Shown piece by piece: positions 1 to 64,000 of a stretch of DNA of 64,000 nt. The notes under the pieces are model-generated. The model had not been told where the DNA came from. It searched no databases and saw nothing but the letters and a program-made list of their open reading frames with translations. This DNA is from Asticcacaulis sp. SL142 (GTDB lineage: Bacteria; Pseudomonadota; Alphaproteobacteria; Caulobacterales; Caulobacteraceae), in NCBI RefSeq assembly GCF_026625745.1, contig NZ_CP113061.1:3441001-3505000 (forward strand), written 5' to 3'. Both the position numbers and the translations under genes were made by a program. Position 1 is the first letter of the stretch; the number at the start of each line of letters is the position of its first letter.

Positions 1-666
1 GAAGAAGCCAAGAACCCCGGTCGTGACCTGACCATCGGTATTCTGGGCTCAATGGGGGTTTCGACCTTTATCTACATGCTGGTGGCCGCGGTGGCGATCG
101 GTGCTGTCAACTTCAACGAAATCGCCGGATCGGGTGAGCCTTTGCCGCACGTTCTGCGCACCCTGGGCTATCCGCTGATTGCGTCTCTGGTTGGGGGTGC
201 CGCTATTGTCGCTCTGCCATCGGTTATTCTGGTGATGATGTACGGCCAAAGCCGCATCTTCTTCGTCATGGCCCGTGATGGCCTGCTGCCCAAGGCGGTG
301 GCTAAGGTCAATGCCAAGGGATCTCCGGCCCTGATCACCCTGCTGACCGGTATTTTCGTGGCCATCTTTGCGGGCTTTGTGCCGCTGAAGAAGATCGCAG
401 AACTGTCCAATGCCGGGACACTGATTGCCTTCGTGGCCGTGGCCCTGTCGATGATCATCCTGCGTAAGAAAATGCCGGACGCGCCCCGAACCTTTAAGGT
501 GCCATTCTACTGGGTGGTCGGGTTGTTCGCGATTGGCGGCTGCATATTCATCTTCTCCAGCCTGCCGGTAGAGAGCCAGTTGTTCACTCTGATCTGGATG
601 GTGATCGGTCTGGCGGTCTACTTCTCCTATGGCAAGTGGAACAGCCGTCTGCGCAAAGGTACTTAA
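1..666 (+). CDS. APC-family amino acid permease, C-terminal part (5' end outside window)
   Basis: The frame is open from base 1 and ends at TAA 664-666, so only the C-terminal ~221 residues are present. It shows about six strongly hydrophobic segments and the loop GQSRIFFVMARDGLLP, typical of transmembrane segment 8 and its following loop in APC/CAT-type amino acid transporters. It ends in a short basic tail (NSRLRKG). It would import an amino acid across the inner membrane. It sits convergent to two GntR genes and beside hydroxyproline catabolism genes, so proline or hydroxyproline uptake is a guess from context only. Family assignment is firm; substrate is unknown. Confidence 0.85.
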   Translation, partial: EEAKNPGRDLTIGILGSMGVSTFIYMLVAAVAIGAVNFNEIAGSGEPLPHVLRTLGYPLIASLVGGAAIVALPSVILVMMYGQSRIFFVMARDGLLPKAVAKVNAKGSPALITLLTGIFVAIFAGFVPLKKIAELSNAGTLIAFVAVALSMIILRKKMPDAPRTFKVPFYWVVGLFAIGGCIFIFSSLPVESQLFTLIWMVIGLAVYFSYGKWNSRLRKGT

Positions 667-693
667 GCGAACAAGGGCGTCTAAGCGAAACGT

Positions 694-722
694 AAAAGGC
701 CCCGGTTTCCGGGGCCTTTTTT
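694..722 (+). terminator. Rho-independent terminator, probably bidirectional
   Basis: A 12-bp perfect stem (AAAAGGCCCCGG / CCGGGGCCTTTT) with a TTT loop is followed by a T run. It lies between the permease stop and the convergent GntR gene, and A/T runs on both sides would let it end transcription from either direction. Confidence 0.9.
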
Positions 723-726
723 ATGA

Positions 727-1365
727 TCAGTAGTGCGCTTTGAGTTCCTCAAACGTCGCATTGATGTGGTCATAGACCAGCCTTGCCACCTCATCGCCCT
801 TACCCGACATCCAGGCGTCATACATCACCAGATGTTCCTGATGGGCGCGGTCTTCGCTGCCCGCCGCCACTAGATGCTCGCAAACATTGCGTTCTGAGAT
901 CAGGTGCAGGCGTTCGATAAAGTTGATGGTCACGGGCTTGCGCACCGGCTGGATCAGCGACAGGTGGAACAGGCGGTTGCAGCGACCGACATCACCCCGG
1001 TCGGATTCGGCGGCATGTTGCAGCCCGTTGAGGGCGGCGGTCACTGCCAGCCGGTCTTCGGGGGTGGCGCGCATGGCGGCTAAGGCTGCGGCCTGCGGTT
1101 CCATGGTCAGGCGCAGGCCATAGGCGTCTTCGGCTTCTTCGAGGGATAGCGGCGAAACAAAGAAGCCGCGATTGGCCTCCAGCACCACCAAGCCCTCGTT
1201 CTGGAGCCGGATTAGCGCTTCACGCACAGGGATCTTGCTGACCCCCAGTTCCGCCGCGATGGCCTCCTGACGTATGGCGTCATGCGGACTCAAAGTACCC
1301 GACACCAGCCGGTCGCGTAAAAGCTTATAGACCTGTTCGGAAACGGTCTGGACATGTATTCCCAT
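727..1365 (-). CDS. GntR-family regulator, FadR/FCD subfamily (first of two paralogues)
   Basis: This 212-residue protein has an N-terminal winged helix (about residues 5-70) with the recognition-helix pattern ELGVSKIPVREAL, followed by a mostly helical FCD ligand-binding domain with conserved His residues (FHLSL region). Such proteins bind short TTGT...ACAA palindromes and release DNA when a carboxylate or amino-acid-like ligand binds. A TTGT-N10-ACAA palindrome lies about 50 bp upstream of its start (1416-1439), which suggests autoregulation. It closely resembles the next gene at 1541-2197. The neighbouring pathway suggests a hydroxyproline-related ligand, which is inference. Confidence 0.9.
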   Translation of the reverse strand: MGIHVQTVSEQVYKLLRDRLVSGTLSPHDAIRQEAIAAELGVSKIPVREALIRLQNEGLVVLEANRGFFVSPLSLEEAEDAYGLRLTMEPQAAALAAMRATPEDRLAVTAALNGLQHAAESDRGDVGRCNRLFHLSLIQPVRKPVTINFIERLHLISERNVCEHLVAAGSEDRAHQEHLVMYDAWMSGKGDEVARLVYDHINATFEELKAHY

Positions 1366-1415
1366 GATAGCACCACTGAATGATTACCAGCGCTTCCGGG
1401 GGCGTGCTTCCTGAT

Positions 1416-1439
1416 GGATTGTTATATCTTATACAATCC
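1416..1439. promoter_or_regulatory. Inverted repeat, candidate GntR operator
   Basis: Perfect 7-bp arms GGATTGT and ACAATCC are separated by 10 AT-rich bases. It sits about 50 bp upstream of the first GntR gene. The TTGT/ACAA half-sites fit FCD-type GntR operators, and the reverse strand (TTGTATAAGATATAA) resembles the element at 9376-9392. Binding is inferred. Confidence 0.55.
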
Positions 1440-1540
1440 ATATATCCGAGATGTGGTGATTTTACGACGGATGACTATAAAAATGCCTACACATATTGTT
1501 TCGTTTGGATCAATAAAGACGGCAGTTCTTCTCGCTGGGA

Positions 1541-2197
1541 TCAACCGGCCTTTTCGGCCTCGAACTGCTTACGCAGATCATCAAGGGTCGAGGCAATGTG
1601 GTCATACATGACGGCGGCGACTTCATCGCCCTTACCGGCCGACCAAAGCTCCAGCATAGCGCTATGTTCCTGATGAGCACGGTCACCGCGACCGGCCGGT
1701 TCCAGGTGCTTACCCACATAACGCTCAGAAATGATATTCAGGCGTTCTACAATCTGAATGGTTACCTGACGCTTTGACGGGCGGACCAGCGACATGTGAA
1801 AGGCGCGGTTAAGTCGGCCAACCTGAGTTTTATCGGTGATCGCGGCCTGATCAAGGGCGTCGAGGGCATCGCGTGCCGCCTTGCGGTCGGCATCGGTCGC
1901 CATCTTTGAGGCCAGACCTACGGCTTCGGGTTCGATCTTGAGGCGCAGGGCGTAGACTTCATCGACTTCATCGGCATTGAGCGGGCGGACAAAAAAGCCG
2001 CGATTGGCCTGAGACAGCAGCAGGCCGTCCTGTTCCAGACGTGCCAGAGCTTCGCGCAACGGGATTTTGCTGACGCCCAGTTCCGCCGCCAAGGCGTCCT
2101 GTCGGATGGCAACATCAACCGGGAACTTACCTGAGATGATGCGGTCACGCACCAGGGAGAATATTTGCTCTGAGAGCGTCTGAACCACAATGGCCAT
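1541..2197 (-). CDS. GntR-family regulator, FadR/FCD subfamily (second paralogue)
   Basis: This 218-residue protein is a paralogue of the GntR gene just downstream. It has the same winged-helix core (ELGVSKIPLREAL) and the same FCD layout, including the AFHMSL segment and the HQEH motif near residue 175. It starts MAIVVQTLSEQ, matching the MGIHVQTVSEQ start of its partner. It lies 150 bp downstream of the hydroxyproline epimerase on the same strand, with an operator-like GTATAC element in that gap. It probably controls the hydroxyproline and arabinofuranosidase genes. Division of labour between the two regulators cannot be told from sequence. Confidence 0.9.
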   Translation of the reverse strand: MAIVVQTLSEQIFSLVRDRIISGKFPVDVAIRQDALAAELGVSKIPLREALARLEQDGLLLSQANRGFFVRPLNADEVDEVYALRLKIEPEAVGLASKMATDADRKAARDALDALDQAAITDKTQVGRLNRAFHMSLVRPSKRQVTIQIVERLNIISERYVGKHLEPAGRGDRAHQEHSAMLELWSAGKGDEVAAVMYDHIASTLDDLRKQFEAEKAG

Positions 2198-2276
2198 CTA
2201 TCAAATCCATTAAAACCGAATAATCGGCGTTCCCCTGCGGCCTTTAATTCCGTAAGAATTCCGGCACTTTTACTTA

Positions 2277-2297
2277 TAAAGTATACCAGTATTTCAT
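2277..2297. promoter_or_regulatory. GTATAC operator-like element upstream of GntR-2
   Basis: The sequence TAAAGTATACCAGTATTTC contains a GTATAC core followed after two bases by GTAT. The same GTATAC-GTAT arrangement is seen at 4484-4501 (reverse strand) and 9376-9392. It lies about 85 bp before the GntR-2 start. Confidence 0.45.
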
Positions 2298-2347
2298 TAA
2301 ATTGTTACGAAAGGCAAGGGGGGATTTGTGCTTATCTGTTAGCGCTA

Positions 2348-3367
2348 TCAAACGACCTGAAAGCCTTGCCAGAACGGGTCTTCGCGGTCAATCCAGATGG
2401 TGTTGAAACCGGTCGAAATGGCCGAGCCTTCGATGGACGGAATAATGGCGGCCACACCGTTCAGGTCGACCTCTTCGGTCACCACGCCGGAAAAGCGGCT
2501 GGTGATATAGCTTTGATGTATAAAGGCTTCTCCGACTTTCAGCTTGCCCTTGGCGTGCAGGTGCGCCAGACGGGCCGAAGTGCCGGTGCCGCACGGTGAG
2601 CGATCAATGGCGCGCTCACCATAGAATACCGCATTGCGACCGTGGGCCGGGTTGGGTTCACCTTCGGCGTTCTTTGGCTTGTCGGCCCACAGGACATGGC
2701 TGACGCCGCGAATAGTCGAATCAAGCGGATGAACCGGCTCATAGACTTCCCGAACGAGGGTGCGGATCGTGCGCGACAGCTCGATGATTCGCGCCGCCCC
2801 CAGATCATCAAGGCCGGTATAGGGGCCGTCGGTGGTGGGCTCAATGATAGCGTAATAGTTGCCGCCGTAAGACACATCCAGCGTCAGCTGACCGAACTCC
2901 GGCACATCGATCTCGATGCCGGTCCTGGCCAGATAGGCCGGGACATTGGTGATTTTGACCGCCGTGACCTTTGGGCCTTCGGTCTTATAATCGATATTGA
3001 TGATGCCGGCGGGAACTTCGAGCTTAAGCTTGCCCGGTGTGCGCGGGGTGATCAGGCCGTTTTCGAGCGCAAAGGTCACCATGCCGATGGTGCCATGGCC
3101 GCACATGGGCAGGCAGCCGGAGGTTTCGATAAACAGGATACCGGCGTCGGTGTCTTCGCGGGTCGGCGGATACAGGAACCCGCCCGACATCATGTCGTGA
3201 CCGCGCGGTTCATAGCACAGGCCGGTTCTGATCCAGTCAAAGCGGTTCATGAAGTCCTGCCGCCGCTCGGATATATTGCTGCCCGCGAGTAGCGGCGCGC
3301 CACCCGCAACTAAGCGTACCGGATTACCGGCGGTATGACCATCGATGCAGAAGAAGGTATGACGCAT
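2348..3367 (-). CDS. 4-hydroxyproline 2-epimerase (proline racemase family)
   Basis: This 339-residue enzyme of the proline racemase fold keeps both catalytic cysteines, in MCGHGTIG (about C89) and SPCGTGTSA (about C259). Two Cys residues point to a racemase/epimerase; the related 3-hydroxyproline dehydratases have Thr in place of the second. It would convert trans-4-hydroxy-L-proline to cis-4-hydroxy-D-proline in the cytoplasm. The start MRHTFF was chosen because GAGGTG lies 5 bp upstream; an in-frame ATG 12 bp earlier overlaps that site. The DapA-like and D-amino-acid dehydrogenase genes next to it are the next two steps of the pathway. Confidence 0.88.
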   Translation of the reverse strand: MRHTFFCIDGHTAGNPVRLVAGGAPLLAGSNISERRQDFMNRFDWIRTGLCYEPRGHDMMSGGFLYPPTREDTDAGILFIETSGCLPMCGHGTIGMVTFALENGLITPRTPGKLKLEVPAGIINIDYKTEGPKVTAVKITNVPAYLARTGIEIDVPEFGQLTLDVSYGGNYYAIIEPTTDGPYTGLDDLGAARIIELSRTIRTLVREVYEPVHPLDSTIRGVSHVLWADKPKNAEGEPNPAHGRNAVFYGERAIDRSPCGTGTSARLAHLHAKGKLKVGEAFIHQSYITSRFSGVVTEEVDLNGVAAIIPSIEGSAISTGFNTIWIDREDPFWQGFQVV

Positions 3368-3504
3368 GGGGCACCTCATAAAAAAGTTTCCCGATAAGAT
3401 CGGGAATACTTTTTCATGTAAATCAATATCGACACATTCAGCCTCGGGGCGGCCCTTCGGCGGAACGAGACACTTTTACCTCCCTGGCGCGCCGGGGAGG
3501 GGGC

Positions 3505-3532
3505 ACATGGGGGGAGAAAACTCCCCCCATGT
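3505..3532 (-). terminator. Strong stem-loop after the DapA-like gene
   Basis: A 12-bp perfect stem (ACATGGGGGGAG / CTCCCCCCATGT) closes an AAAA loop and begins 5 bp beyond the stop of the DapA-like gene. There is no clear T run, so it may end transcription or stabilise the mRNA end. A second GC-rich inverted repeat (CTCCC...GGGAG) lies at about 3479-3500. Confidence 0.65.
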
Positions 3533-3537
3533 GTAGT

Positions 3538-4452
3538 TTAAGCGGCTTTGTGGATCGACAGCGAAGGACGCGACGCGGCGGCCTCTTCAACCATCTTGGT
3601 GACTTCGGCGCGGCGCGCACCCGTCAGCGGCAGGCGCGGCATACGCACGCGCTCAGAACCGCGGCCCATGATCTGCTCAGCCAGTTTGATCGACTGAACA
3701 AGGTCATGCTCGGCATCAAGGTGCAGCAGCGGCAGGAACCAGCGATAGATTTCAAGCGCCGTATTCAGGTCACCGGCCTTGAGCGCCTTAACCAGCAGAA
3801 CCGACTCAGCCGGGAAGGCCGAGGTCAGTCCGGACACCCAGCCCTGAGCACCCAGCAGCAGACCTTCATAGGCCACGTCATCCAGACCGGCAAAGATCGA
3901 ATAACGGTCACCGAAGGCGTTATAAACGTCGGTGAAACGGCGGGTATCGGCCGCCGATTCCTTGATGGCGACGATGTTCTTAACCGGACGCAGGGCTTCC
4001 AGTGCATCGTTGCCGATGTTTACGCGGTAGGCGGTCGGGTTGTTATAAAGCATGATCGGCAGTGAGGTCGCATTGGCGACCTGCGTGAAGTGCTCAACCA
4101 GTTCAGCGGTCTTTGGCACATAGACCATGGCCGGCAGCAGCATCAGGCCGGTGGCGCCGATCTTTTCGGCGTCCCGGGCAAAGGATACCGCCCGCGGGGT
4201 GGTCAGTTCAGAGGTGCCGACAACAACCGGTACGCGACCGGCGACGACTTCGACGATAGCGGTCAGGAGTTTACGCTTTTCGTCAGGCTCAAGAGAATTG
4301 TTTTCGCCGCAGGTGCCGAGTGCTATAATACCGGTGACGCCATCATTGATCAGGTCATCGACGACGCGCTGACTGTCAGCATAATCGATTGAAAGATCTT
4401 CATTAAATTGTGTGGTAACGGCCGGAAACACACCCTGCCAATCGATTTTCAT
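3538..4452 (-). CDS. DapA-family lyase/deaminase, probable 1-pyrroline-4-hydroxy-2-carboxylate deaminase
   Basis: This 304-residue TIM barrel of the dihydrodipicolinate synthase family has the Schiff-base lysine in VAIKESAAD (about K164), the tyrosine in LYNNPTAY (about Y136) and the GTCGENNSL loop near residue 47. In hydroxyproline pathways a DapA homologue (HypD) deaminates 1-pyrroline-4-hydroxy-2-carboxylate to alpha-ketoglutarate semialdehyde. The adjoining epimerase and divergent D-amino-acid dehydrogenase support that role; family membership alone would not. An ordinary DapA role is unlikely here. It shares an 84-bp divergent control region with the dehydrogenase gene. Confidence 0.8.
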   Translation of the reverse strand: MKIDWQGVFPAVTTQFNEDLSIDYADSQRVVDDLINDGVTGIIALGTCGENNSLEPDEKRKLLTAIVEVVAGRVPVVVGTSELTTPRAVSFARDAEKIGATGLMLLPAMVYVPKTAELVEHFTQVANATSLPIMLYNNPTAYRVNIGNDALEALRPVKNIVAIKESAADTRRFTDVYNAFGDRYSIFAGLDDVAYEGLLLGAQGWVSGLTSAFPAESVLLVKALKAGDLNTALEIYRWFLPLLHLDAEHDLVQSIKLAEQIMGRGSERVRMPRLPLTGARRAEVTKMVEEAAASRPSLSIHKAA

Positions 4453-4483
4453 TTTATACTACTCCTGAGTCTTGTATAGGAAC

Positions 4484-4501
4484 ATATACCGTATACTATA
4501 T
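4484..4501. promoter_or_regulatory. GTATAC operator-like palindrome in divergent promoter region
   Basis: ATATACCGTATACTATAT lies between the start codons of the DapA-like gene and the D-amino-acid dehydrogenase. Read on the minus strand it is TAGTATACGGTAT, giving the GTATAC-N-GTAT pattern of 9376-9392. Its position would let one regulator control both transcription units. Confidence 0.5.
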
Positions 4502-4536
4502 GCGATGGTGTAATGCAACACAGATTGGTCGGTTAA

Positions 4537-5763
4537 ATGAAGGCGATTGTGGTCGGCGGTGGCTTGGTGGGTTTGAACATCGCTCTGGCGCTCCAGAGTA
4601 AAAATATCGGCGTTATCTTGCTTGAAGCTGAGCCGGTGCGCAAGGCGGCGTCTTATGGCAATGCCGGACATATTGCGATCGAACAGGTCGAACCTTTGGC
4701 GTCGGCCGCCATGGTTAAATCGGCGTTTAAGCGCTGGTTCGCTTTGGGCGGGCCATTATCGTTTCCGGCGGCGGGTTTTAGGGAATGGCTGCCGTTTTCG
4801 CTGCGACTGCTAAGGGCGTCGGCACCGGCCCGATTCGCAAAGGGTAAGGCTGCGTTATCTGCTCTGATCGCTGAGGCCATGCCGGCCTGGAAACGCAGGG
4901 TGTCAGACATAGGTGCGACTGACCTGCTGCGCGAAGATGGACACTTTGTTATATGGGAAACGCCGGAGAGTGCGGCCAAAGGGCTGGCGGGCTGGAAGGC
5001 CACCGACACCGGCACGGCGCGCTTTCATGAGGTGACCAATGATGAAATGGCGCAGTTAAAGGCCATCACCAAAGCGCCGATCGCAGGCGCGATTCGCTTT
5101 GAAAACACCGGGCAGGTCAGTGACACCGCCCGTCTTCTGAAAACGCTGGAAGCGGTGTTTGTCGAACGGGGCGGGGTGATCTACTATAAATCCGTGGCCG
5201 CTCTTAGCGTCGAAGGCAGGCAGGCTTTTGTAAAACTTAAAGGCGGAGAGATACTGACCGCAGATCGCGTTGTCATCAGTGCGGGCGTGGGATCAAAGAC
5301 CCTGCTTGAACCATTAGGGCACCGCGTCCCCATCATTGCCGAGCGCGGTTATCACATTCAGACGGCGCAGCATGGCTGGCCGCAAAGCTTGCCGCCGGTG
5401 GTGTTTGAAGACCGCTCGATGATCGTGACGGGCTTTGAAAGCGGGCTGCGCGCGGCTAGCTTTGTGGAGCTTAACCGGCCGGATGCCCCCGCTGATGCGC
5501 GCAAGTGGCAACGGCTGCGCGGCCATGTCAAGGCGCTGGGCCTGCCGTTTGAGGGTGAGGGGGCTGAATGGATCGGGTCGCGACCGACCTTGCCGGATTA
5601 TTTGCCAGCTATCGGCAAAAGCGATAAGGCCGATAATCTTTATTATGCTTTCGGCCATCAGCATCTGGGCCTGACGCTGGGGCCAGTGACCGGTGAGATC
5701 GTGGCCGATATGGTCACGACCGGCCATGCGCCCAAGGCCTTTGATTTGAATAGATTTGCGTAA
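4537..5763 (+). CDS. FAD-dependent D-amino-acid dehydrogenase/oxidase, probable D-hydroxyproline dehydrogenase
   Basis: This 408-residue DAO-family flavoprotein has an N-terminal dinucleotide-binding motif VVGGGLVGLN followed by an acidic strand end (LLEAEP). A C-terminal FAD-contacting segment includes GHQHLGLTLGP. It resembles DadA-like enzymes that oxidise D-amino acids and pass electrons to the respiratory chain. In this context the substrate is probably cis-4-hydroxy-D-proline, giving 1-pyrroline-4-hydroxy-2-carboxylate for the DapA-like enzyme. It is transcribed divergently from that gene and lies 10 bp before the M24 peptidase, probably in one operon. The final semialdehyde dehydrogenase of the pathway is not in this window. 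Confidence 0.82.
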   Translation: MKAIVVGGGLVGLNIALALQSKNIGVILLEAEPVRKAASYGNAGHIAIEQVEPLASAAMVKSAFKRWFALGGPLSFPAAGFREWLPFSLRLLRASAPARFAKGKAALSALIAEAMPAWKRRVSDIGATDLLREDGHFVIWETPESAAKGLAGWKATDTGTARFHEVTNDEMAQLKAITKAPIAGAIRFENTGQVSDTARLLKTLEAVFVERGGVIYYKSVAALSVEGRQAFVKLKGGEILTADRVVISAGVGSKTLLEPLGHRVPIIAERGYHIQTAQHGWPQSLPPVVFEDRSMIVTGFESGLRAASFVELNRPDAPADARKWQRLRGHVKALGLPFEGEGAEWIGSRPTLPDYLPAIGKSDKADNLYYAFGHQHLGLTLGPVTGEIVADMVTTGHAPKAFDLNRFA

Positions 5764-5773
5764 AGGATAGACG

Positions 5774-6952
5774 ATGATTGGTGGATCGACGATTGAGGCC
5801 GAACTGGCCAAGCTTCAGCCTCCGGTGGCCGCAGAGGCTATTTCGGCGGCGGGATATCAGGCGCGGCTGGATAAGGCCCGCAAACTGACCCGTGACATGG
5901 GCGCCAAGGCGTTGCTGGTTGGGGCGGGAGCATCTTTGCGTTATTTCGCAGGCGTGCCGTGGGGCGCGTCGGAGCGGTTGGTGGCCATGCTGCTGCCCGT
6001 AGATGGCGAGCCGGTCATTATCTGCCCGTTTTTTGAGCGCGGGTCGTTAGAGGCCGATCTCAAAATTCCGGCGGAACTACGTTTGTGGCAGGAGGACGAA
6101 AGCCCCCATGCTTTGATCAAGCAGGCCATGTCCGACTGGGGCGGCGGGGTCATCGCCGTTGATCCGGCCCTGTCGTTTGAAATGGTTAGCCGCCTGATGC
6201 GCGAAACCGGTCTGGCGATTCAGGAAGCTTCATCGGTCATTAATGGCTGCCGGATGTATAAATCGTCCGCCGAACTGGCTCTGATGCAGCAGGCGAAATC
6301 CATGACCGAGATCGTGCACAAGGCGACGGCGCGAATCCTGCGCGACGGTATCACGACCACAGAGGTGATCAATTTCATCGAGGCCGCTCACCGCAAGATG
6401 GGGGCGGCGGGCAATTCGTTCGTCATTGTGCAGTTCGGCCACGCCACCGCCTATCCGCACGGCCTACCGGGTGTGCAGACCCTGGCTGAGAATGATCTGG
6501 TTCTGATTGATACCGGTTGCTACGTGCAGGGCTACACCTCCGACATCACCCGCACCTATATTTATGGGCAGGCCACACCAGAGCAGCAGCGCATCTGGGA
6601 CATCGAAAAGGAGGCCCAAGCGGCGGCATTTGCGGCGGTTGAGGTCGGTAAGCCGTGCGAAAGCGTCGATTATGCCGCCCGCGCGATCTTAGAGAAGCAC
6701 GGTCTGGGGCCGGACTATAACCTGCCCGGCACGCCGCACCGCACGGGTCATGGCATCGGGCTGGCCATCCATGAGCCGGCCTATCTGGTGCGCGGGGATA
6801 AGACGCTTTTGGCCCCCGGCATGTGCTTTTCCAATGAGCCGATGATCGTGGTGCCGGAACGCTTTGGCATCCGGCTGGAAGACCACATGTACGTCGCTGA
6901 ATCTGGTGCCAAGTGGTTCACCGAACCGCAGGGCGCGATCGATCGATTGTAG
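5774..6952 (+). CDS. M24-family metallopeptidase (Xaa-Pro dipeptidase-like)
   Basis: This 392-residue protein has an N-terminal creatinase-type domain (to about residue 165) and a C-terminal pita-bread domain. All five metal ligands expected in M24 are visible: D246 and D257 (IDTG, TSDITRTY), H326 (TGHGIG), E355 (SNEP) and E369 (RLEDH). No signal peptide is seen, so it acts in the cytoplasm. In an operon with D-hydroxyproline dehydrogenase it most plausibly splits X-Pro or X-Hyp dipeptides, feeding the pathway. The related ectoine hydrolase role cannot be excluded, but no ectoine genes are nearby. Confidence 0.85.
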   Translation: MIGGSTIEAELAKLQPPVAAEAISAAGYQARLDKARKLTRDMGAKALLVGAGASLRYFAGVPWGASERLVAMLLPVDGEPVIICPFFERGSLEADLKIPAELRLWQEDESPHALIKQAMSDWGGGVIAVDPALSFEMVSRLMRETGLAIQEASSVINGCRMYKSSAELALMQQAKSMTEIVHKATARILRDGITTTEVINFIEAAHRKMGAAGNSFVIVQFGHATAYPHGLPGVQTLAENDLVLIDTGCYVQGYTSDITRTYIYGQATPEQQRIWDIEKEAQAAAFAAVEVGKPCESVDYAARAILEKHGLGPDYNLPGTPHRTGHGIGLAIHEPAYLVRGDKTLLAPGMCFSNEPMIVVPERFGIRLEDHMYVAESGAKWFTEPQGAIDRL

Positions 6953-6958
6953 AACGGG

Positions 6959-6986
6959 TACTCACGGTGTATATACATCGTGAGTA
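6959..6986. promoter_or_regulatory. 28-bp near-perfect palindrome, toxin-antitoxin operator
   Basis: Arms TACTCACGGTGTAT and ATACATCGTGAGTA form a 28-bp dyad with a single mismatched pair. It starts 7 bp after the peptidase stop and ends 18 bp before the antitoxin start, with GGAGG-type binding sequence after it. The centre (TGTATATACA) could be the -10 region. It is the expected kind of site for RHH-antitoxin autoregulation. Confidence 0.7.
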
Positions 6987-7004
6987 TGGTTCGCGGAGGT
7001 CGCC

Positions 7005-7301
7005 ATGTCCAAGGAAGCCGTCTTTACGCTGAAGATCGAGCCGGAACTGCGCGAAGCCTTTATGGCCGAAGCAGCGGCGGTGCATCGTCCGGCCTCCCAA
7101 ATCGTGCGGGAATTTATGCGCGACTATGTTGAGCAACAACAAAAGGCCCGCGAATATGATGACTGGTTCCGGGCTGAGGTTGAGGCCGGGCTGAAAGAGG
7201 CTGACGACCCCAACACCGTCTGGCACAGCCATGAAGACGTTGTGGCCGATATGGAGCGTCAGCGTCAATCGTTCCTCGGCCGGATTAAGGCGGGCGAATG
7301 A
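7005..7301 (+). CDS. Ribbon-helix-helix antitoxin of a ParDE/RelBE-like module
   Basis: This 98-residue protein has an N-terminal ribbon-helix-helix DNA-binding region (VFTLKIEPELREAF, then RPASQIVREFMRDYV) and an acidic C-terminal tail that would wrap the toxin. GCGGAGG lies just before the ATG. It overlaps the toxin gene by four bases (ATGA), the usual coupling in these modules. The palindrome at 6959-6986 is the likely operator. Confidence 0.85.
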   Translation: MSKEAVFTLKIEPELREAFMAEAAAVHRPASQIVREFMRDYVEQQQKAREYDDWFRAEVEAGLKEADDPNTVWHSHEDVVADMERQRQSFLGRIKAGE

Positions 7302-7573
7302 GGGCTATTGTCTGGATGACGGCGGCGCGCGTCCGGCGTAATGAGGCCATGGAATATATCGCCAGAGACAGCCCGCAGGCCGCCTTGTCGCAATTGGATG
7401 AAATCCAGCGTCAGACCCGGTTGCTGATAGACCAACCCAATATAGGCCGTCTGGGCCGCATTAAAGGGACGCGGGAACTGGTCATCCGCAACACACCGTT
7501 CATTGTCATTTACAGGGTCACGGATCAGGCGGTGCAGATACTCCGGTTTCTACACACCGCCCAAAACCGATAA
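7298..7573 (+). CDS. ParE/RelE-family toxin
   Basis: This 91-residue protein has the RelE/ParE layout: an N-terminal helical hairpin (WMTAARVRRNEAMEYIARDSPQAAL), then GRLGRIKGTRELVIRNTPFIVIYRV and a C-terminal ILRFLHTAQNR. The last segment matches the IxRVxHxxr-type ending of ParE-type toxins. It is likely a gyrase inhibitor or ribosome-dependent RNase, but sequence alone does not decide. It is intact and coupled to its antitoxin. It stops three bases before the convergent DUF885 gene ends. Confidence 0.85.
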   Translation: MRAIVWMTAARVRRNEAMEYIARDSPQAALSQLDEIQRQTRLLIDQPNIGRLGRIKGTRELVIRNTPFIVIYRVTDQAVQILRFLHTAQNR

Positions 7574-7576
7574 ATA

Positions 7577-9331
7577 TTAGTCCTTACCTTCATAGGGGCT
7601 GGTGCCGCCACGGGCGATGAACTTATCGATGGCCGAATCCAGCACCGGCAAGGGCACGGAGCCCAGTTCCAGCACCGTGTCGTGGAAGGCGCGGATGTCG
7701 AACTTTTCACCGAGCGCAGCTTCGGCCTTGGCGCGGGCTTTCCAGATCGCCATTTCACCCAGATAGTAACTCAGCGCCTGACCGGGCCAGGCGATATAGC
7801 GGTCGGTTTCGGTGGTGATTTCGTGCTCAGACAGGGCGGTATTATCACGCATGAAGGCCATGGTCTGATCGCGGATCCAGCCCTTGGCGTGGATGCCGGT
7901 ATCAACCACCAGACGGGCAGCGCGCCACATCTGATAGCTTAACATGCCAAAGTGCTCATACGGTGTGTGATACATGCCCATTTCAACGCCTAAGCGCTCA
8001 GAGTACAGCGCCCAGCCTTCGCCGTAAGCCGAGATATAGGTATTCTGACGGAATTCCGGCAGGCCCTTGTTTTCCATGGCGAGTGGCATCTGGAAGGCAT
8101 GGCCCGGCGCCGATTCATGCAAGGTCAGGGCCGGCAGCGAATAGAGCGGACGCGCGGGCAGGTTATAGGTATTGACCCAGTAACCGCCGGGGCCGCCGCG
8201 ACCGCCAGTGTAGAACGGGGCCAGTTCCGGGGCGACGGGGAAGATGCCGAACCTCATGCGTGGCTGACGGCCGAAATATTTGCCGGAGACGGCATCAAAT
8301 TCCTTGGCGGTCCAGGCGGCGCGGTCGAGCAGATCCTGGGGCTTCGTCACATAAAACTGCGGATCGGTGCGCAGGAAGTGCAAAAACGCGGGCAGGTCGC
8401 CCTCAAACTTGACCTCTTTCATGACGGTGAGCATTTCAGCCTTGATCTTGGCGACTTCATCAAGGCCGATCTGGTGGATTTGCTCCGGCGTCAGGTCTAG
8501 CGTGGTGTATTCGCGGCTTTGGGCGGCATAGAACGCCTTGCCGTCGGGCAGGTCGTAGGCCCCGATTTTGGTCGTGGCCTTGGGCTCATATTCCTTGGTG
8601 ATAAAGGTCAGAACCGACTGGTGGGCGGGGATGACGCTTTTGGCGATGGCCTCAAGCGCCAGCTTTTTCAGTTCCGCCTGTTTGTCGGCAGGTATTGAGG
8701 CGGGCATGGATTTGAAGGGTTTGTAGAATGAGTTATTCTCGCCCTTGGCATCAATCACGGTGGTCAGGGACACATCGCGTCCGGCCAGAGACACCTTCGG
8801 TACGGTAAAGCCACGCTTCATACCTGTGCGCATATTGTCCATGTTCTGGCCGAAATAGCGCGGCATGTCATTCAACTGGCGCAGATAATTGCGGTAGTCG
8901 GCCTCGGTGCGGTAGGTGCCGCCCGTGATGTAGCTGAGGTCGCTCCAGAACGAGGTATCACCCGCCAGTGGACGCTCATAGGTCTTGAACTTTTGGGCGT
9001 TATAGAGCGTTTCGATCTGAAAACGGTAAATCTGATAATCGACAGCCGCGGCTTCCGACAGTTTTGATTTATCGATGCCGTCCAGTTGTTTCAGCACGTT
9101 CTGCCAGTAGACCAGCTTCTTATCTTGTGCGGCCTTTGAGACATCAGGCAAGCCACCGCCGCGCTGATCGGCGGGGATGTCTTCGCTGACCGACATTTGC
9201 TCGCCGCGCCATTTCCATTCGGTGGTATAGATGTCTTTGAACTGAGAGTCTGTGGCGGGGTCAGCAAAAGAGGTCATGGCGCTCAGGGATAAAACGGCGG
9301 CAACAGCGGTGGCGGCGAACAGGGACTTCAT
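7577..9331 (-). CDS. Secreted DUF885-family metallopeptidase-like protein
   Basis: This 584-residue protein has a Sec signal peptide (MKSLFAATAVAAVLSLSA...SFA, cleavage near residue 23). The DUF885 motif HESAPGH (near residue 430) is followed by a Glu-rich EGWALYSE motif, together resembling a zinc-peptidase active site. Such proteins act in the periplasm or outside the cell and are presumed peptidases. It is divergent from the GH127-GH43-GH127 operon, sharing a control region with a GTATAC element. That placement fits peptide-backbone cleavage of a glycoprotein whose sugars are removed by the GH enzymes, which is inference. Confidence 0.85.
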   Translation of the reverse strand: MKSLFAATAVAAVLSLSAMTSFADPATDSQFKDIYTTEWKWRGEQMSVSEDIPADQRGGGLPDVSKAAQDKKLVYWQNVLKQLDGIDKSKLSEAAAVDYQIYRFQIETLYNAQKFKTYERPLAGDTSFWSDLSYITGGTYRTEADYRNYLRQLNDMPRYFGQNMDNMRTGMKRGFTVPKVSLAGRDVSLTTVIDAKGENNSFYKPFKSMPASIPADKQAELKKLALEAIAKSVIPAHQSVLTFITKEYEPKATTKIGAYDLPDGKAFYAAQSREYTTLDLTPEQIHQIGLDEVAKIKAEMLTVMKEVKFEGDLPAFLHFLRTDPQFYVTKPQDLLDRAAWTAKEFDAVSGKYFGRQPRMRFGIFPVAPELAPFYTGGRGGPGGYWVNTYNLPARPLYSLPALTLHESAPGHAFQMPLAMENKGLPEFRQNTYISAYGEGWALYSERLGVEMGMYHTPYEHFGMLSYQMWRAARLVVDTGIHAKGWIRDQTMAFMRDNTALSEHEITTETDRYIAWPGQALSYYLGEMAIWKARAKAEAALGEKFDIRAFHDTVLELGSVPLPVLDSAIDKFIARGGTSPYEGKD

Positions 9332-9375
9332 AGGGTGCGGACCTCACGAACAGAACGAAACAATGTGTCTTGACA

Positions 9376-9392
9376 ATTGTATACAGTATAAT
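9376..9392. promoter_or_regulatory. GTATAC operator-like element in divergent DUF885/GH127 region
   Basis: ATTGTATACAGTATAAT lies between the divergent DUF885 and GH127 starts. It contains TTGTATAC and a following GTAT, as at 4484-4501 and 2277-2297. A TTGACA box at 9370 is only 11 bp from TATAAT, too close for a standard plus-strand promoter, so the element more likely binds a regulator over promoter elements on one or both strands. Confidence 0.5.
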
Positions 9393-9439
9393 GATTGTGG
9401 TGCAACTGTCTGACTATTCAAAAATGCGAGGCCGCTATC

Positions 9440-11851
9440 ATGTCCCGACCCGCCCTTATCACCAACCGCCGCGCCCTTCTAGGAGGGGTGGCTGCCACCA
9501 CGCTCATCAGTGGCCTGAGCCTGCCGGTCATGGCCGCCACAGGGGTGCCGCTGAAGGCTGAACCCGTGCCGATGAAGGATGTGCGCCTTCTGCCATCGCC
9601 GTTCCTGAACGCGGTTGAGGTCAACACCAAGTATCTGATGGTACTTGAGCCTGACCGCCTGCTGCATAACTACCATAAGTTTGCAGGCCTGCCGGTCAAG
9701 GGCGAAATCTATGGCGGATGGGAATCGGACACGATTGCCGGGGAAGCTTTGGGCCACTATCTTTCGGCCTTGTCGCTGATGTACGCCCAAACCGGCAATG
9801 CCGAATGCATCACCCGCATCAACTATATCATTTCTGAGCTGAAAAAAGTTCAGGCAGCGCATGGCGATGGCTATGTGGCGGGCTTTATGCGTAAGCGCAA
9901 AGACGGCACGGTCGTCGATGGCAAAGAAATTTTCCCCGAAATCATGGCCGGCGATATCCGCTCGGCCGGGTTTGACCTCAACGGCTGCTGGGTGCCGTTA
10001 TATAACTGGCATAAGCTTTATGCGGGGCTGATGGATGTACAGGCCCTAACCGGAAACGATGCGGGTATTCCGATCCTGCTGGGTTTGAGCGGCTATATCG
10101 AGAAGGTATTTGCCGCCCTGAATGATGAGCAGGTTCAAAAGGTTCTGGCCTGTGAATATGGTGGTCTCAACGAATCGTTTGCCGAGCTTTATGTCCGTAC
10201 CAAGGATCCGCGCTGGCTGGTGCTGGCCGAGCGCATCTATGACAACCGCGTCCTTGATCCGCTGAAAGCCGGTGAGGACAAACTGGCCAATTTCCACGCC
10301 AATACTCAGGTGCCAAAACTGGTCGGGTTGGCGCGGCTTTATGAAATCACCGGTAAGCCGGAATACCAAAAGGCCTCAAGCTTCTTCTGGGAGCGGGTGG
10401 TCAACCACCATTCGTTTGCTATTGGTGGTAATGCCGACCGTGAGTATTTCTTCGAGCCAGATACCATTTCGGCCCACATCACCGAGCAGACCTGCGAAAG
10501 CTGTAACACCTATAATATGATGAAGCTGACGCGCCATCTCTATAGCTGGTCGCCGCAGGCGTCATACTTTGACTACTATGAGCGGGCGCACCTGAACCAC
10601 ATTCTGGCGCACCAGCACCCTGAAACCGGCATGTTCACCTATATGATGCCGCTGATGTCGGGCATGGCGCGGGAATATTCAACACCGTTTGATTCGTTCT
10701 GGTGCTGCGTGCTGTCGGGGATCGAAAGCCATTCCAAGCATGGCGATTCCATCTATTGGGAAAGCGGCGATACGCTGTTTGTGAACCTGTTTATCCCGTC
10801 AACCCTGAACTGGGCGGCGAAAAAAGCTGAGTTCGAGCTTCTGACCAAATATCCCTATGAGGGCAATATCGCGCTAAAGCTTAAGCGCGTGCAGGGGGCG
10901 AAAGCCTTCACCGTGGCGTTACGGATTCCGGCCTGGGCGAAATCCAACACCCTGCTGGTCAACGGCAAACCGGCTCTGGCCAGGATGGATAAGGGCTATG
11001 CCCTGATCACGCGCACATGGCGCTCCGGCGATGTGGTCACGCTGGATCTGCCGCTTGATCTGCGCTTTGAGGCCACGGCGGGCAACGATAAGGTCGTGGC
11101 GTTGCTGCGCGGGCCGATGGTTATGGCCGCCGATCTGGGGCCAGCGCCTAACAAGGACGAAGATCCGGAATATAAGGGCGACGCCCCCGCTCTGGTGGGT
11201 GCGGATCTGCTGGCTGGTATTGTGCCGGTATCGGCAACCGAGGCGGTCTATAAAACCAATGGTATTGGCCGTCCGGGCGACCTGACGTTCAAGCCGTTCT
11301 ACGCCCAGTATGAACGCCGCAACGCCGTCTATTTCAACCGCTATAACGATGCTGAATGGGCGACGGCTCAGGTCGCCTTCCGCGAAGAGCAGGCCCGTCT
11401 TAAGGAACTGGCGGCGCGGTCGGTCGATGTCATGTATCTGGGCGAAATGCAGCCCGAACGGGATCATAATCTGACGACCGGCGGCACCTCCTATCCGGTC
11501 GTCTACCGTGGACGTAAGGGCCGTGATGCCCGCACCATGGGCTTCTTCCAGTTTGATATGAAGGTATCTAAGGACGGTAAAGATGCCGGCCCGCTGGTGC
11601 TGCAGGCGACCTATTGGGGCTCAGAGTTCAACCGCAGCTTCACGATCGAGATCGATGGCACCGTCATTGCCCATGAACGCCTGTCGGGCCGTCAACCGGG
11701 CGACTGGATCGATGTCAGCTATCCGATCCCGCACAACCTGACCAAGGGCAAACAAAAGGTCACGGTCAAGTTCAACCCGCAGGAAGGCAAGACCGCTGGC
11801 CCTGTGTTCGGCGTGCGTTTGTTCACCACGGCAGCGGCCAAAGCGGTTTAA
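9440..11851 (+). CDS. Beta-L-arabinofuranosidase-like glycoside hydrolase, GH127/GH146 clan (DUF1680), Tat-exported
   Basis: This 803-residue enzyme starts MSRPALITNRRALLGG, a twin-arginine signal, so it is exported folded; an in-frame TTG 45 bp upstream would give no signal-like start. The DUF1680 barrel begins near residue 45 (VRLLPSPFLNA, then DPDRLL-like EPDRLLHNY), most like the GH146 branch. The zinc/active-site set is present: E353-S-C355 and the C422-C423 pair. In GH127 the cysteine of this pair is the nucleophile and a zinc is held by E-x-C plus C-C. A beta-sandwich C-terminus follows. It should release beta-L-arabinofuranose from plant glycans or Hyp-linked oligosaccharides. It heads a three-gene operon. 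Confidence 0.88.
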   Translation: MSRPALITNRRALLGGVAATTLISGLSLPVMAATGVPLKAEPVPMKDVRLLPSPFLNAVEVNTKYLMVLEPDRLLHNYHKFAGLPVKGEIYGGWESDTIAGEALGHYLSALSLMYAQTGNAECITRINYIISELKKVQAAHGDGYVAGFMRKRKDGTVVDGKEIFPEIMAGDIRSAGFDLNGCWVPLYNWHKLYAGLMDVQALTGNDAGIPILLGLSGYIEKVFAALNDEQVQKVLACEYGGLNESFAELYVRTKDPRWLVLAERIYDNRVLDPLKAGEDKLANFHANTQVPKLVGLARLYEITGKPEYQKASSFFWERVVNHHSFAIGGNADREYFFEPDTISAHITEQTCESCNTYNMMKLTRHLYSWSPQASYFDYYERAHLNHILAHQHPETGMFTYMMPLMSGMAREYSTPFDSFWCCVLSGIESHSKHGDSIYWESGDTLFVNLFIPSTLNWAAKKAEFELLTKYPYEGNIALKLKRVQGAKAFTVALRIPAWAKSNTLLVNGKPALARMDKGYALITRTWRSGDVVTLDLPLDLRFEATAGNDKVVALLRGPMVMAADLGPAPNKDEDPEYKGDAPALVGADLLAGIVPVSATEAVYKTNGIGRPGDLTFKPFYAQYERRNAVYFNRYNDAEWATAQVAFREEQARLKELAARSVDVMYLGEMQPERDHNLTTGGTSYPVVYRGRKGRDARTMGFFQFDMKVSKDGKDAGPLVLQATYWGSEFNRSFTIEIDGTVIAHERLSGRQPGDWIDVSYPIPHNLTKGKQKVTVKFNPQEGKTAGPVFGVRLFTTAAAKAV

Positions 11852-11861
11852 GGATCATATT

Positions 11862-13211
11862 ATGAAACGTCTCGCGGCTTTAAGCCTTTTGCCGCTGCTG
11901 GCGGCATGTGCGCCAACCTTAGCTCAAACGGCGCTGGAAACCCGTCAGGTCACGGCCCCTTATAACCCGATCTTAGCCGACGGCGTAGACTATACGACCG
12001 ATCCGGCCCCGCTGGTTGTGGGTGATAAGCTTTATATCCTGACCGGCCGCGACGTGGCCGAACCGGGCGTCAACGACTTCATCATGCCGGAATGGCAGAT
12101 GCTGGAAACCTCTGACCCAAAGTCTGGCCAGTGGACCCACTATCCGTATTTCCTCAAGCCCAATGATGTCTTCAAATGGGCGACACCGGGCCGTGCCTAT
12201 GGCGCCCAGATCGTCCAGGGGCCGGACAAGAGGTTCTATCTCTACGCGCCGGTGATGCAGCAGGGATCGGCTAACAAAGACGGCTTTGCCATTGGCGTCG
12301 CCGTCTCCGACAGCCCGACCGGGCCGTGGGTCGATGCCCATCCGTCAGGGCCGGTCATTTCGCAGTCCTATCCGGTCGCCAATGACATTCAGAACATCGA
12401 TCCGACCATCCTTATTGACGACGATCAGCGCGTCTACCTCTATTGGGGCACGTTTGGCCGCCTGAAAGGCGTCGAACTCGAAAAAGACATGGTGACCTTT
12501 AAGGGTAAGCCGGTCGATGTGAACACCCTGACCGGTTTCTTTGAGGCCCCGTGGATTTTCAAGCGCAAGGGCACCTATTACATGGCCTATGCCGGCAATA
12601 AGGCCGGGCCGGATTCCGAATGTACCGAAGCGGTTTACTATGCCTGTATCGCTTATGGCTCCGCCAAATCACCGCTGGGGCCGTGGACCTACCGCGGCGT
12701 GATGCTTGACCCGGTATCGTCGACCACCTCGCATTCGGGTATCGCGCACTATAAGGGTGAGTGGTACATCGCCTATCACACGGCTGATGGCAAAAATGGC
12801 GGCCATTTCCGCCGCGCCGTAGCGCTCGATAAGTTCACTTGGGACGATACCGTTTCACCGCCCGCAATTGAAAAGGTTGTGCAAACCAAGGCCCCGCCGC
12901 CTGCGCCGACACCGACCCGCAACTTAGCCCCCGCCGCCCGTATTGTCGCCTCAAACTCACCCGTGCCGGTGCAATACTGGATCAGGGCGCTCAATGACGG
13001 CAAGGTGCGCGAAGCGCCGCTGCCGCCCGATACCTGGGGCACCTGGTCGCCGAATAACCCCAAGCAGCAATGGGTGGTTTATCAATGGGAACAGCCGCTG
13101 AAGTTTAACGGTTCGCGTCTCTATTTCTGGGGCGATCAGCCCGCCGGTTCCGGCATTGGCGTGGCCCCGCCCAACGGCCTGGCATCTGGAATACTGGTCG
13201 GATGCCGATAA
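11862..13211 (+). CDS. GH43-family arabinofuranosidase-like lipoprotein (C-terminal domain cut by frameshift)
   Basis: As read this is 449 residues. It begins with a lipoprotein signal (MKRLAALSLLPLLAAC) and then a five-bladed GH43 propeller. Expected catalytic residues are visible: D47 (YTTDPAP), D180 (NIDPTILID) and E228 (FFEAPWIF). From about residue 355 a discoidin-like sugar-binding domain starts (APAARIVASN) but stops early at 13211. The +1 frame continues the domain to 13449; removing one C at 13178/13179 joins PPNG to WHLEYWSD. The catalytic domain is complete, so activity may survive. GH43 beside GH127 recalls the Bifidobacterium longum extensin-glycan enzymes. It lies 10 bp after the first GH127 gene. 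Confidence 0.85.
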   Translation: MKRLAALSLLPLLAACAPTLAQTALETRQVTAPYNPILADGVDYTTDPAPLVVGDKLYILTGRDVAEPGVNDFIMPEWQMLETSDPKSGQWTHYPYFLKPNDVFKWATPGRAYGAQIVQGPDKRFYLYAPVMQQGSANKDGFAIGVAVSDSPTGPWVDAHPSGPVISQSYPVANDIQNIDPTILIDDDQRVYLYWGTFGRLKGVELEKDMVTFKGKPVDVNTLTGFFEAPWIFKRKGTYYMAYAGNKAGPDSECTEAVYYACIAYGSAKSPLGPWTYRGVMLDPVSSTTSHSGIAHYKGEWYIAYHTADGKNGGHFRRAVALDKFTWDDTVSPPAIEKVVQTKAPPPAPTPTRNLAPAARIVASNSPVPVQYWIRALNDGKVREAPLPPDTWGTWSPNNPKQQWVVYQWEQPLKFNGSRLYFWGDQPAGSGIGVAPPNGLASGILVGCR

Positions 13212-13449
13212 AAAATGGACGCCGATCAGCGCCCAATACCCGACCGCGACTCTCAATACTTTTAACGAAGTGGCGTTTGAGACCGTGACCACGCGCTGTC
13301 TGCGGGCGGTGTTTGATGCCTCGACCGACGGTAAAACCTATGCTGCCGTCGCGGCTCAGGAATGGGAAGCCCTGTACCCCAAGCCGGTGCTGGTCGAAGC
13401 CGCTGACACCAAGCTTTCGGCCTCCGCCACCTGCGTCCCGTCCGAATAA
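13180..13449 (+). pseudogene. Out-of-frame C-terminal remainder of the GH43 lipoprotein
   Basis: This frame reads WHLEYWSDADKKWTPISAQY and ends at TAA 13447-13449. It continues a discoidin/F5-8C-type domain with the pattern of the N-terminal domain in the next gene (spouse phrases such as VQYDWGQP, CRVLYWNGK, TFDEVTTDKLRLEI). It has no own ribosome binding site or sensible start. One surplus C in the run GGCC at 13176-13179 explains the break; a sequencing error and a true mutation look the same here. Confidence 0.75.
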
Positions 13450-13473
13450 TTCTGTTAAATAAAGACCCATATC

Positions 13474-16311
13474 ATGACCCGCAAATTTACCGCCGAGATC
13501 AACCCTCATCTGTGCCAGCCCGATTGTCGCTGCCTTGACCGGCGCGGATTTCTGGCGGGCGCTGCGGGGGCGTCTGTGGTCGGCGGGTTAGGGCTTGGTG
13601 CCTCATTTGCCTTTGCTGACACGACCGTGGTTAATCTGGCCAAGGTGGCGACCCCATCGACCTCGTTCATGTCGGGTGACGGCAAGCTGACCGCGCTCAA
13701 TGATGGGGTTGAGCCTAAAAACTCCTCTGATAATGCCGCCACCTCTTATGGCAACTGGCCCAAGACCGGCACGGAATGGGTGCAGTATGACTGGGGCCAG
13801 CCGATCACCACCAACAAAGTCGATGTCTACTGGTGGATCGACGGGCAGGGCGTGGGCGCGCCGAAATCGTGCCGCGTGCTGTACTGGAACGGCAAGGCTT
13901 TCGTGCCGGTGCCAAAAGCCAAGGGGCTGGGCGTCAAGGCCAATGGCTACAACACCACCACCTTTGATGAGGTCACAACCGACAAACTGCGGCTTGAGAT
14001 CGTCTCGGACGGTAAGCTGTCGACCGGCGTTCTGGAATGGAAGGTCTATAGCTTTGGCGTCGTGCCGGCGTTTGCGCCGGTCGTGGTCGCCGGTGTTGAC
14101 CGCACTGTCATCATGGGCGGCAAGACCTATCTGATGGGTAAGGCCGACTGGCTCAATCCGGGGGCCGACACCGGCAGCCTGTGGCGTAAGGTCTCCGGCC
14201 CCGGTCAGGTCAGCTTTGCCGATGCTCTGTCGGCGGATACAACGGCGACGTTCTCGGAAACCGGCGACTATGTGCTGGAACTGGCCGCCCATTCGGGTCA
14301 GCGGGTTAGCACCTCACGCCTGCGGGTGCGCGCTCAGGCCGCCCCGCCGAAGGAACGCCTTGATGTGGTCTATACCCGCCGCTATAGCCTCGACAGTCCG
14401 CTGTGGAACGCGCGTGCCAAGTCTTTGATCGTCAACTGGATTCCGCACTGCATCAACTATTGTGAGCGCACCGATCTGCCGACGGGCCAAGGCGGTATCG
14501 ACAACTTTATTGAGGCCGCCAAGGCCAATCGCGGCGAACCGCATGGCCCGCATAAGGGCCTTGTGTTCTCAAACGCGTGGGTGCTGCAAACGGTTGAGGC
14601 CATCTGCATTGCCCTGATGGTTGACCCGCAAGGCGATGCCGACATGATGAAGGCGCAAGCCCACATGAAGGCGACGCTGGAGCGCTGGATACCGCCGATT
14701 CTGGCTGCGCAGGAATCGGACGGTTACCTGCAAACCGCCAAGACACTGGCGGCACCGGGCGCGTGGGATAAGCGCTGGGACCCTGCCCACCGCGCCGACC
14801 ACGAAGGCTATATCGCGGGCTACTTCATCGAATCGGCCATCAATCACTACACCCTGACCAATGGTCAGGACGTGCGGCTTTATAACGGTGCCAAGAAACT
14901 GGCCGACTGCTGGGTCGCCAATGTCGGCCCCGGCAAGATCGAATGGTTTGATGGCCATCAGGAGATGGAGCAGGCGCTGGTGCGCTTTGGCCGTTTCGTC
15001 AACGATATGGAAGGCGGCGGCAATGGCGATGCCTATATTGCTCTGGCGCGTTTCCTGCTCGAATCCCGCCAGGGGGGGCATGAATATGACCAGAGCCACC
15101 TGCCGCCCGAAAAGCAGTACGAAGCCGTCGGTCACGCCGTCCGCGCCGTCTATTCCTATTCGGCTATGGCCGATATTGCCGCCGAAACCGGCGATGTCGA
15201 GTACCAAAGTGCGGTCATGTCGTTGTGGGACAATATCGTCAACCGCAAATACTATGTTACCGGCGGCATAGGCTCAGGCGAAACCGCCGAAGGCTTTGGT
15301 GCGGACTATTCGTTGCGCAACAATGCCTACTGCGAATCCTGTTCGTCGGCGGGGGAAATCTTCTTCCAGTATAAGCTCAACCTGGCCTATCACGACGCCA
15401 AGTACGCTGATCTGTATGAGCAGACCATGTATAATGCCCTGCTGGGTGGTACGGATTTGAACGGCACCAGCTTTGGTTACACCAATCCGCTGATCAACAG
15501 TGAGCGCACCCTGTGGCACGTCTGTCCGTGCTGTGTCGGCAATATCCCGCGCACGCTGTTGATGGTGCCGACCTGGACCTACGTCAAGGATAAGGCCGGT
15601 ATCTATGTGAACATGTTCGTCGGCTCAAAGATCGTAGTCGATCGCGTCGCAGGCACCGATGTTGAGATGGTGCAAAAGACCGATTATCCGTGGAACGGGG
15701 CTGTCTCGATCACCGTCAACCCTAAAGAAACCAAGACCTTTACCGTCTATGTCCGCATCCCGAACCGCAAGACCAGCGATCTTTACACCTTAACGCCCGC
15801 GGTGAGCGGTGTGAAATCGTTCAAGGTCAATGGTAAGGCCGTTACGCCGACCATCGAAAAAGGCTATGCCGTTGTCACGCGCGAATGGAAAGCCGGTGAC
15901 CGCATTGAGCTTGAGCTGCCACTGGCACCGCAGCGCATCCATGCCGATGAACGTATCGAGGCGGATCGTGGCCGGGTGGCGCTGGGCTTTGGCCCGCTGG
16001 TTTACAATGTCGAAAAAGCCGATCAACCTAATATCGAGCAGGTGTTGAGCGGTGCGCCGATCAAGGCTGAGTGGCGTGGCGACCTGCTGGGCGGGGTCAT
16101 GGCCCTGACCGGTAAATGGCAGGACGGTTCACCCATGCTGGCCATCCCGAACTATGCACGCATGAACCGCGTCGGTGAAGTGGCGGCCATCGGCAGCGGC
16201 GATGTCGACTTTGCGCCCGGTGCGACCACACCGGCGGCTCAGGCGCCGGTCGGCCCACGGGTGCGGGTGACGGGCCTGCAATCTCAGGTCTGGATTCGCG
16301 ACAAGGTATGA
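13474..16311 (+). CDS. GH127-family beta-L-arabinofuranosidase (DUF1680) with N-terminal discoidin-like and Ig-like domains, Tat-exported
   Basis: This 945-residue protein starts with a long twin-arginine signal (LDRRGFLAGAAGAS). A discoidin-like domain follows (about 50-195), then an Ig/PKD-like domain (about 205-290), then the DUF1680 catalytic domain, which is closer to HypBA1-type GH127 than the first enzyme. The active-site set is intact: E621-S-C623 and C684-P-C686-C687. It would hydrolyse beta-L-arabinofuranosyl linkages such as those on extensin hydroxyproline. The accessory domains probably hold it to cell-wall polysaccharide. It lies 24 bp after the GH43 frame and closes the operon before a terminator. 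Confidence 0.88.
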   Translation: MTRKFTAEINPHLCQPDCRCLDRRGFLAGAAGASVVGGLGLGASFAFADTTVVNLAKVATPSTSFMSGDGKLTALNDGVEPKNSSDNAATSYGNWPKTGTEWVQYDWGQPITTNKVDVYWWIDGQGVGAPKSCRVLYWNGKAFVPVPKAKGLGVKANGYNTTTFDEVTTDKLRLEIVSDGKLSTGVLEWKVYSFGVVPAFAPVVVAGVDRTVIMGGKTYLMGKADWLNPGADTGSLWRKVSGPGQVSFADALSADTTATFSETGDYVLELAAHSGQRVSTSRLRVRAQAAPPKERLDVVYTRRYSLDSPLWNARAKSLIVNWIPHCINYCERTDLPTGQGGIDNFIEAAKANRGEPHGPHKGLVFSNAWVLQTVEAICIALMVDPQGDADMMKAQAHMKATLERWIPPILAAQESDGYLQTAKTLAAPGAWDKRWDPAHRADHEGYIAGYFIESAINHYTLTNGQDVRLYNGAKKLADCWVANVGPGKIEWFDGHQEMEQALVRFGRFVNDMEGGGNGDAYIALARFLLESRQGGHEYDQSHLPPEKQYEAVGHAVRAVYSYSAMADIAAETGDVEYQSAVMSLWDNIVNRKYYVTGGIGSGETAEGFGADYSLRNNAYCESCSSAGEIFFQYKLNLAYHDAKYADLYEQTMYNALLGGTDLNGTSFGYTNPLINSERTLWHVCPCCVGNIPRTLLMVPTWTYVKDKAGIYVNMFVGSKIVVDRVAGTDVEMVQKTDYPWNGAVSITVNPKETKTFTVYVRIPNRKTSDLYTLTPAVSGVKSFKVNGKAVTPTIEKGYAVVTREWKAGDRIELELPLAPQRIHADERIEADRGRVALGFGPLVYNVEKADQPNIEQVLSGAPIKAEWRGDLLGGVMALTGKWQDGSPMLAIPNYARMNRVGEVAAIGSGDVDFAPGATTPAAQAPVGPRVRVTGLQSQVWIRDKV

Positions 16312-16321
16312 AGCATTGAAG

Positions 16322-16357
16322 AGGGGGGGGCGGCAACAATCGTCCCCCTAATTTTTT
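16322..16357 (+). terminator. Terminator of the arabinofuranosidase operon
   Basis: A G-rich arm (AGGGGG) pairs with CCCCCT across a loop containing CGGCAACAATCGT, followed by AATTTTTT. It begins 10 bp after the second GH127 stop. Confidence 0.75.
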
Positions 16358-16397
16358 GAATCCATTCAGATAATAAAATGTTCCAAATTTTTTGTGA

Positions 16398-16412
16398 GAA
16401 CATATTGCGAAC
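16398..16412 (+). promoter_or_regulatory. LexA (SOS) box of recA
   Basis: GAACATATTGCGAAC matches the alphaproteobacterial SOS operator GAAC-N7-GAAC exactly. It lies 93 bp before the recA start, so recA is expected to be LexA-repressed and DNA-damage inducible. Confidence 0.88.
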
Positions 16413-16504
16413 CTGGAACAAATAGGGTACGAATTAGGTGTCGCAAAGATTTCGAGATTTAGGGCAGCCTTGAATGGGAATCGTGACATAGGGAAGGGAT
16501 TGGT

Positions 16505-17587
16505 ATGTCGCAAGCGGTATTGAAACTCGTGGGAAAAGACGAAGCAGAAAAACAACGCGCTTTAGAATCGGCGCTGGCGCAGATTGATCGCGCCTTTGGT
16601 AAAGGCTCAGTGATGAAGCTGGGCGCATCGGGCAAATTTGCCGAAGTGGAATCTATCTCCACCGGTTCGCTGGGCCTCGACATCGCGCTCGGTATCGGCG
16701 GTCTGCCGAAGGGCCGCGTGATTGAAATTTACGGGCCGGAATCGTCGGGTAAGACCACGCTGGCTCTGCATACAGTCGCCGAAATTCAAAAAGCTGGCGG
16801 CACGGCGGCGTTTGTGGATGCCGAACACGCCCTTGATCCCGCCTATGCCCAAAAGCTGGGTGTGAATCTGGATGAGCTTTTGGTGTCGCAACCCGATAAT
16901 GGTGAGCAGGCGCTGGAAATCACCGATACGCTGGTGCGCTCCGGTGCCGTTGATATCGTTGTGATCGATTCGGTCGCGGCCCTGACACCGCGCGCGGAAA
17001 TCGAAGGTGATATGGGTGATAGCCTGCCCGGTCTTCAGGCGCGCCTGATGTCGCAGGCCCTGCGTAAGCTGACCGGCTCGATCTCTAAATCAAAATGTAT
17101 CGTGCTCTTTATCAACCAGATCCGCATGAAAATCGGCGTCATGTATGGTTCGCCCGAAACGACGACCGGCGGCAATGCGCTGAAATTCTATGCTTCGGTG
17201 CGTCTGGATATCCGCAGCATCGGTAAGATCAAGGTTCGCGACGAAATCATCGGTAACAACGTCAAGGTCAAGGTCGTCAAGAACAAGGTCGCCCCTCCGT
17301 TCCGCGAAGTTGAATTTGATATCCTTTACGGCGAAGGTATCTCCAAGCTGGGCGAAATCATCGATATGGGCGTAAAGGCCGGTATCGTTGAAAAATCGGG
17401 CTCATGGTTCTCTTATAATTCGACCCGCATCGGTCAGGGACGCGAAAATGCGCGTGAGTTCCTGAAAGCCAATCCGGCCATGGCGAATGAAATCGAGATG
17501 GGTGTACGCAAGAAAACGGAGAAACTGTCCGAAGATCTGCTGGGCACCCCTGAACCCGACGCTAACGAAGGCGATGAATCGTTATAA
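16505..17587 (+). CDS. recA: Recombinase RecA
   Basis: This 360-residue protein is a full-length RecA with Walker [13 protein letters not shown], the MAW-type motif region [27 protein letters not shown] split over loop L1, and the [17 protein letters not shown] segment [13 protein letters not shown]. It forms filaments on single-stranded DNA for recombination and triggers LexA cleavage. The start is supported by AAGGGA about 7 bp upstream. The order recA then alaS is usual in Caulobacterales. Regulation by LexA is indicated by the box at 16398. Confidence 0.98.
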
Positions 17588-17654
17588 GGCCATCGGTTAG
17601 GGCACGGGCGCGAATCCCTAAACCAACCCGATCCTGTGCCTTAACCGTCTTAGA

Positions 17655-17699
17655 GCGCATTCCGAAAAGTGTGTAGCGGTTTTCGGACCCCAAATGCGC
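17655..17699. repeat. RIME-like palindromic intergenic repeat
   Basis: Outer arms GCGCAT and ATGCGC enclose inner arms TCCGAAAA and TTTTCGGA. This nested dyad resembles the GCATTCCGAAAAGTG...CGGTTTTCGGA repeats scattered through many alphaproteobacterial genomes. It is transcribed after recA, upstream of a terminator. Confidence 0.65.
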
Positions 17700-17707
17700 G
17701 TTAGACT

Positions 17708-17737
17708 AAAAGCCGCGCCTTCGGGAGCGGCTTTTTT
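17708..17737 (+). terminator. Terminator downstream of recA
   Basis: Stem AAAAGCCGC / GCGGCTTTT with a CCTTCGGGA-type loop is followed by more T. It separates recA from alaS, so alaS needs its own promoter in 17738-17858. Confidence 0.88.
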
Positions 17738-17858
17738 GTAAATTTTTCACGTAAAGTTCAAATATCGCGCAAACCCCTTTGCGCTCAGGCATAAGCCCTT
17801 TATATACGCCTGAATTTTGTAATCCCCCTGAACGCGGAGCGGTTATTCCGTCTTATCC

Positions 17859-20495
17859 ATGCCCTCATTAAACGACATTCGTAAGACCTTTCTGGACTAC
17901 TTTGCCCGCAACGACCATGAGGTGGTGTCCTCGTCATCGCTTGTGCCGCAAAATGATCCGACTCTGATGTTTACCAATGCGGGCATGGTGCAGTTCAAAA
18001 ACGTCTTCACCGGTGCCGAAACCCGCCCCTACAAACGCGCCACGACCTCGCAAAAGGTTGTCCGCGCGGGCGGCAAGCATAACGATCTCGATAATGTCGG
18101 CTATACCGCGCGTCACCACACCTTCTTTGAAATGCTGGGCAATTTTTCCTTTGGTGATTACTTTAAGGAACAGGCGATTGAACATGCCTGGAACCTGATT
18201 ACCAAGGATTACGGGCTTAACAAAGACCGCCTGCTGGCCACTGTCTATATCGACGATGATGAAGCCTTTGGCCTGTGGCAGAAAATCGCCGGGCTGCCGG
18301 AATCGCGCATTATCCGCATCGCCGGTTCGGACAATTTCTGGAGCATGGGCGATACCGGCCCGTGCGGGCCGTGTACGGAAATATTCTATGATCACGGCGA
18401 ACACATCTGGGGCGGCCCTCCGGGCTCACCCGAAGAAGACGGCGATCGCTTCGTCGAAATCTGGAACCTTGTGTTCATGCAGTTCGACCAGCAGCCTGAC
18501 GGCACGCGCCTGAACCTGCCCAAGCCTTCGATTGACACCGGCATGGGGTTGGAGCGAGTCGCGGCGGTTTTGCAAGGCGTGCATAACAATTATGACATCG
18601 ACCTGTTTCAGGCCCTGATTGGCGCCAGCGTTGACCTGACCGGCGTCAAGGCCGAAGGCGAGGCCTTGCCGTCGCACCGCGTTATTGCCGACCACCTGCG
18701 CTCAACCGCGTTCCTGATTGCCGATGGGGTGACGCCGTCGAACGAAGGCCGCGGCTATGTCCTGCGCCGGATCATGCGCCGCGCCATGCGCCACGCTTAT
18801 ATGCTGGGTGCCAATGAACCGCTGATGCCCCGTCTGGCACCTGTTCTGGTTCAGGAAATGGGCGGTCATTATGGTGAGCTGAAACGCGCCGAAGCGACGA
18901 TCGTTGAGACCCTGCGTCAGGAAGAAGAACGCTTCCGCCGCACCCTGGGCCGGGGCATGACCCTGCTGGATGAAGCGACCGAAACCCTGAAAGACGGCGA
19001 TGTTTTGTCCGGTGATACGGCCTTTAAGCTTTATGATACCTATGGTTTCCCGCTCGACCTGACCCAGGACGCTGTGCGCGCCAAGGGCCTGACGGTCGAT
19101 ACGGCCGCGTTTGAGATTGCCATGGAAGCGCAGCGTACTCGCGCCCGTGAACACTGGACCGGCTCCGGTGAAAAAGCCGTGGCCGCCGAATGGTTCTCGA
19201 TCAAGGATCAGATCGGGGCCTCTGAATTTGTTGGCTACGACCACCTTAATGCGCAGGCCCATGCCCAATTTATCGTCCATGACGGTGAGGGCATCGAATC
19301 CGCCCATACTGGCGATACGGTTGAGGTTGTGTTTGAAAAGACCTCCTTTTACCCTGAAGGCGGCGGGCAGGCCGGGGACACCGGCGTGGTCGATTTTATT
19401 CACGGTCATGGCCGTGTGCTCGATACCCAAAAGCAGGCCGGTGATCTGATTGTCCACCGCATTGAAATCATTGAGGGGGTTCTGAAAGTCGGTGATAAGG
19501 CTGAACTTCAGGTCGACCCGGTAAAGCGTAAAACCACGCGCTCAAATCACTCGGCGGCGCACCTGCTGCACGCAGCCCTCAAAAATGTGCTGGGGCCGCA
19601 TGTGGCGCAAAAAGGTCAGTTGGTCGATGCTGAGCGTCTGCGTTTTGACTTCAGCCACGGTGGCCCGGTCACGGCCGAAGAGATCGAGCGTATCGAAGCC
19701 GAGGTCAATGCCGTCATCCTGCAAAATCAGGCGGCGGCGACCAAGATGATGTCACCCGAAGCCGCCATCGAAGAAGGGGCCGTGGCCCTGTTTGGTGAAA
19801 AATATGGCGACGAAGTGCGCGTTCTGTCGCTCGGCACCAAGTTGGCAGGCGAGGGCGGCTATTCGGTCGAACTGTGCGGCGGCACCCATGTGGCGCGCAC
19901 CGGCGATATTGCCCTGTTCAAGATCGTGTCCGAAACCGGCATCGCGGCGGGTATCCGCCGAATCGAAGCGGTGACCGGCGAAGCTGCGCGGCAGTACCTG
20001 CTGGAGCAGGCGGGTATCGCCAAGGGATTAGCCGATCAATTTAAGGTGCCGGTGGCGCAAGTGTCTGCCCGCGTGGAAGCCCTGATCGCGGATCGCAAAC
20101 GCCTTGAAAAAGAACTGTCTGACGCCAAGCGCGCTTTAGCGGTCGGTGGCGGCGGGGCCGCGTCTGGCCCCGAAGAGATCAATGGCATCAAGGTCACGGC
20201 TCGCGTGCTGGACGGGGTTGGCGGCAAGGATTTGCGGCCGCTGGCTGAGGATTTCCGTAAAGCGCTGGGCTCCGGTATTGTGGCGCTGGTCGGTGTTCTG
20301 GATGGCAAGGCGGCGGTGACGGTCGCGGTGACGGCTGATCTGACCGATAAATATAATGCTGCTGAACTGGCCAAGGCTGCCGTCATCGCTATGGGCGGGC
20401 AAGGAGCGGGCGGCAAGCCTGACTTCGCGCAAGGCGGCGCACCGGATGCCACTAAGGCTGAGGCAGGGCTTGCGGCGATCAAGGGGCTGATTTAA
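17859..20495 (+). CDS. alaS: Alanyl-tRNA synthetase
   Basis: This 878-residue protein is normal for AlaRS. It starts [15 protein letters not shown] and has the class II aminoacylation domain with [19 protein letters not shown] motif 1-2 region ([13 protein letters not shown]) and GMGLERV motif 3. An editing domain follows with zinc-binding [11 protein letters not shown] (HxxxH) and the [12 protein letters not shown] motif. A C-terminal coiled coil and C-Ala domain ([15 protein letters not shown]) close it. It charges tRNA-Ala and clears mischarged Ser/Gly. It is transcribed on its own after the recA terminator. Confidence 0.98.
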
Positions 20496-20553
20496 CCGGT
20501 CTTTTTATCGGTGTGCGGCCTTCGCCGCAGAAATTGTGTTTGGGGTGTTCCCA

Positions 20554-20576
20554 TTGACGCAAAACCGCTTTATAGA
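20554..20576 (+). promoter_or_regulatory. Possible sigma-73-type promoter of trcR
   Basis: A TTGACG hexamer followed after 11 bases by TATAGA lies about 105 bp before the trcR start. The TTGACGC box fits the Caulobacter housekeeping -35, but the spacing is short, so this is a weak call. Confidence 0.3.
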
Positions 20577-20681
20577 TGGTGGCAACAACCCGCGCCCGGC
20601 CGAAAAGGTCGGGCGTAGCCGTTTCTGAATGGCGGTTTTCATGACGAGAGCCAACATTCACCGCTCAGGAAAGATGCATCT

Positions 20682-21383
20682 ATGTCTGATATTTTGATGC
20701 CGAAAGCGACCGCTGTGTGGCTGGTCGACAATACCTCGCTCTCGTTCGAGCAGATCGCCGATTTCTGTGGCCTGCACTTCCTTGAAGTCAAGGGCATTGC
20801 CGATGGCGAAGTCGCCCGCGACATCCGCGGCGCTGACCCGATCGCCAACGGTCAGTTGACCCGCGAAGAACTGGATAAGGCCGTAAGCACCCCGGCTTAT
20901 CGCATGAAGGCGTTGGTCAGCCGTCACGCCGAACTGCTTAAGCCCGCCAAAAAAGCCCCGCGCTATACGCCGGTGTCGCGTCGTCAGGATCGCCCGGACG
21001 CCATCAAGTGGTTCGTGCGCCACCACCCCGAAGTGACCGACGCCCAGATTTCCAAGCTGCTCGGCACCACCAAATCGACCATCGAGCAGGTGCGCAACAA
21101 CACCCACTGGAACGCGACCAATATCAAGCCGGTCGATCCGGTGACGCTCGGCCTCGTGTCGCAGATTGAACTGGACGCCGCCGTGCGCAAGGCCGCCGCC
21201 GTCAAGATCAAGCAGGCTGAAAAGCTGGGTATCCCGCTCGATGATCCGTCGCTGAAACCAGCGGCCGCTATCATTCCGGATGAGGAAGAAGACACCTACA
21301 ACAGCCGTCCTGACCTCAGTGCTGAAGACGTGTTCGGATCGGCACCGTCGCGGCCTGTTAATGAAGATGATGAGGATTATTAA
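20682..21383 (+). CDS. trcR: Cell-cycle transcriptional regulator TrcR (DUF1013)
   Basis: This 233-residue protein matches the DUF1013 family throughout: MPKATAVWLVDNTSLSFEQIADFCGLH, then KAPRYTPVSRRQDRPDAIKW and HHPEVTDAQISKLLGTTKSTIEQVR, both with helix-turn-helix character. The family is confined to alphaproteobacteria and is reported to bind DNA with RNA polymerase in cell-cycle control. The C-terminus is an acidic, low-complexity tail. It stands alone after alaS and has its own terminator. Confidence 0.9.
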   Translation: MSDILMPKATAVWLVDNTSLSFEQIADFCGLHFLEVKGIADGEVARDIRGADPIANGQLTREELDKAVSTPAYRMKALVSRHAELLKPAKKAPRYTPVSRRQDRPDAIKWFVRHHPEVTDAQISKLLGTTKSTIEQVRNNTHWNATNIKPVDPVTLGLVSQIELDAAVRKAAAVKIKQAEKLGIPLDDPSLKPAAAIIPDEEEDTYNSRPDLSAEDVFGSAPSRPVNEDDEDY

Positions 21384-21400
21384 TCGGTCAATCTGAGAAT

Positions 21401-21428
21401 AAAAGCCTCCCTCCGGGGAGGCTTTTTT
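21401..21428 (+). terminator. Terminator of trcR
   Basis: Stem AAAAGCCTCC / GGAGGCTTTT with a short CTCCGG-type loop and T run lies 18 bp beyond the trcR stop. Confidence 0.9.
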
Positions 21429-21528
21429 GTGTGATAAATCCTGAAAATATAACGGTAGCGGTGACTTGCGAGACGGTGAGGTGCGCGCTAGTTTTACCGC
21501 TAACATATAAAAAAGACAGGGCAGGATC

Positions 21529-23484
21529 ATGAAGCTCAGGCTTGCTATCGCAGGCGCCATTGGCGCGGGTTTAACTATGCTGACCACAGGGGCGCACGCT
21601 CAATCGGCGACGCCGCTTCTGGCCGAAATGTTTCAGGATCATGCGGTGCTGCAACGTGATCGCGCCGTGCCGATCTGGGGGCAGGCGGCCCCGAATGAGG
21701 CGGTGACCGTCAAGCTGGGGGCGCAGACCCTGACGGCCATGGCGGATGCGAACGGTCAGTGGCGGGTCAGCTATCCGGCGACACCGGCGGGCGGGCCGTA
21801 TACTCTGGAGGTCGTGACCGCATCCGGTGCAAAGCAAACGGCCCGCGACATGATGTTCGGCGATGTGTTCCTGTGTTCGGGCCAGTCGAATATGGAATGG
21901 AATGTTCAGGGTACGATCGGGTCTCAGGGGGCTGTCGCCACGTCCAAAGATGACGCCATCCGTATGATGACGGTGGCCAAGACCCAAAGCCTGACGCCGT
22001 CCGATACGTTCCTTTCGCCCGTACGCTGGCAGGTGGCATTGCCGGAGACCGTGCCGAACTGGTCGGCGGTGTGCTATTACTATGCGCGTGAGTTGAAGCG
22101 CACCATCAATGTACCTATCGGCCTGATCAATGCGTCGTGGGGCGGGGCGAATATCCGCCCGTTTATGAGCGAGACGGCGCTGCGAAATAATGGTGGATAT
22201 AATGATCAGCTTGATCTGATGAAGGTCTATGCCAGAGACACCGCGGCGGGGACGACCCGCTGGGGGCAGCAGTTTGAAAGCTGGTGGGCGGCCAATGGCG
22301 GCGAAGGCAAGCCGTGGGCGGCCAACGCGAAAACGATCGCCACCTGGGACAAGGTGCCCGACATTTCAAAGAACTGGGAGCAATGGGGGTTTGGCGAATT
22401 TGCGGCCTATAACGGCGGTCTGTGGTATGCCGCGACGGTGAAGCTGACCGCCGCGCAGGCCAAGGGGGCAGCGACCCTGAACCTCGGCACGATTGATGAG
22501 ATCGATCAGACCTGGGTTAATGGCAAACCGGCGGGCTATACCTCAGGGGCGGGGACGCCGCGCGTTTATAAACTGCCGGCGGTGGCGCTTAAGGCGGGCG
22601 ATAACACCATCATAATGAATGTGGTCGATACCTGGGCCGCGGGCGGCGTTTACGGCGACGGGCCGCGCACCCTGACCCTTGCCGATGGCACGACCGTCGC
22701 GCTTACCGACTGGCGGTTTCAGCGCGTCGCGAAAACTGTGCCTCAGCCGCCGCGCGCACCGTGGGATGCCACGGGTGGGTTGATGACGCTTTATAACGCC
22801 ATGATCGCGCCGATCGGGCCCTATGGCCTGAAAGGGGCGCTATGGTATCAGGGTGAATCCAATGCGGGTGAGGCCGATAGCTATGCCGGATTGCTTGGCG
22901 GCATGATGAAGGATTGGCGCGGCCAGTTCGGGTCGGATTTGCCGTTCCTGATCGTGCAATTGGCCAATTACGGTGCGCGCCCGACTGAGCCCGTCGAATC
23001 TGGCTGGGCGCGTTTGCAGGATCAGCAACGGCTGGCCGTGGCACGCGACGGTAATGCCGCTCTGGCGGTGACGGTTGATATTGGTGACCCGAACGATATC
23101 CACCCGCTCGATAAGAACACGGTCGGTAAACGGCTTGCGCGCGGGGCGCGGTCGGTGATCTATAAGGAAAACATCACGCCTTCGGGGCCGCAACCTCAGT
23201 CGGCCACGCGCGCAGGCGACACGGTGACGGTAAACTTTACTGATATCGACGGCGGGTTGATTTCCTATTCAACCGACAAGCCGATCAGTTTTGAACTGTG
23301 CGACAGCAACCGCGGGCCGTGCACCTATGCCGCCGCCCAACTGAGCGGCAACGGCGTGACCTTAAAAGCACCCAATGCGGCCACCGCTCAATATGTGCGC
23401 TATTGCTGGGCTGATGCGCCCACCTGCACGCTCTATGATCGGGCGGGCCTTCCGGCGGGGCCGTTTGAGATCGCGATCAAGTAA
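21529..23484 (+). CDS. Secreted SGNH-fold sialate/carbohydrate O-acetylesterase
   Basis: This 651-residue protein has a Sec signal peptide ending in AHA (near residue 25). SGNH-hydrolase blocks are visible: block I CSGQSNMEW with the nucleophile serine, block III-like WYQGESNAG, and the catalytic Asp-His region NDIHPLDK. The middle (about 285-390) is a jelly-roll insert typical of sialate O-acetylesterase-like proteins that act on acetylated sugars or xylan. It would deacetylate plant or host polysaccharides in the periplasm. It stands alone between two terminators. The substrate is not settled by sequence. Confidence 0.85.
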   Translation: MKLRLAIAGAIGAGLTMLTTGAHAQSATPLLAEMFQDHAVLQRDRAVPIWGQAAPNEAVTVKLGAQTLTAMADANGQWRVSYPATPAGGPYTLEVVTASGAKQTARDMMFGDVFLCSGQSNMEWNVQGTIGSQGAVATSKDDAIRMMTVAKTQSLTPSDTFLSPVRWQVALPETVPNWSAVCYYYARELKRTINVPIGLINASWGGANIRPFMSETALRNNGGYNDQLDLMKVYARDTAAGTTRWGQQFESWWAANGGEGKPWAANAKTIATWDKVPDISKNWEQWGFGEFAAYNGGLWYAATVKLTAAQAKGAATLNLGTIDEIDQTWVNGKPAGYTSGAGTPRVYKLPAVALKAGDNTIIMNVVDTWAAGGVYGDGPRTLTLADGTTVALTDWRFQRVAKTVPQPPRAPWDATGGLMTLYNAMIAPIGPYGLKGALWYQGESNAGEADSYAGLLGGMMKDWRGQFGSDLPFLIVQLANYGARPTEPVESGWARLQDQQRLAVARDGNAALAVTVDIGDPNDIHPLDKNTVGKRLARGARSVIYKENITPSGPQPQSATRAGDTVTVNFTDIDGGLISYSTDKPISFELCDSNRGPCTYAAAQLSGNGVTLKAPNAATAQYVRYCWADAPTCTLYDRAGLPAGPFEIAIK

Positions 23485-23501
23485 GACGCGGGGTAAATAA
23501 C

Positions 23502-23533
23502 AAAAACGCCGGAGATTTCTCTCCGGCGTTTTT
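23502..23533. terminator. Bidirectional terminator
   Basis: A 13-bp perfect stem (AAAAACGCCGGAG / CTCCGGCGTTTTT) with loop ATTTCT has A and T runs on either side. It serves the esterase on the plus strand and the DUF465 gene on the minus strand. Confidence 0.92.
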
Positions 23534-23558
23534 TCCCCATCAATGATATTTTACGCGG

Positions 23559-23759
23559 TTATTGCAGCACCTTCATGCCGTCGCCCTGTCGCATAACATC
23601 CCTGATGCGTTCGATTTCTTCTTTGAGCTTAAGTTTTTTGCGCTTCAGCTCCTTAAGGTATAGAGAGTCCACAGACGGATTTTTCGCTTCGCGTTCAATC
23701 GTATGCTTGAGGGATTGGTGACGCTGATCCAACTCGCGTACTCTGGCTGCTATGGTCAT
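23559..23759 (-). CDS. DUF465 (YdcH-like) small protein
   Basis: This 66-residue protein reads MTIAARVRELDQRHQSLKHTI, then two basic-acidic helices rich in Lys, Glu and Leu (LKELKRKKLKLKEEIERI), the DUF465 helical hairpin. Function of the family is unknown. I chose this ATG over an upstream in-frame one because AGAGGA lies just before it. It is divergent from ubiX, and a second, longer DUF465 gene follows the ubiX pair at 25079. Confidence 0.85.
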   Translation of the reverse strand: MTIAARVRELDQRHQSLKHTIEREAKNPSVDSLYLKELKRKKLKLKEEIERIRDVMRQGDGMKVLQ

Positions 23760-23900
23760 ATTGCAGGGTCCTCTTTGTCTATACCGGTCCGAACCCCATG
23801 TCCGAACCTGCTTAGGGAACACCCGAAATGGCTGTGTGTAGAATCACAATGGATTACAATTGATCACGGAACTGAGAGATTGTTAGTTTATAAAATATGA

Positions 23901-24500
23901 ATGATGAGTACCCACATGCCTGACACACCGCGTTTGATCATCGCCATTTCCGGCGCATCCGGGGCTATATATGGCCTTAAGGCGCTGGAAGCCGTGCGCG
24001 CGTTAAAGGTCGAAAGCCACCTGATCGTCTCGAAAGCGGCGGCGCTGAGTTTGACGGCGGAACTGGACATTACCTTGTCCGATCTGCACGCCAAGGCCGA
24101 TGTGGTCTATAAACCCGCTGATATTGGTGCCGCGATTGCATCAGGTTCGTTCCGTACACTGGGCATGTTGGTGGCGCCCTGTTCGGTCAAGACCTTGAGC
24201 GAAATCACCACTGGCGTGACATCATCCCTGATTAGTCGGGCCGCGGATGTGACGCTTAAGGAGCGTCGTCGGTTGGTTTTGATGGTACGCGAAACCCCGC
24301 TGCATCTGGGGCATCTGCGCTCGATGGCGGCGGTGACAGAGATGGGGGCGATCGTAGCTCCGCCCATGCCGGCCTTTTATACCCGCCCGCAGTCGCTTGA
24401 TGAGATGGTGGAACAGAATATCGGGCGGGTGCTGGACCTGTTTGGCCTCAATGCTCCGTTTAAAAAGTGGGGCGAGGACGTATCGCTGAACCATGACTAG
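23901..24500 (+). CDS. ubiX: Flavin prenyltransferase UbiX
   Basis: This 199-residue flavoprotein opens with the FMN-binding ISGASGAIYG loop. Further UbiX signatures are the APCSVKTLSEI segment and RLVLMVRETPLHLGHL. It attaches a dimethylallyl group to FMN to make the prenylated cofactor of UbiD decarboxylases, used in ubiquinone synthesis. Start could be either of two adjacent ATGs or the later M6. It overlaps the next gene by 8 bp, implying coupled translation. Confidence 0.95.
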   Translation: MMSTHMPDTPRLIIAISGASGAIYGLKALEAVRALKVESHLIVSKAAALSLTAELDITLSDLHAKADVVYKPADIGAAIASGSFRTLGMLVAPCSVKTLSEITTGVTSSLISRAADVTLKERRRLVLMVRETPLHLGHLRSMAAVTEMGAIVAPPMPAFYTRPQSLDEMVEQNIGRVLDLFGLNAPFKKWGEDVSLNHD

Positions 24501-25005
24501 CTTTTGGAATTGGGCTGTGGCGGTCTATGGCGCGGACGGGGTGGCGGCGCAGTGCCTTAGTTTGCAGGACGATCATGATCAATGCGTGCCGCTGGTGCTG
24601 TGGGCGGTCTGGGTAGGCACAAATAGCGGCAAACTCAGCGCCGAGGTGGCCGAAGAAGGTGCAGAGGTGGCCCGGTCATGGAGCGAGGCCGTGATTAAAC
24701 ACTTGCGAATACTTCGCAAAAGGCTGCGGAAACCTTTGTCCGACATAGATGATTTGGCGCGGGAGCGTATTCGTGCGCAGGTAAAATCAGTGGAACTGAA
24801 CAGTGAGCGCGAGCTGATGGTGGCGTTAGAAGCGCTGTCCATTGTTGATTTTTCTGAGACGAAACAAAATCTTACCGCTCTGTGCACGGACAATGTGGCG
24901 ATGGTGTCAAAAGCGTGGGGGCCAAAAGTGCCACGACCTCAGTTGATTAGTCTGATTGGCACTCTTTCGGACGGCGGATTTTTAGAGTATACTCCTGCGT
25001 CTTAA
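24493..25005 (+). CDS. TIGR02444-family protein of unknown function (DUF2390)
   Basis: This 170-residue protein starts FWNWAVAVYGADGVAAQCLSLQDDH, the hallmark of the TIGR02444/DUF2390 family. The rest is helical and charged. No biochemical role is known to me. It overlaps ubiX by 8 bp, so the two are probably translated together. It has no signal peptide. Confidence 0.75.
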   Translation: MTSFWNWAVAVYGADGVAAQCLSLQDDHDQCVPLVLWAVWVGTNSGKLSAEVAEEGAEVARSWSEAVIKHLRILRKRLRKPLSDIDDLARERIRAQVKSVELNSERELMVALEALSIVDFSETKQNLTALCTDNVAMVSKAWGPKVPRPQLISLIGTLSDGGFLEYTPAS

Positions 25006-25078
25006 TGTCCTGAATACTGTGGGGCCCGAAGACTTCGGATCGGGTTCCGGTCGAAGATTTTAAGGAGCGGATGTCTAC

Positions 25079-25489
25079 ATGCATGACGATCAGAGCAATA
25101 TAAGATCGCTGTTTCCGACCCAGGGCCTCACCCTCGTGAAAACCGGTGCGGGCGAAGGCGGAGCCGATATTGAGCGCCGTGTCTTTGGCCGTCGCGATGT
25201 CGATGCTGAAAATTTCGATGATATTGCTGAGGACGTGCTGGATTACCAGAAGGACGACCTCGATCCGACCGTGCGCGAATTGCCGATCAGCGTCGAAACT
25301 GTCAAGATGCGCGGGCAGGTAGCGCATCTGCGGATGGAGCATAAGGATCTGGACGAGTCCATCAGCGCGCTGGAATCCATGCCCTTGCCGGATCAGATTC
25401 TGATTGCCCGCCTAAAGCGCAAAAAACTGGCCCTGCGCGATCAGATTACCGAGATCGAAGACAAGATCCGCCCGGACATTATCGCCTGA
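25079..25489 (+). CDS. DUF465-domain protein with N-terminal extension
   Basis: The last 60 residues (VKMRGQVAHLRMEHKDLDESI ... LKRKKLALRDQITEIED, split by a turn) are a DUF465 helical hairpin. The first ~75 residues are acidic and likely disordered, an extension absent from the smaller paralogue at 23559. AAGGAG lies about 15 bp before the ATG. It ends shortly before a terminator, closing the ubiX group. Confidence 0.75.
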   Translation: MHDDQSNIRSLFPTQGLTLVKTGAGEGGADIERRVFGRRDVDAENFDDIAEDVLDYQKDDLDPTVRELPISVETVKMRGQVAHLRMEHKDLDESISALESMPLPDQILIARLKRKKLALRDQITEIEDKIRPDIIA

Positions 25490-25514
25490 TGTGATCCACA
25501 TCATTGACGTGGCA

Positions 25515-25538
25515 GGCCGGGGTAATCCCGGCCTTTTT
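25515..25538 (+). terminator. Terminator after the DUF465 gene
   Basis: Stem GGCCGGG / CCCGGCC with a GTAAT loop and five T lies between the DUF465 stop and the PhzF start. Its position also argues against starting the PhzF gene further upstream. Confidence 0.85.
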
Positions 25539-25557
25539 ATTTTCTGAAAGTTATTCT

Positions 25558-26385
25558 ATGCGACAATTTCTGATCGACGCCTTTGCGCGCGCGCCGTTTA
25601 TGGGCAATCCGGCGGCGGTGGTCGAGCCGTTTGATACCTGGCCGTCCGACGATTTCATGAGCCGTCTGGCCATGGAAAACAATCAGGCCGAAACCGCCTA
25701 TATGCTCAAAACCGCTGAGGCCAATGTATTTGGCCTGCGCTGGTTCACGCCGGCGGTTGAGGTCAATCTGTGCGGTCATGCCACGCTGGCGGCGGCCCAT
25801 GCCCTGTTTACCGAACTGGGGCTTGAGGCCGAGGTTGTGCATTTCGACACGCGTCATGCGGGCCGTTTGAGCGTGCGCCGCGTGGGCGGCCAGCTTGAAA
25901 TGGACTTTCCGGCCTATCCGGTGCAGGCCATCGCGCCCGTGCCTGAGATTGAAGCGGTGATCGGTCAGACGGCGGTGGCGACCTTTGGCGGGCCGATGCT
26001 GATCCTGCAACTGGCCTCAGAGGCTGCCGTGCACGAACTGAAATTCAATGCCGGTGAGATCGGCTATCCGCAAGCCTGCACTCTGTTTGATGCCGCCCAT
26101 GTGGTGGTGACGGCGTTTGCGGATGCGGGCAGCCCCTATGATGTCGTCAGCCGGTTTTTTGCGCCCGGTTTTGGCATTGCCGAAGACCCGACGACGGGGT
26201 CAATGCACTGCGCACTGATGCCGCTCTATGCAAACCTTACGGGGAAGGCTGTGCTTGAGTTTCACCAAGCCTATCCCCGCCGTGGTGGCGATCTTAGGTG
26301 CGAACTGGTCGGCGACCGCGTGAAACTGCGCGGGCGTGCGATCACCACCCAGAAAACCCAGGTGATGATCGCAGTTGAGGAGTGA
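25558..26385 (+). CDS. PhzF-family isomerase/epimerase-like protein
   Basis: This 275-residue protein starts MRQFLIDAFARAPFMGNPAAVV, the PhzF N-terminal signature with the conserved glutamate following (NNQAETAYM, about E46). The second domain carries the GIAEDPTTGSMHCAL motif. The fold is two diaminopimelate-epimerase-like halves. Most relatives outside phenazine producers have unknown substrates, and no phenazine genes are here. The start was set after the terminator at 25515-25538. Confidence 0.88.
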   Translation: MRQFLIDAFARAPFMGNPAAVVEPFDTWPSDDFMSRLAMENNQAETAYMLKTAEANVFGLRWFTPAVEVNLCGHATLAAAHALFTELGLEAEVVHFDTRHAGRLSVRRVGGQLEMDFPAYPVQAIAPVPEIEAVIGQTAVATFGGPMLILQLASEAAVHELKFNAGEIGYPQACTLFDAAHVVVTAFADAGSPYDVVSRFFAPGFGIAEDPTTGSMHCALMPLYANLTGKAVLEFHQAYPRRGGDLRCELVGDRVKLRGRAITTQKTQVMIAVEE

Positions 26386-26391
26386 GCTTGA

Positions 26392-27279
26392 TCAGGCGCC
26401 AGGGACTTTTGCGGGTTTTTTCCTGCGCCGGGTCACGATCCAGACGATGGGCGCCAACACCACCGCAAATGGCAGGACATAGCTGAAAATCATAACCATA
26501 AAGGTCATGACGGCGATAAAGTTAGGACCGACGCTGCCAAAAGCGCTCAGTAGCGGCGAGAGTGTCCCTTGCGACTGTGCCGCCGCCGCACCGGAATAGG
26601 TCAGGGTGACCTTCGACATCGCCACCCGCTTTTTCATCAGCGCCAGTTGAGACCGGGCGTAATCAATCTGCGACTGAACGTCGTTAAGCTGGTTTTGCAA
26701 CTCGATAACGTCGGACATCTTACCCCTGTGGGTGCGTAAGGTGGTTTGCAGATTGTCGCGCAGGGCGATCTGATTGTTGATGCGGGCCTCATGATCGACC
26801 ATCTGCGCGGTCAGGTCTTCGGTGGCGATGGTCTGGGCCTCGATCCGGCCATCGGTCGCCGCCAGTTGTTTATTCAGGTCATTGCGGAAGCTCTCGATCC
26901 ATTGGGGCGTGGCGCGCAATATCAGGCGATGGCTTTGGAAATGCTGTGCCCGATCAGAGGTGCTGTCCATCGATATGACCTGACAGATTGCGGCCCCGGC
27001 AGCGGTGCAGGCGTTACGATGGGCCGACAACAAACTGTCCAGTGCCTTGTCCGGCGCGCTTAAACTAAAGCTGTAGTCGTAGGCCAGTTGCGGCAGAGAT
27101 GGGGTGTCGAGGCGTGCCTCGGACGTCTGGCCATCCGTCGTGATTTCGGGTGCTGCCTCCATGACAGCTTCCTCGACCGGGGCTTCGGCGGGTTTGGAGC
27201 AGGCGGTAAGATAGGCGGGGACTATAAATAAGGATACGCCAACAATTAAGGACTTAAACTTGAGTAAACGCGTGGTCAT
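26392..27279 (-). CDS. DUF4349-domain lipoprotein
   Basis: This 295-residue protein starts at an ATG with a perfect AGGAGG just upstream. It has a lipobox (LTACSKP, Cys near residue 27). The DUF4349 region (about 90-250) includes a long coiled coil (VDHEARINNQIALRDNLQTTL region). One or two transmembrane segments near 240-280 and a basic tail (RRRKKPAK) close it. A membrane-anchored envelope role is likely; function is unknown. It is convergent with the PhzF gene, six bases apart. Confidence 0.8.
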   Translation of the reverse strand: MTTRLLKFKSLIVGVSLFIVPAYLTACSKPAEAPVEEAVMEAAPEITTDGQTSEARLDTPSLPQLAYDYSFSLSAPDKALDSLLSAHRNACTAAGAAICQVISMDSTSDRAQHFQSHRLILRATPQWIESFRNDLNKQLAATDGRIEAQTIATEDLTAQMVDHEARINNQIALRDNLQTTLRTHRGKMSDVIELQNQLNDVQSQIDYARSQLALMKKRVAMSKVTLTYSGAAAAQSQGTLSPLLSAFGSVGPNFIAVMTFMVMIFSYVLPFAVVLAPIVWIVTRRRKKPAKVPGA

Positions 27280-27490
27280 GGCGGCCTCCTGGCATGGGTT
27301 GATCCCCGTTGGGGATGACCTATTCCGGCGCGCAAACCGTGGCGTTTTCACGACGAAATCACGTAAATGTGATAATTGCGTGATTTTTCGTTACTTATTG
27401 TAATGTATTGAATTTATTTTGTTTTATTATGTATTAAGCGCGGCTGAAAACATATTTTCGGCGTTTTTATGGCGTCTTTGATCACGAAAT

Positions 27491-27511
27491 GGGCGGCGTG
27501 GTGTGCCGCCC
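27491..27511 (-). terminator. Stem-loop after metB
   Basis: A perfect 7-bp GC stem (GGGCGGC / GCCGCCC) lies 10 bp past the metB stop. The following T run is weak (ATTTCG). The AT-rich gap 27353-27440 also has a looser dyad (ACGAAATCACG ... CGTGATTTTTCGT). Confidence 0.5.
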
Positions 27512-27520
27512 TTGGTCAGG

Positions 27521-28693
27521 TCATGCCGCTGCCAACGCCCGCTCCAGCGCCTTGACCAGATCATCCGCATCTTCCAGGCCAATCGACAGGCGCAGTAAGC
27601 CGCCGGTGATGCCGGCCGTGGCCTGCGCTTCTGGCGACATGGCGGCGTGGGTCATGGAGGCCGGATGGACGATCAGGCTTTCGACCCCGCCCAGAGACTC
27701 AGCCAGTGAAAACAGATCAACCACATCCAGCACCGCTTTGACCGCATCTAAGCCCCCTTTAAGCTCAAAGCTCATCATCGCGCCAAAACCGGCCTGCTGA
27801 CGGGCGGCCAGGTCGTGCTGCGGGTGGGATTTCAGGCCGGGATAAAAGACCTTTGATACAGCCGGATGGCTTTCCAGATATTCGGCCACGGCCTGCGCCG
27901 ATTGCTGCTGCTGTTTGATGCGCACAAACAGGGTACGCACGCCGCGTAAGGTAAGATAGGAATCGAACGCAGGCGCAGTTGAGCCGACGCAATTGGCCCA
28001 CCAGCGGTACAGTGTCAGATCCTCCGCCGTAGTGCACACCAGCGCGCCTCCGATCACGTCCGAATGGCCGTTAATATATTTGGTGGTCGAATGAACCACA
28101 AAATCAGCACCGAATTTGATCGGGTTTTGCAGGGCGGGCGACAGGAAGGTGTTGTCAACGGCGACCTTAGCCCTCGCTTTGTGGCCTAGATCGATCAGTT
28201 TTTGCAGATCGACCACCCGCATCAGCGGGTTGGACGGGGTTTCAATCAGCAGCATGGCCGTTGGTTGCGACAGGGCCTGCGCCACCGCCGCGTCATCGCC
28301 CTGATCGACATAAACGAGGTCAATCAAGCCCTGTTTGGCGCGGGCGTTCAACTGCCGCTGAGTACCTCCGTAACAGTCGTGGGGGGCGACGACGCGGTTA
28401 TTATCTGTGGTCAGCGGCTGCCATAACAGGTCAATCGCTGCCATACCGGAGGCGGTCATGACGGCACCCACACCGCCTTCGAGTTCAGCAATCACTTCAG
28501 ACACAACCTCACGGGTCGGGTTGCCGGAGCGGGCATAGTCAAAGGTGCGCTTCTTGCCAAAGCCCTCAAACGTGTAGTTCGATGACAGGTAGATCGGCGG
28601 CATGACCGCACCGTGGGCCGTATCCGTATCGATGCCGATATTGATGACGCGGGTCGAAAGCTTGGCGTCTTTGAGGTAGTCTTTTTTCGACAT
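27521..28693 (-). CDS. metB: Cystathionine gamma-synthase / O-succinylhomoserine sulfhydrylase (PLP)
   Basis: This 390-residue Cys/Met-metabolism PLP enzyme has the PLP lysine in STTKYINGHSD (about K205), the SGNPTRE motif near residue 57 and ETPSNPLMRV near 151. It joins O-succinylhomoserine to cysteine, or directly to sulfide, in methionine synthesis. Family members differ on which thiol they use, and sequence does not settle it. It starts 5 bp after metX, so both are expected to be controlled by the SAM riboswitch upstream of metX. Confidence 0.88.
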   Translation of the reverse strand: MSKKDYLKDAKLSTRVINIGIDTDTAHGAVMPPIYLSSNYTFEGFGKKRTFDYARSGNPTREVVSEVIAELEGGVGAVMTASGMAAIDLLWQPLTTDNNRVVAPHDCYGGTQRQLNARAKQGLIDLVYVDQGDDAAVAQALSQPTAMLLIETPSNPLMRVVDLQKLIDLGHKARAKVAVDNTFLSPALQNPIKFGADFVVHSTTKYINGHSDVIGGALVCTTAEDLTLYRWWANCVGSTAPAFDSYLTLRGVRTLFVRIKQQQQSAQAVAEYLESHPAVSKVFYPGLKSHPQHDLAARQQAGFGAMMSFELKGGLDAVKAVLDVVDLFSLAESLGGVESLIVHPASMTHAAMSPEAQATAGITGGLLRLSIGLEDADDLVKALERALAAA

Positions 28694-28698
28694 GATAC

Positions 28699-29691
28699 TC
28701 AGTCTTCCAGGGAGTGTTTGACGATATCGGACACGCGCGCGATTTCCTTAAGGAAGGCGTCATGGCCATAGAGTGAGGGCAGTTCAATGAACACGCTGTC
28801 TGACAGGCTTTCATACAAAGCGACCATGTCGGCATAGGGCACCAGCCGGTCGGTCGGCACGGCCGCCAGAAAGACTCTGGCCTTGATGTTCTTTGGGTCA
28901 ACGCGGTGGCGATCGAGCGAATCCGACAGCGACACCCAGCGGTTGACGTCCGACGCCGTATAGGCATCGCCGCGCGCCCGCAGGTAATTGCAGACCGTGT
29001 AGTTCTCACCGGCGACATCGGGCGCCAGACCGTCAAACCGTTCCAGAAACTCCTGCTCAGAGCGGTAGGTGGTCATAGCCAGTTGCCGCGCCAGCGATAT
29101 AGCGTCGCGCTCATGACCGGTCTGCTTGCCGAACATCAGGATGCGCCGTTGCAGGCCGCGCATGGCGGTCGCCATCGGGTGGGCGCGGTGGGCGGCGGAG
29201 ATCACGCACAAACGCTTCACAAAGTCCGGATAAAGCTCGGCAAAGGCAAGGCCAATCATGGCACCATATGACGCGCCGATAAAGTCATGCACCTCATCCA
29301 CGCCCAACTGATTGAGCAACAGCTTAACCAGCCGCGCCTGATCGTGGGTAGAAATCGTATAAACCTGATCGGCGGGCAGGGACGGGGCAAAGTCGATGCT
29401 TAAGACCCGCCAGTGATTAAGATCCAGCGCTTGATTAGGCCCCGCGACACCTTCCCACCAGCCGGGGGCGGTGTCGGTCGAGTCTTCCTTTTGGAACAGG
29501 ACACGGCTGGCTGAAATGCCGCCGATCGCCACCACCATAGGCGCGTTGGCCGGGCCGTAAACGCGGCCGATAGCGTGGGATTGGCTCAGCTTTTGGCCGC
29601 TGGCGAGACGAAAATCGGCAGGGATCGGCGCAATTACATCAACGCCGGTCAGATCGGGCAAGTGGTCCAAAGTCGCGGTCATGTCATCCAT
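28699..29691 (-). CDS. metX: Homoserine O-acyltransferase (MetX family, probably succinyltransferase)
   Basis: This alpha/beta-hydrolase-fold acyltransferase is about 330 residues. Its nucleophile serine lies in GASYGAM (about S141), and the GGISASR segment near residue 58 is the oxyanion-side loop of the XcMetX-type succinyltransferases. It activates homoserine for methionine synthesis. I placed the start at MDDMTATL; ATG codons up to 29772 are in frame but would run into the riboswitch expression platform. It is followed 5 bp later by metB. Confidence 0.85.
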   Translation of the reverse strand: MDDMTATLDHLPDLTGVDVIAPIPADFRLASGQKLSQSHAIGRVYGPANAPMVVAIGGISASRVLFQKEDSTDTAPGWWEGVAGPNQALDLNHWRVLSIDFAPSLPADQVYTISTHDQARLVKLLLNQLGVDEVHDFIGASYGAMIGLAFAELYPDFVKRLCVISAAHRAHPMATAMRGLQRRILMFGKQTGHERDAISLARQLAMTTYRSEQEFLERFDGLAPDVAGENYTVCNYLRARGDAYTASDVNRWVSLSDSLDRHRVDPKNIKARVFLAAVPTDRLVPYADMVALYESLSDSVFIELPSLYGHDAFLKEIARVSDIVKHSLED

Positions 29692-29789
29692 ATGGGCATC
29701 AAGCAAAACGGGCTCAATCGCGACCAGAACAATTATCATGACGGGCGAGAAGATAAGACGGCTCTGCCGCACGGCGCGGCGCGTCTTCC

Positions 29790-29904
29790 TCTCATCTGTC
29801 GAAGATAAATCTTCGCAGGAGTTGGCACCATACTTTATCCGGTAAACGGATAAGCGGTTGCCCCAGCGTCAATGGGCCTGTCCCTCGGCTGGTCTCGATG
29901 AGTG
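29790..29904 (-). promoter_or_regulatory. SAM-I riboswitch
   Basis: On the minus strand the region reads ACTCATCGAGACCAGCCGAG, then GGACAGGCCC, TTGACGCTGGGGCAACC, and GGTGCCAACTCCTGC, then closes with GATGAG. These are the conserved blocks of the SAM-I (S-box) aptamer: P1 CTCATC/GATGAG, the AGGGAC-GGCCC element, GGCAACC and GGTGCCAA-TCC. It precedes metX-metB, as expected for repression when S-adenosylmethionine is plentiful. A GC-rich dyad (GCCGC...GCGGC) follows at about 29768-29782 and may be the expression platform. Confidence 0.92.
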
Positions 29905-29910
29905 ATTTTC

Positions 29911-29939
29911 CTATGCCGTATTTTGTATAAAACCGTCAA
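29911..29939 (-). promoter_or_regulatory. Promoter of the metX-metB unit
   Basis: On the minus strand TTGACG is followed after 17 bp by GCATAG. Transcription would start around 29904, which is exactly where the SAM aptamer begins. That agreement supports the call. Confidence 0.65.
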
Positions 29940-30032
29940 GGGTATATGTAGCTGGGTTTGATCCGGGGGGCTGTTTGGTGCGTAGACTGATGTGACGGGA
30001 CACAAAAGATCAGACCAAAAGGGCCATCTGCC

Positions 30033-30542
30033 ATGCACCGCCGCTATTTTATTGCCTCATGTCTTGCCGTTTCGGCCTTTGCGGCTCAGGCCGAAACGCC
30101 GGATATCCTGAAACACGTTCCCAGCGCCCAAAAAGTCGGGGCCGGACGGTTCAGCCATCTGGGGTTTGATATATTTGATGCCACCCTCTATGCGCCGCAG
30201 AGCCGGTATAATGCCTCTGGGCCATTTGCGCTAAAGCTTGAATATCTCAGGAACATCAAGGGCAAGTCCATCACAGATAATTCGGTCAAGGAAATCCAGA
30301 AGCAGGGCGTGAGTGCCGATAAGCTGAACCGCTGGCGTGAGCAGATGGCGGCGATTTTCCCGGATGTCTCTAAAGGCGCCAGTATTACGGGAATACGTGA
30401 TGCCAGTGGTCATGCGCTGTTTTACAGCGGCGGCAGGTTGCTGGGCACGATCAGGGATGCGGAGTTTAGCCGCGCGTTCTTTAATATCTGGCTGGGGCCT
30501 AAAGCGCCGCAAACCTTGCGCGATAAGCTGTTAGGCGGTTGA
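30033..30542 (+). CDS. Secreted chalcone-isomerase-like protein
   Basis: This 169-residue protein has a Sec signal peptide (MHRRYFIASCLAVSAFAAQA). It matches the bacterial chalcone isomerase-like fold (FSHLGFDIFDATLYAP, LKLEYLRNIKGKSI, FFNIWLGP near the end). Most bacterial members are not chalcone isomerases, and no active-site claim can be made. It is probably periplasmic. It overlaps the convergent transporter gene by 12 bp at its 3' end. Confidence 0.8.
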   Translation: MHRRYFIASCLAVSAFAAQAETPDILKHVPSAQKVGAGRFSHLGFDIFDATLYAPQSRYNASGPFALKLEYLRNIKGKSITDNSVKEIQKQGVSADKLNRWREQMAAIFPDVSKGASITGIRDASGHALFYSGGRLLGTIRDAEFSRAFFNIWLGPKAPQTLRDKLLGG

Positions 30543-31475
30543 TTTAGGTCTCCCCAGTTCCGCCAGCGCAATGCCCGCACAGACCAGCGCCAGCGCCACA
30601 AAGTGAAAGCCGTGCAAGGGTTCACGCAGGATAAGCACTGACAACCCCACGCCGAATATGGGGATCAGGTTGATAAACAGGCCTGCCCGATTGGCGCCGA
30701 TCAGTTCGACGCCCCAGACGTATGCCACCTGCGCCACCAAAGCGGGCAGAAGCGCGGTATAGGCGACAATAGCCCAGCCGGTGGCATCGGGCCAGATGAT
30801 CTTGCCCGCCATGCCTTGCAGGGCCAAGGCCGGAAAACAGGCCAGCACGGCCCCAAGGGCTGAGACCGCCATCAGGCTTTGCCAGTGGATGTCGGGTTTG
30901 AAGCGCAGCGCAATGGTGTAGCCAGCATATAAAAGCACGCACAGCCCCATCAGGGCATCGCCACGATTGAGGTTCAGGTGGATCAGTGACATCAGGTCGC
31001 CGTGGCTGGCCGTGACCAGAACGCCAAACAGGGTCAGGCTGAAGCCGGCGATCTGGGCCAGATTGGCCCGCGCCCGAAATATGGCATAGTTGAGCGCGAA
31101 GATAACGGCGGGCATGGCCGCGTGCTCAATGACCACATTGGTGGCCGACGTCAGGCTGAGCGCCGAATAGAGCACGATATTGAACAGGCCAAACCCTGCG
31201 GCCCCATAACCTAGCAGCAACGGCCAGTGGCTGCGGATTTTCGGCCAGTCGCGGCTCAAAGGCTTAATTGAAAAGGCGGCTATCAGGCAAAAGGCACTCA
31301 GCCAGCGCAGGGTGCTCAACGTGACCGGATCGATATGGCCGACCGCCATCTTGCCCGCGACCGTATTACCGGCCCACAACAGACCCGCGGTCGCCAAAAA
31401 GCCATAGGCTTTGAGCGAAGCGGAGGCAGCAGGGGTGACGGGAGTCGAAGACACGAAAATTTCTTTTGAAACCAA
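30531..31475 (-). CDS. DMT-superfamily (EamA) transporter
   Basis: This 314-residue protein has ten hydrophobic segments in two EamA repeats (about 25-150 and 165-300), with a characteristic WAGNTVAGKMAVGHI start and a Pro-Arg-rich end. It is probably an inner-membrane exporter of amino acids or small metabolites. Substrate is unknown. It is divergent from the aspartokinase-homoserine dehydrogenase gene. Confidence 0.85.
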   Translation of the reverse strand: MVSKEIFVSSTPVTPAASASLKAYGFLATAGLLWAGNTVAGKMAVGHIDPVTLSTLRWLSAFCLIAAFSIKPLSRDWPKIRSHWPLLLGYGAAGFGLFNIVLYSALSLTSATNVVIEHAAMPAVIFALNYAIFRARANLAQIAGFSLTLFGVLVTASHGDLMSLIHLNLNRGDALMGLCVLLYAGYTIALRFKPDIHWQSLMAVSALGAVLACFPALALQGMAGKIIWPDATGWAIVAYTALLPALVAQVAYVWGVELIGANRAGLFINLIPIFGVGLSVLILREPLHGFHFVALALVCAGIALAELGRPKSTA

Positions 31476-31627
31476 TTGGGTGCGTTATATGATCGCCATA
31501 ACACAATTTGCCGGATGGCTTATCTTTTTCCTTTGAATTTCGGGTCAGGTCTTATAACCACGCAAGCCTTAACTCTTAAAATTTGTCGCCTGCCGTATGG
31601 GCGCAAACTCATGATCGGAACTTTGAT

Positions 31628-33295
31628 ATGTCTACCCTTGTTGTGAAATTCGGCGGTTCAGTCCTGACGTCTGAGGGTGCGCTGCACCGGGCGGTGGCTG
31701 AAATTTATCGGTATGTGCGCGACGCCCATAAGATTATTGCCGTGGTTTCTGCCTTTAAGGGCGACACCGATCAGCTTATGCGGCTGGCGGTTTCCTATAC
31801 TCAGGCCTCAACCTCTTCGGCCACGCCGCACCTGTTGGCGACCGGTGAGATGAAGGCGGCGACGCTTTTGGCTATGGCCTGTGAGCGGTCGGGCATCGTT
31901 ACCAAGTTTCGCTCGGCCTATGAAATCGGCCTGACGGCGGAGGGCGATCATTTCAACGCCAATCCGACCGGCGTTAATGCCGATGTGCTTAAGGGTGATC
32001 TTGAAAAATTCGATCTGGTGGTTGTGCCGGGCTATGTGGCTGAAAACGCTTCAGGCGAGCCGGTTCTGCTGGGGCGCGGCGGGTCTGATCTGACCGCCGT
32101 CTATATCGCTAAGGCGCTGGATGTGCCGGTCAAGCTCTATAAGGACATCGATGCCGTCTATGACGCTGATCCGGCGCAGGTCGGCGACAGCGCCAAGCCA
32201 TACGAAGCGCTGGCCTGGGATGAGGCGCTGAAAATCGCCCATCCGGTGGTGCAGAACAAGGCCATGCGCTATGCCAAGGACAACGGCATGACGGTTGAGG
32301 TTGCAGCTTTGACCAAGGGCTATGAGACTGTGCTGGGGGGTAAAACCAGCGTGCGCAAGGCCGTGCCGCTGAAACGCAAGCTGCGCATCGCCGTTATGGG
32401 GGCTGGCGGTGTCGGCGCGAAGTTCCTTGAGCGCGCGCAGGAATGGGACGACCTGATCGAGATCGACCGCGTGCTGGTGCGCGATGTCTCCAAGCGCCGC
32501 GATCATCCGCTGGCTGCCAAATTTACCTCGGATGCGCGCAGCTTTGCCAAGGGTGATGTCGATGTGTTTGTCGATATTGGCACCGGCGTGTCGCCTTCGG
32601 CCGAATTGCTGGAATCTTTCCTCAAGGCAGGTGTGTCGGTGACCTCGGCCAACAAGCAGGCGGTGGCGGCATCGGGCGACAAGCTGCGGGCGGCATCAAA
32701 GGCGTCAGGCGCTATGCTGACCTATTCAGCCTCGGTCGGCGGCGGGGCCCCGATCATCGAAGCGTTGAGCCGGGCGGTCAAAACCTATAAGATCAAAAGC
32801 TTCTGCGGTGTGCTTAACGGCACCTCGAACTTTGTGATTGATCAGGTCGAGGCGGGTAAAACCTTTGACGCGGCTATGGATGAGGCCCGCCGTCTGGGCT
32901 TTGCCGAGCCGGATTCAACCGCCGACCTTGACGGCACTGATGTTGGCGCAAAACTCAAACTGTTGCGTGAAATCGCCTATCCGGGCCTGACGCCAAAGCA
33001 TTTGGAAGTTGGTGCGATCACTGAGGACTCGCTGATCATCCCCGACGGCAAAGGCCTGCGTTATGTGGCGCGTTGCTGGCGGACTGAGGACGGCATTGAT
33101 GCCTCGATGAAACTTGAGGTGCTGGATGCCGATCACTATCTGGTCGGGGCCAAGGGGGAGCAGAACCGCCTGATCCTCGAACTCGATAACGATGAGACCT
33201 GGTACGTCACCGGTAAGGGCGCGGGCGCGTGGCCAACATCTGAGGCCCTTCTGGCCGATGTGCTGCAAATCGCGCGTGAGGCTAATTTGAAATAG
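31628..33295 (+). CDS. Compact bifunctional aspartate kinase / homoserine dehydrogenase
   Basis: This 555-residue fusion has an amino-acid-kinase domain (1-255: LVVKFGGSVL, LLGRGGSDLTA, LYKDIDAVYDADP). A homoserine dehydrogenase follows (256-555): nucleotide motif AVMGAGGVGAKF, catalytic region TSANKQAV, GVLNGTSNFVI and DLDGTDVGAKLKLL. Known ThrA-type fusions are about 820 residues because two ACT regulatory domains lie between. Here there is no room for them, so threonine feedback would have to act otherwise or not at all. The first and third steps toward Thr/Met are covered. Start MSTLVVKF was chosen by homology. The next gene begins immediately after its stop. Confidence 0.85.
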   Translation: MSTLVVKFGGSVLTSEGALHRAVAEIYRYVRDAHKIIAVVSAFKGDTDQLMRLAVSYTQASTSSATPHLLATGEMKAATLLAMACERSGIVTKFRSAYEIGLTAEGDHFNANPTGVNADVLKGDLEKFDLVVVPGYVAENASGEPVLLGRGGSDLTAVYIAKALDVPVKLYKDIDAVYDADPAQVGDSAKPYEALAWDEALKIAHPVVQNKAMRYAKDNGMTVEVAALTKGYETVLGGKTSVRKAVPLKRKLRIAVMGAGGVGAKFLERAQEWDDLIEIDRVLVRDVSKRRDHPLAAKFTSDARSFAKGDVDVFVDIGTGVSPSAELLESFLKAGVSVTSANKQAVAASGDKLRAASKASGAMLTYSASVGGGAPIIEALSRAVKTYKIKSFCGVLNGTSNFVIDQVEAGKTFDAAMDEARRLGFAEPDSTADLDGTDVGAKLKLLREIAYPGLTPKHLEVGAITEDSLIIPDGKGLRYVARCWRTEDGIDASMKLEVLDADHYLVGAKGEQNRLILELDNDETWYVTGKGAGAWPTSEALLADVLQIAREANLK

Positions 33296-33655
33296 ATGAC
33301 CCTTGATGACCTGAACGCCTTCTGTGCTGCCTTACCCGCCACGACCCATGTGGTGCAGTGGGGCGGCTCAGATGTGTGGAAGGTCGGTGGTAAGGTGTTT
33401 GCGATTGCTTCCGTAGAGAATGATCAGTTTAAGGTGAGTTTCAAGGTCACGCCGGTCGGGTTTGAAATCCTGCGCGATCATCCCGATTGCATTCCGGCCC
33501 CTTATCTCGCGTCGCGGGGCATGACCTGGATACAGGCGCGCGGGTCTGAGCAAATGAGCGATGACGAATTGCGCGATCATTTGCGCGGGTCGTATGATCT
33601 GATTGCAGCGGCCCTGCCTAAAAAACTTAAGCGTGAACTGGGACTGATGGAATGA
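33296..33655 (+). CDS. MmcQ/YjbR-family protein
   Basis: This 119-residue protein has the YjbR fold pattern (CAALPATTHVVQWGGSDVWKVGGKVFAI, then FKVSFKV and a C-terminal helical ending ALPKKLKREL). Relatives are called DNA-binding, but the function is unsettled. It starts directly after the preceding stop codon (TAG then ATG) and overlaps rlmJ by four bases, so all three are likely one operon. Confidence 0.85.
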   Translation: MTLDDLNAFCAALPATTHVVQWGGSDVWKVGGKVFAIASVENDQFKVSFKVTPVGFEILRDHPDCIPAPYLASRGMTWIQARGSEQMSDDELRDHLRGSYDLIAAALPKKLKRELGLME

Positions 33656-34524
33656 ACTACCGCCACGGCTTTCATGCCGGAAATTTCGCTGATCTGGCTA
33701 AACACGCGGCGGTATTGAGTTTCCTCAAGCATTTGCGCGGGTCTGTGGCCCCGCTGACGGTCATCGATACCCATGCGGGGGCGGGTTATTACGACCTGTC
33801 CGATCCGCATTTTGCGCGTTCAAAAGAGGCCGAGGCCGGCATCAAATACCTGCTCAGTTCGGATGTGCCGGATAGCCTGAAACCTCTGGCCGGTTATGTG
33901 CGTGCCAAGAATGAGCGGGCCGGATTTCGCGACTCGATAGGTCTTTATCCCGGCTCGCCCGTGTTGACGCTCGATCATCTCCGGGTCGGCGATGCCTATG
34001 TCGGCTGTGAGTTACGCCCTGACGATTTCCGCTATTTGCAGGAAGCGATTGTGCCGCGCGGTAAGGCGCAAAATGTCGACGGCTACAAATTCGCCGTCAA
34101 TGCCGCTCAGATTGATGACCCTGCCGATATGTTCTGGCTGATCGATCCGCCGTTTGAGCGGTCGGATGACTATACGCAGATTGTCGATGCGTTAAAGGCG
34201 GGACTTACGGCGCGACCAAGCTTAAGCGCCCTGATCTGGTTGCCGCTGAAAGATCTTGAGACGTTCGATCGTTATCTGCGCGATATGGAGCATGAGTTAT
34301 TTGCCCATGAAGATTCTGATGGCGAAACCCATGAGCCGGACCTGCTGATTGCCGAACTGCGTCTGCGGCCGCTATGGAACCCGATGAAGATGAACGGCTG
34401 CGCGCTGGTGGCGGTCAATGCGCCGGTGGGCTTTGAAGCTGATTTGCGCTCGATTGCCGCCGATGTGGTCACGGTGTTTGGCGACAAGGGCGGTTTGGCC
34501 AAGGTCTGGACGCTCAATTCGTAA
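33652..34524 (+). CDS. rlmJ: 23S rRNA (adenine-2030-N6)-methyltransferase RlmJ
   Basis: This 290-residue enzyme starts MNYRHGFHAGNFADLAKHAAV, diagnostic of RlmJ. It has the SAM-binding DTHAGAGYYDL loop and the catalytic LIDPPFE (DPPF/Y) motif near residue 165. It methylates A2030 of 23S rRNA. It overlaps the MmcQ-like gene by ATGA and ends at a terminator. Confidence 0.95.
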   Translation: MNYRHGFHAGNFADLAKHAAVLSFLKHLRGSVAPLTVIDTHAGAGYYDLSDPHFARSKEAEAGIKYLLSSDVPDSLKPLAGYVRAKNERAGFRDSIGLYPGSPVLTLDHLRVGDAYVGCELRPDDFRYLQEAIVPRGKAQNVDGYKFAVNAAQIDDPADMFWLIDPPFERSDDYTQIVDALKAGLTARPSLSALIWLPLKDLETFDRYLRDMEHELFAHEDSDGETHEPDLLIAELRLRPLWNPMKMNGCALVAVNAPVGFEADLRSIAADVVTVFGDKGGLAKVWTLNS

Positions 34525-34528
34525 ATCC

Positions 34529-34550
34529 AAAGTGCCTTATAAGGCGCTTT
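34529..34550 (+). terminator. Terminator after rlmJ
   Basis: A 9-bp stem AAAGTGCCT / AGGCGCTTT (one G-T pair) with a TATA loop lies four bases past the stop. Confidence 0.65.
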
Positions 34551-34718
34551 GGCAAGACCGACCGGTCGCCCGAACTAATGTGAGGAGCCATGCGGCGTTT
34601 GAGCTAAATAAGTGCCTAAAATGCCGCAGTGCAATAACGCGCCTGTGATGCCGACTTCATGGTCAGCGCGCGTTTTCCATGTTACGCTGGGTTAACCCCC
34701 AACTTCATTTACGGAAAC

Positions 34719-35276
34719 ATGTCTATGGCTGACGATACTGTCGAGTTTGCTCCGCTGGCGCAGGCTGAAGAGGCCGGAAAAGCCGTGCAGCAGGCGTCTG
34801 AGCGCATGGCTAATTTCTGGATGGGGGCGCTGTCGCCCATGTGGGTGCCATTCTTCGCCGCAACCTCATTCGGGATCAGCGCCTGGAGCATGACGCAGGC
34901 TCTGAGTGCGACTAAGGTTGTGGGCTCTGGCGGGAGCAAGCCGTTAGGGTTCATCAATCCGTGGTTGCCTGACAGCTCTGTGATGACCACGATGCTGGCC
35001 GAAACCGAAAGCGCTATTCGCGACACTCAGCGCGCGGCCATGAAGATGATGATGGAGGCCGAAGAGGTCGCCCTTGAGGCCGTAGAACGTATGCCTGAAG
35101 TGGATATCAAACCGGTTTTTGTCCCTGATGCCGAAGAGGTCGCAGATGACATCACACTGCCCCCGGCCGTTGTGGCGGCGGCGCTCGATACGGCGGCGGA
35201 CAGCTTTGAGCCGCTGGAAAAGCCTGTAAAAAAGAAGCGTGCCCCGAAATCAGCCGATAAGGCCGAAGAAGAATAA
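34719..35276 (+). CDS. Hypothetical protein with one membrane-like segment and acidic/Lys-Ala tail
   Basis: I do not recognise this 185-residue protein. Start MSMADDTVEF was chosen with ACGGA upstream; M3 is also possible. It has an Ala-rich N-terminal helix, a hydrophobic stretch (WVPFFAATSFGISAWSM, about 40-60) and a helical part with many Met/Glu. The tail is Lys-Pro-Ala rich (KPVKKKRAPKSADK). Size and tail are reminiscent of phasin-like granule proteins, but the match is too weak to name it. Confidence 0.6.
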   Translation: MSMADDTVEFAPLAQAEEAGKAVQQASERMANFWMGALSPMWVPFFAATSFGISAWSMTQALSATKVVGSGGSKPLGFINPWLPDSSVMTTMLAETESAIRDTQRAAMKMMMEAEEVALEAVERMPEVDIKPVFVPDAEEVADDITLPPAVVAAALDTAADSFEPLEKPVKKKRAPKSADKAEEE

Positions 35277-35279
35277 TCC

Positions 35280-36227
35280 TTATCTGACCTGAGATGTGGC
35301 GGACGTATGTCTGGCGGGGCGGATATCGACCATCACCGGCAGGTGATCTGAGCCATTAAAGGGGCCGATCGTCTTGCGCGACAGGCTAATGTCATGGCGG
35401 GCAAAGACATTATCGATATTGACGCGTAAGGGCGCGGGCAGCCGTGCGGGCCATGTGCCGCCGATGGTCGGGGCCGCCGACAGGGCATTGGCCTTCATCA
35501 GGGTATGCAGCAAATCGGCACTGGGGGTCGAGTTGAAATCGCCGATAATCACCGTATTGGCACCCGTATGGTCTATCAGATAATCATTCAGGAAATCGCG
35601 TTGCCTGACCTGAGCCTGCGGCGGCTGAAACGGCCATGGACGCGTGAAGTGCGCAACCACCAGCGTAAACCGGCCTTGCGGGGCTAGCACATCGACGCGG
35701 TGCAGGTTGCGGTGATCGATATAGCCGTGGGCATTGGCCAGCGGAAAGCGTGAAAAGACGTGACTGTCCCAGGTCTCGAAATGGTATTCATAGCGTTGGG
35801 TCAAGATTGGCATCAGCCGTTTTTCGGCGCCGGGACTGTCTTCGATATAGGTCACGACATCGGGGTTTTCTGCGATCACCCAGTCGGCTAGGGCTTCCGG
35901 CGTCTTGTTATTGACCCACAGATTGGCAAAGATCAGCTTCACGGGTTTGGTACCCATCGCGGGCGGCGGGCTGTGGTTGACGGCGGCGGGGATCAGGCTG
36001 ATCGCCATCAGAACCGAGGCGATTAAGGCCATCACGCACGGCAGGGCCTTTCGCATCAGCAGAAACAGCAGAGCCAGCCCTGCCGTTACTGTCAGTACCG
36101 GCAGAGTGAAGATGTCGATCAGATAAAGCTCCCGCTTCATCGGATCGAGCCAAACGACACCGCCAAGCGCCAGCAGAGCCGCCGCGGCTATGTAACAGAG
36201 CGCGTTGAAAAGCCTGGTGATAAGCAA
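35280..36227 (-). CDS. Membrane-anchored endonuclease/exonuclease/phosphatase (EEP) family protein
   Basis: This 315-residue protein has three N-terminal hydrophobic segments (about 5-90). A periplasmic-facing EEP domain follows: IFANLWVNNK, TYIEDSPG, VIIGDFNSTP (catalytic Asp-Asn) and GSDHLPVMVDI (catalytic Asp-His). The domain may cut phosphodiesters or nucleic acids outside the cytoplasm. It starts 6 bp after the YbjQ stop and is probably co-transcribed. Confidence 0.85.
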   Translation of the reverse strand: MLITRLFNALCYIAAAALLALGGVVWLDPMKRELYLIDIFTLPVLTVTAGLALLFLLMRKALPCVMALIASVLMAISLIPAAVNHSPPPAMGTKPVKLIFANLWVNNKTPEALADWVIAENPDVVTYIEDSPGAEKRLMPILTQRYEYHFETWDSHVFSRFPLANAHGYIDHRNLHRVDVLAPQGRFTLVVAHFTRPWPFQPPQAQVRQRDFLNDYLIDHTGANTVIIGDFNSTPSADLLHTLMKANALSAAPTIGGTWPARLPAPLRVNIDNVFARHDISLSRKTIGPFNGSDHLPVMVDIRPARHTSATSQVR

Positions 36228-36233
36228 CAGAAT

Positions 36234-36563
36234 TTAACCGAGCTTGACCGCGGTGCCGGAGCAGCTAACCATCAGCATAGTGCCCTGACCGACGGTTTGG
36301 TAGTCGATGTCGACGCTCAAAATCGCCGTACCGCCCAGTTTCTCGGCTTCGATCTGCATTTCCTTGAGGGCCGCATCACGGGCCTGACGCAGGACTTTTT
36401 CATACGATCCTGACCGCCCGCCAATGATATCGCGGATGCCAGCGAACAGGTCGCGGAATATGTTGGCGCCCAGAATGGCTTCGCCGGTGACAATGCCGAG
36501 ATAGGCCTCGACGGGGCGGCCTTCTATCGTGTTGGTCGTGGTCAGGATTATTCCCTCGGACAT
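36234..36563 (-). CDS. YbjQ-family (DUF74) protein
   Basis: This 109-residue protein shows the YbjQ pattern: [25 protein letters not shown], then [23 protein letters not shown] and [20 protein letters not shown]. It forms pentameric rings in known structures, with no settled role. It lies six bases upstream of the EEP gene on the same strand. Confidence 0.9.
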
Positions 36564-36647
36564 AGTATTTCCTTTTGATTTAAGCTGTGCCTAAATGGCA
36601 GGTGATTGCACGGATTAATATCCACATCCTTGCGGGGGGCAAGGCCT

Positions 36648-37109
36648 ATGTTTGTGAAATCTCATGAAGATGTGAACCGCGTCTATGAACAGATAGGTAC
36701 AATCAAGCGCCTGTCTGACCGCGTTGTGGGCCTTGGGCCGTTTGGTATCGGCCTTGACGGGATTCTGACCTGGATACCGGGGGCGGGGCTGATTTACAGC
36801 ATCGGGGCCAGTATTATTATCCTGCTGCACGGTATTCGGGCGCGCATGGATTTGCCGACTTTTCTGATGGCGGTTGGGGTTTTGTTTGTCGATAACGGCG
36901 TAAGTTCCGTGCCGGTCGTGGGCCAAGCCGCCGACCTGTTCTTTCAGGGCCACCTCTATGCTGCTAAGTTGGTGCAGAACTATATCGACAAGACCCACTA
37001 TGTCGCCGCCAGCAAGCGCGAAGCCCATGCATCAGGGGCGCACGCCGATCATGTCGCGGCGATGAAAGCCGTCAAGGGCAAAAAGCGGGTCATTTACCTT
37101 CATCCGTGA
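36648..37109 (+). CDS. DUF4112-family membrane protein
   Basis: This 153-residue protein matches DUF4112 (LSDRVVGLGPFGIGLDGILTWIPGAG, then LPTFLMAVGVLFVDNGVSSVPVVGQAADLFF). It has two hydrophobic segments and a basic C-terminus. Start MFVKSHEDV was chosen because GGGGGCAAGG lies just upstream; an earlier ATG adds 14 residues. Role unknown. Confidence 0.8.
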   Translation: MFVKSHEDVNRVYEQIGTIKRLSDRVVGLGPFGIGLDGILTWIPGAGLIYSIGASIIILLHGIRARMDLPTFLMAVGVLFVDNGVSSVPVVGQAADLFFQGHLYAAKLVQNYIDKTHYVAASKREAHASGAHADHVAAMKAVKGKKRVIYLHP

Positions 37110-37154
37110 CTATCCCCGCATCTATGCCCGCCGTTAGCCAAGCCGCCATCCTGA

Positions 37155-37177
37155 CCTCAGACCCATTTTATCTGAGG
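37155..37177 (+). promoter_or_regulatory. Hairpin covering the ribosome binding site of the DUF2793 gene
   Basis: Arms CCTCAGA and TCTGAGG flank nine bases. The second arm contains the GAGG ribosome binding sequence of the GTG start at 37185. If formed in the mRNA it would hide that site. Function is inferred. Confidence 0.4.
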
Positions 37178-37184
37178 ATCAATT

Positions 37185-38843
37185 GTGCCCGACACCCAGA
37201 CACCGCGCCTGAACCTTGCCCTGCTGGCGGCGGGGCAGAGCCAGAAACACATCACCCTGAACGAAGCCCTGATGCGCTGCGACGCCCTTATCCACGCCCG
37301 CGTCTTAAGTGTGAGCGTGAGCGCGCAGCCCGCCACGCCGTTGGATGGTGACGCCTATATCCTGCCGTCCGGGGCGGTAGGCGCGGATTGGGCGGGACAG
37401 CCCAATGGGGCGATGATGCGCTATGATACCCACCTATGGGCGGTGATCAATATACCCGCCGGTGCTCTGGTTTATGTCGCCGATACCCAAAGCTTTGTGG
37501 TGCGTACGGACACCGGCTGGGTGGCGCTGGAAAGTCACCTGAAAGCGATAGATAACCTGCTCCGGTTGGGAATCGGTACCGGTGCCGATAGTTATAACCG
37601 GCTGGCGCTCAAAAGCCCGGCGGCCCTCATGTCGGCCGAAGATGGCGGCAGCGGTGATTTCAGTCTGACACTCAACCGCAGTGCCGGTGACGCCGAGGTA
37701 CAGATCCTGTGGCAGTCGGAATACGAGACTCGTGCGCTTTTGGGGCTGTTGGGCGATGATGATCTGACGCTCAAGGTCTCGGACGGCATGAACTGGCGTG
37801 AAGCCTTGCGGGTCAATCACGTCTCAGGGCGCGTGCGGTTTGCCTCGGCGCCGTTTAAGACCGCCAATGTCGTTCAGCGCCGCCATGTCGCAGGGCAGGG
37901 GTGGCTGAACAGCACCACACCTGCTGACCATGACTGGCAAAGCGTCGTCTGGTCGCCGGAGTTGGGCCGGTTCTGCGCCGTCGCCGCATCCGGCACCGGC
38001 AACCGGGTCATGACCTCTGAGGATGGGGTGACGTGGACGCAGCGCACCTCTGCCGCCGATAATAGCTGGATGAGTGTCTGCTGGTCGCGTGAGACCTGGC
38101 AGTTTTGCGCGGTGGCAGCATCGGGCACCGGCAATCGCGTCATGACCTCCCCCGATGGCGTGACGTGGACAGCACGCACATCGGCGGCTGATTATATTTG
38201 GTCAAGTATCTGCTGGTCGTCGGAGCGGCATCTGTTTTGCGCGGTCGCCGCGTCCGGTACAGGCAATCGGGTGATGACCTCACCCGATGGGGCGGTGTGG
38301 ACGGCGCGAACAACCCCGGCTGACCTTGATTGGCGCAGCCTTGTCTGGGCGGGAGAGATGGGTGTGTTTGTCGCAGTAGCCTCATCCGGCACGGGCAGTC
38401 GGATTATGACCTCAGCCGACGGGGTAGTGTGGACGCAGCAGGCCACACCCGCCGATCTTGACTGGCAGGGCTTAAGCTTTTCACCGGAGCTGAACCGTCT
38501 CGTGGCGGTGGCAGCATCGGGTTCGGGCAGTCGCGTCATGACCTCCGACGACGGCATCACCTGGACTTTGCGCACCACGCCCGCTGATCTGGAATGGCGC
38601 AGCGTATCTCGGGCAGCGGAAATTGGCCTGTTTTGCGCGGTGGCCTCATCCGGCACCGGCAATCGTGTCATGACTTCGCCTGATGGTATCAACTGGTCGT
38701 TGGGCGTCAGCGCTGCCGATAAGGGCTGGCACAGCGTAGCATGGTCGCCGGAACTGGGTTTGTTTGCTGCCGTCGCCAATACGGGCACGGGTCAGCGGGC
38801 CATGACCTCAGTGTCGGCTTATAGCTTTACTTACCGGAGCTAA
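37185..38843 (+). CDS. DUF2793 phage-type protein with seven-repeat C-terminal propeller
   Basis: This 552-residue protein begins at GTG with GAGGAT upstream. The first ~120 residues are a DUF2793 domain (RLNLALLAAGQSQKHITLNEAL ... then GDAYILP and GWVAL), found in phage tail and GTA-linked proteins. From W251 it carries seven tandem 44-residue repeats, each with W-x-S-(V/L/I) start, FCAVAASGTGNRVMTS core and DGVTWT end. That is the size and number for a seven-bladed beta-propeller. It probably binds a surface ligand. A holin-like gene follows 4 bp later. Confidence 0.8.
   Translation: MPDTQTPRLNLALLAAGQSQKHITLNEALMRCDALIHARVLSVSVSAQPATPLDGDAYILPSGAVGADWAGQPNGAMMRYDTHLWAVINIPAGALVYVADTQSFVVRTDTGWVALESHLKAIDNLLRLGIGTGADSYNRLALKSPAALMSAEDGGSGDFSLTLNRSAGDAEVQILWQSEYETRALLGLLGDDDLTLKVSDGMNWREALRVNHVSGRVRFASAPFKTANVVQRRHVAGQGWLNSTTPADHDWQSVVWSPELGRFCAVAASGTGNRVMTSEDGVTWTQRTSAADNSWMSVCWSRETWQFCAVAASGTGNRVMTSPDGVTWTARTSAADYIWSSICWSSERHLFCAVAASGTGNRVMTSPDGAVWTARTTPADLDWRSLVWAGEMGVFVAVASSGTGSRIMTSADGVVWTQQATPADLDWQGLSFSPELNRLVAVAASGSGSRVMTSDDGITWTLRTTPADLEWRSVSRAAEIGLFCAVASSGTGNRVMTSPDGINWSLGVSAADKGWHSVAWSPELGLFAAVANTGTGQRAMTSVSAYSFTYRS
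37935..38843 (+). repeat. Seven in-frame tandem repeats of 132 bp
   Basis: Units start at 37935, 38067, 38199, 38331, 38463, 38595 and 38727, each exactly 132 bp, the last a few codons short. Each encodes one propeller blade. DNA similarity between units is high enough (repeated GCATCCGGCACCGGCAA-type core) for slippage or recombination to change copy number. Confidence 0.9.
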
Positions 38844-38847
38844 GGTC

Positions 38848-39363
38848 ATGACCATACTGGATATGATCGGTGGCGCGGGCGCTTTGGGCGGGGTGTTCGG
38901 GGCGGTGGGCTCTGGCCTGAGCCGTCTGATCGGCATCTATGAGCTGCGCGAAAAACGCAAAGACCGCGCCATGGACATCGCCCATGATCGCGACCGCTGG
39001 GATCATGATCTGAGGCTGATCGGGGTGCAGTCGGACGCGCAGGCCCGTCAGGCGGATCAGGCTTTAGACCGCGCCGACACCGAAGGCCGCTGGGCGGGGC
39101 TTGAGGCCTCGATTGCGGCTGAGGCGAAACTGACTGGCGGCTACGCTTGGGTTGAGGCCGTGCGGGCCTTGGTGCGACCGGTACTGACGGTGCTGATCTG
39201 GCTGGTGTTCAGTCTGTTGTTTTTCACGGCTCTGGGGGCGCGATTGCCCGCGGCGATCCGAGACGACATTGTCATCACCTTCGTCAATGCGGTGACGTTT
39301 AGCGCCTCAACCGCGCTAGCGTGGTGGTTTGGCGATCGCGGGCCTGTCCGGCCTAGGTTTTAG
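38848..39363 (+). CDS. Holin-like small membrane protein (phage/GTA type)
   Basis: This 171-residue protein has a Gly-rich hydrophobic N-terminus (MIGGAGALGGVFGAVGSGLSR, partly quoted), a charged coiled middle (about 33-95), then two transmembrane segments and the ending ALAWWFGDR. The WFGDR end and layout resemble 3TM holins of gene transfer agents and phages. It would sit in the inner membrane. It follows the DUF2793 gene by 4 bp and abuts the convergent GGDEF-EAL gene with no gap. Moderate confidence in function. Confidence 0.65.
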   Translation: MTILDMIGGAGALGGVFGAVGSGLSRLIGIYELREKRKDRAMDIAHDRDRWDHDLRLIGVQSDAQARQADQALDRADTEGRWAGLEASIAAEAKLTGGYAWVEAVRALVRPVLTVLIWLVFSLLFFTALGARLPAAIRDDIVITFVNAVTFSASTALAWWFGDRGPVRPRF

Positions 39364-41040
39364 TTACTTCGCCGCCAGCAAAGCCGGAAAGCGCCCATCA
39401 GTCATCAGGGCCGATTTTTCCGGGTCTGCGGCGATCAGGGCTGACAGGGCAATGCGCAGGGCCTCGATCTGTTCGTCGCAGAAGCCATTGACGGTGATTT
39501 CCTCACCGCTGATGGCCTTGCCGAACAAAAAGCCCTGACCCGTTTTGCAGCCCTGCTCGGACAGCCAGTGGGCGGTCTCGAAGTTTTCGATCCCTTCGGC
39601 GGTGGTGGCCAGATCAAGGCTTTTGCACAGGCTTAAAATGGCCTCAACGATCTTGCGGCTGGCCGGGGTGCGCTGGGCGGCCATGACAAAGGACGAATCG
39701 ATCTTGAGCTTATCGATCGGCAGTTCGCGCAGGTGGTTGAGGTTGGAATAGCCGGTGCCGAAATCATCGAGCGCGATGCGCACCCCCTTGGCTTTGAGGG
39801 CAAATAAAATGCGCTTGGCGGCTTCATAATCATGAACCAGCGCGGTCTCGGTCACCTCGACCTCAAGGCGTGAGGGCGGGAACTCATAACTATCCAGCAA
39901 GGTCAGAATGTCTTTGGATAACTGATCATCCATAAGCTGGTTGGGCGAAATATTGAGCGAAATATAGATATCATCCGGCCAGGCCTGCGCATCGACGCAG
40001 GCCTGATCCAGCAGTTGCAGCGTTAACTGATCAATCAACCCCATATCTTCGGCGACCGAAATAAAGGCATAGGGGGCGATGGTGCCGGTTTGTGGATGGT
40101 GCCAGCGCGCCAGAACCTCATAGCCTTCGATCTGCCCGGTCGAGAGGGTGACCAAAGGCTGATAATAGGCTCTGATTTCGCCTTTGAGTATGGCTTGACG
40201 CATGTCGGCTTCGATCCGGGCGCGGGCCTGAATACGGGCATCCATTTCCTGATCATAGTAACGGAACTGCCCGCGGCCATCGTCCTTGGCGCGGTGCAGG
40301 GCCATATCGGCACGTTTCAAAAGCTCGCTGCCGGTCAGGCTATGGGCCTCACACGCCAGGGCAATGCCGATGCTGGCGGCCAGATGGCAGGGGACGGGTT
40401 TATCGGTCGTGACCTCAAACGGGGCCTCAAACGCCTGCAACAGGCGAAGCGCTGTATTGGCATAGGCTTCGTCATCGGTTTGAGCCGACAGCAGAGCCGC
40501 AAACTCATCGCCGGACGTGCGGTAAAGCTGGCCCTGATGGCGCAGGGCCTCGACCATGCGCTCAGCTACCATCTGCAATAACAAATCACCCGCACGGTGG
40601 CCGTGGGTATCATTGAGCGGTTTGAAATTATCGAGGTCAATCATCATCAGACCGACACGGGCGTGGGGCGACGACAGGGCCTCAGCCAGATCCTGGCCCA
40701 GCTTGCGCCGGTTGGGCAGGCCGGTCAGGGCATCAAAAAAAGCAATTTCGTTTAACCTGACTTCGGCCTCATCGCGGGTTTTGAGCGCAGCCTTCAACGC
40801 GATTGCCCGCCGATGTGACAGAACATAGCCGCACGCCAGTAAGGCTAAGAAGACAAAGGCTGCCGAATTAATCCAAGCGGTATGATGGCCATGAGCGAAA
40901 ATAACCAGACCGCGAAACAGGTCGATATAGACGCCAATGCCAATAGCTACCAGAAAGACCAGACCCACCATCAGGTCACGGGCGTTGTCAGCCCGGATGT
41001 GACCGGATAAAAGAGACCCTGAGCGCCTGGATTGGGCCAT
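39364..41040 (-). CDS. Membrane GGDEF-EAL protein (c-di-GMP turnover)
   Basis: This 558-residue protein has two N-terminal transmembrane segments (about 23-45 and 57-75). A GGDEF domain follows (about 95-265) with SGDEF in place of GGDEF. The EAL domain (about 280-530) has EVLARW for the EAL box and keeps DDFGTGYS, the K in IDKLKID and the AEGIE glutamate, so phosphodiesterase activity is plausible. The cyclase half may be weak or only bind GTP. It would tune c-di-GMP and thus motility or attachment. Confidence 0.9.
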   Translation of the reverse strand: MAQSRRSGSLLSGHIRADNARDLMVGLVFLVAIGIGVYIDLFRGLVIFAHGHHTAWINSAAFVFLALLACGYVLSHRRAIALKAALKTRDEAEVRLNEIAFFDALTGLPNRRKLGQDLAEALSSPHARVGLMMIDLDNFKPLNDTHGHRAGDLLLQMVAERMVEALRHQGQLYRTSGDEFAALLSAQTDDEAYANTALRLLQAFEAPFEVTTDKPVPCHLAASIGIALACEAHSLTGSELLKRADMALHRAKDDGRGQFRYYDQEMDARIQARARIEADMRQAILKGEIRAYYQPLVTLSTGQIEGYEVLARWHHPQTGTIAPYAFISVAEDMGLIDQLTLQLLDQACVDAQAWPDDIYISLNISPNQLMDDQLSKDILTLLDSYEFPPSRLEVEVTETALVHDYEAAKRILFALKAKGVRIALDDFGTGYSNLNHLRELPIDKLKIDSSFVMAAQRTPASRKIVEAILSLCKSLDLATTAEGIENFETAHWLSEQGCKTGQGFLFGKAISGEEITVNGFCDEQIEALRIALSALIAADPEKSALMTDGRFPALLAAK

Positions 41041-41290
41041 GAGGAATGCCTTATGGGCTGTTTTTTAGGTTGTACCGGTCTTTGTGCCGTCTTGTCCGCG
41101 GGTCGCTCGACCATCTCGACCATAATGGGCAAAGCATTATACTTCGTTAAGGGTTTTTGAGTTTTCGAGGGGCGATAATTCGCCAAATAAGAGAATTTCG
41201 TGTCATTTTTGCCCTACCGCAGCGCCACAACGATTCGTAATGCGATAGGGCTTGCTATCGAATTAAGAATTTATTAACTTTTTATATAAG

Positions 41291-41327
41291 GCCCCGGTGA
41301 AACCTGTGGGGCGAATGAATCCGGGGC
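41291..41327 (+). promoter_or_regulatory. Hairpin in the leader of the 34-residue membrane peptide
   Basis: Perfect arms GCCCCGG (41291-41297) and CCGGGGC (41321-41327) enclose a 23-base loop. It follows an AT-rich stretch (41255-41290) that could hold a promoter and precedes the small gene by about 45 bases. Otherwise the 41041-41370 gap shows nothing I can name. Confidence 0.4.
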
Positions 41328-41370
41328 GGCAATATAGTACGCTTAAGATTCTTATTCCAATTAGGGCAGG

Positions 41371-41475
41371 ATGAAAATGGAAGCGTTCGTAGGCTTAACC
41401 GCCACCGCGATAATGCTTGCGTGTTTCGTAGCGTTCGTAGTGCTTCCCTGGATGCAGGACCACGAGCATCGCTAA
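41371..41475 (+). CDS. 34-residue single-span membrane peptide
   Basis: The reading frame MKMEAFVGLTATAIMLACFV... continues AFVVLPWMQDHEHR and stops at TAA. It is one hydrophobic helix (about residues 5-27) with a short polar, His-rich tail. A clear TTAGGGCAGG lies directly before the ATG. I do not recognise it; size recalls small subunits such as KdpF or CydX, but sequence does not match those. It is flanked by a leader hairpin and a 16-bp palindrome, and no other gene covers this strand. Confidence 0.6.
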   Translation: MKMEAFVGLTATAIMLACFVAFVVLPWMQDHEHR

Positions 41476-41481
41476 CGACAC

Positions 41482-41497
41482 TCGCATAGCTATGCGA
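41482..41497. repeat. 16-bp perfect palindrome after the small membrane gene
   Basis: TCGCATAGCTATGCGA is fully self-complementary and lies 6 bp past the stop at 41475. As RNA it would make a short stem; there is no T run. It may mark the 3' end or be a protein site. Confidence 0.4.
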
Positions 41498-41519
41498 AAG
41501 ATGTGTAAGTCTTAAAATA

Positions 41520-41741
41520 TCAGGCGGCGCGAGGTCGGGATAATATCCCGGCAATCTCGCGTTCTGTCATGGTGATCAGGTCGCTGGCGTCATCGCTATC
41601 ACCGGCGCGTTCGCCGATCAGCTTTTCAACATAGATACAGGCGCGGTTATATTCGACCGGTCTATGGCCCAGTTCGTCCATAACGCGGTCCAATTTTTCA
41701 AACAGGGCGCGTTTGTCGTCTTCTGACAATGGCTGGCTCAC
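41520..41741 (-). CDS. Small hypothetical acidic protein
   Basis: I do not recognise this 73-residue protein (starts SQPLSEDDKRALFEKLDRV). It is mostly helical and acidic with no membrane segment. I set a GTG start because a perfect AAGGAGG lies 6 bp upstream; the GTG 24 bp earlier lacks one. No operon partner is evident. Confidence 0.65.
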   Translation of the reverse strand: MSQPLSEDDKRALFEKLDRVMDELGHRPVEYNRACIYVEKLIGERAGDSDDASDLITMTEREIAGILSRPRAA

Positions 41742-41856
41742 AGCGATCCTCCTTATCACAAACACATAAAGGCATGATGATACCGTATCATTATTAATAT
41801 AAAGGATCGATAAGTGTCATGTTGCGCTGCGGTAATGGGACGGTAGAAAAAGACAG

Positions 41857-42591
41857 TTAATCCCTGGCGGCCTGTTTGCGGCTATTTTCCGCCATTAGGG
41901 CATTTGAGGCGGTCTCGATCCGCTCGCGCACAGCACTCATAAACTCGGCGCGCTTCATCCCGGCGGGCAGGGGCGGCAGAAATTCATAAACCACAGTGCC
42001 GGGGAAGCGCCTGATGCCGTGGGCAGGCCAGCACTGACCGGAATTGGTGGCCATCAGATAACAGGGCGCCTCCAGATCGCGATAAATAGCGGCGACCCCC
42101 GGCTTATAGGTTGGGTCTTCGCCGACCTCGGTGCGCGTACCTTCGGGGAAGATCACGATCTGACGCTGCTCGCGCAGGCGTTCTTTGGCCATGACCAGCA
42201 TGGATTTGAGCGCCTTGGCTGCGTCTTCGCGTTTGATCGGGATCATATGGGCGCGCCACATGTACCAGCCGAAAAACGGCATCCGCGTCAGTTCTTTTTT
42301 GAGCACAAAGCAGGTATCCGGCAGGATCAGAAACGGCGCTATGGTATCGAGCATGCTCATGTGCTTGCCCGCAATCAGGGCAGACCCCTGCGGGGCATAT
42401 TCAAGGCCGCGAAACTCGACCTTAACGCCGGAGATGACCTTAAGCCCCCAAATTACACATTTCGCCCACCAACGGATGATAGCCATCACCATTTTTCGCG
42501 GCAGCAGCAGCAGGGGGGAGAGGCCGAAACCGACCAGGAAGATCATGCCGTAAAGCCAGATCTGGAACAGAATATTTCGCAAAGCCATCAC
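41857..42591 (-). CDS. plsC: 1-acyl-sn-glycerol-3-phosphate acyltransferase
   Basis: This 244-residue protein has one or two N-terminal membrane segments. The acyltransferase blocks are present: GKHMSMLDTIAP (HX4D), MIPIKREDA and FPEGTRTEVG. It makes phosphatidic acid at the inner membrane. Its GTG/ATG start follows directly on the TAA of the DUF218 gene, so the two are probably translated together, downstream of ftsEX. Confidence 0.92.
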   Translation of the reverse strand: MMALRNILFQIWLYGMIFLVGFGLSPLLLLPRKMVMAIIRWWAKCVIWGLKVISGVKVEFRGLEYAPQGSALIAGKHMSMLDTIAPFLILPDTCFVLKKELTRMPFFGWYMWRAHMIPIKREDAAKALKSMLVMAKERLREQRQIVIFPEGTRTEVGEDPTYKPGVAAIYRDLEAPCYLMATNSGQCWPAHGIRRFPGTVVYEFLPPLPAGMKRAEFMSAVRERIETASNALMAENSRKQAARD

Positions 42592-43239
42592 TTAAGAAGA
42601 AGTCTCCGGGGCCACGCCATCGGCATGTTTATCCTTGCCGAACAGCGACGCGACACTCCCTACCAGATTACGCCCCAGTATGGCGAGGTATTTGCAATAT
42701 TCGATCACCAGAACCCGCGACCCTGAGGTCGATTTCCACCACGCCCGCGCATCCAGAGACGGTGTGGCCACCGGGTAGGCGTGCAGTGTCGCTTCGGGCA
42801 GGGCTTGCTTGATCTCCAGCAAACTGCGCGGCATGTGGTAGTCGGAGGTGACCACGATCAGGTCATCATAGTCCTTGGCCCGCGCCCAGGCGGCGATTTC
42901 GGCGGCATTACCCACCGTATCAACGGCATCAAAGCCCAGATCAACGCAGCAGTCATAGAGCCGCTTTGAGCCATCGGTGACGGGCAGCAGTTCCGGACGG
43001 CGCACCTCTTTGTTGACGCCGGAGATCAGCAGACGCTCACCTTTGCGCCGTTCCAGCAGGCGCATACCTTCGCGGATGCGCATGTCGGAGGCACCGGTAA
43101 GCGCGACGATCGCGTCAGCCTTGTCTTCGGGCTCGATGGCGGGGGTCGAATCGATGACACGGTCAGCAAAGAAAAACAGACCCGCCACCCACAACAGGAT
43201 CAGGCTGAGGACAGCCAGCATAATCTTACGCTTTTTCAT
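42592..43239 (-). CDS. DUF218 (YdcF/SanA-like) membrane-anchored protein
   Basis: This 215-residue protein has an N-terminal signal anchor (about 5-27). The DUF218 domain shows DAIVALTGASDMRIREGMRLL, then DTVGNAAEIAAWA and VVTSDYHMPRS. Relatives act in envelope or cell-wall metabolism, with undefined chemistry. Its start overlaps the ftsX end by 14 bp and plsC follows at once. Confidence 0.88.
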   Translation of the reverse strand: MKKRKIMLAVLSLILLWVAGLFFFADRVIDSTPAIEPEDKADAIVALTGASDMRIREGMRLLERRKGERLLISGVNKEVRRPELLPVTDGSKRLYDCCVDLGFDAVDTVGNAAEIAAWARAKDYDDLIVVTSDYHMPRSLLEIKQALPEATLHAYPVATPSLDARAWWKSTSGSRVLVIEYCKYLAILGRNLVGSVASLFGKDKHADGVAPETSS

Positions 43240-44155
43240 GTGCTCCCCCCAATAGTCTCAACGTGACCATGCGTGCGGTCGTGGCGGAAATCAATGCCAC
43301 CAGTAACGGACACGGTATTAATATTAACAGGTCAAACCACGAAAAGGGAAGGGCTAAGGCAAAGCTTTGTGACGGGGAGATCAGTTTGATGATCACTGTG
43401 ACCAGACCCGCCGCCGCCGCACCCATGACACCGGAGGTCACGGCAAGGCTCATGAAGCGGTACTGAAAGCGCTGGGCGATAAAGCCATCGGACGCACCGC
43501 ACAGGCTTAAAATTTCGATAATGTCCGATCGTGTGGTCAAACCGGCGCGGGTGGCAAAGCTGACGACGGCCCCTGCGGCGACCGCGACAATCGTGAAAAT
43601 CGCAAACGATATCAGTCGAATAATCAGGGCCGCTTGCTCGATATCCTTAAGCCAGGTCGAATGGTCATCAAGGCTGGCGTCAATGTCGCGGGCGGTCAGC
43701 GCGCTCATAACATCAATGGCGGTGGCGGGGTTGTCCTTATCCAGCCTGACCTCGACCAGATTGGGTACGGGCAGGTCATCCAGTACCACATCGCCCAGCC
43801 AAGGCTTGATCAGCTCTCGGGCGCGTTCAGGCTCAAGGGCCGCGGCTTCTTCGACGCCCTTGACGCCGCCCAGAATCTCAGCGGCCTTGGCGGCGGCCAT
43901 GGCCCCGGTCTCCAGCCCTGACGGGCGCACCTGCACGGTGACTTCGGCGCGCAGGTCGCGGGCCCAGCCCTGCGCCGCCCGGTCAGAGGCCATAGCCACA
44001 ATCGCCGACAGGCAAGCGATGAAGCACAGGACGGCGATGACAAAGTGCAGCGACACTTCGCGGGTGTCTTCGGCCGGCAAAAGGTCGGCCCGGACAATGC
44101 CGGGAATGGACTCTTTGGGGGCTTTGACTTTCTTACGACGCAACACGCGGATCAT
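43226..44155 (-). CDS. ftsX: Cell division permease FtsX
   Basis: This 309-residue protein has a cytoplasmic N-terminus, one membrane segment (about 32-55), a periplasmic loop (about 60-165) and three C-terminal segments, the FtsX layout. The motif SLCGASDGFIAQRFQYRFM is typical of the coupling region. With FtsE it controls peptidoglycan hydrolases at the septum. It overlaps ftsE by ATGA. Confidence 0.92.
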   Translation of the reverse strand: MIRVLRRKKVKAPKESIPGIVRADLLPAEDTREVSLHFVIAVLCFIACLSAIVAMASDRAAQGWARDLRAEVTVQVRPSGLETGAMAAAKAAEILGGVKGVEEAAALEPERARELIKPWLGDVVLDDLPVPNLVEVRLDKDNPATAIDVMSALTARDIDASLDDHSTWLKDIEQAALIIRLISFAIFTIVAVAAGAVVSFATRAGLTTRSDIIEILSLCGASDGFIAQRFQYRFMSLAVTSGVMGAAAAGLVTVIIKLISPSQSFALALPFSWFDLLILIPCPLLVALISATTARMVTLRLLGGAHEKA

Positions 44156-44958
44156 ACTCCAGGCTCCGGTGTATTGCGCTCCGGCATGTTGCCCGGTTGC
44201 AGCCGCGCCGACAGGTCGCGGCTCAGGTCGCGCTTATGGATATTGCCGTGGCGCAGTTCCAGCACCGGCATGCCCGACGCCTGAATGAGGCTCTCATCGT
44301 GGGTCGCAAAGATTACCGTCGCCCCCAGCCGGTTGAGCTCAATCAGCAACCGCATGATGCGCAGGCCCATAGCGTAGTCGATATTGCCGGTCGGCTCATC
44401 GGCCAGAATCAGCGTCGGGCGATGGACCACCGCGCGGGCAATAGCCAGCCGTTGTTTCTCCCCGCCCGACAGTACCGGCGGCATCAGATGGAGATGGTTT
44501 TTCAAACCGACCCAGGTCAGAAGTTCGGTAACATCGCCGGCGTAGTCGCGCGGCTTGGCACCGGTAACCACCAGCGGCAGGGCGGCATTATCAAACACAT
44601 TGAGATGATCCAGAAGCCGGAACTCCTGAAACACGACCCCCAGCCGCCGGCGCAGGCGCGTGCGTTGATCGCGGTCATCAGGGTTAATTTTTTCGCCCAT
44701 AAGTAAAATCTGCCCGGCACTAGGTTGCTGGGCCAGATAGATCATCTTGAGCAGGGAGGTTTTGCCCGCGCCCGATGGGCCGGTCAGAAAATGAAATGAG
44801 CCCGCAGCGATTTGAAAATTAAGGGATTTCAGGATGAACTGATTGGGGTCGCGGCTGATTTTGGCGTCGCGCCCGTAGCCCAGACTGACGTCGATGAACG
44901 ACAGAATCGCCTGTTCATCAGCGCTATCGGGCGGGGCAGACGGAGCATATTGGCGCAA
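44152..44958 (-). CDS. ftsE: Cell division ATP-binding protein FtsE
   Basis: This 268-residue ABC ATPase has Walker [13 protein letters not shown]-loop [11 protein letters not shown], signature [14 protein letters not shown], Walker [13 protein letters not shown] and H-loop FATHDE. QEFRLL and EPTGNID are typical of FtsE. It has extra residues at both ends (about 15 N-terminal and 30 C-terminal) relative to the 220-residue E. coli protein. It drives FtsX in division. Confidence 0.95.
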
Positions 44959-45054
44959 CGGGCTTGATCACTTGTTAAGGGTTTCCGAAGCATAAAACGG
45001 ACAGGTATTAATATGGGCTTTATCTGGCGATTCGCCAGAATTGATTCTGCTTAA

Positions 45055-46020
45055 ATGATTCTCACCTGTCCCAATTGCGCGACCAGCTATGAGATCGCCG
45101 ATGCCAGCTTAGGTCCGGCCGGGCGCAATGTGCGCTGCGCGGCCTGTAAGACCATGTGGCATGCCCAAAAGCCGGAAGAACCGATTGAACTGCCGTTAAG
45201 TGCCGCGGCCGCCCCCAAGCCTGTCGATAAAAAACCGGCTGAGGTCAAGGCCAAAGAGTTGCCGAAGCTTTACCGCACCATGCTGGTCGATAAAAAACGC
45301 GCTCAGGCGCTGGCGACGCAAGGCATGATCTGGGGCGGGCTTGCTGCCGTGTTTGTCGCTATTCTGGGCTTAAGTTATTTTCTGCGGGTTGATATTGTGC
45401 GCGCCTTTCCCGGTGTCGCCAATGCCTATGCCATGGCCGGTCTGAAGGTCAATGCGGCGGGGCTGGAGTTCGTCAACTATAAGGTCGAGCCGTCGTTCAA
45501 GGGCGGGCGCTTTGTGGTCAGCGTCCATGCGGAGGTGAAGAACCTGCGCGACGAAGACACTCCTGTACCGCCGGTCAAGGCCACGATTCTGGATTCTGAG
45601 AACCGCACGGTCTCAACCATTCTGGTGCCATCGAACGGGCTGGTGGTCGCTCCCAATGAAACACGGACCCTGGTGTTCGATGTGCCGGATGCCAAAAATA
45701 TGGCCGCATCGGTAGAGCTGATGTTTGATCTGGTCGCGATGAAGGCGCAAGGAAAGAGCAAGTCTACGCAACACGCCTCGGCCAGCCATAAAACGGATGG
45801 CCATGCGGTTCCGGCAGACGGGCACGGCGAAGAGGCAGCCGATCACGCCCCCACAGCGGCTGATCATGCCCAGCAAGCCGCTGATGCCCATGCTGTGCCG
45901 GATGAGGCCAGTCATGAACCGGCACCAGACGCTCATCAGGAACCTGCTTTAAAACCGGCACTGTCTTCAGGCGGTGACGGCCATGCGCCACCACCGCTTA
46001 AAACGACCCCGCATCACTGA
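45055..46020 (+). CDS. MJ0042-type zinc-ribbon and DUF3426 protein
   Basis: This 321-residue protein has an N-terminal CPNC-x(18-20)-CAAC zinc ribbon (MILTCPNCATSYEIADASL). A Lys/Pro linker and a transmembrane segment (about 90-112) follow, then a DUF3426-like beta domain to about 235. The last ~80 residues are a low-complexity His/Ala/Asp tail with repeated DHA and DGHA units. It is divergent from ftsE and precedes a phosphoribosyltransferase by 8 bp. Function unknown; the tail may bind metal. Confidence 0.85.
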   Translation: MILTCPNCATSYEIADASLGPAGRNVRCAACKTMWHAQKPEEPIELPLSAAAAPKPVDKKPAEVKAKELPKLYRTMLVDKKRAQALATQGMIWGGLAAVFVAILGLSYFLRVDIVRAFPGVANAYAMAGLKVNAAGLEFVNYKVEPSFKGGRFVVSVHAEVKNLRDEDTPVPPVKATILDSENRTVSTILVPSNGLVVAPNETRTLVFDVPDAKNMAASVELMFDLVAMKAQGKSKSTQHASASHKTDGHAVPADGHGEEAADHAPTAADHAQQAADAHAVPDEASHEPAPDAHQEPALKPALSSGGDGHAPPPLKTTPHH

Positions 46021-46028
46021 GTAGCCCC

Positions 46029-46544
46029 ATGACCGCAGCAACAACCGTTCTGTTAAGCGAAACCGAGATCGCCGCCTGCGTTGAGCGCGTAGCGCAAGCC
46101 TTGGCCCCGCGGCTGAAACCCGACTGCGTGGGGATTTGCCTGCTGACGGGAGGGTTGTGGTTCACCGCCGATCTGACGCGGGCGCTTGCACGGCTGGGGG
46201 TTGACCTGAGTTTTGATGCCCTGTGGCTATCGTCCTATGGTGATGGCCGTGAAAGCGGCGAACTGCTGTTGCGGGCCGATTTGCAACGCCCGGTGCAGGG
46301 GCGGCAGGTGCTGCTGATGGACGATGTGCTGGATACCGGGGCGTCGTTGAAATTCGCGCGCGACCATGTGCTGCGCGCCGAGGCCAGCGAGGTCATCATC
46401 GCCGTCATGGCCCAAAAGCCGGTCGCCCGCTCTATCGAAGCGGATGTGGTCGGCTGGGAAGCGCCGCTGCGCTATCTGGTCGGCTACGGCCTTGATGATG
46501 GCGCCAGGATGCGGGGTTTGCCCTATATCGGCGCTTTGGACTGA
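46029..46544 (+). CDS. Purine-type phosphoribosyltransferase (HPRT-like)
   Basis: This 171-residue protein has the PRPP-binding loop VLLMDDVLDTGASLK (about 98-112) and the hydrophobic CLLTGG loop near residue 40. These match hypoxanthine phosphoribosyltransferases that salvage purine bases. It follows the DUF3426 gene by 8 bp. Base preference is not provable from sequence. Confidence 0.85.
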   Translation: MTAATTVLLSETEIAACVERVAQALAPRLKPDCVGICLLTGGLWFTADLTRALARLGVDLSFDALWLSSYGDGRESGELLLRADLQRPVQGRQVLLMDDVLDTGASLKFARDHVLRAEASEVIIAVMAQKPVARSIEADVVGWEAPLRYLVGYGLDDGARMRGLPYIGALD

Positions 46545-46551
46545 CCTTCCA

Positions 46552-47046
46552 ATGGCGCAGCCAAAACGAGCCTTGCAGGTTGGTGATCTTTTTGAATTGA
46601 CTGTTGACGATGGCTGCTTTGGTTATGGCGTAATTACAAAGCCCGGTGTTGTTTTTAGTGTACTGATTTTAAGCAAAATTTACATCGGAAGGCCTGACAT
46701 AAATGAATTGCTTGCAGATGACTCTGGATTGATTGGTGCCACAACAGATAGTTTTTTCCATCATGATCGTTGGAATTTAATTGCTCATGATTTTCTTATT
46801 CCCGTAAATATTCCCTACCCAAATTGGAAGATCGGCACTGCTCAAGAACTACGGGTTACGGATTATGATGGAAAGCAGACGTGGCCCATTCGTCCGCATG
46901 AAGTCGATTTGCTTGACTACAAGTTTAATGTTTCTCCTCTCCATTTCCATAAAGCGCTACAAGCATTGAATGGTATAGGGGAATGGAACGCAGAGTATGA
47001 AAAACTAACATGCGAGTATGCTAGGCGTCGTGTGACTAGGATTTAA
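46552..47046 (+). CDS. Imm26-like immunity protein, orphan
   Basis: This 164-residue protein starts MAQPKRALQVGDLFELTVDD. The GDLFELTVDDGCFGYGVIT segment matches Imm26-type immunity proteins of polymorphic toxin systems. Codon and base use are clearly more AT-rich than neighbouring genes (tta, ttt and aat codons are frequent), pointing to recent acquisition. No toxin or secretion gene is adjacent. The start follows the upstream stop by 7 bp. Confidence 0.65.
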   Translation: MAQPKRALQVGDLFELTVDDGCFGYGVITKPGVVFSVLILSKIYIGRPDINELLADDSGLIGATTDSFFHHDRWNLIAHDFLIPVNIPYPNWKIGTAQELRVTDYDGKQTWPIRPHEVDLLDYKFNVSPLHFHKALQALNGIGEWNAEYEKLTCEYARRRVTRI

Positions 47047-47055
47047 ACTTGAGCA

Positions 47056-47607
47056 TTAATGCCGATAGGTTTCCGGGCGGCTGAAACCGTAGGCCCACGC
47101 GCCGCGGCGCTGATCGCGGGCGGCTTTTTCGAGCGGGACGTATATATCTGAATAGCGGGTATAGGCCAGCGCCAGTCCTGATCTGACCTGTTCGGCACCA
47201 ATATCCTTACTTCCCGCCTTGCAGATGGCGACGATCCGGCCATAGCGATCGGTATCGCGGGCCCAGCAAGTGATGGCCAGACCCGCGACCAGTTGCGCCA
47301 GATGCGCTTTGGAGGCCTGACCGCAGGCGTAAGGTCCGCAGGTCTGATCATATTCAAACGCATCGATGCCGTGCAGGCGGATTTTGTGGTCGCCGATTTT
47401 CAGTCCGTCGCCGTCTATGGCGGTGGCGCGGCCCTGTAGGGTGGATTGAGCTGCGGCGGCTTCGGCAGGTGCGGGGGCTGGAAAGGTCTTATCGTAAATG
47501 ATGACGCCGACCACGATCAGGGTGACCCACAGCAGGGCGGTGCTGACGATGGTGCGCCTGATTTTCGGACGGGTAGAGCGGTTAGCGGCCATAACAAACT
47601 TGGTCAT
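47056..47607 (-). CDS. Staphylococcal-nuclease-like (thermonuclease) protein with N-terminal anchor
   Basis: This ~183-residue protein has a transmembrane segment (about 20-40) and an SNase domain. Expected catalytic residues are visible: Arg in KIRLHGIDA, Glu in FEYDQ and Arg in DRYGRIVA. It is likely anchored outside the cytoplasm and cuts nucleic acid. I start it at MTKFVMAANRS; other ATGs nearby are possible. It lies just downstream of the truncated DUF4175 gene. Confidence 0.85.
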   Translation of the reverse strand: MTKFVMAANRSTRPKIRRTIVSTALLWVTLIVVGVIIYDKTFPAPAPAEAAAAQSTLQGRATAIDGDGLKIGDHKIRLHGIDAFEYDQTCGPYACGQASKAHLAQLVAGLAITCWARDTDRYGRIVAICKAGSKDIGAEQVRSGLALAYTRYSDIYVPLEKAARDQRRGAWAYGFSRPETYRH

Positions 47608-47678
47608 TGTGATATCCATTAAAGGCTCGGATATCAAAGTTATTCACAGGCGTGTTTCGCAAATGTTAAGCGACACAG

Positions 47679-48260
47679 TTAACCGTTCGGGGGTAAATGG
47701 CTCATCAGGTTCTGGGATACCGCTATAATCGCGGCGGGTGCGGGCGGGCGATCCTCAAGGAAAGGGTTAAAGGCCGCGCCGACCTGGTTAATGGATACCG
47801 GCCCAATAATCAGGAACCCCAGCACGGCGGCAAGGGCTGCCACAAAGCGCAGCGCCATCGGATCGCCCTGAGCTAGCCCGGCCTTGGGCTTGGCTACCTT
47901 TAGTTTCGGATGGATCTTAAGATGACGCATCCCTAAGACCTTATGGTACTCATAGCCGTTATCAAGCGCCAGACGGGCAATGATTTCCTGAAAGGTCGGA
48001 CGCTTAAAACGCATAAGGCCCCGCACGACAAACGCCACCGTCACGATGACAATTCCAGCCAAAACTCCGGCATGGGCCAAAGGTACCAAAAGTGCAAACA
48101 GGCCCCACTGACCGCCGACGGCAATCAGGGCCGCACTCACGACAATGGGGGCGAGGGCGGGTAATATCCGCTCCCAGATCATGACCCATTCCGTGCCGGT
48201 CATGGCCCGGCCGTGATCGGAAAAGCGCGATGGTCGTTGCAGTTTCATCCGGTTCCCCAA
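47679..48260 (-). CDS. Truncated DUF4175 (TIGR02302-type) membrane protein, N-terminal part only
   Basis: This 193-residue protein matches the N-terminal membrane part of DUF4175: IWERILPALAPIVVSAAL, then IIARLALDNGYEYHKVLG and DPMALRFVAALAAVLGFLIIGP. Full-length members have about 800 residues with a large periplasmic part. Here the frame stops soon after the third hydrophobic segment and the thermonuclease gene follows 40 bp on. The position after lysA is the usual one, so this looks like an in-place truncation. Start at M1 or M5. Confidence 0.6.
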   Translation of the reverse strand: MGNRMKLQRPSRFSDHGRAMTGTEWVMIWERILPALAPIVVSAALIAVGGQWGLFALLVPLAHAGVLAGIVIVTVAFVVRGLMRFKRPTFQEIIARLALDNGYEYHKVLGMRHLKIHPKLKVAKPKAGLAQGDPMALRFVAALAAVLGFLIIGPVSINQVGAAFNPFLEDRPPAPAAIIAVSQNLMSHLPPNG

Positions 48261-48398
48261 CCTAAAACCAAGGCGGTACGCCTTGCCGTAAAAACTTATA
48301 ATGACAAATTTAATCGCAGGGCCGCCCCAAGATTAAATTTGGCCATATGGGCCCCATGAAAAAGTACACTGAGCGTCAGCGAAGGACTTTTTTATGAG

Positions 48399-49694
48399 TT
48401 ACGCCAGCCACTCAGGAAGTGTTTCGCGTTTCAGCATGTCTTCATAGCTTGGCCTAGGGCGCACTATTGCCCATTTTTCGTCACGCACCAACACCTCCGG
48501 GGCGAGTGGACGCGAATTATATTCGCCTCCCATTACGGCACCATACGCCCCTGCCGACATGAAGGCGATCAGGTCACCGGCTTTGAGTTCGGGCAAGGTA
48601 CGGTCGCGGGTGAAGGTATCGCCGGTTTCACACACGGGGCCCACCACATCATAGATGGCTGTTTTGGCATCGCCCACTTGCGTGACCGGGCGGATATCAT
48701 GGAAAGCGTCATAAAGCGCCGGACGCATCAGGTCGTTCATGGCGGCATCGACCACTAAGAACTGCTGGCCGGAATCCTTGCGCTCATGAACATGGATGAC
48801 GCGCGACAGCATGATCCCGGCATTGGCGGCGATCAGGCGACCGGGCTCAAAGGTATAGCGCACGCCCAGATTACCAACGGTCAGCGCCACCATCTCAGCA
48901 AAGACATCGGGCGAGGGCGGGGCGGGCTGGTTGAAATAGGGCACGCCCAAACCGCCACCCAGATCAAGCCGTTCAACGCTTAAGCCCTGGGCGCGCAGTT
49001 CCAGAACCCATGATTTCATACGCGCAAAGGCGGCCTGCATCGGCGCGAGGTCTGAAATCTGGCTACCGATATGGCAGGCAATGCCGAGCGGGGCGAGATT
49101 GGGATCACTCGCGGCCTCGGCATAGAGCGCGATCGCCTCCTGAGCTGATACGCCAAACTTGTCTTTCGCGCCGCCGGTGGTGATCTTGGCGTGCCCGCCC
49201 GCACCGACACCCGGATTGATGCGGATGACCAGCGGGGCGACCATGTTGAGCGAGGCCGCGACCTTTGATAGGCGTAAGAGTTCGGGACGGGATTCGACAT
49301 TGAGCTGATAAATACCGACCTTGAGCGCGAAGGCCATTTCCGCATCGGTCTTGCCCACACCGGAAAAGACGATTTTTTCGGGCGCAATCCCGGCATCAAG
49401 GGCGCGGCGGATTTCGCCTTCCGAGACCGTATCGGCCCCGCAGCCCAATCGGGCCAAGCTACGCAGGACGGCGCGGTTAGAGTTCGACTTCATCGCAAAG
49501 GCAATCAGCGGGTCTTCGCCCTTGGGGCTTTGCAGTTCCGGCTGATCGATCAGCTCCCCCGCAAACACCTTATAGTGGCGCTCCAGCGTGGCGGATGAAT
49601 AGACATAAAGCGGCGTGCCGATATGGTCGGCCAGGTCTTTGAGCGAAACCTGCTCACAGAACATATCGCCGTCTTTGTAGTCGAAATGGTTCAT
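48399..49694 (-). CDS. lysA: Diaminopimelate decarboxylase
   Basis: This 431-residue fold-III PLP enzyme has the PLP lysine in FAMKSNSNRAVL (about K69), a HIGSQI segment, ERLDLGGGLGVPY, and the CETGDTF cysteine. It makes lysine from meso-diaminopimelate. It follows the small lipoprotein gene and argH on the same strand, a common alphaproteobacterial order. Confidence 0.97.
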   Translation of the reverse strand: MNHFDYKDGDMFCEQVSLKDLADHIGTPLYVYSSATLERHYKVFAGELIDQPELQSPKGEDPLIAFAMKSNSNRAVLRSLARLGCGADTVSEGEIRRALDAGIAPEKIVFSGVGKTDAEMAFALKVGIYQLNVESRPELLRLSKVAASLNMVAPLVIRINPGVGAGGHAKITTGGAKDKFGVSAQEAIALYAEAASDPNLAPLGIACHIGSQISDLAPMQAAFARMKSWVLELRAQGLSVERLDLGGGLGVPYFNQPAPPSPDVFAEMVALTVGNLGVRYTFEPGRLIAANAGIMLSRVIHVHERKDSGQQFLVVDAAMNDLMRPALYDAFHDIRPVTQVGDAKTAIYDVVGPVCETGDTFTRDRTLPELKAGDLIAFMSAGAYGAVMGGEYNSRPLAPEVLVRDEKWAIVRPRPSYEDMLKRETLPEWLA

Positions 49695-49712
49695 CGAACT
49701 CTTATCTTTTAA

Positions 49713-50000
49713 TTACTGGCGCTGGGAATTGCCCGTGCCCTCAAGCGGGGCGTCCTGCACCTTGACGTTGTTGCTGTAGTAAGGGTCGGCTGCGGCCGGT
49801 TTATCGCTGGCGCGCGGCAGGGATTTTTCGGTTTTCTTGCCTTGGGCCTCTGCCGTCTTGATGGCCTCGCGTTCGGCCTTGGCTTCCTTGCCCCACAACG
49901 GCGGCGCCTTATCCAGATCGCCCTGCTTACCGCAGGCGCTTAAACTTAAGCCCATCGCCACGCCGATAATGAGAGCGGCTTTCCCCAGTTTCACCATCAC
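49713..50000 (-). CDS. Small LptM-like lipoprotein
   Basis: This 95-residue protein has a lipobox LSACGKQGDL (Cys near residue 23) followed by PPLWG. Short lipoproteins of this pattern lie between argH and lysA and are called LptM/YifL-like. The rest is charged and Lys/Ala rich. It is 12 bp after argH and 18 bp before lysA, so one operon is likely. Confidence 0.8.
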   Translation of the reverse strand: MMVKLGKAALIIGVAMGLSLSACGKQGDLDKAPPLWGKEAKAEREAIKTAEAQGKKTEKSLPRASDKPAAADPYYSNNVKVQDAPLEGTGNSQRQ

Positions 50001-50012
50001 CTTAAATCCCTT

Positions 50013-51431
50013 TTAGCTTAAGCGCTGTTTGTGGCGCTCGATTTGCAAACGCACCTGATCCGGAGCCGTGCCGCCATAGCTTTGGCGCGACGCACAGGAG
50101 GCTTCGGGAGTCAAAACCTTATACACATCATCGGTAATGCCCGCTTCAAGTTTTTGCAGGTCATTGAGGCTTAATTGCGCCAGATCGATGTCACGGCTTT
50201 CGGCAAGCTTTACCGCAGCCCCCGTAACATGGTGGGCATCGCGGAACGGCATGTTGAGATTGCGCACCAGCCAGTCGGCAAGGTCGGTGGCGGTCGAGAA
50301 CCCGCCGGAGGCTGCCGCCTTCATGCGGGCCGTGTTGGCGGTCAGGTCGCGCACCATGCCGGTCATGGCGCTAAGCGCCAGTTCAAGCGAATCGAAGGCC
50401 TCGAATACGGGTGGTTTGTCTTCCTGCATGTCCTTGGAGTAGGCGAGCGGCAGGCCCTTCATGACGGTGGTCAGCGCCATCAGAGCACCGGTAATTCGCC
50501 CGGTCTTGGCGCGCACCAGTTCGGCAGCGTCAGGGTTGCGCTTTTGTGGCATGATCGAGGAGCCGGTCGAAAAGGCATCGGACAGCTTGATGAACCCGAA
50601 TTGCGGCGTGGTCCAGATGACGATTTCTTCGGCCAGACGCGACAGATGACCGGCGCAAATGCTGGCGTGGCTTAAGGACTCAAGCGCGAAATCGCGGGCG
50701 GAGACGCCGTCAAGGCTATTGCCCATTGGCCGGTCAAAACCAAGTGCTGCGGACGTCGCAAAGCGGTCGATATTGAAGGGCGATCCGGCAAGTGCTGCCG
50801 ACCCGAGCGGATTTTCGTTCATGCGCGCGCGGGCATCGGCAAAGCGCGACGCATCGCGGCTGAACATTTCGACATAGGCCATCAGGTGGTGGCCAAAGGT
50901 CACCGGCTGGGCGGGTTGAAGATGGGTAAAGCCCGGCATCAGGGCGTCGGCATATTCCTCAGCGCGCTCCAGCAAGGCCTGTTGTAGGTCGGTCAATTGC
51001 ACGATGGTCTGATCGACCTGAGCGCGCACCCACAGACGAAAATCGGTCGCGACCTGATCGTTGCGCGAGCGGGCGGTATGCAAACGCCCGGCGGTGGCAC
51101 CGATCAGTTCACGCAGGCGCGCCTCGACATTCATGTGAATGTCCTCATATTCCGCGCGGAAGGGGAATACACCTGATTGAATCTCTTCGGCAATTGTCGC
51201 CAAACCGGTATCAATCTGTTGGGCATCGTCAGAACTTATGATACCTTGCTGGCTTAACATGGCGGCGTGGGCGCGTGAGCCCGCAATGTCCTGAGCCCAC
51301 AGGCGCTTGTCGACCTCAATGGAGACATTGATGGCCTGCATGATCTGATCGGGCTTGGCATTGAAGCGACCGCCCCACATTTTCTGGCCTTCCGGGGCCA
51401 CGGGTTTTTGAGGGTCGGATTGATCGGTCAT
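50013..51431 (-). CDS. argH: Argininosuccinate lyase
   Basis: This 472-residue enzyme starts [10 protein letters not shown] and continues KMWGGRF, the ArgH N-terminal motif. The fumarase-superfamily signature [15 protein letters not shown] and the catalytic [21 protein letters not shown] [11 protein letters not shown] segment are present. It makes arginine and fumarate. Its start codon overlaps that of the divergent TlpA-like gene by two bases. An upstream ATG adding 8 residues exists but would lie inside that gene. Confidence 0.97.
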
Positions 51432-52158
51432 GGGTGAAGTTCCGGACGAAAACAACGGTGTGAAAAAAACTGACGCACCCTTAACCTCGGAAAAGGTTCA
51501 GGCCAAGTCTGAACTGGCGGCAAAGTCCAAAATCGTCGAGGGCAAAAAGAATAAGCGCCGTCTGGGAATGGCGATTGGCCTAGGTATTGTGGCGGTGCTT
51601 GGGGCTGGTTTGTTTGCGGTCATTGCCATGAAGCCCGACAGTCAGGCGGTGCAGGCCGTAGCGGTGCCGACTGCACAGGGGCCGCTGAAAGCCTATGCCA
51701 CCGGCACCTTGGCCAAACTGATCACCCATGAGACGCCAAAGACTCTGACCGACATCGAATTTTATGACGGCGACAAAAACCCCATCCACGTCAGCGATTT
51801 TGCGGGCAAGGTCGTGGTGCTGAACGTCTGGGCGACCTGGTGTGCGCCGTGCCGGGTCGAGATGCCTACCTTGGCCCGCCTGCAAGGCATGTATCCGGTC
51901 GATCAGATGAAAGTGCTGCCGCTCAGCGTCGATACCGAAGACAAACTGCCCGATGTCAAAAGCTTTATCGGGGTGCATGAGCCGCTGGGGATCTATAACG
52001 ATCCGCATTTTGCCGCGCCGTCGAACTATGTCGTCAACGCCATGCCCACGACCCTGATCATCGACAAGCAGGGCCGCGAAGTCGCCCGCCTGGAGGGCGA
52101 AGCCCACTGGGATCAGCCGGAAGTGAAGGCGTTTTTGGATAAGTTGCTCACCCAGTAA
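51430..52158 (+). CDS. TlpA-like membrane-anchored thioredoxin
   Basis: This 242-residue protein has a basic cytoplasmic N-terminus (about 1-45), one membrane anchor ([20 protein letters not shown], 47-66) and a thioredoxin domain with WATWCAPC (CxxC) and a cis-Pro in NAMPTTL. It probably reduces disulfides in the periplasm, for example in cytochrome c maturation. An alternative start at MAIGLG (51568) would drop the basic tail. It is divergent from argH. Confidence 0.88.
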
Positions 52159-52170
52159 AATCGTGGCTTT

Positions 52171-52305
52171 TCTCCTCCCTACGCTTGCGTGGGGAGGTGG
52201 ATTGGCGCGTAAGCGGCAAGACGGAGGGGTATCTTATGGCGGGTAATACCCCCCCGTCATCCTTTCAGGCTCACACCTCTCCATGAAATGGGGAGGAGAA
52301 GGTAC
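52171..52305. repeat. Composite intergenic repeat, copy 1
   Basis: It begins CTCCTCCCTACGCTTGCGTG (with GGGAGGTGG following), then GACGGAGGGGTA, then a near inverted half ending CCATGAAATGGGGAGGAG. The same modules occur at 54012-54148 in the opposite order. These are short palindromic modules typical of Caulobacterales intergenic space, without coding content. Confidence 0.75.
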
Positions 52306-52310
52306 GCACT

Positions 52311-52343
52311 AAAAAAGGCGGCGATCGGGGATGGATCGCCGCC
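52311..52343 (-). terminator. Terminator of the downstream lipoprotein gene
   Basis: A perfect 10-bp stem GGCGGCGATC / GATCGCCGCC with a 7-base loop is followed, on the minus strand, by TTTTTT. It lies about 100 bp past the stop of the lipoprotein gene at 52440. Confidence 0.8.
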
Positions 52344-52439
52344 CTTATATGTCTGCGCATGTGCCGGTTTCAGGTTATCCGGGCCGCACGGTGACTTAAG
52401 GCCACAGTGCGGCGGGTGCGCAGATCAATAACGCCTTAA

Positions 52440-53210
52440 TTACAGCGAGTTGATCGAAAGCTCGATACGGCTGACCGAAGAGACGACCTTGGATTTATCA
52501 ACGATCTTGGCGGCCTCTTCCGGAGCCAGGGTCGTTGGCCAGTAGGCGGCCAGGGCATCGACATCGGCCTTGATCGGGGCCAGCGACTTTTCACGCGCGA
52601 CCAGATCCTTCAGCGACAGGGCGGCACCCTGGCTGTGCAGATATTCGGTCGGATCGATGATGCCTTCTTTCAGGACTTCGGCATAAAGCCCTTGGGTCAG
52701 TTCGGCCATACCAATGGCGGTGTCCTTGGCCACGCCGGGGTTCTTGGCGTAGGCGGCGTCGATGGCGGCAATCGCGGCCTTGATGTCGGCCTCAGATCCG
52801 GTTTCCGCAGCTTTGCGCACAGCCGCAACATCGAGACCGGCGGCAACCAGTTTAGGCTCCTGCGGATCGAGCGCTTCCGACAGGCCCTGACCGATAACGA
52901 TAGCCGCCCCTTCGGTGCCGTCAGCGGATTTGGAGACCTTTTGACCGACCAGCAAAAAGCCCTTGATGTGCTGCAAACGCAGGGTCAAACGGCTCGATTC
53001 CGGGATCGACGAATAGGCCAGAACCGCGCCGCCTTCACCGGCTTCGCCACCGGCGACAACCGCAGTGTTGGCTGCATCAGCGCTGGCGGCGGCATCTTCG
53101 GTTGTGGTGGCCGTGCCGTCCTTTGGCTTTTCACCGCAGGCGCTAAGCGCCCCAAGCATCATCAGGCCGCCGGCCGCGCCGGTCCACAGTTTAGGTTTGA
53201 ACTCGATCAT
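52440..53210 (-). CDS. Hypothetical lipoprotein
   Basis: This 256-residue protein has a signal with lipobox ALSACGEKP (Cys near residue 25), an Ala/Thr-rich linker (to about 60) and a helical domain. I do not recognise the domain; the LQHIKGFLLVGQK and GMAELTQGLYAEVL segments suggest a helical bundle. It stands between two repeats and next to the PKHD oxygenase on the opposite strand. Function unknown. Confidence 0.75.
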   Translation of the reverse strand: MIEFKPKLWTGAAGGLMMLGALSACGEKPKDGTATTTEDAAASADAANTAVVAGGEAGEGGAVLAYSSIPESSRLTLRLQHIKGFLLVGQKVSKSADGTEGAAIVIGQGLSEALDPQEPKLVAAGLDVAAVRKAAETGSEADIKAAIAAIDAAYAKNPGVAKDTAIGMAELTQGLYAEVLKEGIIDPTEYLHSQGAALSLKDLVAREKSLAPIKADVDALAAYWPTTLAPEEAAKIVDKSKVVSSVSRIELSINSL

Positions 53211-53335
53211 CTAAAATCACCCGAAATAAGTTGACGCCATATATCAATGTGGTGTGGTCTGTAGCGCACCATGTGTCACTTTGCAAGTGGTTCGCAATAT
53301 TAGTTTTTGGCTTACGACGTAAATTAAGGTCCGAC

Positions 53336-53998
53336 ATGCTGCTGATCAATCGCGTACTGGATGACGAAGACCTTAAGCGTGTGACGGCCCTGTTTGATGA
53401 GATGCGGCTGACCGACGGCAAGCAAACCGCAGGCGCTGCGGCGCGCAAGGTCAAGTCCAATCAGCAGGCCGACTGGCGCGACCCCAAGGCGATTGCCCTG
53501 CGTGGTTTCTTGCGAAAAGCGATGGAGCGCCACCCTCTGTTTATGTCCTATGTCCGTCCGGCGAAGTGGTCGCGCCTGATCCTAAGCCGGTACGGTGTCG
53601 GCAATGCCTACGGGATGCATACCGATGACGCCATGATGAAGGATGAGGCGGGCGGGCATTTGCGTACCGATTTGTCGTTTACGTTATTTCTGTCGCCGCG
53701 TGACAGCTATGAGGGCGGCGCGCTAAGCTTGGAAAGCGTTGAGGGGGTGCGCGATGTGCGCCTTGCGGCCGGGGATATGATCGTCTACCGCACCGGCCTG
53801 CTGCATCAGGTAACTCCGGTGACTGAGGGCGAACGGCGCGCTTGCGTTGGCTGGGTGCAGAGCCAGATCCGCCGCGACGATCAGCGTGAGGTGCTGTTTG
53901 ACCTTGATCAGGTGCGCGCCAGCCTGCCCGAAAGCGCGCAAAAGCTGATGGTCGATAAGAGCGTGGGGAATCTGCTGCGTATGTGGTCCGAAGTTTAA
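53336..53998 (+). CDS. PKHD-type Fe(II)/2-oxoglutarate hydroxylase (PiuC-like)
   Basis: This 220-residue enzyme has the HxD pair in GMHTDDAMM (about 103-105) and the distal His in LLHQVTPV, with an Arg in TEGERRACVGW for 2-oxoglutarate. Length and ending (LMVDKSVGNLLRMWSEV, about) fit the PiuC family. Relatives are iron-regulated and linked to siderophore receptors. Start MLLINRV was chosen with AAGGTCC upstream. No iron-uptake genes are nearby. Confidence 0.9.
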   Translation: MLLINRVLDDEDLKRVTALFDEMRLTDGKQTAGAAARKVKSNQQADWRDPKAIALRGFLRKAMERHPLFMSYVRPAKWSRLILSRYGVGNAYGMHTDDAMMKDEAGGHLRTDLSFTLFLSPRDSYEGGALSLESVEGVRDVRLAAGDMIVYRTGLLHQVTPVTEGERRACVGWVQSQIRRDDQREVLFDLDQVRASLPESAQKLMVDKSVGNLLRMWSEV

Positions 53999-54011
53999 AA
54001 AATCGCTCGTC

Positions 54012-54148
54012 GTACCCCTCCGCCTCGCTATGGCTCGGCACCTCCCCATTAAATGGGGAGGAGGTAGGGTGTGCGCGACTTTTAATCTCCTCCCTACGTT
54101 TGCGTGGGGAGGTGGCGCGACGCTTTAGCGGCGTGACGGAGGGGTACT
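54012..54148. repeat. Composite intergenic repeat, copy 2
   Basis: It begins TACCCCTCCGCCTCGCTATG, includes CCTCCCCATTAAATGGGGAG, then CTCCTCCCTACGTTTGCGTG and ends GACGGAGGGGTA. Its modules match copy 1 at 52171-52305 with their order exchanged. The outer TACCCCTCCG and CGGAGGGGTA are inverted copies. Confidence 0.78.
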
Positions 54149-54149
54149 T

Positions 54150-55352
54150 TTATTTCAAAATAGCCACAAACCGCTGATGGCTTAGACACCGCCACACCCA
54201 CTCGAACGGCCCATAGCGGAAGGCACGCATCCACAGGTGGCTGAAGATAAGCTGGCCCACCCAGATGGCGACGACAATCGGCACAAGGCCCGCATTGCCA
54301 ACCGTGCCATATAGCCCAAGCCCCCAGCTTTGCGGGGCGCGACCACCGTAAAATATCACTGTCATAATCAGCGATTGCAGCAGGTAATTGGTGAAGGCCA
54401 TACGACCGGCATCACGCAGAGGCGACAACAGCCTAAGCCCCCACGGTGTCCGAGCGATCAGTATCAGGGCCGACACATAGCCCAGACTGACGATGATCGA
54501 CAGATATTCATTGGCGACGGCATAAAGCCCCATAATCCGAACGGCGGGAAAGCCCTCACTAATGATCACGGCGGCCTGCCAGCCGATCACGGCAAGACTG
54601 ACCCCGGCAAGGGCGATGACCGTGGCATAGGTGGCCGTCCGGCTCTCGCCCCTGAAAAAGCCGGATTTGAACAGGCCCAGACCCATCATCATCAGCCCGA
54701 TCGTCACCGGCAGGTAGAACAGGATTTCATTGACGATGCTTTGCGACCACATGGCGAAATTACCGCTCAGTGAACCGGAAAAGCCTGAACGCATCTGCTC
54801 AATGATCGGATTCAACAGATCGGGCAGGGGCATGGACGGTTCAGGTATAACCCCGATGCCGTCATTAATCGCGGGCCACAGGATGATGCCGTTGCCGACC
54901 AGATAAAGCGCGCTGCCCGCGACCAGCAAGGCTTTAGCCCCCAGATTACGCCAACTGAAAAAGACAAACCCGCATATAGCATAGAGCAGCAAAATATCGC
55001 CGTACCAGATCAGCGCGCCGTGGATCAGGCCAAAGATCACCATCCAACCCAACCGTCTGCCGATCACCCGCCCGGTCAATGGCATGTCGTCCGGTTCTGA
55101 TGCGCTGATCAGATGGAGGCTGACGCCGAAAAGCATGGAAAAAATTGTGATGAACTTGCCGGTGAAAAAGACCTCATCAACCCACCACACGGCGATGTCG
55201 GCGGACGTCATACCCAGCGGCGACAGGGCCGGGTTGACATAGACATGCATCGGCATGGCAAAGGCTATGGCATTGACAAACAATATGCCCAGAATGCTCA
55301 GGCCCCGCACGATGTCGAGATAGACAATACGGCGGGGTGCAGCGTCAGACAT
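54150..55352 (-). CDS. DUF418-family (YeiB-like) membrane protein
   Basis: This 400-residue protein has about ten transmembrane segments. It starts RIVYLDIVRGLSILGILFVN, the YeiB signature, and ends with the DUF418 region (GRMAFTNYLLQSLI, then QLIFSHLWMRAFRYGPFEWVWR split by a turn). Role unknown, possibly transport or acyl transfer. It overlaps the next upstream gene by 8 bp. Confidence 0.88.
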   Translation of the reverse strand: MSDAAPRRIVYLDIVRGLSILGILFVNAIAFAMPMHVYVNPALSPLGMTSADIAVWWVDEVFFTGKFITIFSMLFGVSLHLISASEPDDMPLTGRVIGRRLGWMVIFGLIHGALIWYGDILLLYAICGFVFFSWRNLGAKALLVAGSALYLVGNGIILWPAINDGIGVIPEPSMPLPDLLNPIIEQMRSGFSGSLSGNFAMWSQSIVNEILFYLPVTIGLMMMGLGLFKSGFFRGESRTATYATVIALAGVSLAVIGWQAAVIISEGFPAVRIMGLYAVANEYLSIIVSLGYVSALILIARTPWGLRLLSPLRDAGRMAFTNYLLQSLIMTVIFYGGRAPQSWGLGLYGTVGNAGLVPIVVAIWVGQLIFSHLWMRAFRYGPFEWVWRCLSHQRFVAILK

Positions 55353-55800
55353 GGGGAACCGCTGTGTCGGGCGGGGTGCGTTTCAGGGCTATCTGTTGCA
55401 GGGTAATGGCTGCCGGAATGGCCAGTACCAGTTGCGCCACCACCATCAACAGGCTGAAGCCGGCAAAGGGGATGAGGTTGTGCGATGTCGCGGGGACCTT
55501 ATGGTGCAGCAGAAACTGCCCGAACGCCAAGGCACTGCCCAGTAGGCCGATCAGCCCTGCGCAGGTCAATCCCATCACGACGGCCTTCAGGCGCGATTTG
55601 GGCACCTTGAGCGACCACAGGGCCAGGGCCCCGACCATCCAGAAGAACCCAAGCCCGATCTGCCTTTGGGTTTCAACCACGGCATCGGCACCCTGTGGAG
55701 CCAGCAGACGCGCGAAAAACCACACACAGCCGTGCAACACCATCGCCCCGATCAGGCTGGTGACCATCCATGGAAAGGCGGGTTGTCTAAGCTGAAGCAC
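55345..55800 (-). CDS. Hypothetical four-span membrane protein
   Basis: I do not recognise this 151-residue protein. It has four hydrophobic segments (about 12-32, 50-65, 74-97, 113-138). It overlaps the DUF418 gene by 8 bp and is 14 bp after the hydroxyacyl-CoA dehydrogenase gene region boundary on the opposite side. Translational coupling with DUF418 suggests a shared role. Confidence 0.7.
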   Translation of the reverse strand: MLQLRQPAFPWMVTSLIGAMVLHGCVWFFARLLAPQGADAVVETQRQIGLGFFWMVGALALWSLKVPKSRLKAVVMGLTCAGLIGLLGSALAFGQFLLHHKVPATSHNLIPFAGFSLLMVVAQLVLAIPAAITLQQIALKRTPPDTAVPHV

Positions 55801-55814
55801 GCAGGGCTCTTGTC

Positions 55815-56690
55815 TTAACGGGTAGGTATCGGCTTTTCGCCGCGATAGTCGTAAAAGCCGCGTCCGGTTTTACGTCCCAGCCAGCCAGCCTCGACATACT
55901 TCACCAGCAGCGGGCAGGGCCGATACTTGGAATCCGCCAGACCGTCATGCAGCATTTCCATGATCGCCAGCACCGTATCAAGCCCAATGAAATCGCCAAG
56001 CTCCAGCGGCCCCATCGGGTGATTGGCCCCAAGTTTCAGAGCTGTGTCGATAGCCTCGACCGTGCCGACGCCTTCGTACAGGGTATAGATCGCCTCATTG
56101 ATCATGGGGATCAGGACGCGGTTGACGATAAAGGCCGGGTAATCTTCGGAATTGGCGGTGATCTTGCCTAAGCTTTGCGCAAATTCGACGGCGGCCTGAT
56201 AGGTTTCGGGGTCGGTGGCGATGCCGCGAATAATCTCGACCAGCTTCATCACCGGCACCGGGTTCATGAAGTGCAGACCGATAAACTTGCCCGGACGATC
56301 GGACGCGGCGGCTAAGCGCGTGATCGAAATGGAGGAAGTGTTGGAGGCCAGAATAGCGTCAGGTTTTAAGTGCTCACTGACCGATTTGAAGATGGCTTTT
56401 TTGATCTCTTCATTTTCGGTGGCGGCTTCGATCACCAGATCGCAGTCTTTCAGGTCATGGGCGGACGCTGCCGGTTGCAGGCGGCCCATGCTGGCCTTGG
56501 CGTCGTCCGGCGTAATGACCTCTTTTTCGATCAGGCGATTGAAGCCCTTATTGATCTTTTCAAGGGCAGCGTGGACGGCGTCGATCTTTTGGTCATGCAG
56601 CAGCACCGTGTAACCCGCCTGAGCGCAAACCTGAGCGATACCTGCCCCCATCTGACCCGCGCCGATAATGCCCACTGACTTGATATTCAT
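55815..56690 (-). CDS. 3-hydroxybutyryl-CoA dehydrogenase
   Basis: This 291-residue enzyme has the NAD motif VGIIGAGQMGAGIAQVCA. Catalytic HFMNPVPVMKLVEII and the C-terminal GPLELGDFIGLD segment are present. It oxidises 3-hydroxybutyryl-CoA to acetoacetyl-CoA, or the reverse, in the cytoplasm. Start MNIKSVG fits the family; an ATG 9 bp earlier follows AGGTG more closely and may be used. Electron-transfer flavoprotein genes lie upstream, fitting fatty-acid or butyrate metabolism. Confidence 0.93.
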   Translation of the reverse strand: MNIKSVGIIGAGQMGAGIAQVCAQAGYTVLLHDQKIDAVHAALEKINKGFNRLIEKEVITPDDAKASMGRLQPAASAHDLKDCDLVIEAATENEEIKKAIFKSVSEHLKPDAILASNTSSISITRLAAASDRPGKFIGLHFMNPVPVMKLVEIIRGIATDPETYQAAVEFAQSLGKITANSEDYPAFIVNRVLIPMINEAIYTLYEGVGTVEAIDTALKLGANHPMGPLELGDFIGLDTVLAIMEMLHDGLADSKYRPCPLLVKYVEAGWLGRKTGRGFYDYRGEKPIPTR

Positions 56691-56764
56691 AATCACCATT
56701 ACACCTGCTACAAAACTGTATCTGTAAGACTATAGGGCCTGACCGCACAATCAAGCCCAAAAGA

Positions 56765-56805
56765 AAATCCCCCAGAGCCAGCTTGAGGGCGGGCTCTGAG
56801 GGATT
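56765..56805 (-). terminator. Terminator of the etfBA operon
   Basis: Arms AAATCCC..AGAGCC and GGCTCT..GGGATTT pair with a short internal mismatch. On the minus strand the stem is followed by TTTTCTTTT. It lies 25 bp past the etfA stop. Confidence 0.85.
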
Positions 56806-56829
56806 TGCAATTTTATAGATGCCTGTCCC

Positions 56830-57765
56830 TTAACCGAGGGCAGCCATCAGGGCCGGAACGGCGGTTTTATAGTCTTCGACCAGACCATAATCCGCGATCT
56901 GGAAGATCGGCGCTTCGGGGTCTTTGTTGATGGCAACGATAACCTTGGAATCCTTCATCCCGGCCAGATGCTGAATGGCACCTGAAATACCCACGGCGAT
57001 ATAAAGGGCCGGGGCCACAACCTTACCGGTCTGGCCGACCTGATAGTCGTTGGGCGCATAACCGGCATCGACCGCCGCCCGTGAGGCCCCGACGGCAGCC
57101 CCCAGCTTATCGGCCAGAGGCTCGATCACCGCATGAAACTCCTCGGCGGAACCCAGCGCCCGTCCGCCGGAGACGACGACCTTGGCCGCCCCCAGTTCCG
57201 GGCGGTCGGAGGTGACTTTTTCTTCGCCGACAAAGCGCGTGCCTGCAAAATCGGCCGCAGCTGACGCGGCTTCAACCGAGGCCGAACCGCCGTCAGCGGC
57301 CACCGCCGCAAAGCTGGTCGGACGGACGGTCAGAACTTTTTTGGTATCCGAGGTCTGCACGGTTTCCAGCGCATTACCCGCATAGATCGGGCGCACAAAC
57401 GTATTGGCATCAACGACTTCCATCACATCAGAGATGATGGAAACATCCAGAAGAGCCGCAATGCGCGGGGCAAAGTTCTTGCCCGCCGCCGTCGCCGGAA
57501 TGGCAATAGTGTCATAACTGGCGGCAAGGCCTGCGATCAGTGCGGCGACATCTTCGGCGATATCGGCGTTCAGGCCTGCACTCTCAGCGGTCAGCACTTT
57601 GCGCACGCCGTCGGCTTTGGCGGCCTGAACGGCTACGGTCGCCGAGCCCGCACCATAAACCAGCACGTCGATGTCAGGCGACAGGGCTTTGGCGGCGCTC
57701 AGAACCTTAAGGGTGGTATCGCGTAAGTGCGCGCCGTCGTGGTCGGCAATAACTAAAACAGCCAT
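56830..57765 (-). CDS. etfA: Electron transfer flavoprotein alpha subunit
   Basis: This 311-residue protein has the EtfA C-terminal FAD domain: GGRALGSAEEF, ASRAAVDAGYAPNDYQVGQT, YIAVGISGAIQHLAGM and INKDPEAPIFQIADYGLV. With EtfB it carries electrons from acyl-CoA dehydrogenases to the quinone pool. It starts one base after etfB on the same strand. Confidence 0.96.
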   Translation of the reverse strand: MAVLVIADHDGAHLRDTTLKVLSAAKALSPDIDVLVYGAGSATVAVQAAKADGVRKVLTAESAGLNADIAEDVAALIAGLAASYDTIAIPATAAGKNFAPRIAALLDVSIISDVMEVVDANTFVRPIYAGNALETVQTSDTKKVLTVRPTSFAAVAADGGSASVEAASAAADFAGTRFVGEEKVTSDRPELGAAKVVVSGGRALGSAEEFHAVIEPLADKLGAAVGASRAAVDAGYAPNDYQVGQTGKVVAPALYIAVGISGAIQHLAGMKDSKVIVAINKDPEAPIFQIADYGLVEDYKTAVPALMAALG

Positions 57766-57766
57766 A

Positions 57767-58513
57767 TTACAGCACTCCCGCAGTTTTCAGATGGGCGACC
57801 AGGGCGTTGGCGTCGGCGACCTTGATGCCCGCCGACCGCTTGGGCGGTTCGGCCACTTTCAGCACCTTAAGGCGCGGGGCGACATCGATGCCGTAATCAG
57901 CCACCTGTTTCGTATCGAGCGGCTTTTTCTTAGCCTTCATGATGTTGGGCAGGGAGGCATAGCGCGGGTCATTGAGGCGCAGGTCGGTGGTGATGACCGC
58001 CGGTAGCTTCACCTCTAAGGTTTGCAGGCCGCCGTCGACTTCGCGGGTCACTTTGGCCTCATCACCCTCGATGACCACCTTTGACGCAAAGGTCGCCTGC
58101 GGCCAGCCGAGCAGTGTCGACAACATCTGGCCGGTGGCGTTGTTGTCGCCATCAATGGCCTGCTTGCCCATCAGGACGATATTCGGGTTTTCTTCAGCAA
58201 TCACGGCCTTGAGCAGCTTGGCGATGCCGAGCGGCTCGATATCCTGATCGGTCTGGATCAGCAGGCCGCGATCAGCGCCCATAGCCAGGGCCGTTCGCAG
58301 TATGGCCTCGCACTGGGCCACGCCAATGGAGACCGCGACGATTTCGGTGGCAATGCCCGCTTCTTTGAGACGCACAGCCTCTTCGACGGCGATTTCGTCA
58401 AACGGGTTCATCGACATCTTGACATTGGCCAGATCGACGCCGGTCTGATCGGCCTTGACGCGTACCTTGACGTTGTAATCTATGACCCGCTTAACGGGGA
58501 CCAGAATTTTCAT
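57767..58513 (-). CDS. etfB: Electron transfer flavoprotein beta subunit
   Basis: This 248-residue protein starts [19 protein letters not shown] and has the [17 protein letters not shown] signature and the AMP-site segment [16 protein letters not shown]. It is the partner of etfA and first gene of the pair. Confidence 0.96.
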
Positions 58514-58812
58514 CAGTCTCTCACCTTAAGACATGAAGCCTTTGCGGTGGCCGTAAAATTGACATACCGCAGCGGCAATAAGCTTTATCGTTTCAAACGT
58601 ATCTTAAGAGTCTTTACTCTTCAGATTTCGGTCGAGATAAGTGACGAGCCTGCTTGCCAAAGTCAATCAAAGAGATACATAACAGCCGGAAATTCAGGGC
58701 ATTTCACAGTAATTTGCGGTGCCCTAAAGTCAATTTGCACCAGCCCTGATGGCTTTGACACCACCTTTGCCACGCCCTAAACCAGCGTGAGCAACTTTAA
58801 GAAGGACGACCC
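58514..58812. other. Intergenic region without a recognised feature
   Basis: This 299-bp gap separates etfB and a small membrane-protein gene, which diverge. It should hold both promoters. I see no strong dyad, terminator or coding frame in it. Confidence 0.5.
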
Positions 58813-59118
58813 ATGAAAAATAATCTGATCATGCGCATCAAGATTATCGCGCTGATCGTGTTTATTTTCGCGTCGGCGGGGGCATGGGTCTATACGGCCC
58901 TGTACGAAATCCCGCGCAAAAAATGCGAGGCCAAAGGGGCGTGGTGGTCGAATGAGTACCGCATCTGCCGCGCACCGGTTTACCTTCCAACGATCACCGG
59001 CCGACCAGCCGGCGAAGGCCGTGAAATCCACTGGCCAACCGAGCAGGCCCCGACGGTTAACAATTCCGCTCCGGGCGCCAAGGCCCCGGTTATCGAGAAA
59101 GAGGCTGCAACGCAGTAG
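58813..59118 (+). CDS. Hypothetical single-span membrane protein
   Basis: I do not recognise this 101-residue protein. It has one N-terminal membrane segment (about 9-30), then a periplasmic part with two Cys (KKCEAKGAWWSNEYRICRAP) that may pair, and a Pro/Ala-rich tail. AAGGACG lies about 7 bp upstream of the ATG. The next small membrane gene starts 12 bp later. Confidence 0.7.
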   Translation: MKNNLIMRIKIIALIVFIFASAGAWVYTALYEIPRKKCEAKGAWWSNEYRICRAPVYLPTITGRPAGEGREIHWPTEQAPTVNNSAPGAKAPVIEKEAATQ

Positions 59119-59129
59119 GGCGCCGAGAC

Positions 59130-59405
59130 ATGGGGGCAATCAGGTGGAGTATATGGTTGCTCAAGCTTTTGTCTGTGGCAATGGCAGTACCTGTTATCAG
59201 CAATATTCTGTTCGATGGCTTTGACCTGGACAGGCTGGCTTTTCAGGGACGATTGTTTGTCATCTTCTTAGTTGTCGGCGTGGTCCTGATCTGGCTGAGC
59301 GCAGGCATCTTTCATTTGTTAAAATACTTTAGTTACAGGCACTTGCTTAATAAGCAGGATATCAAAACGGAATCCTTCAAGCGCTGGAAAGACGGAGAGC
59401 CTTAA
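59130..59405 (+). CDS. Hypothetical two-span membrane protein
   Basis: This 91-residue protein has two hydrophobic segments (about 8-28 and 42-66) and a charged C-terminus (KQDIKTESFKRWKDGE). No family recognised. It starts 12 bp after the preceding gene and is probably co-transcribed. Confidence 0.55.
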   Translation: MGAIRWSIWLLKLLSVAMAVPVISNILFDGFDLDRLAFQGRLFVIFLVVGVVLIWLSAGIFHLLKYFSYRHLLNKQDIKTESFKRWKDGEP

Positions 59406-59449
59406 TCTTACGGAAGCGCCTCTTCCAAGTTTGGCCCCTCACCCTAACC

Positions 59450-59471
59450 CTCTCCCCGCGAGCGGGGAGAG
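59450..59471. repeat. REP-like palindrome (CCCTCACCCTAACCCTCTCCCC type)
   Basis: Perfect arms CTCTCCCCGC and GCGGGGAGAG with two central bases follow the tract CCCTCACCCTAACC. This is a repeat type found between genes in many Gram-negative bacteria. It sits between convergent genes and may help end transcription. Confidence 0.75.
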
Positions 59472-59475
59472 AGAA

Positions 59476-60048
59476 CTAAGTCGACGGCACCCACAGCACA
59501 TCATCCGCGCCCTTGTTGTTGGCATAGCGGGCAAGTACAAACAGAAGATCTGACAGCCGGTTGAGATATTTCAGCGCTTCGGGATTTACGACTTCATCGG
59601 GTGTATGCGTCAGCGCCACCAGATCGCTTTCAGCACGGCGGGCTATGGTGCGCGCCAGATGCAGGTGCGCACTCAAAGGATTTCCGGCGGGCAGGATAAA
59701 CGAATTTAGCGGCGACAGTTCGGCGTTATAACTATCGATAGCGGCTTCAAGAGCTGTGACCTGAGCGGCCTTGATACGGATCGGCGTCCAGGACTTAGGC
59801 TGGCCGTCTTCGGGCACCGCCAGATCGGCCCCCAGATCGAACAAATCGTTCTGAACTTGCGCCAGAAGCGCATCGAAACCGTCAAAGCCAGCGACATAAA
59901 GCCGCGCCACGCCGATCATGGAATTGGCTTCATCAATGCTGCCAAAGGCGCGGATACGGGCATCGCATTTTAACCGGCGCGCCCCGTCAGCCAGACCCGT
60001 GTCGCCGCCGTCACCGGTGCGGGTGTAAATCTTATTCAGCTTGACCAT
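59476..60048 (-). CDS. PduO-type cob(I)alamin adenosyltransferase
   Basis: This 190-residue enzyme starts MVKLNKIYTRTGDGGDTGLADG, the PduO ATP-binding signature. RRAESDLVAL and LNRLSDLLFVLARYAN complete the active site. It makes adenosylcobalamin. Its ATG overlaps the TGA of the HIG1 gene (TGATG), which fixes the start over an upstream in-frame ATG. No cobalamin riboswitch is seen. Confidence 0.93.
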   Translation of the reverse strand: MVKLNKIYTRTGDGGDTGLADGARRLKCDARIRAFGSIDEANSMIGVARLYVAGFDGFDALLAQVQNDLFDLGADLAVPEDGQPKSWTPIRIKAAQVTALEAAIDSYNAELSPLNSFILPAGNPLSAHLHLARTIARRAESDLVALTHTPDEVVNPEALKYLNRLSDLLFVLARYANNKGADDVLWVPST

Positions 60049-60251
60049 CAGCCGTTCTGCGCCCGCCACCACAACAGCACGCACAGCAGAATAATTGCGA
60101 CCGCCTGCAAAAGTACGCGCAGGCGCATCAGCTTATTGGACCAGCGCTCACGAAACGCCCCGCCTCTGGCTAGGCTGAAAATGCCAAGCCCCAAAACGAC
60201 CAGAACACTCAGCATGGCCACGAGCGCCAGATTAGTCAGAAACGTATTCAT
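60048..60251 (-). CDS. HIG1-domain twin-transmembrane protein
   Basis: This 67-residue protein has two membrane segments with the HIG1-type loop ARGGAFRERWSNKLMRLRV between them. Such proteins are linked to respiratory complexes in alphaproteobacteria and mitochondria. It is translationally coupled to the adenosyltransferase gene. Confidence 0.85.
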   Translation of the reverse strand: MNTFLTNLALVAMLSVLVVLGLGIFSLARGGAFRERWSNKLMRLRVLLQAVAIILLCVLLWWRAQNG

Positions 60252-60484
60252 CGTATATCCATTCGACTAGAAGTGTCCGTTACGCCATAGTCCGGTTTTG
60301 CGAAAGCGCTTTTTGTGCATAAGTGCACACCTGTCAGGCGTAAAGCCATGAACCGGACATAAATGTTAGACTATATCGTTTGCAACTGCGAATGCGTTGC
60401 GACAGTTTAACGCAGGTGTCACGTATACCATATGTAATGCGATGGCCTACCTGATTTTTGCCTATTGGATGGACGGCTATGTAT

Positions 60485-60496
60485 ACCTATATAGGT
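60485..60496. promoter_or_regulatory. 12-bp palindrome, possible TetR operator
   Basis: ACCTATATAGGT is fully self-complementary and lies about 80 bp before the TetR start. TetR regulators often bind such dyads at their own promoters. A hairpin TGTGCA-TAAG-TGCACA lies further upstream at 60314-60329. Confidence 0.4.
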
Positions 60497-60513
60497 GATA
60501 TGGTGACATTCAG

Positions 60514-60549
60514 GGCAGGCTTACCTAGGGTAAGCTCTGCCTTTATTTT
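60514..60549 (+). terminator. Intrinsic terminator just upstream of the TetR gene
   Basis: Arms GGCAGGCTTACC and GGTAAGCTCTGCC pair over 12 bp with one bulged T and a TAG loop, followed by TTTATTTTT. No plus-strand gene precedes it in the 60252-60576 gap, so it would end a short RNA or an attenuated leader. Confidence 0.8.
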
Positions 60550-60576
60550 TAGATATATCTGAGTGTGAGTTAGCGT

Positions 60577-61239
60577 ATGTACAAGGCCTATGAGTTGAAA
60601 GAGAAGTTGGCGCGTGAGGAGAGAACTGTGCCGTTAGGTGCCAGAGCCAGATCCAAAGAACTGAACCGCCAAAAGATTCTGGCTTCGGCCAAGGCTTTGT
60701 TCAAAGACCGCGGGTTCGAAGCCGCGACCTTGCGCGATATTGCCAAGGAAGCCGGGTTATCCACGGGCGCGCTATTTGCTAATTTCAGCGATAAGAACGA
60801 AATTTTTATCAAGGTCGTCGAAGCTGAATCTGCTGTCGTACTGGAGCGCATGATTGATGCCCATGATCCGACCCTGCCTTTGACGGAACGCCTGCTCAAA
60901 CAACTGAAATGTACCTATGAAGCTGCCCATACCGACATGCAGCTTATCCTGTCGGCCTTTGTGATGCATTGGGCGCGCCGGGATCCGGCGTTTAATGAGA
61001 TTGACCGCCTCAGCGACCTGGTGCGCCAGACCATGCTGGCCAGCCTGAGCTATGCGCGTGAGCACAACGAACTGCCCGCGGGTAGCCCGATCGAATGTGC
61101 CTCTGAGATTCTGGAAGATTTGTGCTTTTCGAACCTGCGCCGTGGCTTTCACGGTGAGATGCAACTCAGCGAGTTGATCGAGCGTATGAAACAGCAAATT
61201 ACGCTTGTGGTGGCTGGGCTTAAGGCCGTTGCCGCGTAA
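60577..61239 (+). CDS. TetR/AcrR-family regulator
   Basis: This 220-residue protein has a TetR DNA-binding domain (about 25-75: RQKILASAKALFKDRGFEAATLRDIAKEAGLSTGALFANFSDK, read in part) and a helical ligand domain. The first ~20 residues precede the usual start, so a later GTG (60630) is possible. Target genes are unknown; the porin/nitronate monooxygenase pair is convergent. Confidence 0.88.
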   Translation: MYKAYELKEKLAREERTVPLGARARSKELNRQKILASAKALFKDRGFEAATLRDIAKEAGLSTGALFANFSDKNEIFIKVVEAESAVVLERMIDAHDPTLPLTERLLKQLKCTYEAAHTDMQLILSAFVMHWARRDPAFNEIDRLSDLVRQTMLASLSYAREHNELPAGSPIECASEILEDLCFSNLRRGFHGEMQLSELIERMKQQITLVVAGLKAVAA

Positions 61240-61244
61240 ATAAA

Positions 61245-61270
61245 AAAGGCGGCCCGCAAAGGCCGCCTTT
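61245..61270. terminator. Bidirectional terminator
   Basis: A 10-bp perfect stem AAAGGCGGCC / GGCCGCCTTT with loop CGCAAA lies between the TetR stop and the convergent porin gene. Confidence 0.9.
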
Positions 61271-61290
61271 CTCAGGTGAAAGCCTGAAGT

Positions 61291-61989
61291 TTAGAACTTT
61301 CGTGACAGGGTCAGCACGACCCGGTCGCCAAAGCGCTTACCGTACTCGTGCTTGTCAGTGTCGTAGTAGCGCATATCAAGGCTGGTCGTCTTATTAAGCG
61401 CATAGGTCGCGCCGAGATTGTAAGCTGTGTAATCTTTCTTTGGCGTGACGCGGCGCAGACCGACGCTACCCGACACGGTCCATTTAGTGTTCAGCTTTTG
61501 CGAAACCCCCAGATCGTGCCACCAGGCTTCCTTAGTGGAGCCGGATGAATCGGCTGAATACACGGTCGTGTATTTCACCGTCGTTTTATCGACGGTGCGG
61601 CTAATGTCGCCCTGCCACTCATAGAAATCATCATCAACGCCGGGACGGGCATTTTGATTAGCCTTATATAAGAATTGCAGGCCGGTTTTAAAGCCCGCAA
61701 TATCGCCTTTGATACCGGCAAACAGTTGGGTCTGGGCGTCGCTGCCGTCACTACCTTTGACGTTTTTGACTTTGGTTCCGGCAAAGAACATGCCTTTTGA
61801 GACCGTTAGAGTGCCAACGGCCTGAGCATTACCATTGGTTTCCGAAACGCCCTTGACGACACCATCGTTGCCGATGCTGACTTGTCCGCCTATATCGAAC
61901 GGGCCAGATTCGGCGGCTTGAACGACAGAGGTTACGCCCAAAGAGGCGCCAAAAGTGGTGGCGATGAGAAGGAGAGAAGCTTTACGCAT
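61291..61989 (-). CDS. TorF-family putative porin
   Basis: This 232-residue protein has a signal peptide (cleavage after VVQA, near residue 25). Alternating beta-strand sequence and the KGVSETNGNAQAV start (compare FRGVSQTNGKPA in the family) are seen. It ends in LTLSRKF with a terminal Phe, as in outer-membrane barrels. It overlaps the nitronate monooxygenase gene by 8 bp. Confidence 0.8.
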   Translation of the reverse strand: MRKASLLLIATTFGASLGVTSVVQAAESGPFDIGGQVSIGNDGVVKGVSETNGNAQAVGTLTVSKGMFFAGTKVKNVKGSDGSDAQTQLFAGIKGDIAGFKTGLQFLYKANQNARPGVDDDFYEWQGDISRTVDKTTVKYTTVYSADSSGSTKEAWWHDLGVSQKLNTKWTVSGSVGLRRVTPKKDYTAYNLGATYALNKTTSLDMRYYDTDKHEYGKRFGDRVVLTLSRKF

Positions 61990-62944
61990 GGGTTGTCCCT
62001 AGGATGGTACGTTGATTGAAATCCGCGATAGCGGCAGTGAGTTCCCCCTTCAACCGCGCGACCAGTTCGGCCGCGGGCAGAATGTCGTGAATAGAGCCGA
62101 CCCCCTGACCGGCGGACCAGACGGTCTTCCAGGCTTTGGCGTCAGGGTTGAGTTCGTGCGCCATATCAATGGCGTGGTGCGGGTCTTTGGCCGCGGCGGG
62201 ATCAAGCCCGTTGGCAATCAAAGAGGGTGTCAGGAAGTTGGCGTTTATTCCCGAAATGGCGTCGGTATAGGTAATGTCCTTTGCCGAGGTCTCTACCAGC
62301 ATGTCCTTATAGCCGTCATCGGCGCGGGCCTCACGGGTGGCGATAAAGCGCGTGCCCATATAGGCCAGGTCAGCCCCTGCCATCAGGGCGGCCGCGACGT
62401 CGCGGCCCGTCGAGATACAGCCCGATAAGATGATGGTGCCGCTGAAAAAGCTTTTGATTTCATTGATCAGGGCGAACGGGTGCTGATTGCCGGCATGACC
62501 GCCAGCGCCGGCGGCCACCAGGATCAGGCCATCGACACCGGCCTCCGCGGCCTTTTTGGCGTGGCGGGCATTGATGACATCGTGAAACACAACGCCACCA
62601 TAAGCATGTACAGCATCAACCACGTCCTTGACGGCGCCGAGAGATGTAATTACCAGCGGCACCTTATGTTGGGCGGTGATCTGAAGATCAGCCATCAGGC
62701 GGGTGTTGGTATTATGGACGATCAGGTTGACCCCAAACGCCGCGTCATCGGGTGTCAGTGCCGATTTGATCTCAGTCAGCCACTGAGCATAGCCTTCGGA
62801 AGTGCGTTGGTTGAGGGCCGGGAAGGTGCCTATCATCCCGGATTTACAGGTCGCGATGACCAGTTCAGGGCCGGACACCAGAAACATAGGTGCCGCTATG
62901 GCCGGAAAGGACATGCCTTTTTTGAGACGTTCAGGTACCGGCAT
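61982..62944 (-). CDS. Nitronate monooxygenase family flavoprotein
   Basis: This 320-residue TIM-barrel flavoprotein has FGVNLIVHNTN, LVAAGAGGHAGNQHPFAL and STGRDVAAALMAGADLAYMGTRF, the FMN-binding features of nitronate monooxygenases. It oxidises alkyl nitronates such as propionate-3-nitronate, a plant toxin. It is first in a two-gene unit with the porin. Confidence 0.9.
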   Translation of the reverse strand: MPVPERLKKGMSFPAIAAPMFLVSGPELVIATCKSGMIGTFPALNQRTSEGYAQWLTEIKSALTPDDAAFGVNLIVHNTNTRLMADLQITAQHKVPLVITSLGAVKDVVDAVHAYGGVVFHDVINARHAKKAAEAGVDGLILVAAGAGGHAGNQHPFALINEIKSFFSGTIILSGCISTGRDVAAALMAGADLAYMGTRFIATREARADDGYKDMLVETSAKDITYTDAISGINANFLTPSLIANGLDPAAAKDPHHAIDMAHELNPDAKAWKTVWSAGQGVGSIHDILPAAELVARLKGELTAAIADFNQRTILGTTHA

Positions 62945-63139
62945 TGGGTTACAGTTTCCAAAGTATTCACTGCAGAGACTATAAAATAAATGGGTTTCAA
63001 TAGGTTTAAATAAGTGTTTATCAATCCTTAATTTTACCTTAGTAATAAAATACCATAATAGTCTTTCTTTTATGCCTCTGTGGTGCTTGTAGTAAGTTTC
63101 GCTTCATTTTTGTTTTGTGCAGTATTAAAGACCCATATC

Positions 63140-63601
63140 ATGAGCCATTACACAGATAACCTCACTCAATTGGGCGCAGATGCCCGCTCCGCGAATGATC
63201 CCAAGGACGCGCTGCTTGAGCGCGTACCCAATCCTCACGCCGATGTCGATTATGTCGCCCGCTTTACCGCGCCGGAGTTTACCTCCCTGTGTCCGGTGAC
63301 GGGCCAGCCGGACTTTGCCCATATTGTCATCGACTATGTGCCGGGCGAATGGCTGGTGGAATCAAAGTCGCTTAAGCTGTTTCTGACCTCGTTCCGTAAT
63401 CACGGCGCGTTCCACGAAGACTGCACCATCTATATCGCCAAGCGCCTGAAAGACCTGCTTGACCCGCGCTGGCTGCGCATCGCCGGTTACTGGTATCCGC
63501 GCGGCGGCATCCCGATCGATGTCTTCTGGCAAACGTCCGAAGCCCCCAAGGGCGTCTGGGTGCCGGAGACGGGGGTTGCTCCATATCGCGGTCGCGGATA
63601 A
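63140..63601 (+). CDS. queF: NADPH-dependent 7-cyano-7-deazaguanine reductase
   Basis: This 153-residue enzyme is a type-I QueF. It has the thioimide-forming Cys in [12 protein letters not shown] (about C51) with the following Asp, and the VESKSLKLF motif. It reduces preQ0 to preQ1 for queuosine in tRNA. Start MSHYTDNL was chosen by homology. I see no preQ1 riboswitch in the AT-rich leader 62945-63139. Confidence 0.95.
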
Positions 63602-63620
63602 CAAGGGCCACAGGCCCTTG
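63602..63620 (+). terminator. Stem-loop after queF
   Basis: An 8-bp perfect stem CAAGGGCC / GGCCCTTG with ACA loop begins right after the stop. A T run follows 12 bases later. Confidence 0.65.
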
Positions 63621-63655
63621 ACCCGTTAGTTTTTAGCTGTGCCTACAAACTCGAT

Positions 63656-63880
63656 TTAGTCGATGTCGTCAGGGTTGAAGTCGCCAATCGGAGGCAGCTT
63701 GGTTCCGCACCAAGGGCAAAAGGATATTTCGATTTGACTGCTCCCTCCGTCGTGGATGATTAGCCCATACCCTCCGCGCACCTCGGCCATAAGCGTGTCG
63801 GGACATTCATAGCGATCTGGATGAAGGTCGCAAACCTGCTCAAAATCGTCAGCCATGCGCTCGCAGCAATATTTGGTCAT
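63656..63880 (-). CDS. Small Cys-rich protein with CPWCG zinc-knuckle ending
   Basis: This 74-residue protein starts MTKYCCERMADDFEQVC and carries FCPWCGTKLPP near its end. The CC...CPWCG arrangement suggests a single bound zinc. I recognise the general type (small zinc-ribbon protein of unknown function) but no role. It is convergent with queF. Confidence 0.65.
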   Translation of the reverse strand: MTKYCCERMADDFEQVCDLHPDRYECPDTLMAEVRGGYGLIIHDGGSSQIEISFCPWCGTKLPPIGDFNPDDID

Positions 63881-63916
63881 GTGGTCGTTTGTACCTTTGA
63901 TTTCCGGGTGCAGGGT

Positions 63917-64000
63917 CTAAGATCCTGCCCACCAACTGATGCGCTCGGCGTAGTTGGGGCGGTCGCGTTCCAGCGGGGCCTCGGATGGGGTGCCGAGGAA
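63917..64000 (-). CDS. 3' end of an unidentified gene (continues past window)
   Basis: On the minus strand the frame is open from the window edge to TAG at 63917-63919, reading ...PLERDRPNYAERISWWAGS. Codon use fits coding sequence. The 27 residues are too few to identify the family. Confidence 0.5.
   Translation of the reverse strand, partial: FLGTPSEAPLERDRPNYAERISWWAGS

Follow-up and report, generated by a model that had tools for sequence, protein, structure and literature searches.

A gene island of Asticcacaulis sp. SL142 as the likely core of a GntR-type regulon for plant hydroxyproline-rich glycoproteins

An island of genes in the genome of Asticcacaulis sp. SL142 is likely the core of one regulon, under GntR-type control, for the use of plant hydroxyproline-rich glycoproteins, whether arabinogalactan proteins, extensins or both. 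Gene content, conserved linkage and a shared operator sequence were observed; the identity of the regulator, the inducer, the enzyme specificities and the substrate are what we infer. Hydroxyproline-rich glycoproteins are major proteins of plant walls and exudates, and the bacterial use of their sugars and amino acids together is little described. The proposed regulon predicts a single switch for both, with hydroxyproline (Hyp) as the likely signal, assigns testable roles to DUF5695, DUF885 and the peptide transporter, and accounts for a gene block that recurs in Sphingomonas, Novosphingobium, Caulobacter and Asticcacaulis.

Gene content of the island

Features of the island in the window, the whole stretch of 64,000 nucleotides that was analysed, are listed in Table 1. 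All genes named by the original prediction are present at the positions assigned to them, as revealed by Pfam and NCBIfam. The island starts before the window, where a GH97 gene (G000:C1:3435088-3437100) and a gene coding for a DUF5695 protein (3437341-3440112) are found, and recA marks its far end. The GH43 gene carries a frame break that leaves the catalytic part (residues 45-329) intact and puts the C-terminal part into another frame. A DUF885 peptidase had also been proposed; the secreted DUF885 gene is there and its peptidase role is putative, its solved relatives bearing no function. GntR/FCD genes are neighbours of Hyp genes both in the window and in numerous relatives, and homologues of GntR2 (approximately 50-60% identity) occur in many islands.

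Table 1. Features of the island found in the window (positions counted from its first nucleotide).
Feature	Position	Strand	Basis
APC amino-acid permease, 3' part	1..666	+	Whole gene G000:C1:3440260-3441666; Pfam AA_permease_2 E 1e-50
GntR/FCD regulator GntR1	727..1365	-	Pfam; BLASTP 54% identity with GntR2
Operator-like site, 1 mismatch, upstream of GntR1	1424..1437	.	Pattern scan
GntR/FCD regulator GntR2, candidate regulator	1541..2197	-	Pfam
GTATAC core, weak site, upstream of GntR2	2281..2286	.	
4-hydroxyproline epimerase	2348..3379	-	NCBIfam NF010578 519 bits (cut-off 376)
DHDPS/DapA-family enzyme	3538..4452	-	Pfam PF00701; adjoins epimerase in relatives
Operator, 0 mismatches, between divergent DapA-like and DAO genes	4486..4499	.	
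FAD oxidase, DAO family	4537..5763	+	Pfam PF01266
M24 peptidase, Xaa-Pro-dipeptidase-like	5774..6952	+	Pfam PF00557; below NCBIfam cut-offs
Secreted DUF885 protein	7577..9331	-	Pfam PF05960 521 bits
Operator, 0 mismatches, between divergent DUF885 and GH146 genes	9376..9389	.	
GH146-type beta-L-arabinofuranosidase candidate	9440..11851	+	PF07944 412 bits; 5opj E 1e-139
GH43 lipoprotein (lipobox by eye)	11862..13211	+	PF04616 E 1e-32
GH127 protein, F5/8-C-like N-terminal part	13474..16311	+	PF07944 202 bits; 6ex6 E 5e-95; 4qjy E 7e-85

Along the pathway from Hyp to 2-oxoglutarate, the epimerase lies above its curated cut-off, and the DAO and DapA genes, matched at the family level, are putative genes for D-hydroxyproline dehydrogenase and 1-pyrroline-4-hydroxy-2-carboxylate deaminase, respectively. 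The last step (ketoglutarate semialdehyde dehydrogenase, KGSADH) and arabinose catabolism had been noted as missing from the window, and candidates for both were located elsewhere in the genome. A family-wide scan of aldehyde dehydrogenases (ALDH) yielded a KGSADH candidate at G000:C1:2706670-2708037, which is nearest to ketoglutarate semialdehyde models (best NF042993, 500 bits, below the cut-off of 770) and has an operator-like site upstream. The ALDH of relatives' islands, considered for the same role, is absent from the genome (best match 33% over half), and the two ALDHs of locus L123 were set aside, their best scores being with the SSADH and PuuC types. Candidates for arabinose catabolism, at approximately 1.3576-1.3627 Mb, are AraD1/GguC (520 bits, cut-off 340) and an IlvD/EDD-family dehydratase (541 bits with the L-arabinonate dehydratase model, below the cut-off of 882).

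Conserved linkage with hydroxyproline genes

The pairing of GH127/GH146 with Hyp catabolism is conserved and not due to chance. Ten genomes from an evenly drawn sample of 249 of the order carry a GH127-family gene together with a curated Hyp epimerase. Co-inheritance in relatives, the test on which the original prediction had staked itself, was run on these, and the pairing held: the two genes lie at most 13 kb apart in seven and are unlinked in three, while random placement, by a statistic which ignores relatedness, would give approximately 1.3% per genome within that distance. Class-wide, 58 of 62 epimerase genomes have no GH127 match, so the coupling is a feature of lineages rather than a rule; two of the four with both are linked.

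The gathering of loci kept 80 of 591. The island is repeated in named Sphingomonadales, Caulobacterales, Azospirillaceae and Acetobacter, and analogous sets occur in Bacteroidota and Acidobacteriota, each case consisting of one locus (in Lacibacter and Granulicella, respectively); no Hyp gene was seen at a second Granulicella locus, L063. In a set of 32, ten were without shown linkage by the GH146 concerned.

A shared operator

The strongest evidence for one regulon is a palindrome with consensus ATATCGTATACGATAT found in the islands, whose sites are probably the operator bound by the GntR/FCD regulator. Of 37 islands, 30 have its core in front of GH146, 31 in front of the Hyp genes and 28 at both, counts which are biased towards linkage in that most islands were gathered by profile from Hyp-linked GH146, and for which gene starts were inferred from homology. 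The 37 include the genome itself, a near-identical copy in A. endophyticus and some loci with DapA and no epimerase in view; loci L034, L056 and L074, duplicates of L124-L126, were removed beforehand.

In the genome itself, operator sites also precede the alpha-galactosidase-like GH97, a GH2/DUF885 pair and the peptide transporter; TonB receptors, peptidases and the distant KGSADH-like gene have weaker sites in front. A GH2 galactosidase is placed behind operator sites, as is, less surely, a GH35. GTATAC alone occurs four times in the 18 kb island against 1.0 expected (p 0.02). Genome-wide, the one-mismatch pattern occurs at 46 places, not far above the 34 of a reversed control, and some of those inspected, a part of the total, fall inside unrelated genes. 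A relatedness-corrected test of operator against linkage, underpowered with nine pairs, gave a median p of 0.25. In Lacibacter both promoters lack the operator, and in Granulicella there is just a core upstream of GH146. The earlier guess of a single regulon gains sequence support from the shared, putatively bound operator.

Linkage and operator together led us to reject a chance neighbourhood. Many Hyp operons do stand without GH127, and the three unlinked genomes of the order could be read likewise; but with seven of ten linked, the core at both promoters in most islands and, in Lacibacter, a DAO gene one base behind GH146, it is very improbable that two separate catabolic sets were joined by chance or by a general clustering of plant-polymer genes.

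Under the proposed regulon, secreted GH43, GH146 and GH127, the GH97 alpha-galactosidase candidate, the DUF5695 protein and unlinked galactosidases would strip arabinose and galactose, perhaps also rhamnose-glucuronate caps. The bared backbone would be cut by DUF885 and S9 peptidases, and peptides and amino acids imported by TonB receptors, a POT transporter and the APC permease. Hyp, freed by M24, would pass through the epimerase, the DAO oxidase, the DapA-type deaminase and KGSADH to 2-oxoglutarate. A GntR/FCD repressor, probably GntR2, would join all steps via the operator, released probably by Hyp or an intermediate.

Glycoside hydrolases, DUF5695 and the substrate

Both window enzymes with the clan GH-P domain PF07944 (GH146-like and GH127) score above its cut-off. 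The nearest solved chain to the GH127 is 6ex6, an aceric acid hydrolase. Residues E353, C355, C422 and C423 of the GH146 align with 5opj, the nearest solved GH146, and the Zn-binding Glu and Cys of the two enzymes align with 6ex6 and 5opj; a Cys3-Glu set binds Zn in these families according to an excerpt of PMC10850190. Both are candidate beta-L-arabinofuranosidases. The GH97 is closest to the alpha-galactosidase type (3a24 and 5e1q, E 2e-103 and 2e-102; others 5e-72 or weaker), and its KIDFMDR motif aligns with KVDFMDR of the retaining type, with an Asp as the presumed nucleophile.

DUF5695, found in 28 of 99 stretches, has an N-terminal beta-sandwich and an (alpha/alpha)6 barrel, a fold resembling that of PL27 L-rhamnose-alpha-1,4-D-glucuronate lyases, which uncap gum arabic. 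It differs from them by an extra C-terminal beta domain, and a sequence match with PL27 was looked for and not found. One paper of the literature search names DUF5695. Because this protein folds like PL27 lyases, extensin alone is too narrow a substrate; the original choice of extensin gives way, DUF5695 and GH2 indicating arabinogalactan proteins at least equally.

A system for extensin only, in which GH43 and GH146/GH127 take off Hyp-linked arabinosides, an alpha-galactosidase takes off serine-linked galactose and Hyp is then burned, is, in our judgement, unlikely. We know of no job on extensin for DUF5695, GH2 or GH35, and both the fold of the first and the operator sites before the galactosidases speak against it. 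It does find support in the alpha-galactosidase candidates of the islands, which belong to two families (GH97 and GH27), in the sequential action of GH43, GH121 and GH127 on Ara4-Hyp in Xanthomonas (excerpt of PMC6085000), and in a reference title within PMC10850190 by which a GH146 acts last on HRGP oligoarabinosides.

We consider it improbable that pectic arabinan or rhamnogalacturonan-II is what the glycosidases act on, with Hyp read only as a signal of plant wall. The molecule names of 5opj include rhamnogalacturonan lyase as well as glycosyl hydrolase, the GH127 is nearest to 6ex6, and GH51-like and arabinose-type genes are associated with a separate clade of GH146; yet none of 12 GH146 in that clade is Hyp-linked, and peptidase and peptide-transporter genes stand behind the operator sites.

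Comparison with known systems

In the HypBA1-HypBA2-HypAA systems of Bifidobacterium and Xanthomonas, the GH43 and GH127/GH146 families, also present in the island, act on Hyp-linked arabinose (PMC6085000; PMC10850190); in the excerpts of these papers the set includes GH121, the sugar is taken and no coupled Hyp catabolism is described. The hyp locus of Sinorhizobium meliloti (pSymB, recognised by homology in an unannotated record) resembles the island in its Hyp genes, with identities of 57% for the epimerase, 33% for DAO, 31% for DapA and 31% over 154 amino acids for GntR1, and its ALDH is 53% identical to that of a relative's island; its 25 kb stretch holds no homologue of the window glycosidases or DUF5695. 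A GntR match in S. medicae was set aside as a HypR orthologue, no hyp genes having been found around it. In open-licence PMC, our search turned up no paper that connects Hyp catabolism with extensin or with GH127/GH146.

Among described systems, the HypR regulon of Proteobacteria and Streptomyces comes closest; there, too, a GntR-family regulator governs Hyp catabolism. In Alteromonadales the regulon adds secreted collagenases, as in Shewanella, along with proline (di)peptidases, a di/tripeptide permease and TonB transporters (excerpt of PMC5343134), and in S. coelicolor a putative collagenase, under a motif, CTNTGC(A/C)ATGTCAC, that differs from ATATCGTATACGATAT (excerpt of PMC6608401). Collagen is the macromolecule named in these excerpts, which name no glycoside hydrolases, whereas the island adds plant-glycan enzymes upstream and looks like the plant counterpart. 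We give an even chance to the fuller reading as a whole: that bacteria sense Hyp, the residue characteristic of plant wall glycoproteins, and respond by turning on sugar removal, peptide import and Hyp degradation together, that this arrangement arose more than once (in Alphaproteobacteria, Bacteroidota and Acidobacteriota), and that DUF5695 represents a previously undescribed family of lyases or hydrolases acting on arabinogalactan proteins. The island would then correspond, on the plant side, to the HypR regulon for collagen.

Gene content of the island

The genome of the host, Asticcacaulis sp. SL142, is a single contig of 3.71 Mb, of which the window covers G000:C1:3441001-3505000. The island contains, in order, GH97, DUF5695, an APC permease, two GntR/FCD regulators (GntR1 and GntR2), hydroxyproline (Hyp) epimerase, a DapA-like gene, an FAD oxidase (DAO), an M24 peptidase, DUF885, GH146 (a candidate beta-L-arabinofuranosidase), GH43 and GH127, followed by recA (assigned by eye); its upstream boundary lies outside the window, before the first base. 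All members of the gene set named in the original prediction were found in the window, and 11 island proteins are 85-99% identical to their counterparts in Asticcacaulis endophyticus (locus L127). The host genome carries four GH127-family genes. One further copy, about 28 kb upstream, has as neighbours a TonB receptor, an S9 peptidase and a member of the tryptophan-halogenase family. The fourth is 107 kb distant and adjoins a GH51-like gene (labelled from sequence).

Features with coordinates in the host genome and in relatives
Feature	Location	Observation
GH43	window 11862-13473	Frame disrupted past the catalytic domain; C-terminal part in a different frame, or sequencing error; about 520-530 aa in several relatives
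Two short frames in the M24-DUF885 interval	window 6953-7576	Resemble a CopG/ParE-type toxin-antitoxin pair (by eye)
Second host cluster (L139)	G000:C1:1890000-1909000	Three operator-like sites; S9 peptidase (seen as two overlapping frames, one scanned), two DUF885, GH2, TonB receptor, cupin-8
GH146 clade separate from Hyp-linked ones	e.g. L007:5854-9808	In Asticcacaulis and Sphingomonas, frequently adjoins a GH51-like gene; arabinose-type genes in some loci; no Hyp genes seen in this clade's loci
DUF6055 proteins	L046:2026-3879; L005:4267-6159	Near GH146 in some loci
trans-3-hydroxy-L-proline dehydratase	L018:5850-6887	

Association of GH127/GH146 with Hyp genes

Across 249 genomes sampled evenly over the order, an epimerase above the NCBIfam cut-off was detected in 37, a GH127-family gene in 23 and both in 10 (Fisher p 0.0005, relatedness ignored). 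The expected co-occurrence in relatives was recovered, the pair lying within 13 kb in seven of these ten genomes (G000, G089, G114, G136, G146, G183 and G196) and not within that distance in G066, G091 and G132. The corresponding figures for 385 genomes of the class were 62, 9 and 4, with two of the four linked. These counts indicate that Hyp catabolism mostly occurs without GH127 and that GH146, where present in these lineages, tends to adjoin Hyp genes.

A GH146 profile scan of named genomes (best 80 of 591 loci) revealed a recurrent but rarely complete block of DUF5695, GH146, Ldh2-type reductase, DUF885, GH43, TonB receptor, DapA, epimerase, GntR, permease, DAO and M24. An epimerase homologue lies within the locus in 23 of these best 80, three of them distant (31-54%). 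When the genomes of the first 50 loci were searched throughout, 32 of the 50 had a curated-level epimerase, located at most about 14 kb from the GH146 found in 22 of the 32. A. endophyticus holds an additional, linked GH146 copy. On the GH146 tree the linked state requires 13 changes versus 27.6 in shuffles, none of 500 being as low; one clade, with a GH51-like neighbour in 7 of 12 rows, is linked in none of the 12. The island of Sphingomonas sp. Leaf412 (L049) additionally has IlvD/EDD-family, AraD1/GguC, aldose-epimerase and GH27-cluster genes. Ldh2-family reductases are present in several Sphingomonas islands and, given also the L018 dehydratase, trans-3-Hyp may be used as well.

Similar loci were found in two other phyla, one in each. 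Lacibacter luteus (Bacteroidota) has all of the following on one strand: DapA, a gene that clustering marks as ALDH-like, a BNR protein, an epimerase scoring 572 bits, GH127, GH146 and a DAO-family gene starting one base past GH146. Granulicella paludicola (Acidobacteriota) has epimerase, DapA, ALDH, GH127, GH146, DUF885 and GH43, with two FAD-oxidase-like genes and a permease-like gene (by eye). Its epimerase belongs to a different subfamily (411 bits versus a cut-off of 442). As its GH146 nests within Sphingomonas GH146, whereas identity to the window's proteins is only 35-43% for its epimerase and DapA, sequence comparison suggests that this set was assembled separately.

A putative operator shared by both gene sets

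Palindromes with a GTATAC core, a putative operator, were read in the intergenic regions of the host island at several promoters (four in 18 kb versus 1.0 expected, p 0.02, weak by count alone); the consensus in relatives is AATATCGTATACGATATA. In 37 deduplicated islands, the core was present within 300 bases upstream of GH146 in 30, of DapA, epimerase or DAO in 31, and of both in 28, which supports the single regulon for sugar and Hyp catabolism originally proposed. Shuffling of mononucleotides gives 0.045 expected cores per GH146 window, and the runner-up palindromic hexamer occurs in 14/37 GH146 and 14/36 DapA windows. A relatedness-corrected test gave the same direction at low power (9 pairs, median p 0.25).

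Three plasmid records, independent of motif discovery, all agree. In Sphingomonas parapaucimobilis (two cores in 37 kb), one core lies 32 bases before DapA and the other between a GH127-family gene and DUF5695; Novosphingobium RL4 has four cores, three of them at GH146, a TonB receptor and DapA; Sphingomonas R1 has three, two of them between the divergent pairs DAO/GntR and DapA/TonB receptor. Of 51 loci with GH146 and no visible Hyp gene, 10 have the core, as do 7 of 11 Hyp loci that lack GH146. Since Hyp operons without GH146 carry it too, the core suggests an ancestral Hyp operator to which the glycosidases were later recruited.

Predicted regulon of the host

The pattern WTNGTATACNRTAW, written after the first three host sites had been seen, matches the host genome exactly in six places (seven strand hits versus 0.7 expected under a first-order model). 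The three known beforehand lie upstream of GH97, between DapA and DAO, and between DUF885 and GH146; the new ones lie between GH2 and DUF885, 39 bases ahead of the start of a POT peptide transporter, and at a MarR-like gene (by eye) with a same-strand GH35 behind it. Allowing one mismatch yields 46 hits versus 34 in a reversed control, a high background, and some fall within unrelated genes (L142, L144, L145). Those inspected include GH146b/TonB receptor, tryptophan halogenase/small protein-S9 peptidase, GntR1, DUF885-S9, another TonB receptor and a candidate ketoglutarate semialdehyde dehydrogenase.

Comparison with known systems

Enzyme sets cleaving Hyp-arabinosides are described (PMC6085000; PMC10850190), and GH127 has been connected to extensin in Latescibacteria (PMC4454575). 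In a genome-neighbourhood study of such enzymes (PMC4113996), the strings 'glycos', 'arabin' and 'extensin' do not occur in the main text, and searches of the open-licence PMC literature found no paper uniting GH127/GH146 or extensin with Hyp catabolism. Co-regulation of the locus is well supported, with a putative substrate and regulator. HypR regulons already combine Hyp catabolism with collagenases, prolidases, peptide permeases and TonB transporters (PMC5343134; PMC6608401); compared with these, the host island is a new variant, probably aimed at plant material, whose substrate and regulator are candidates.
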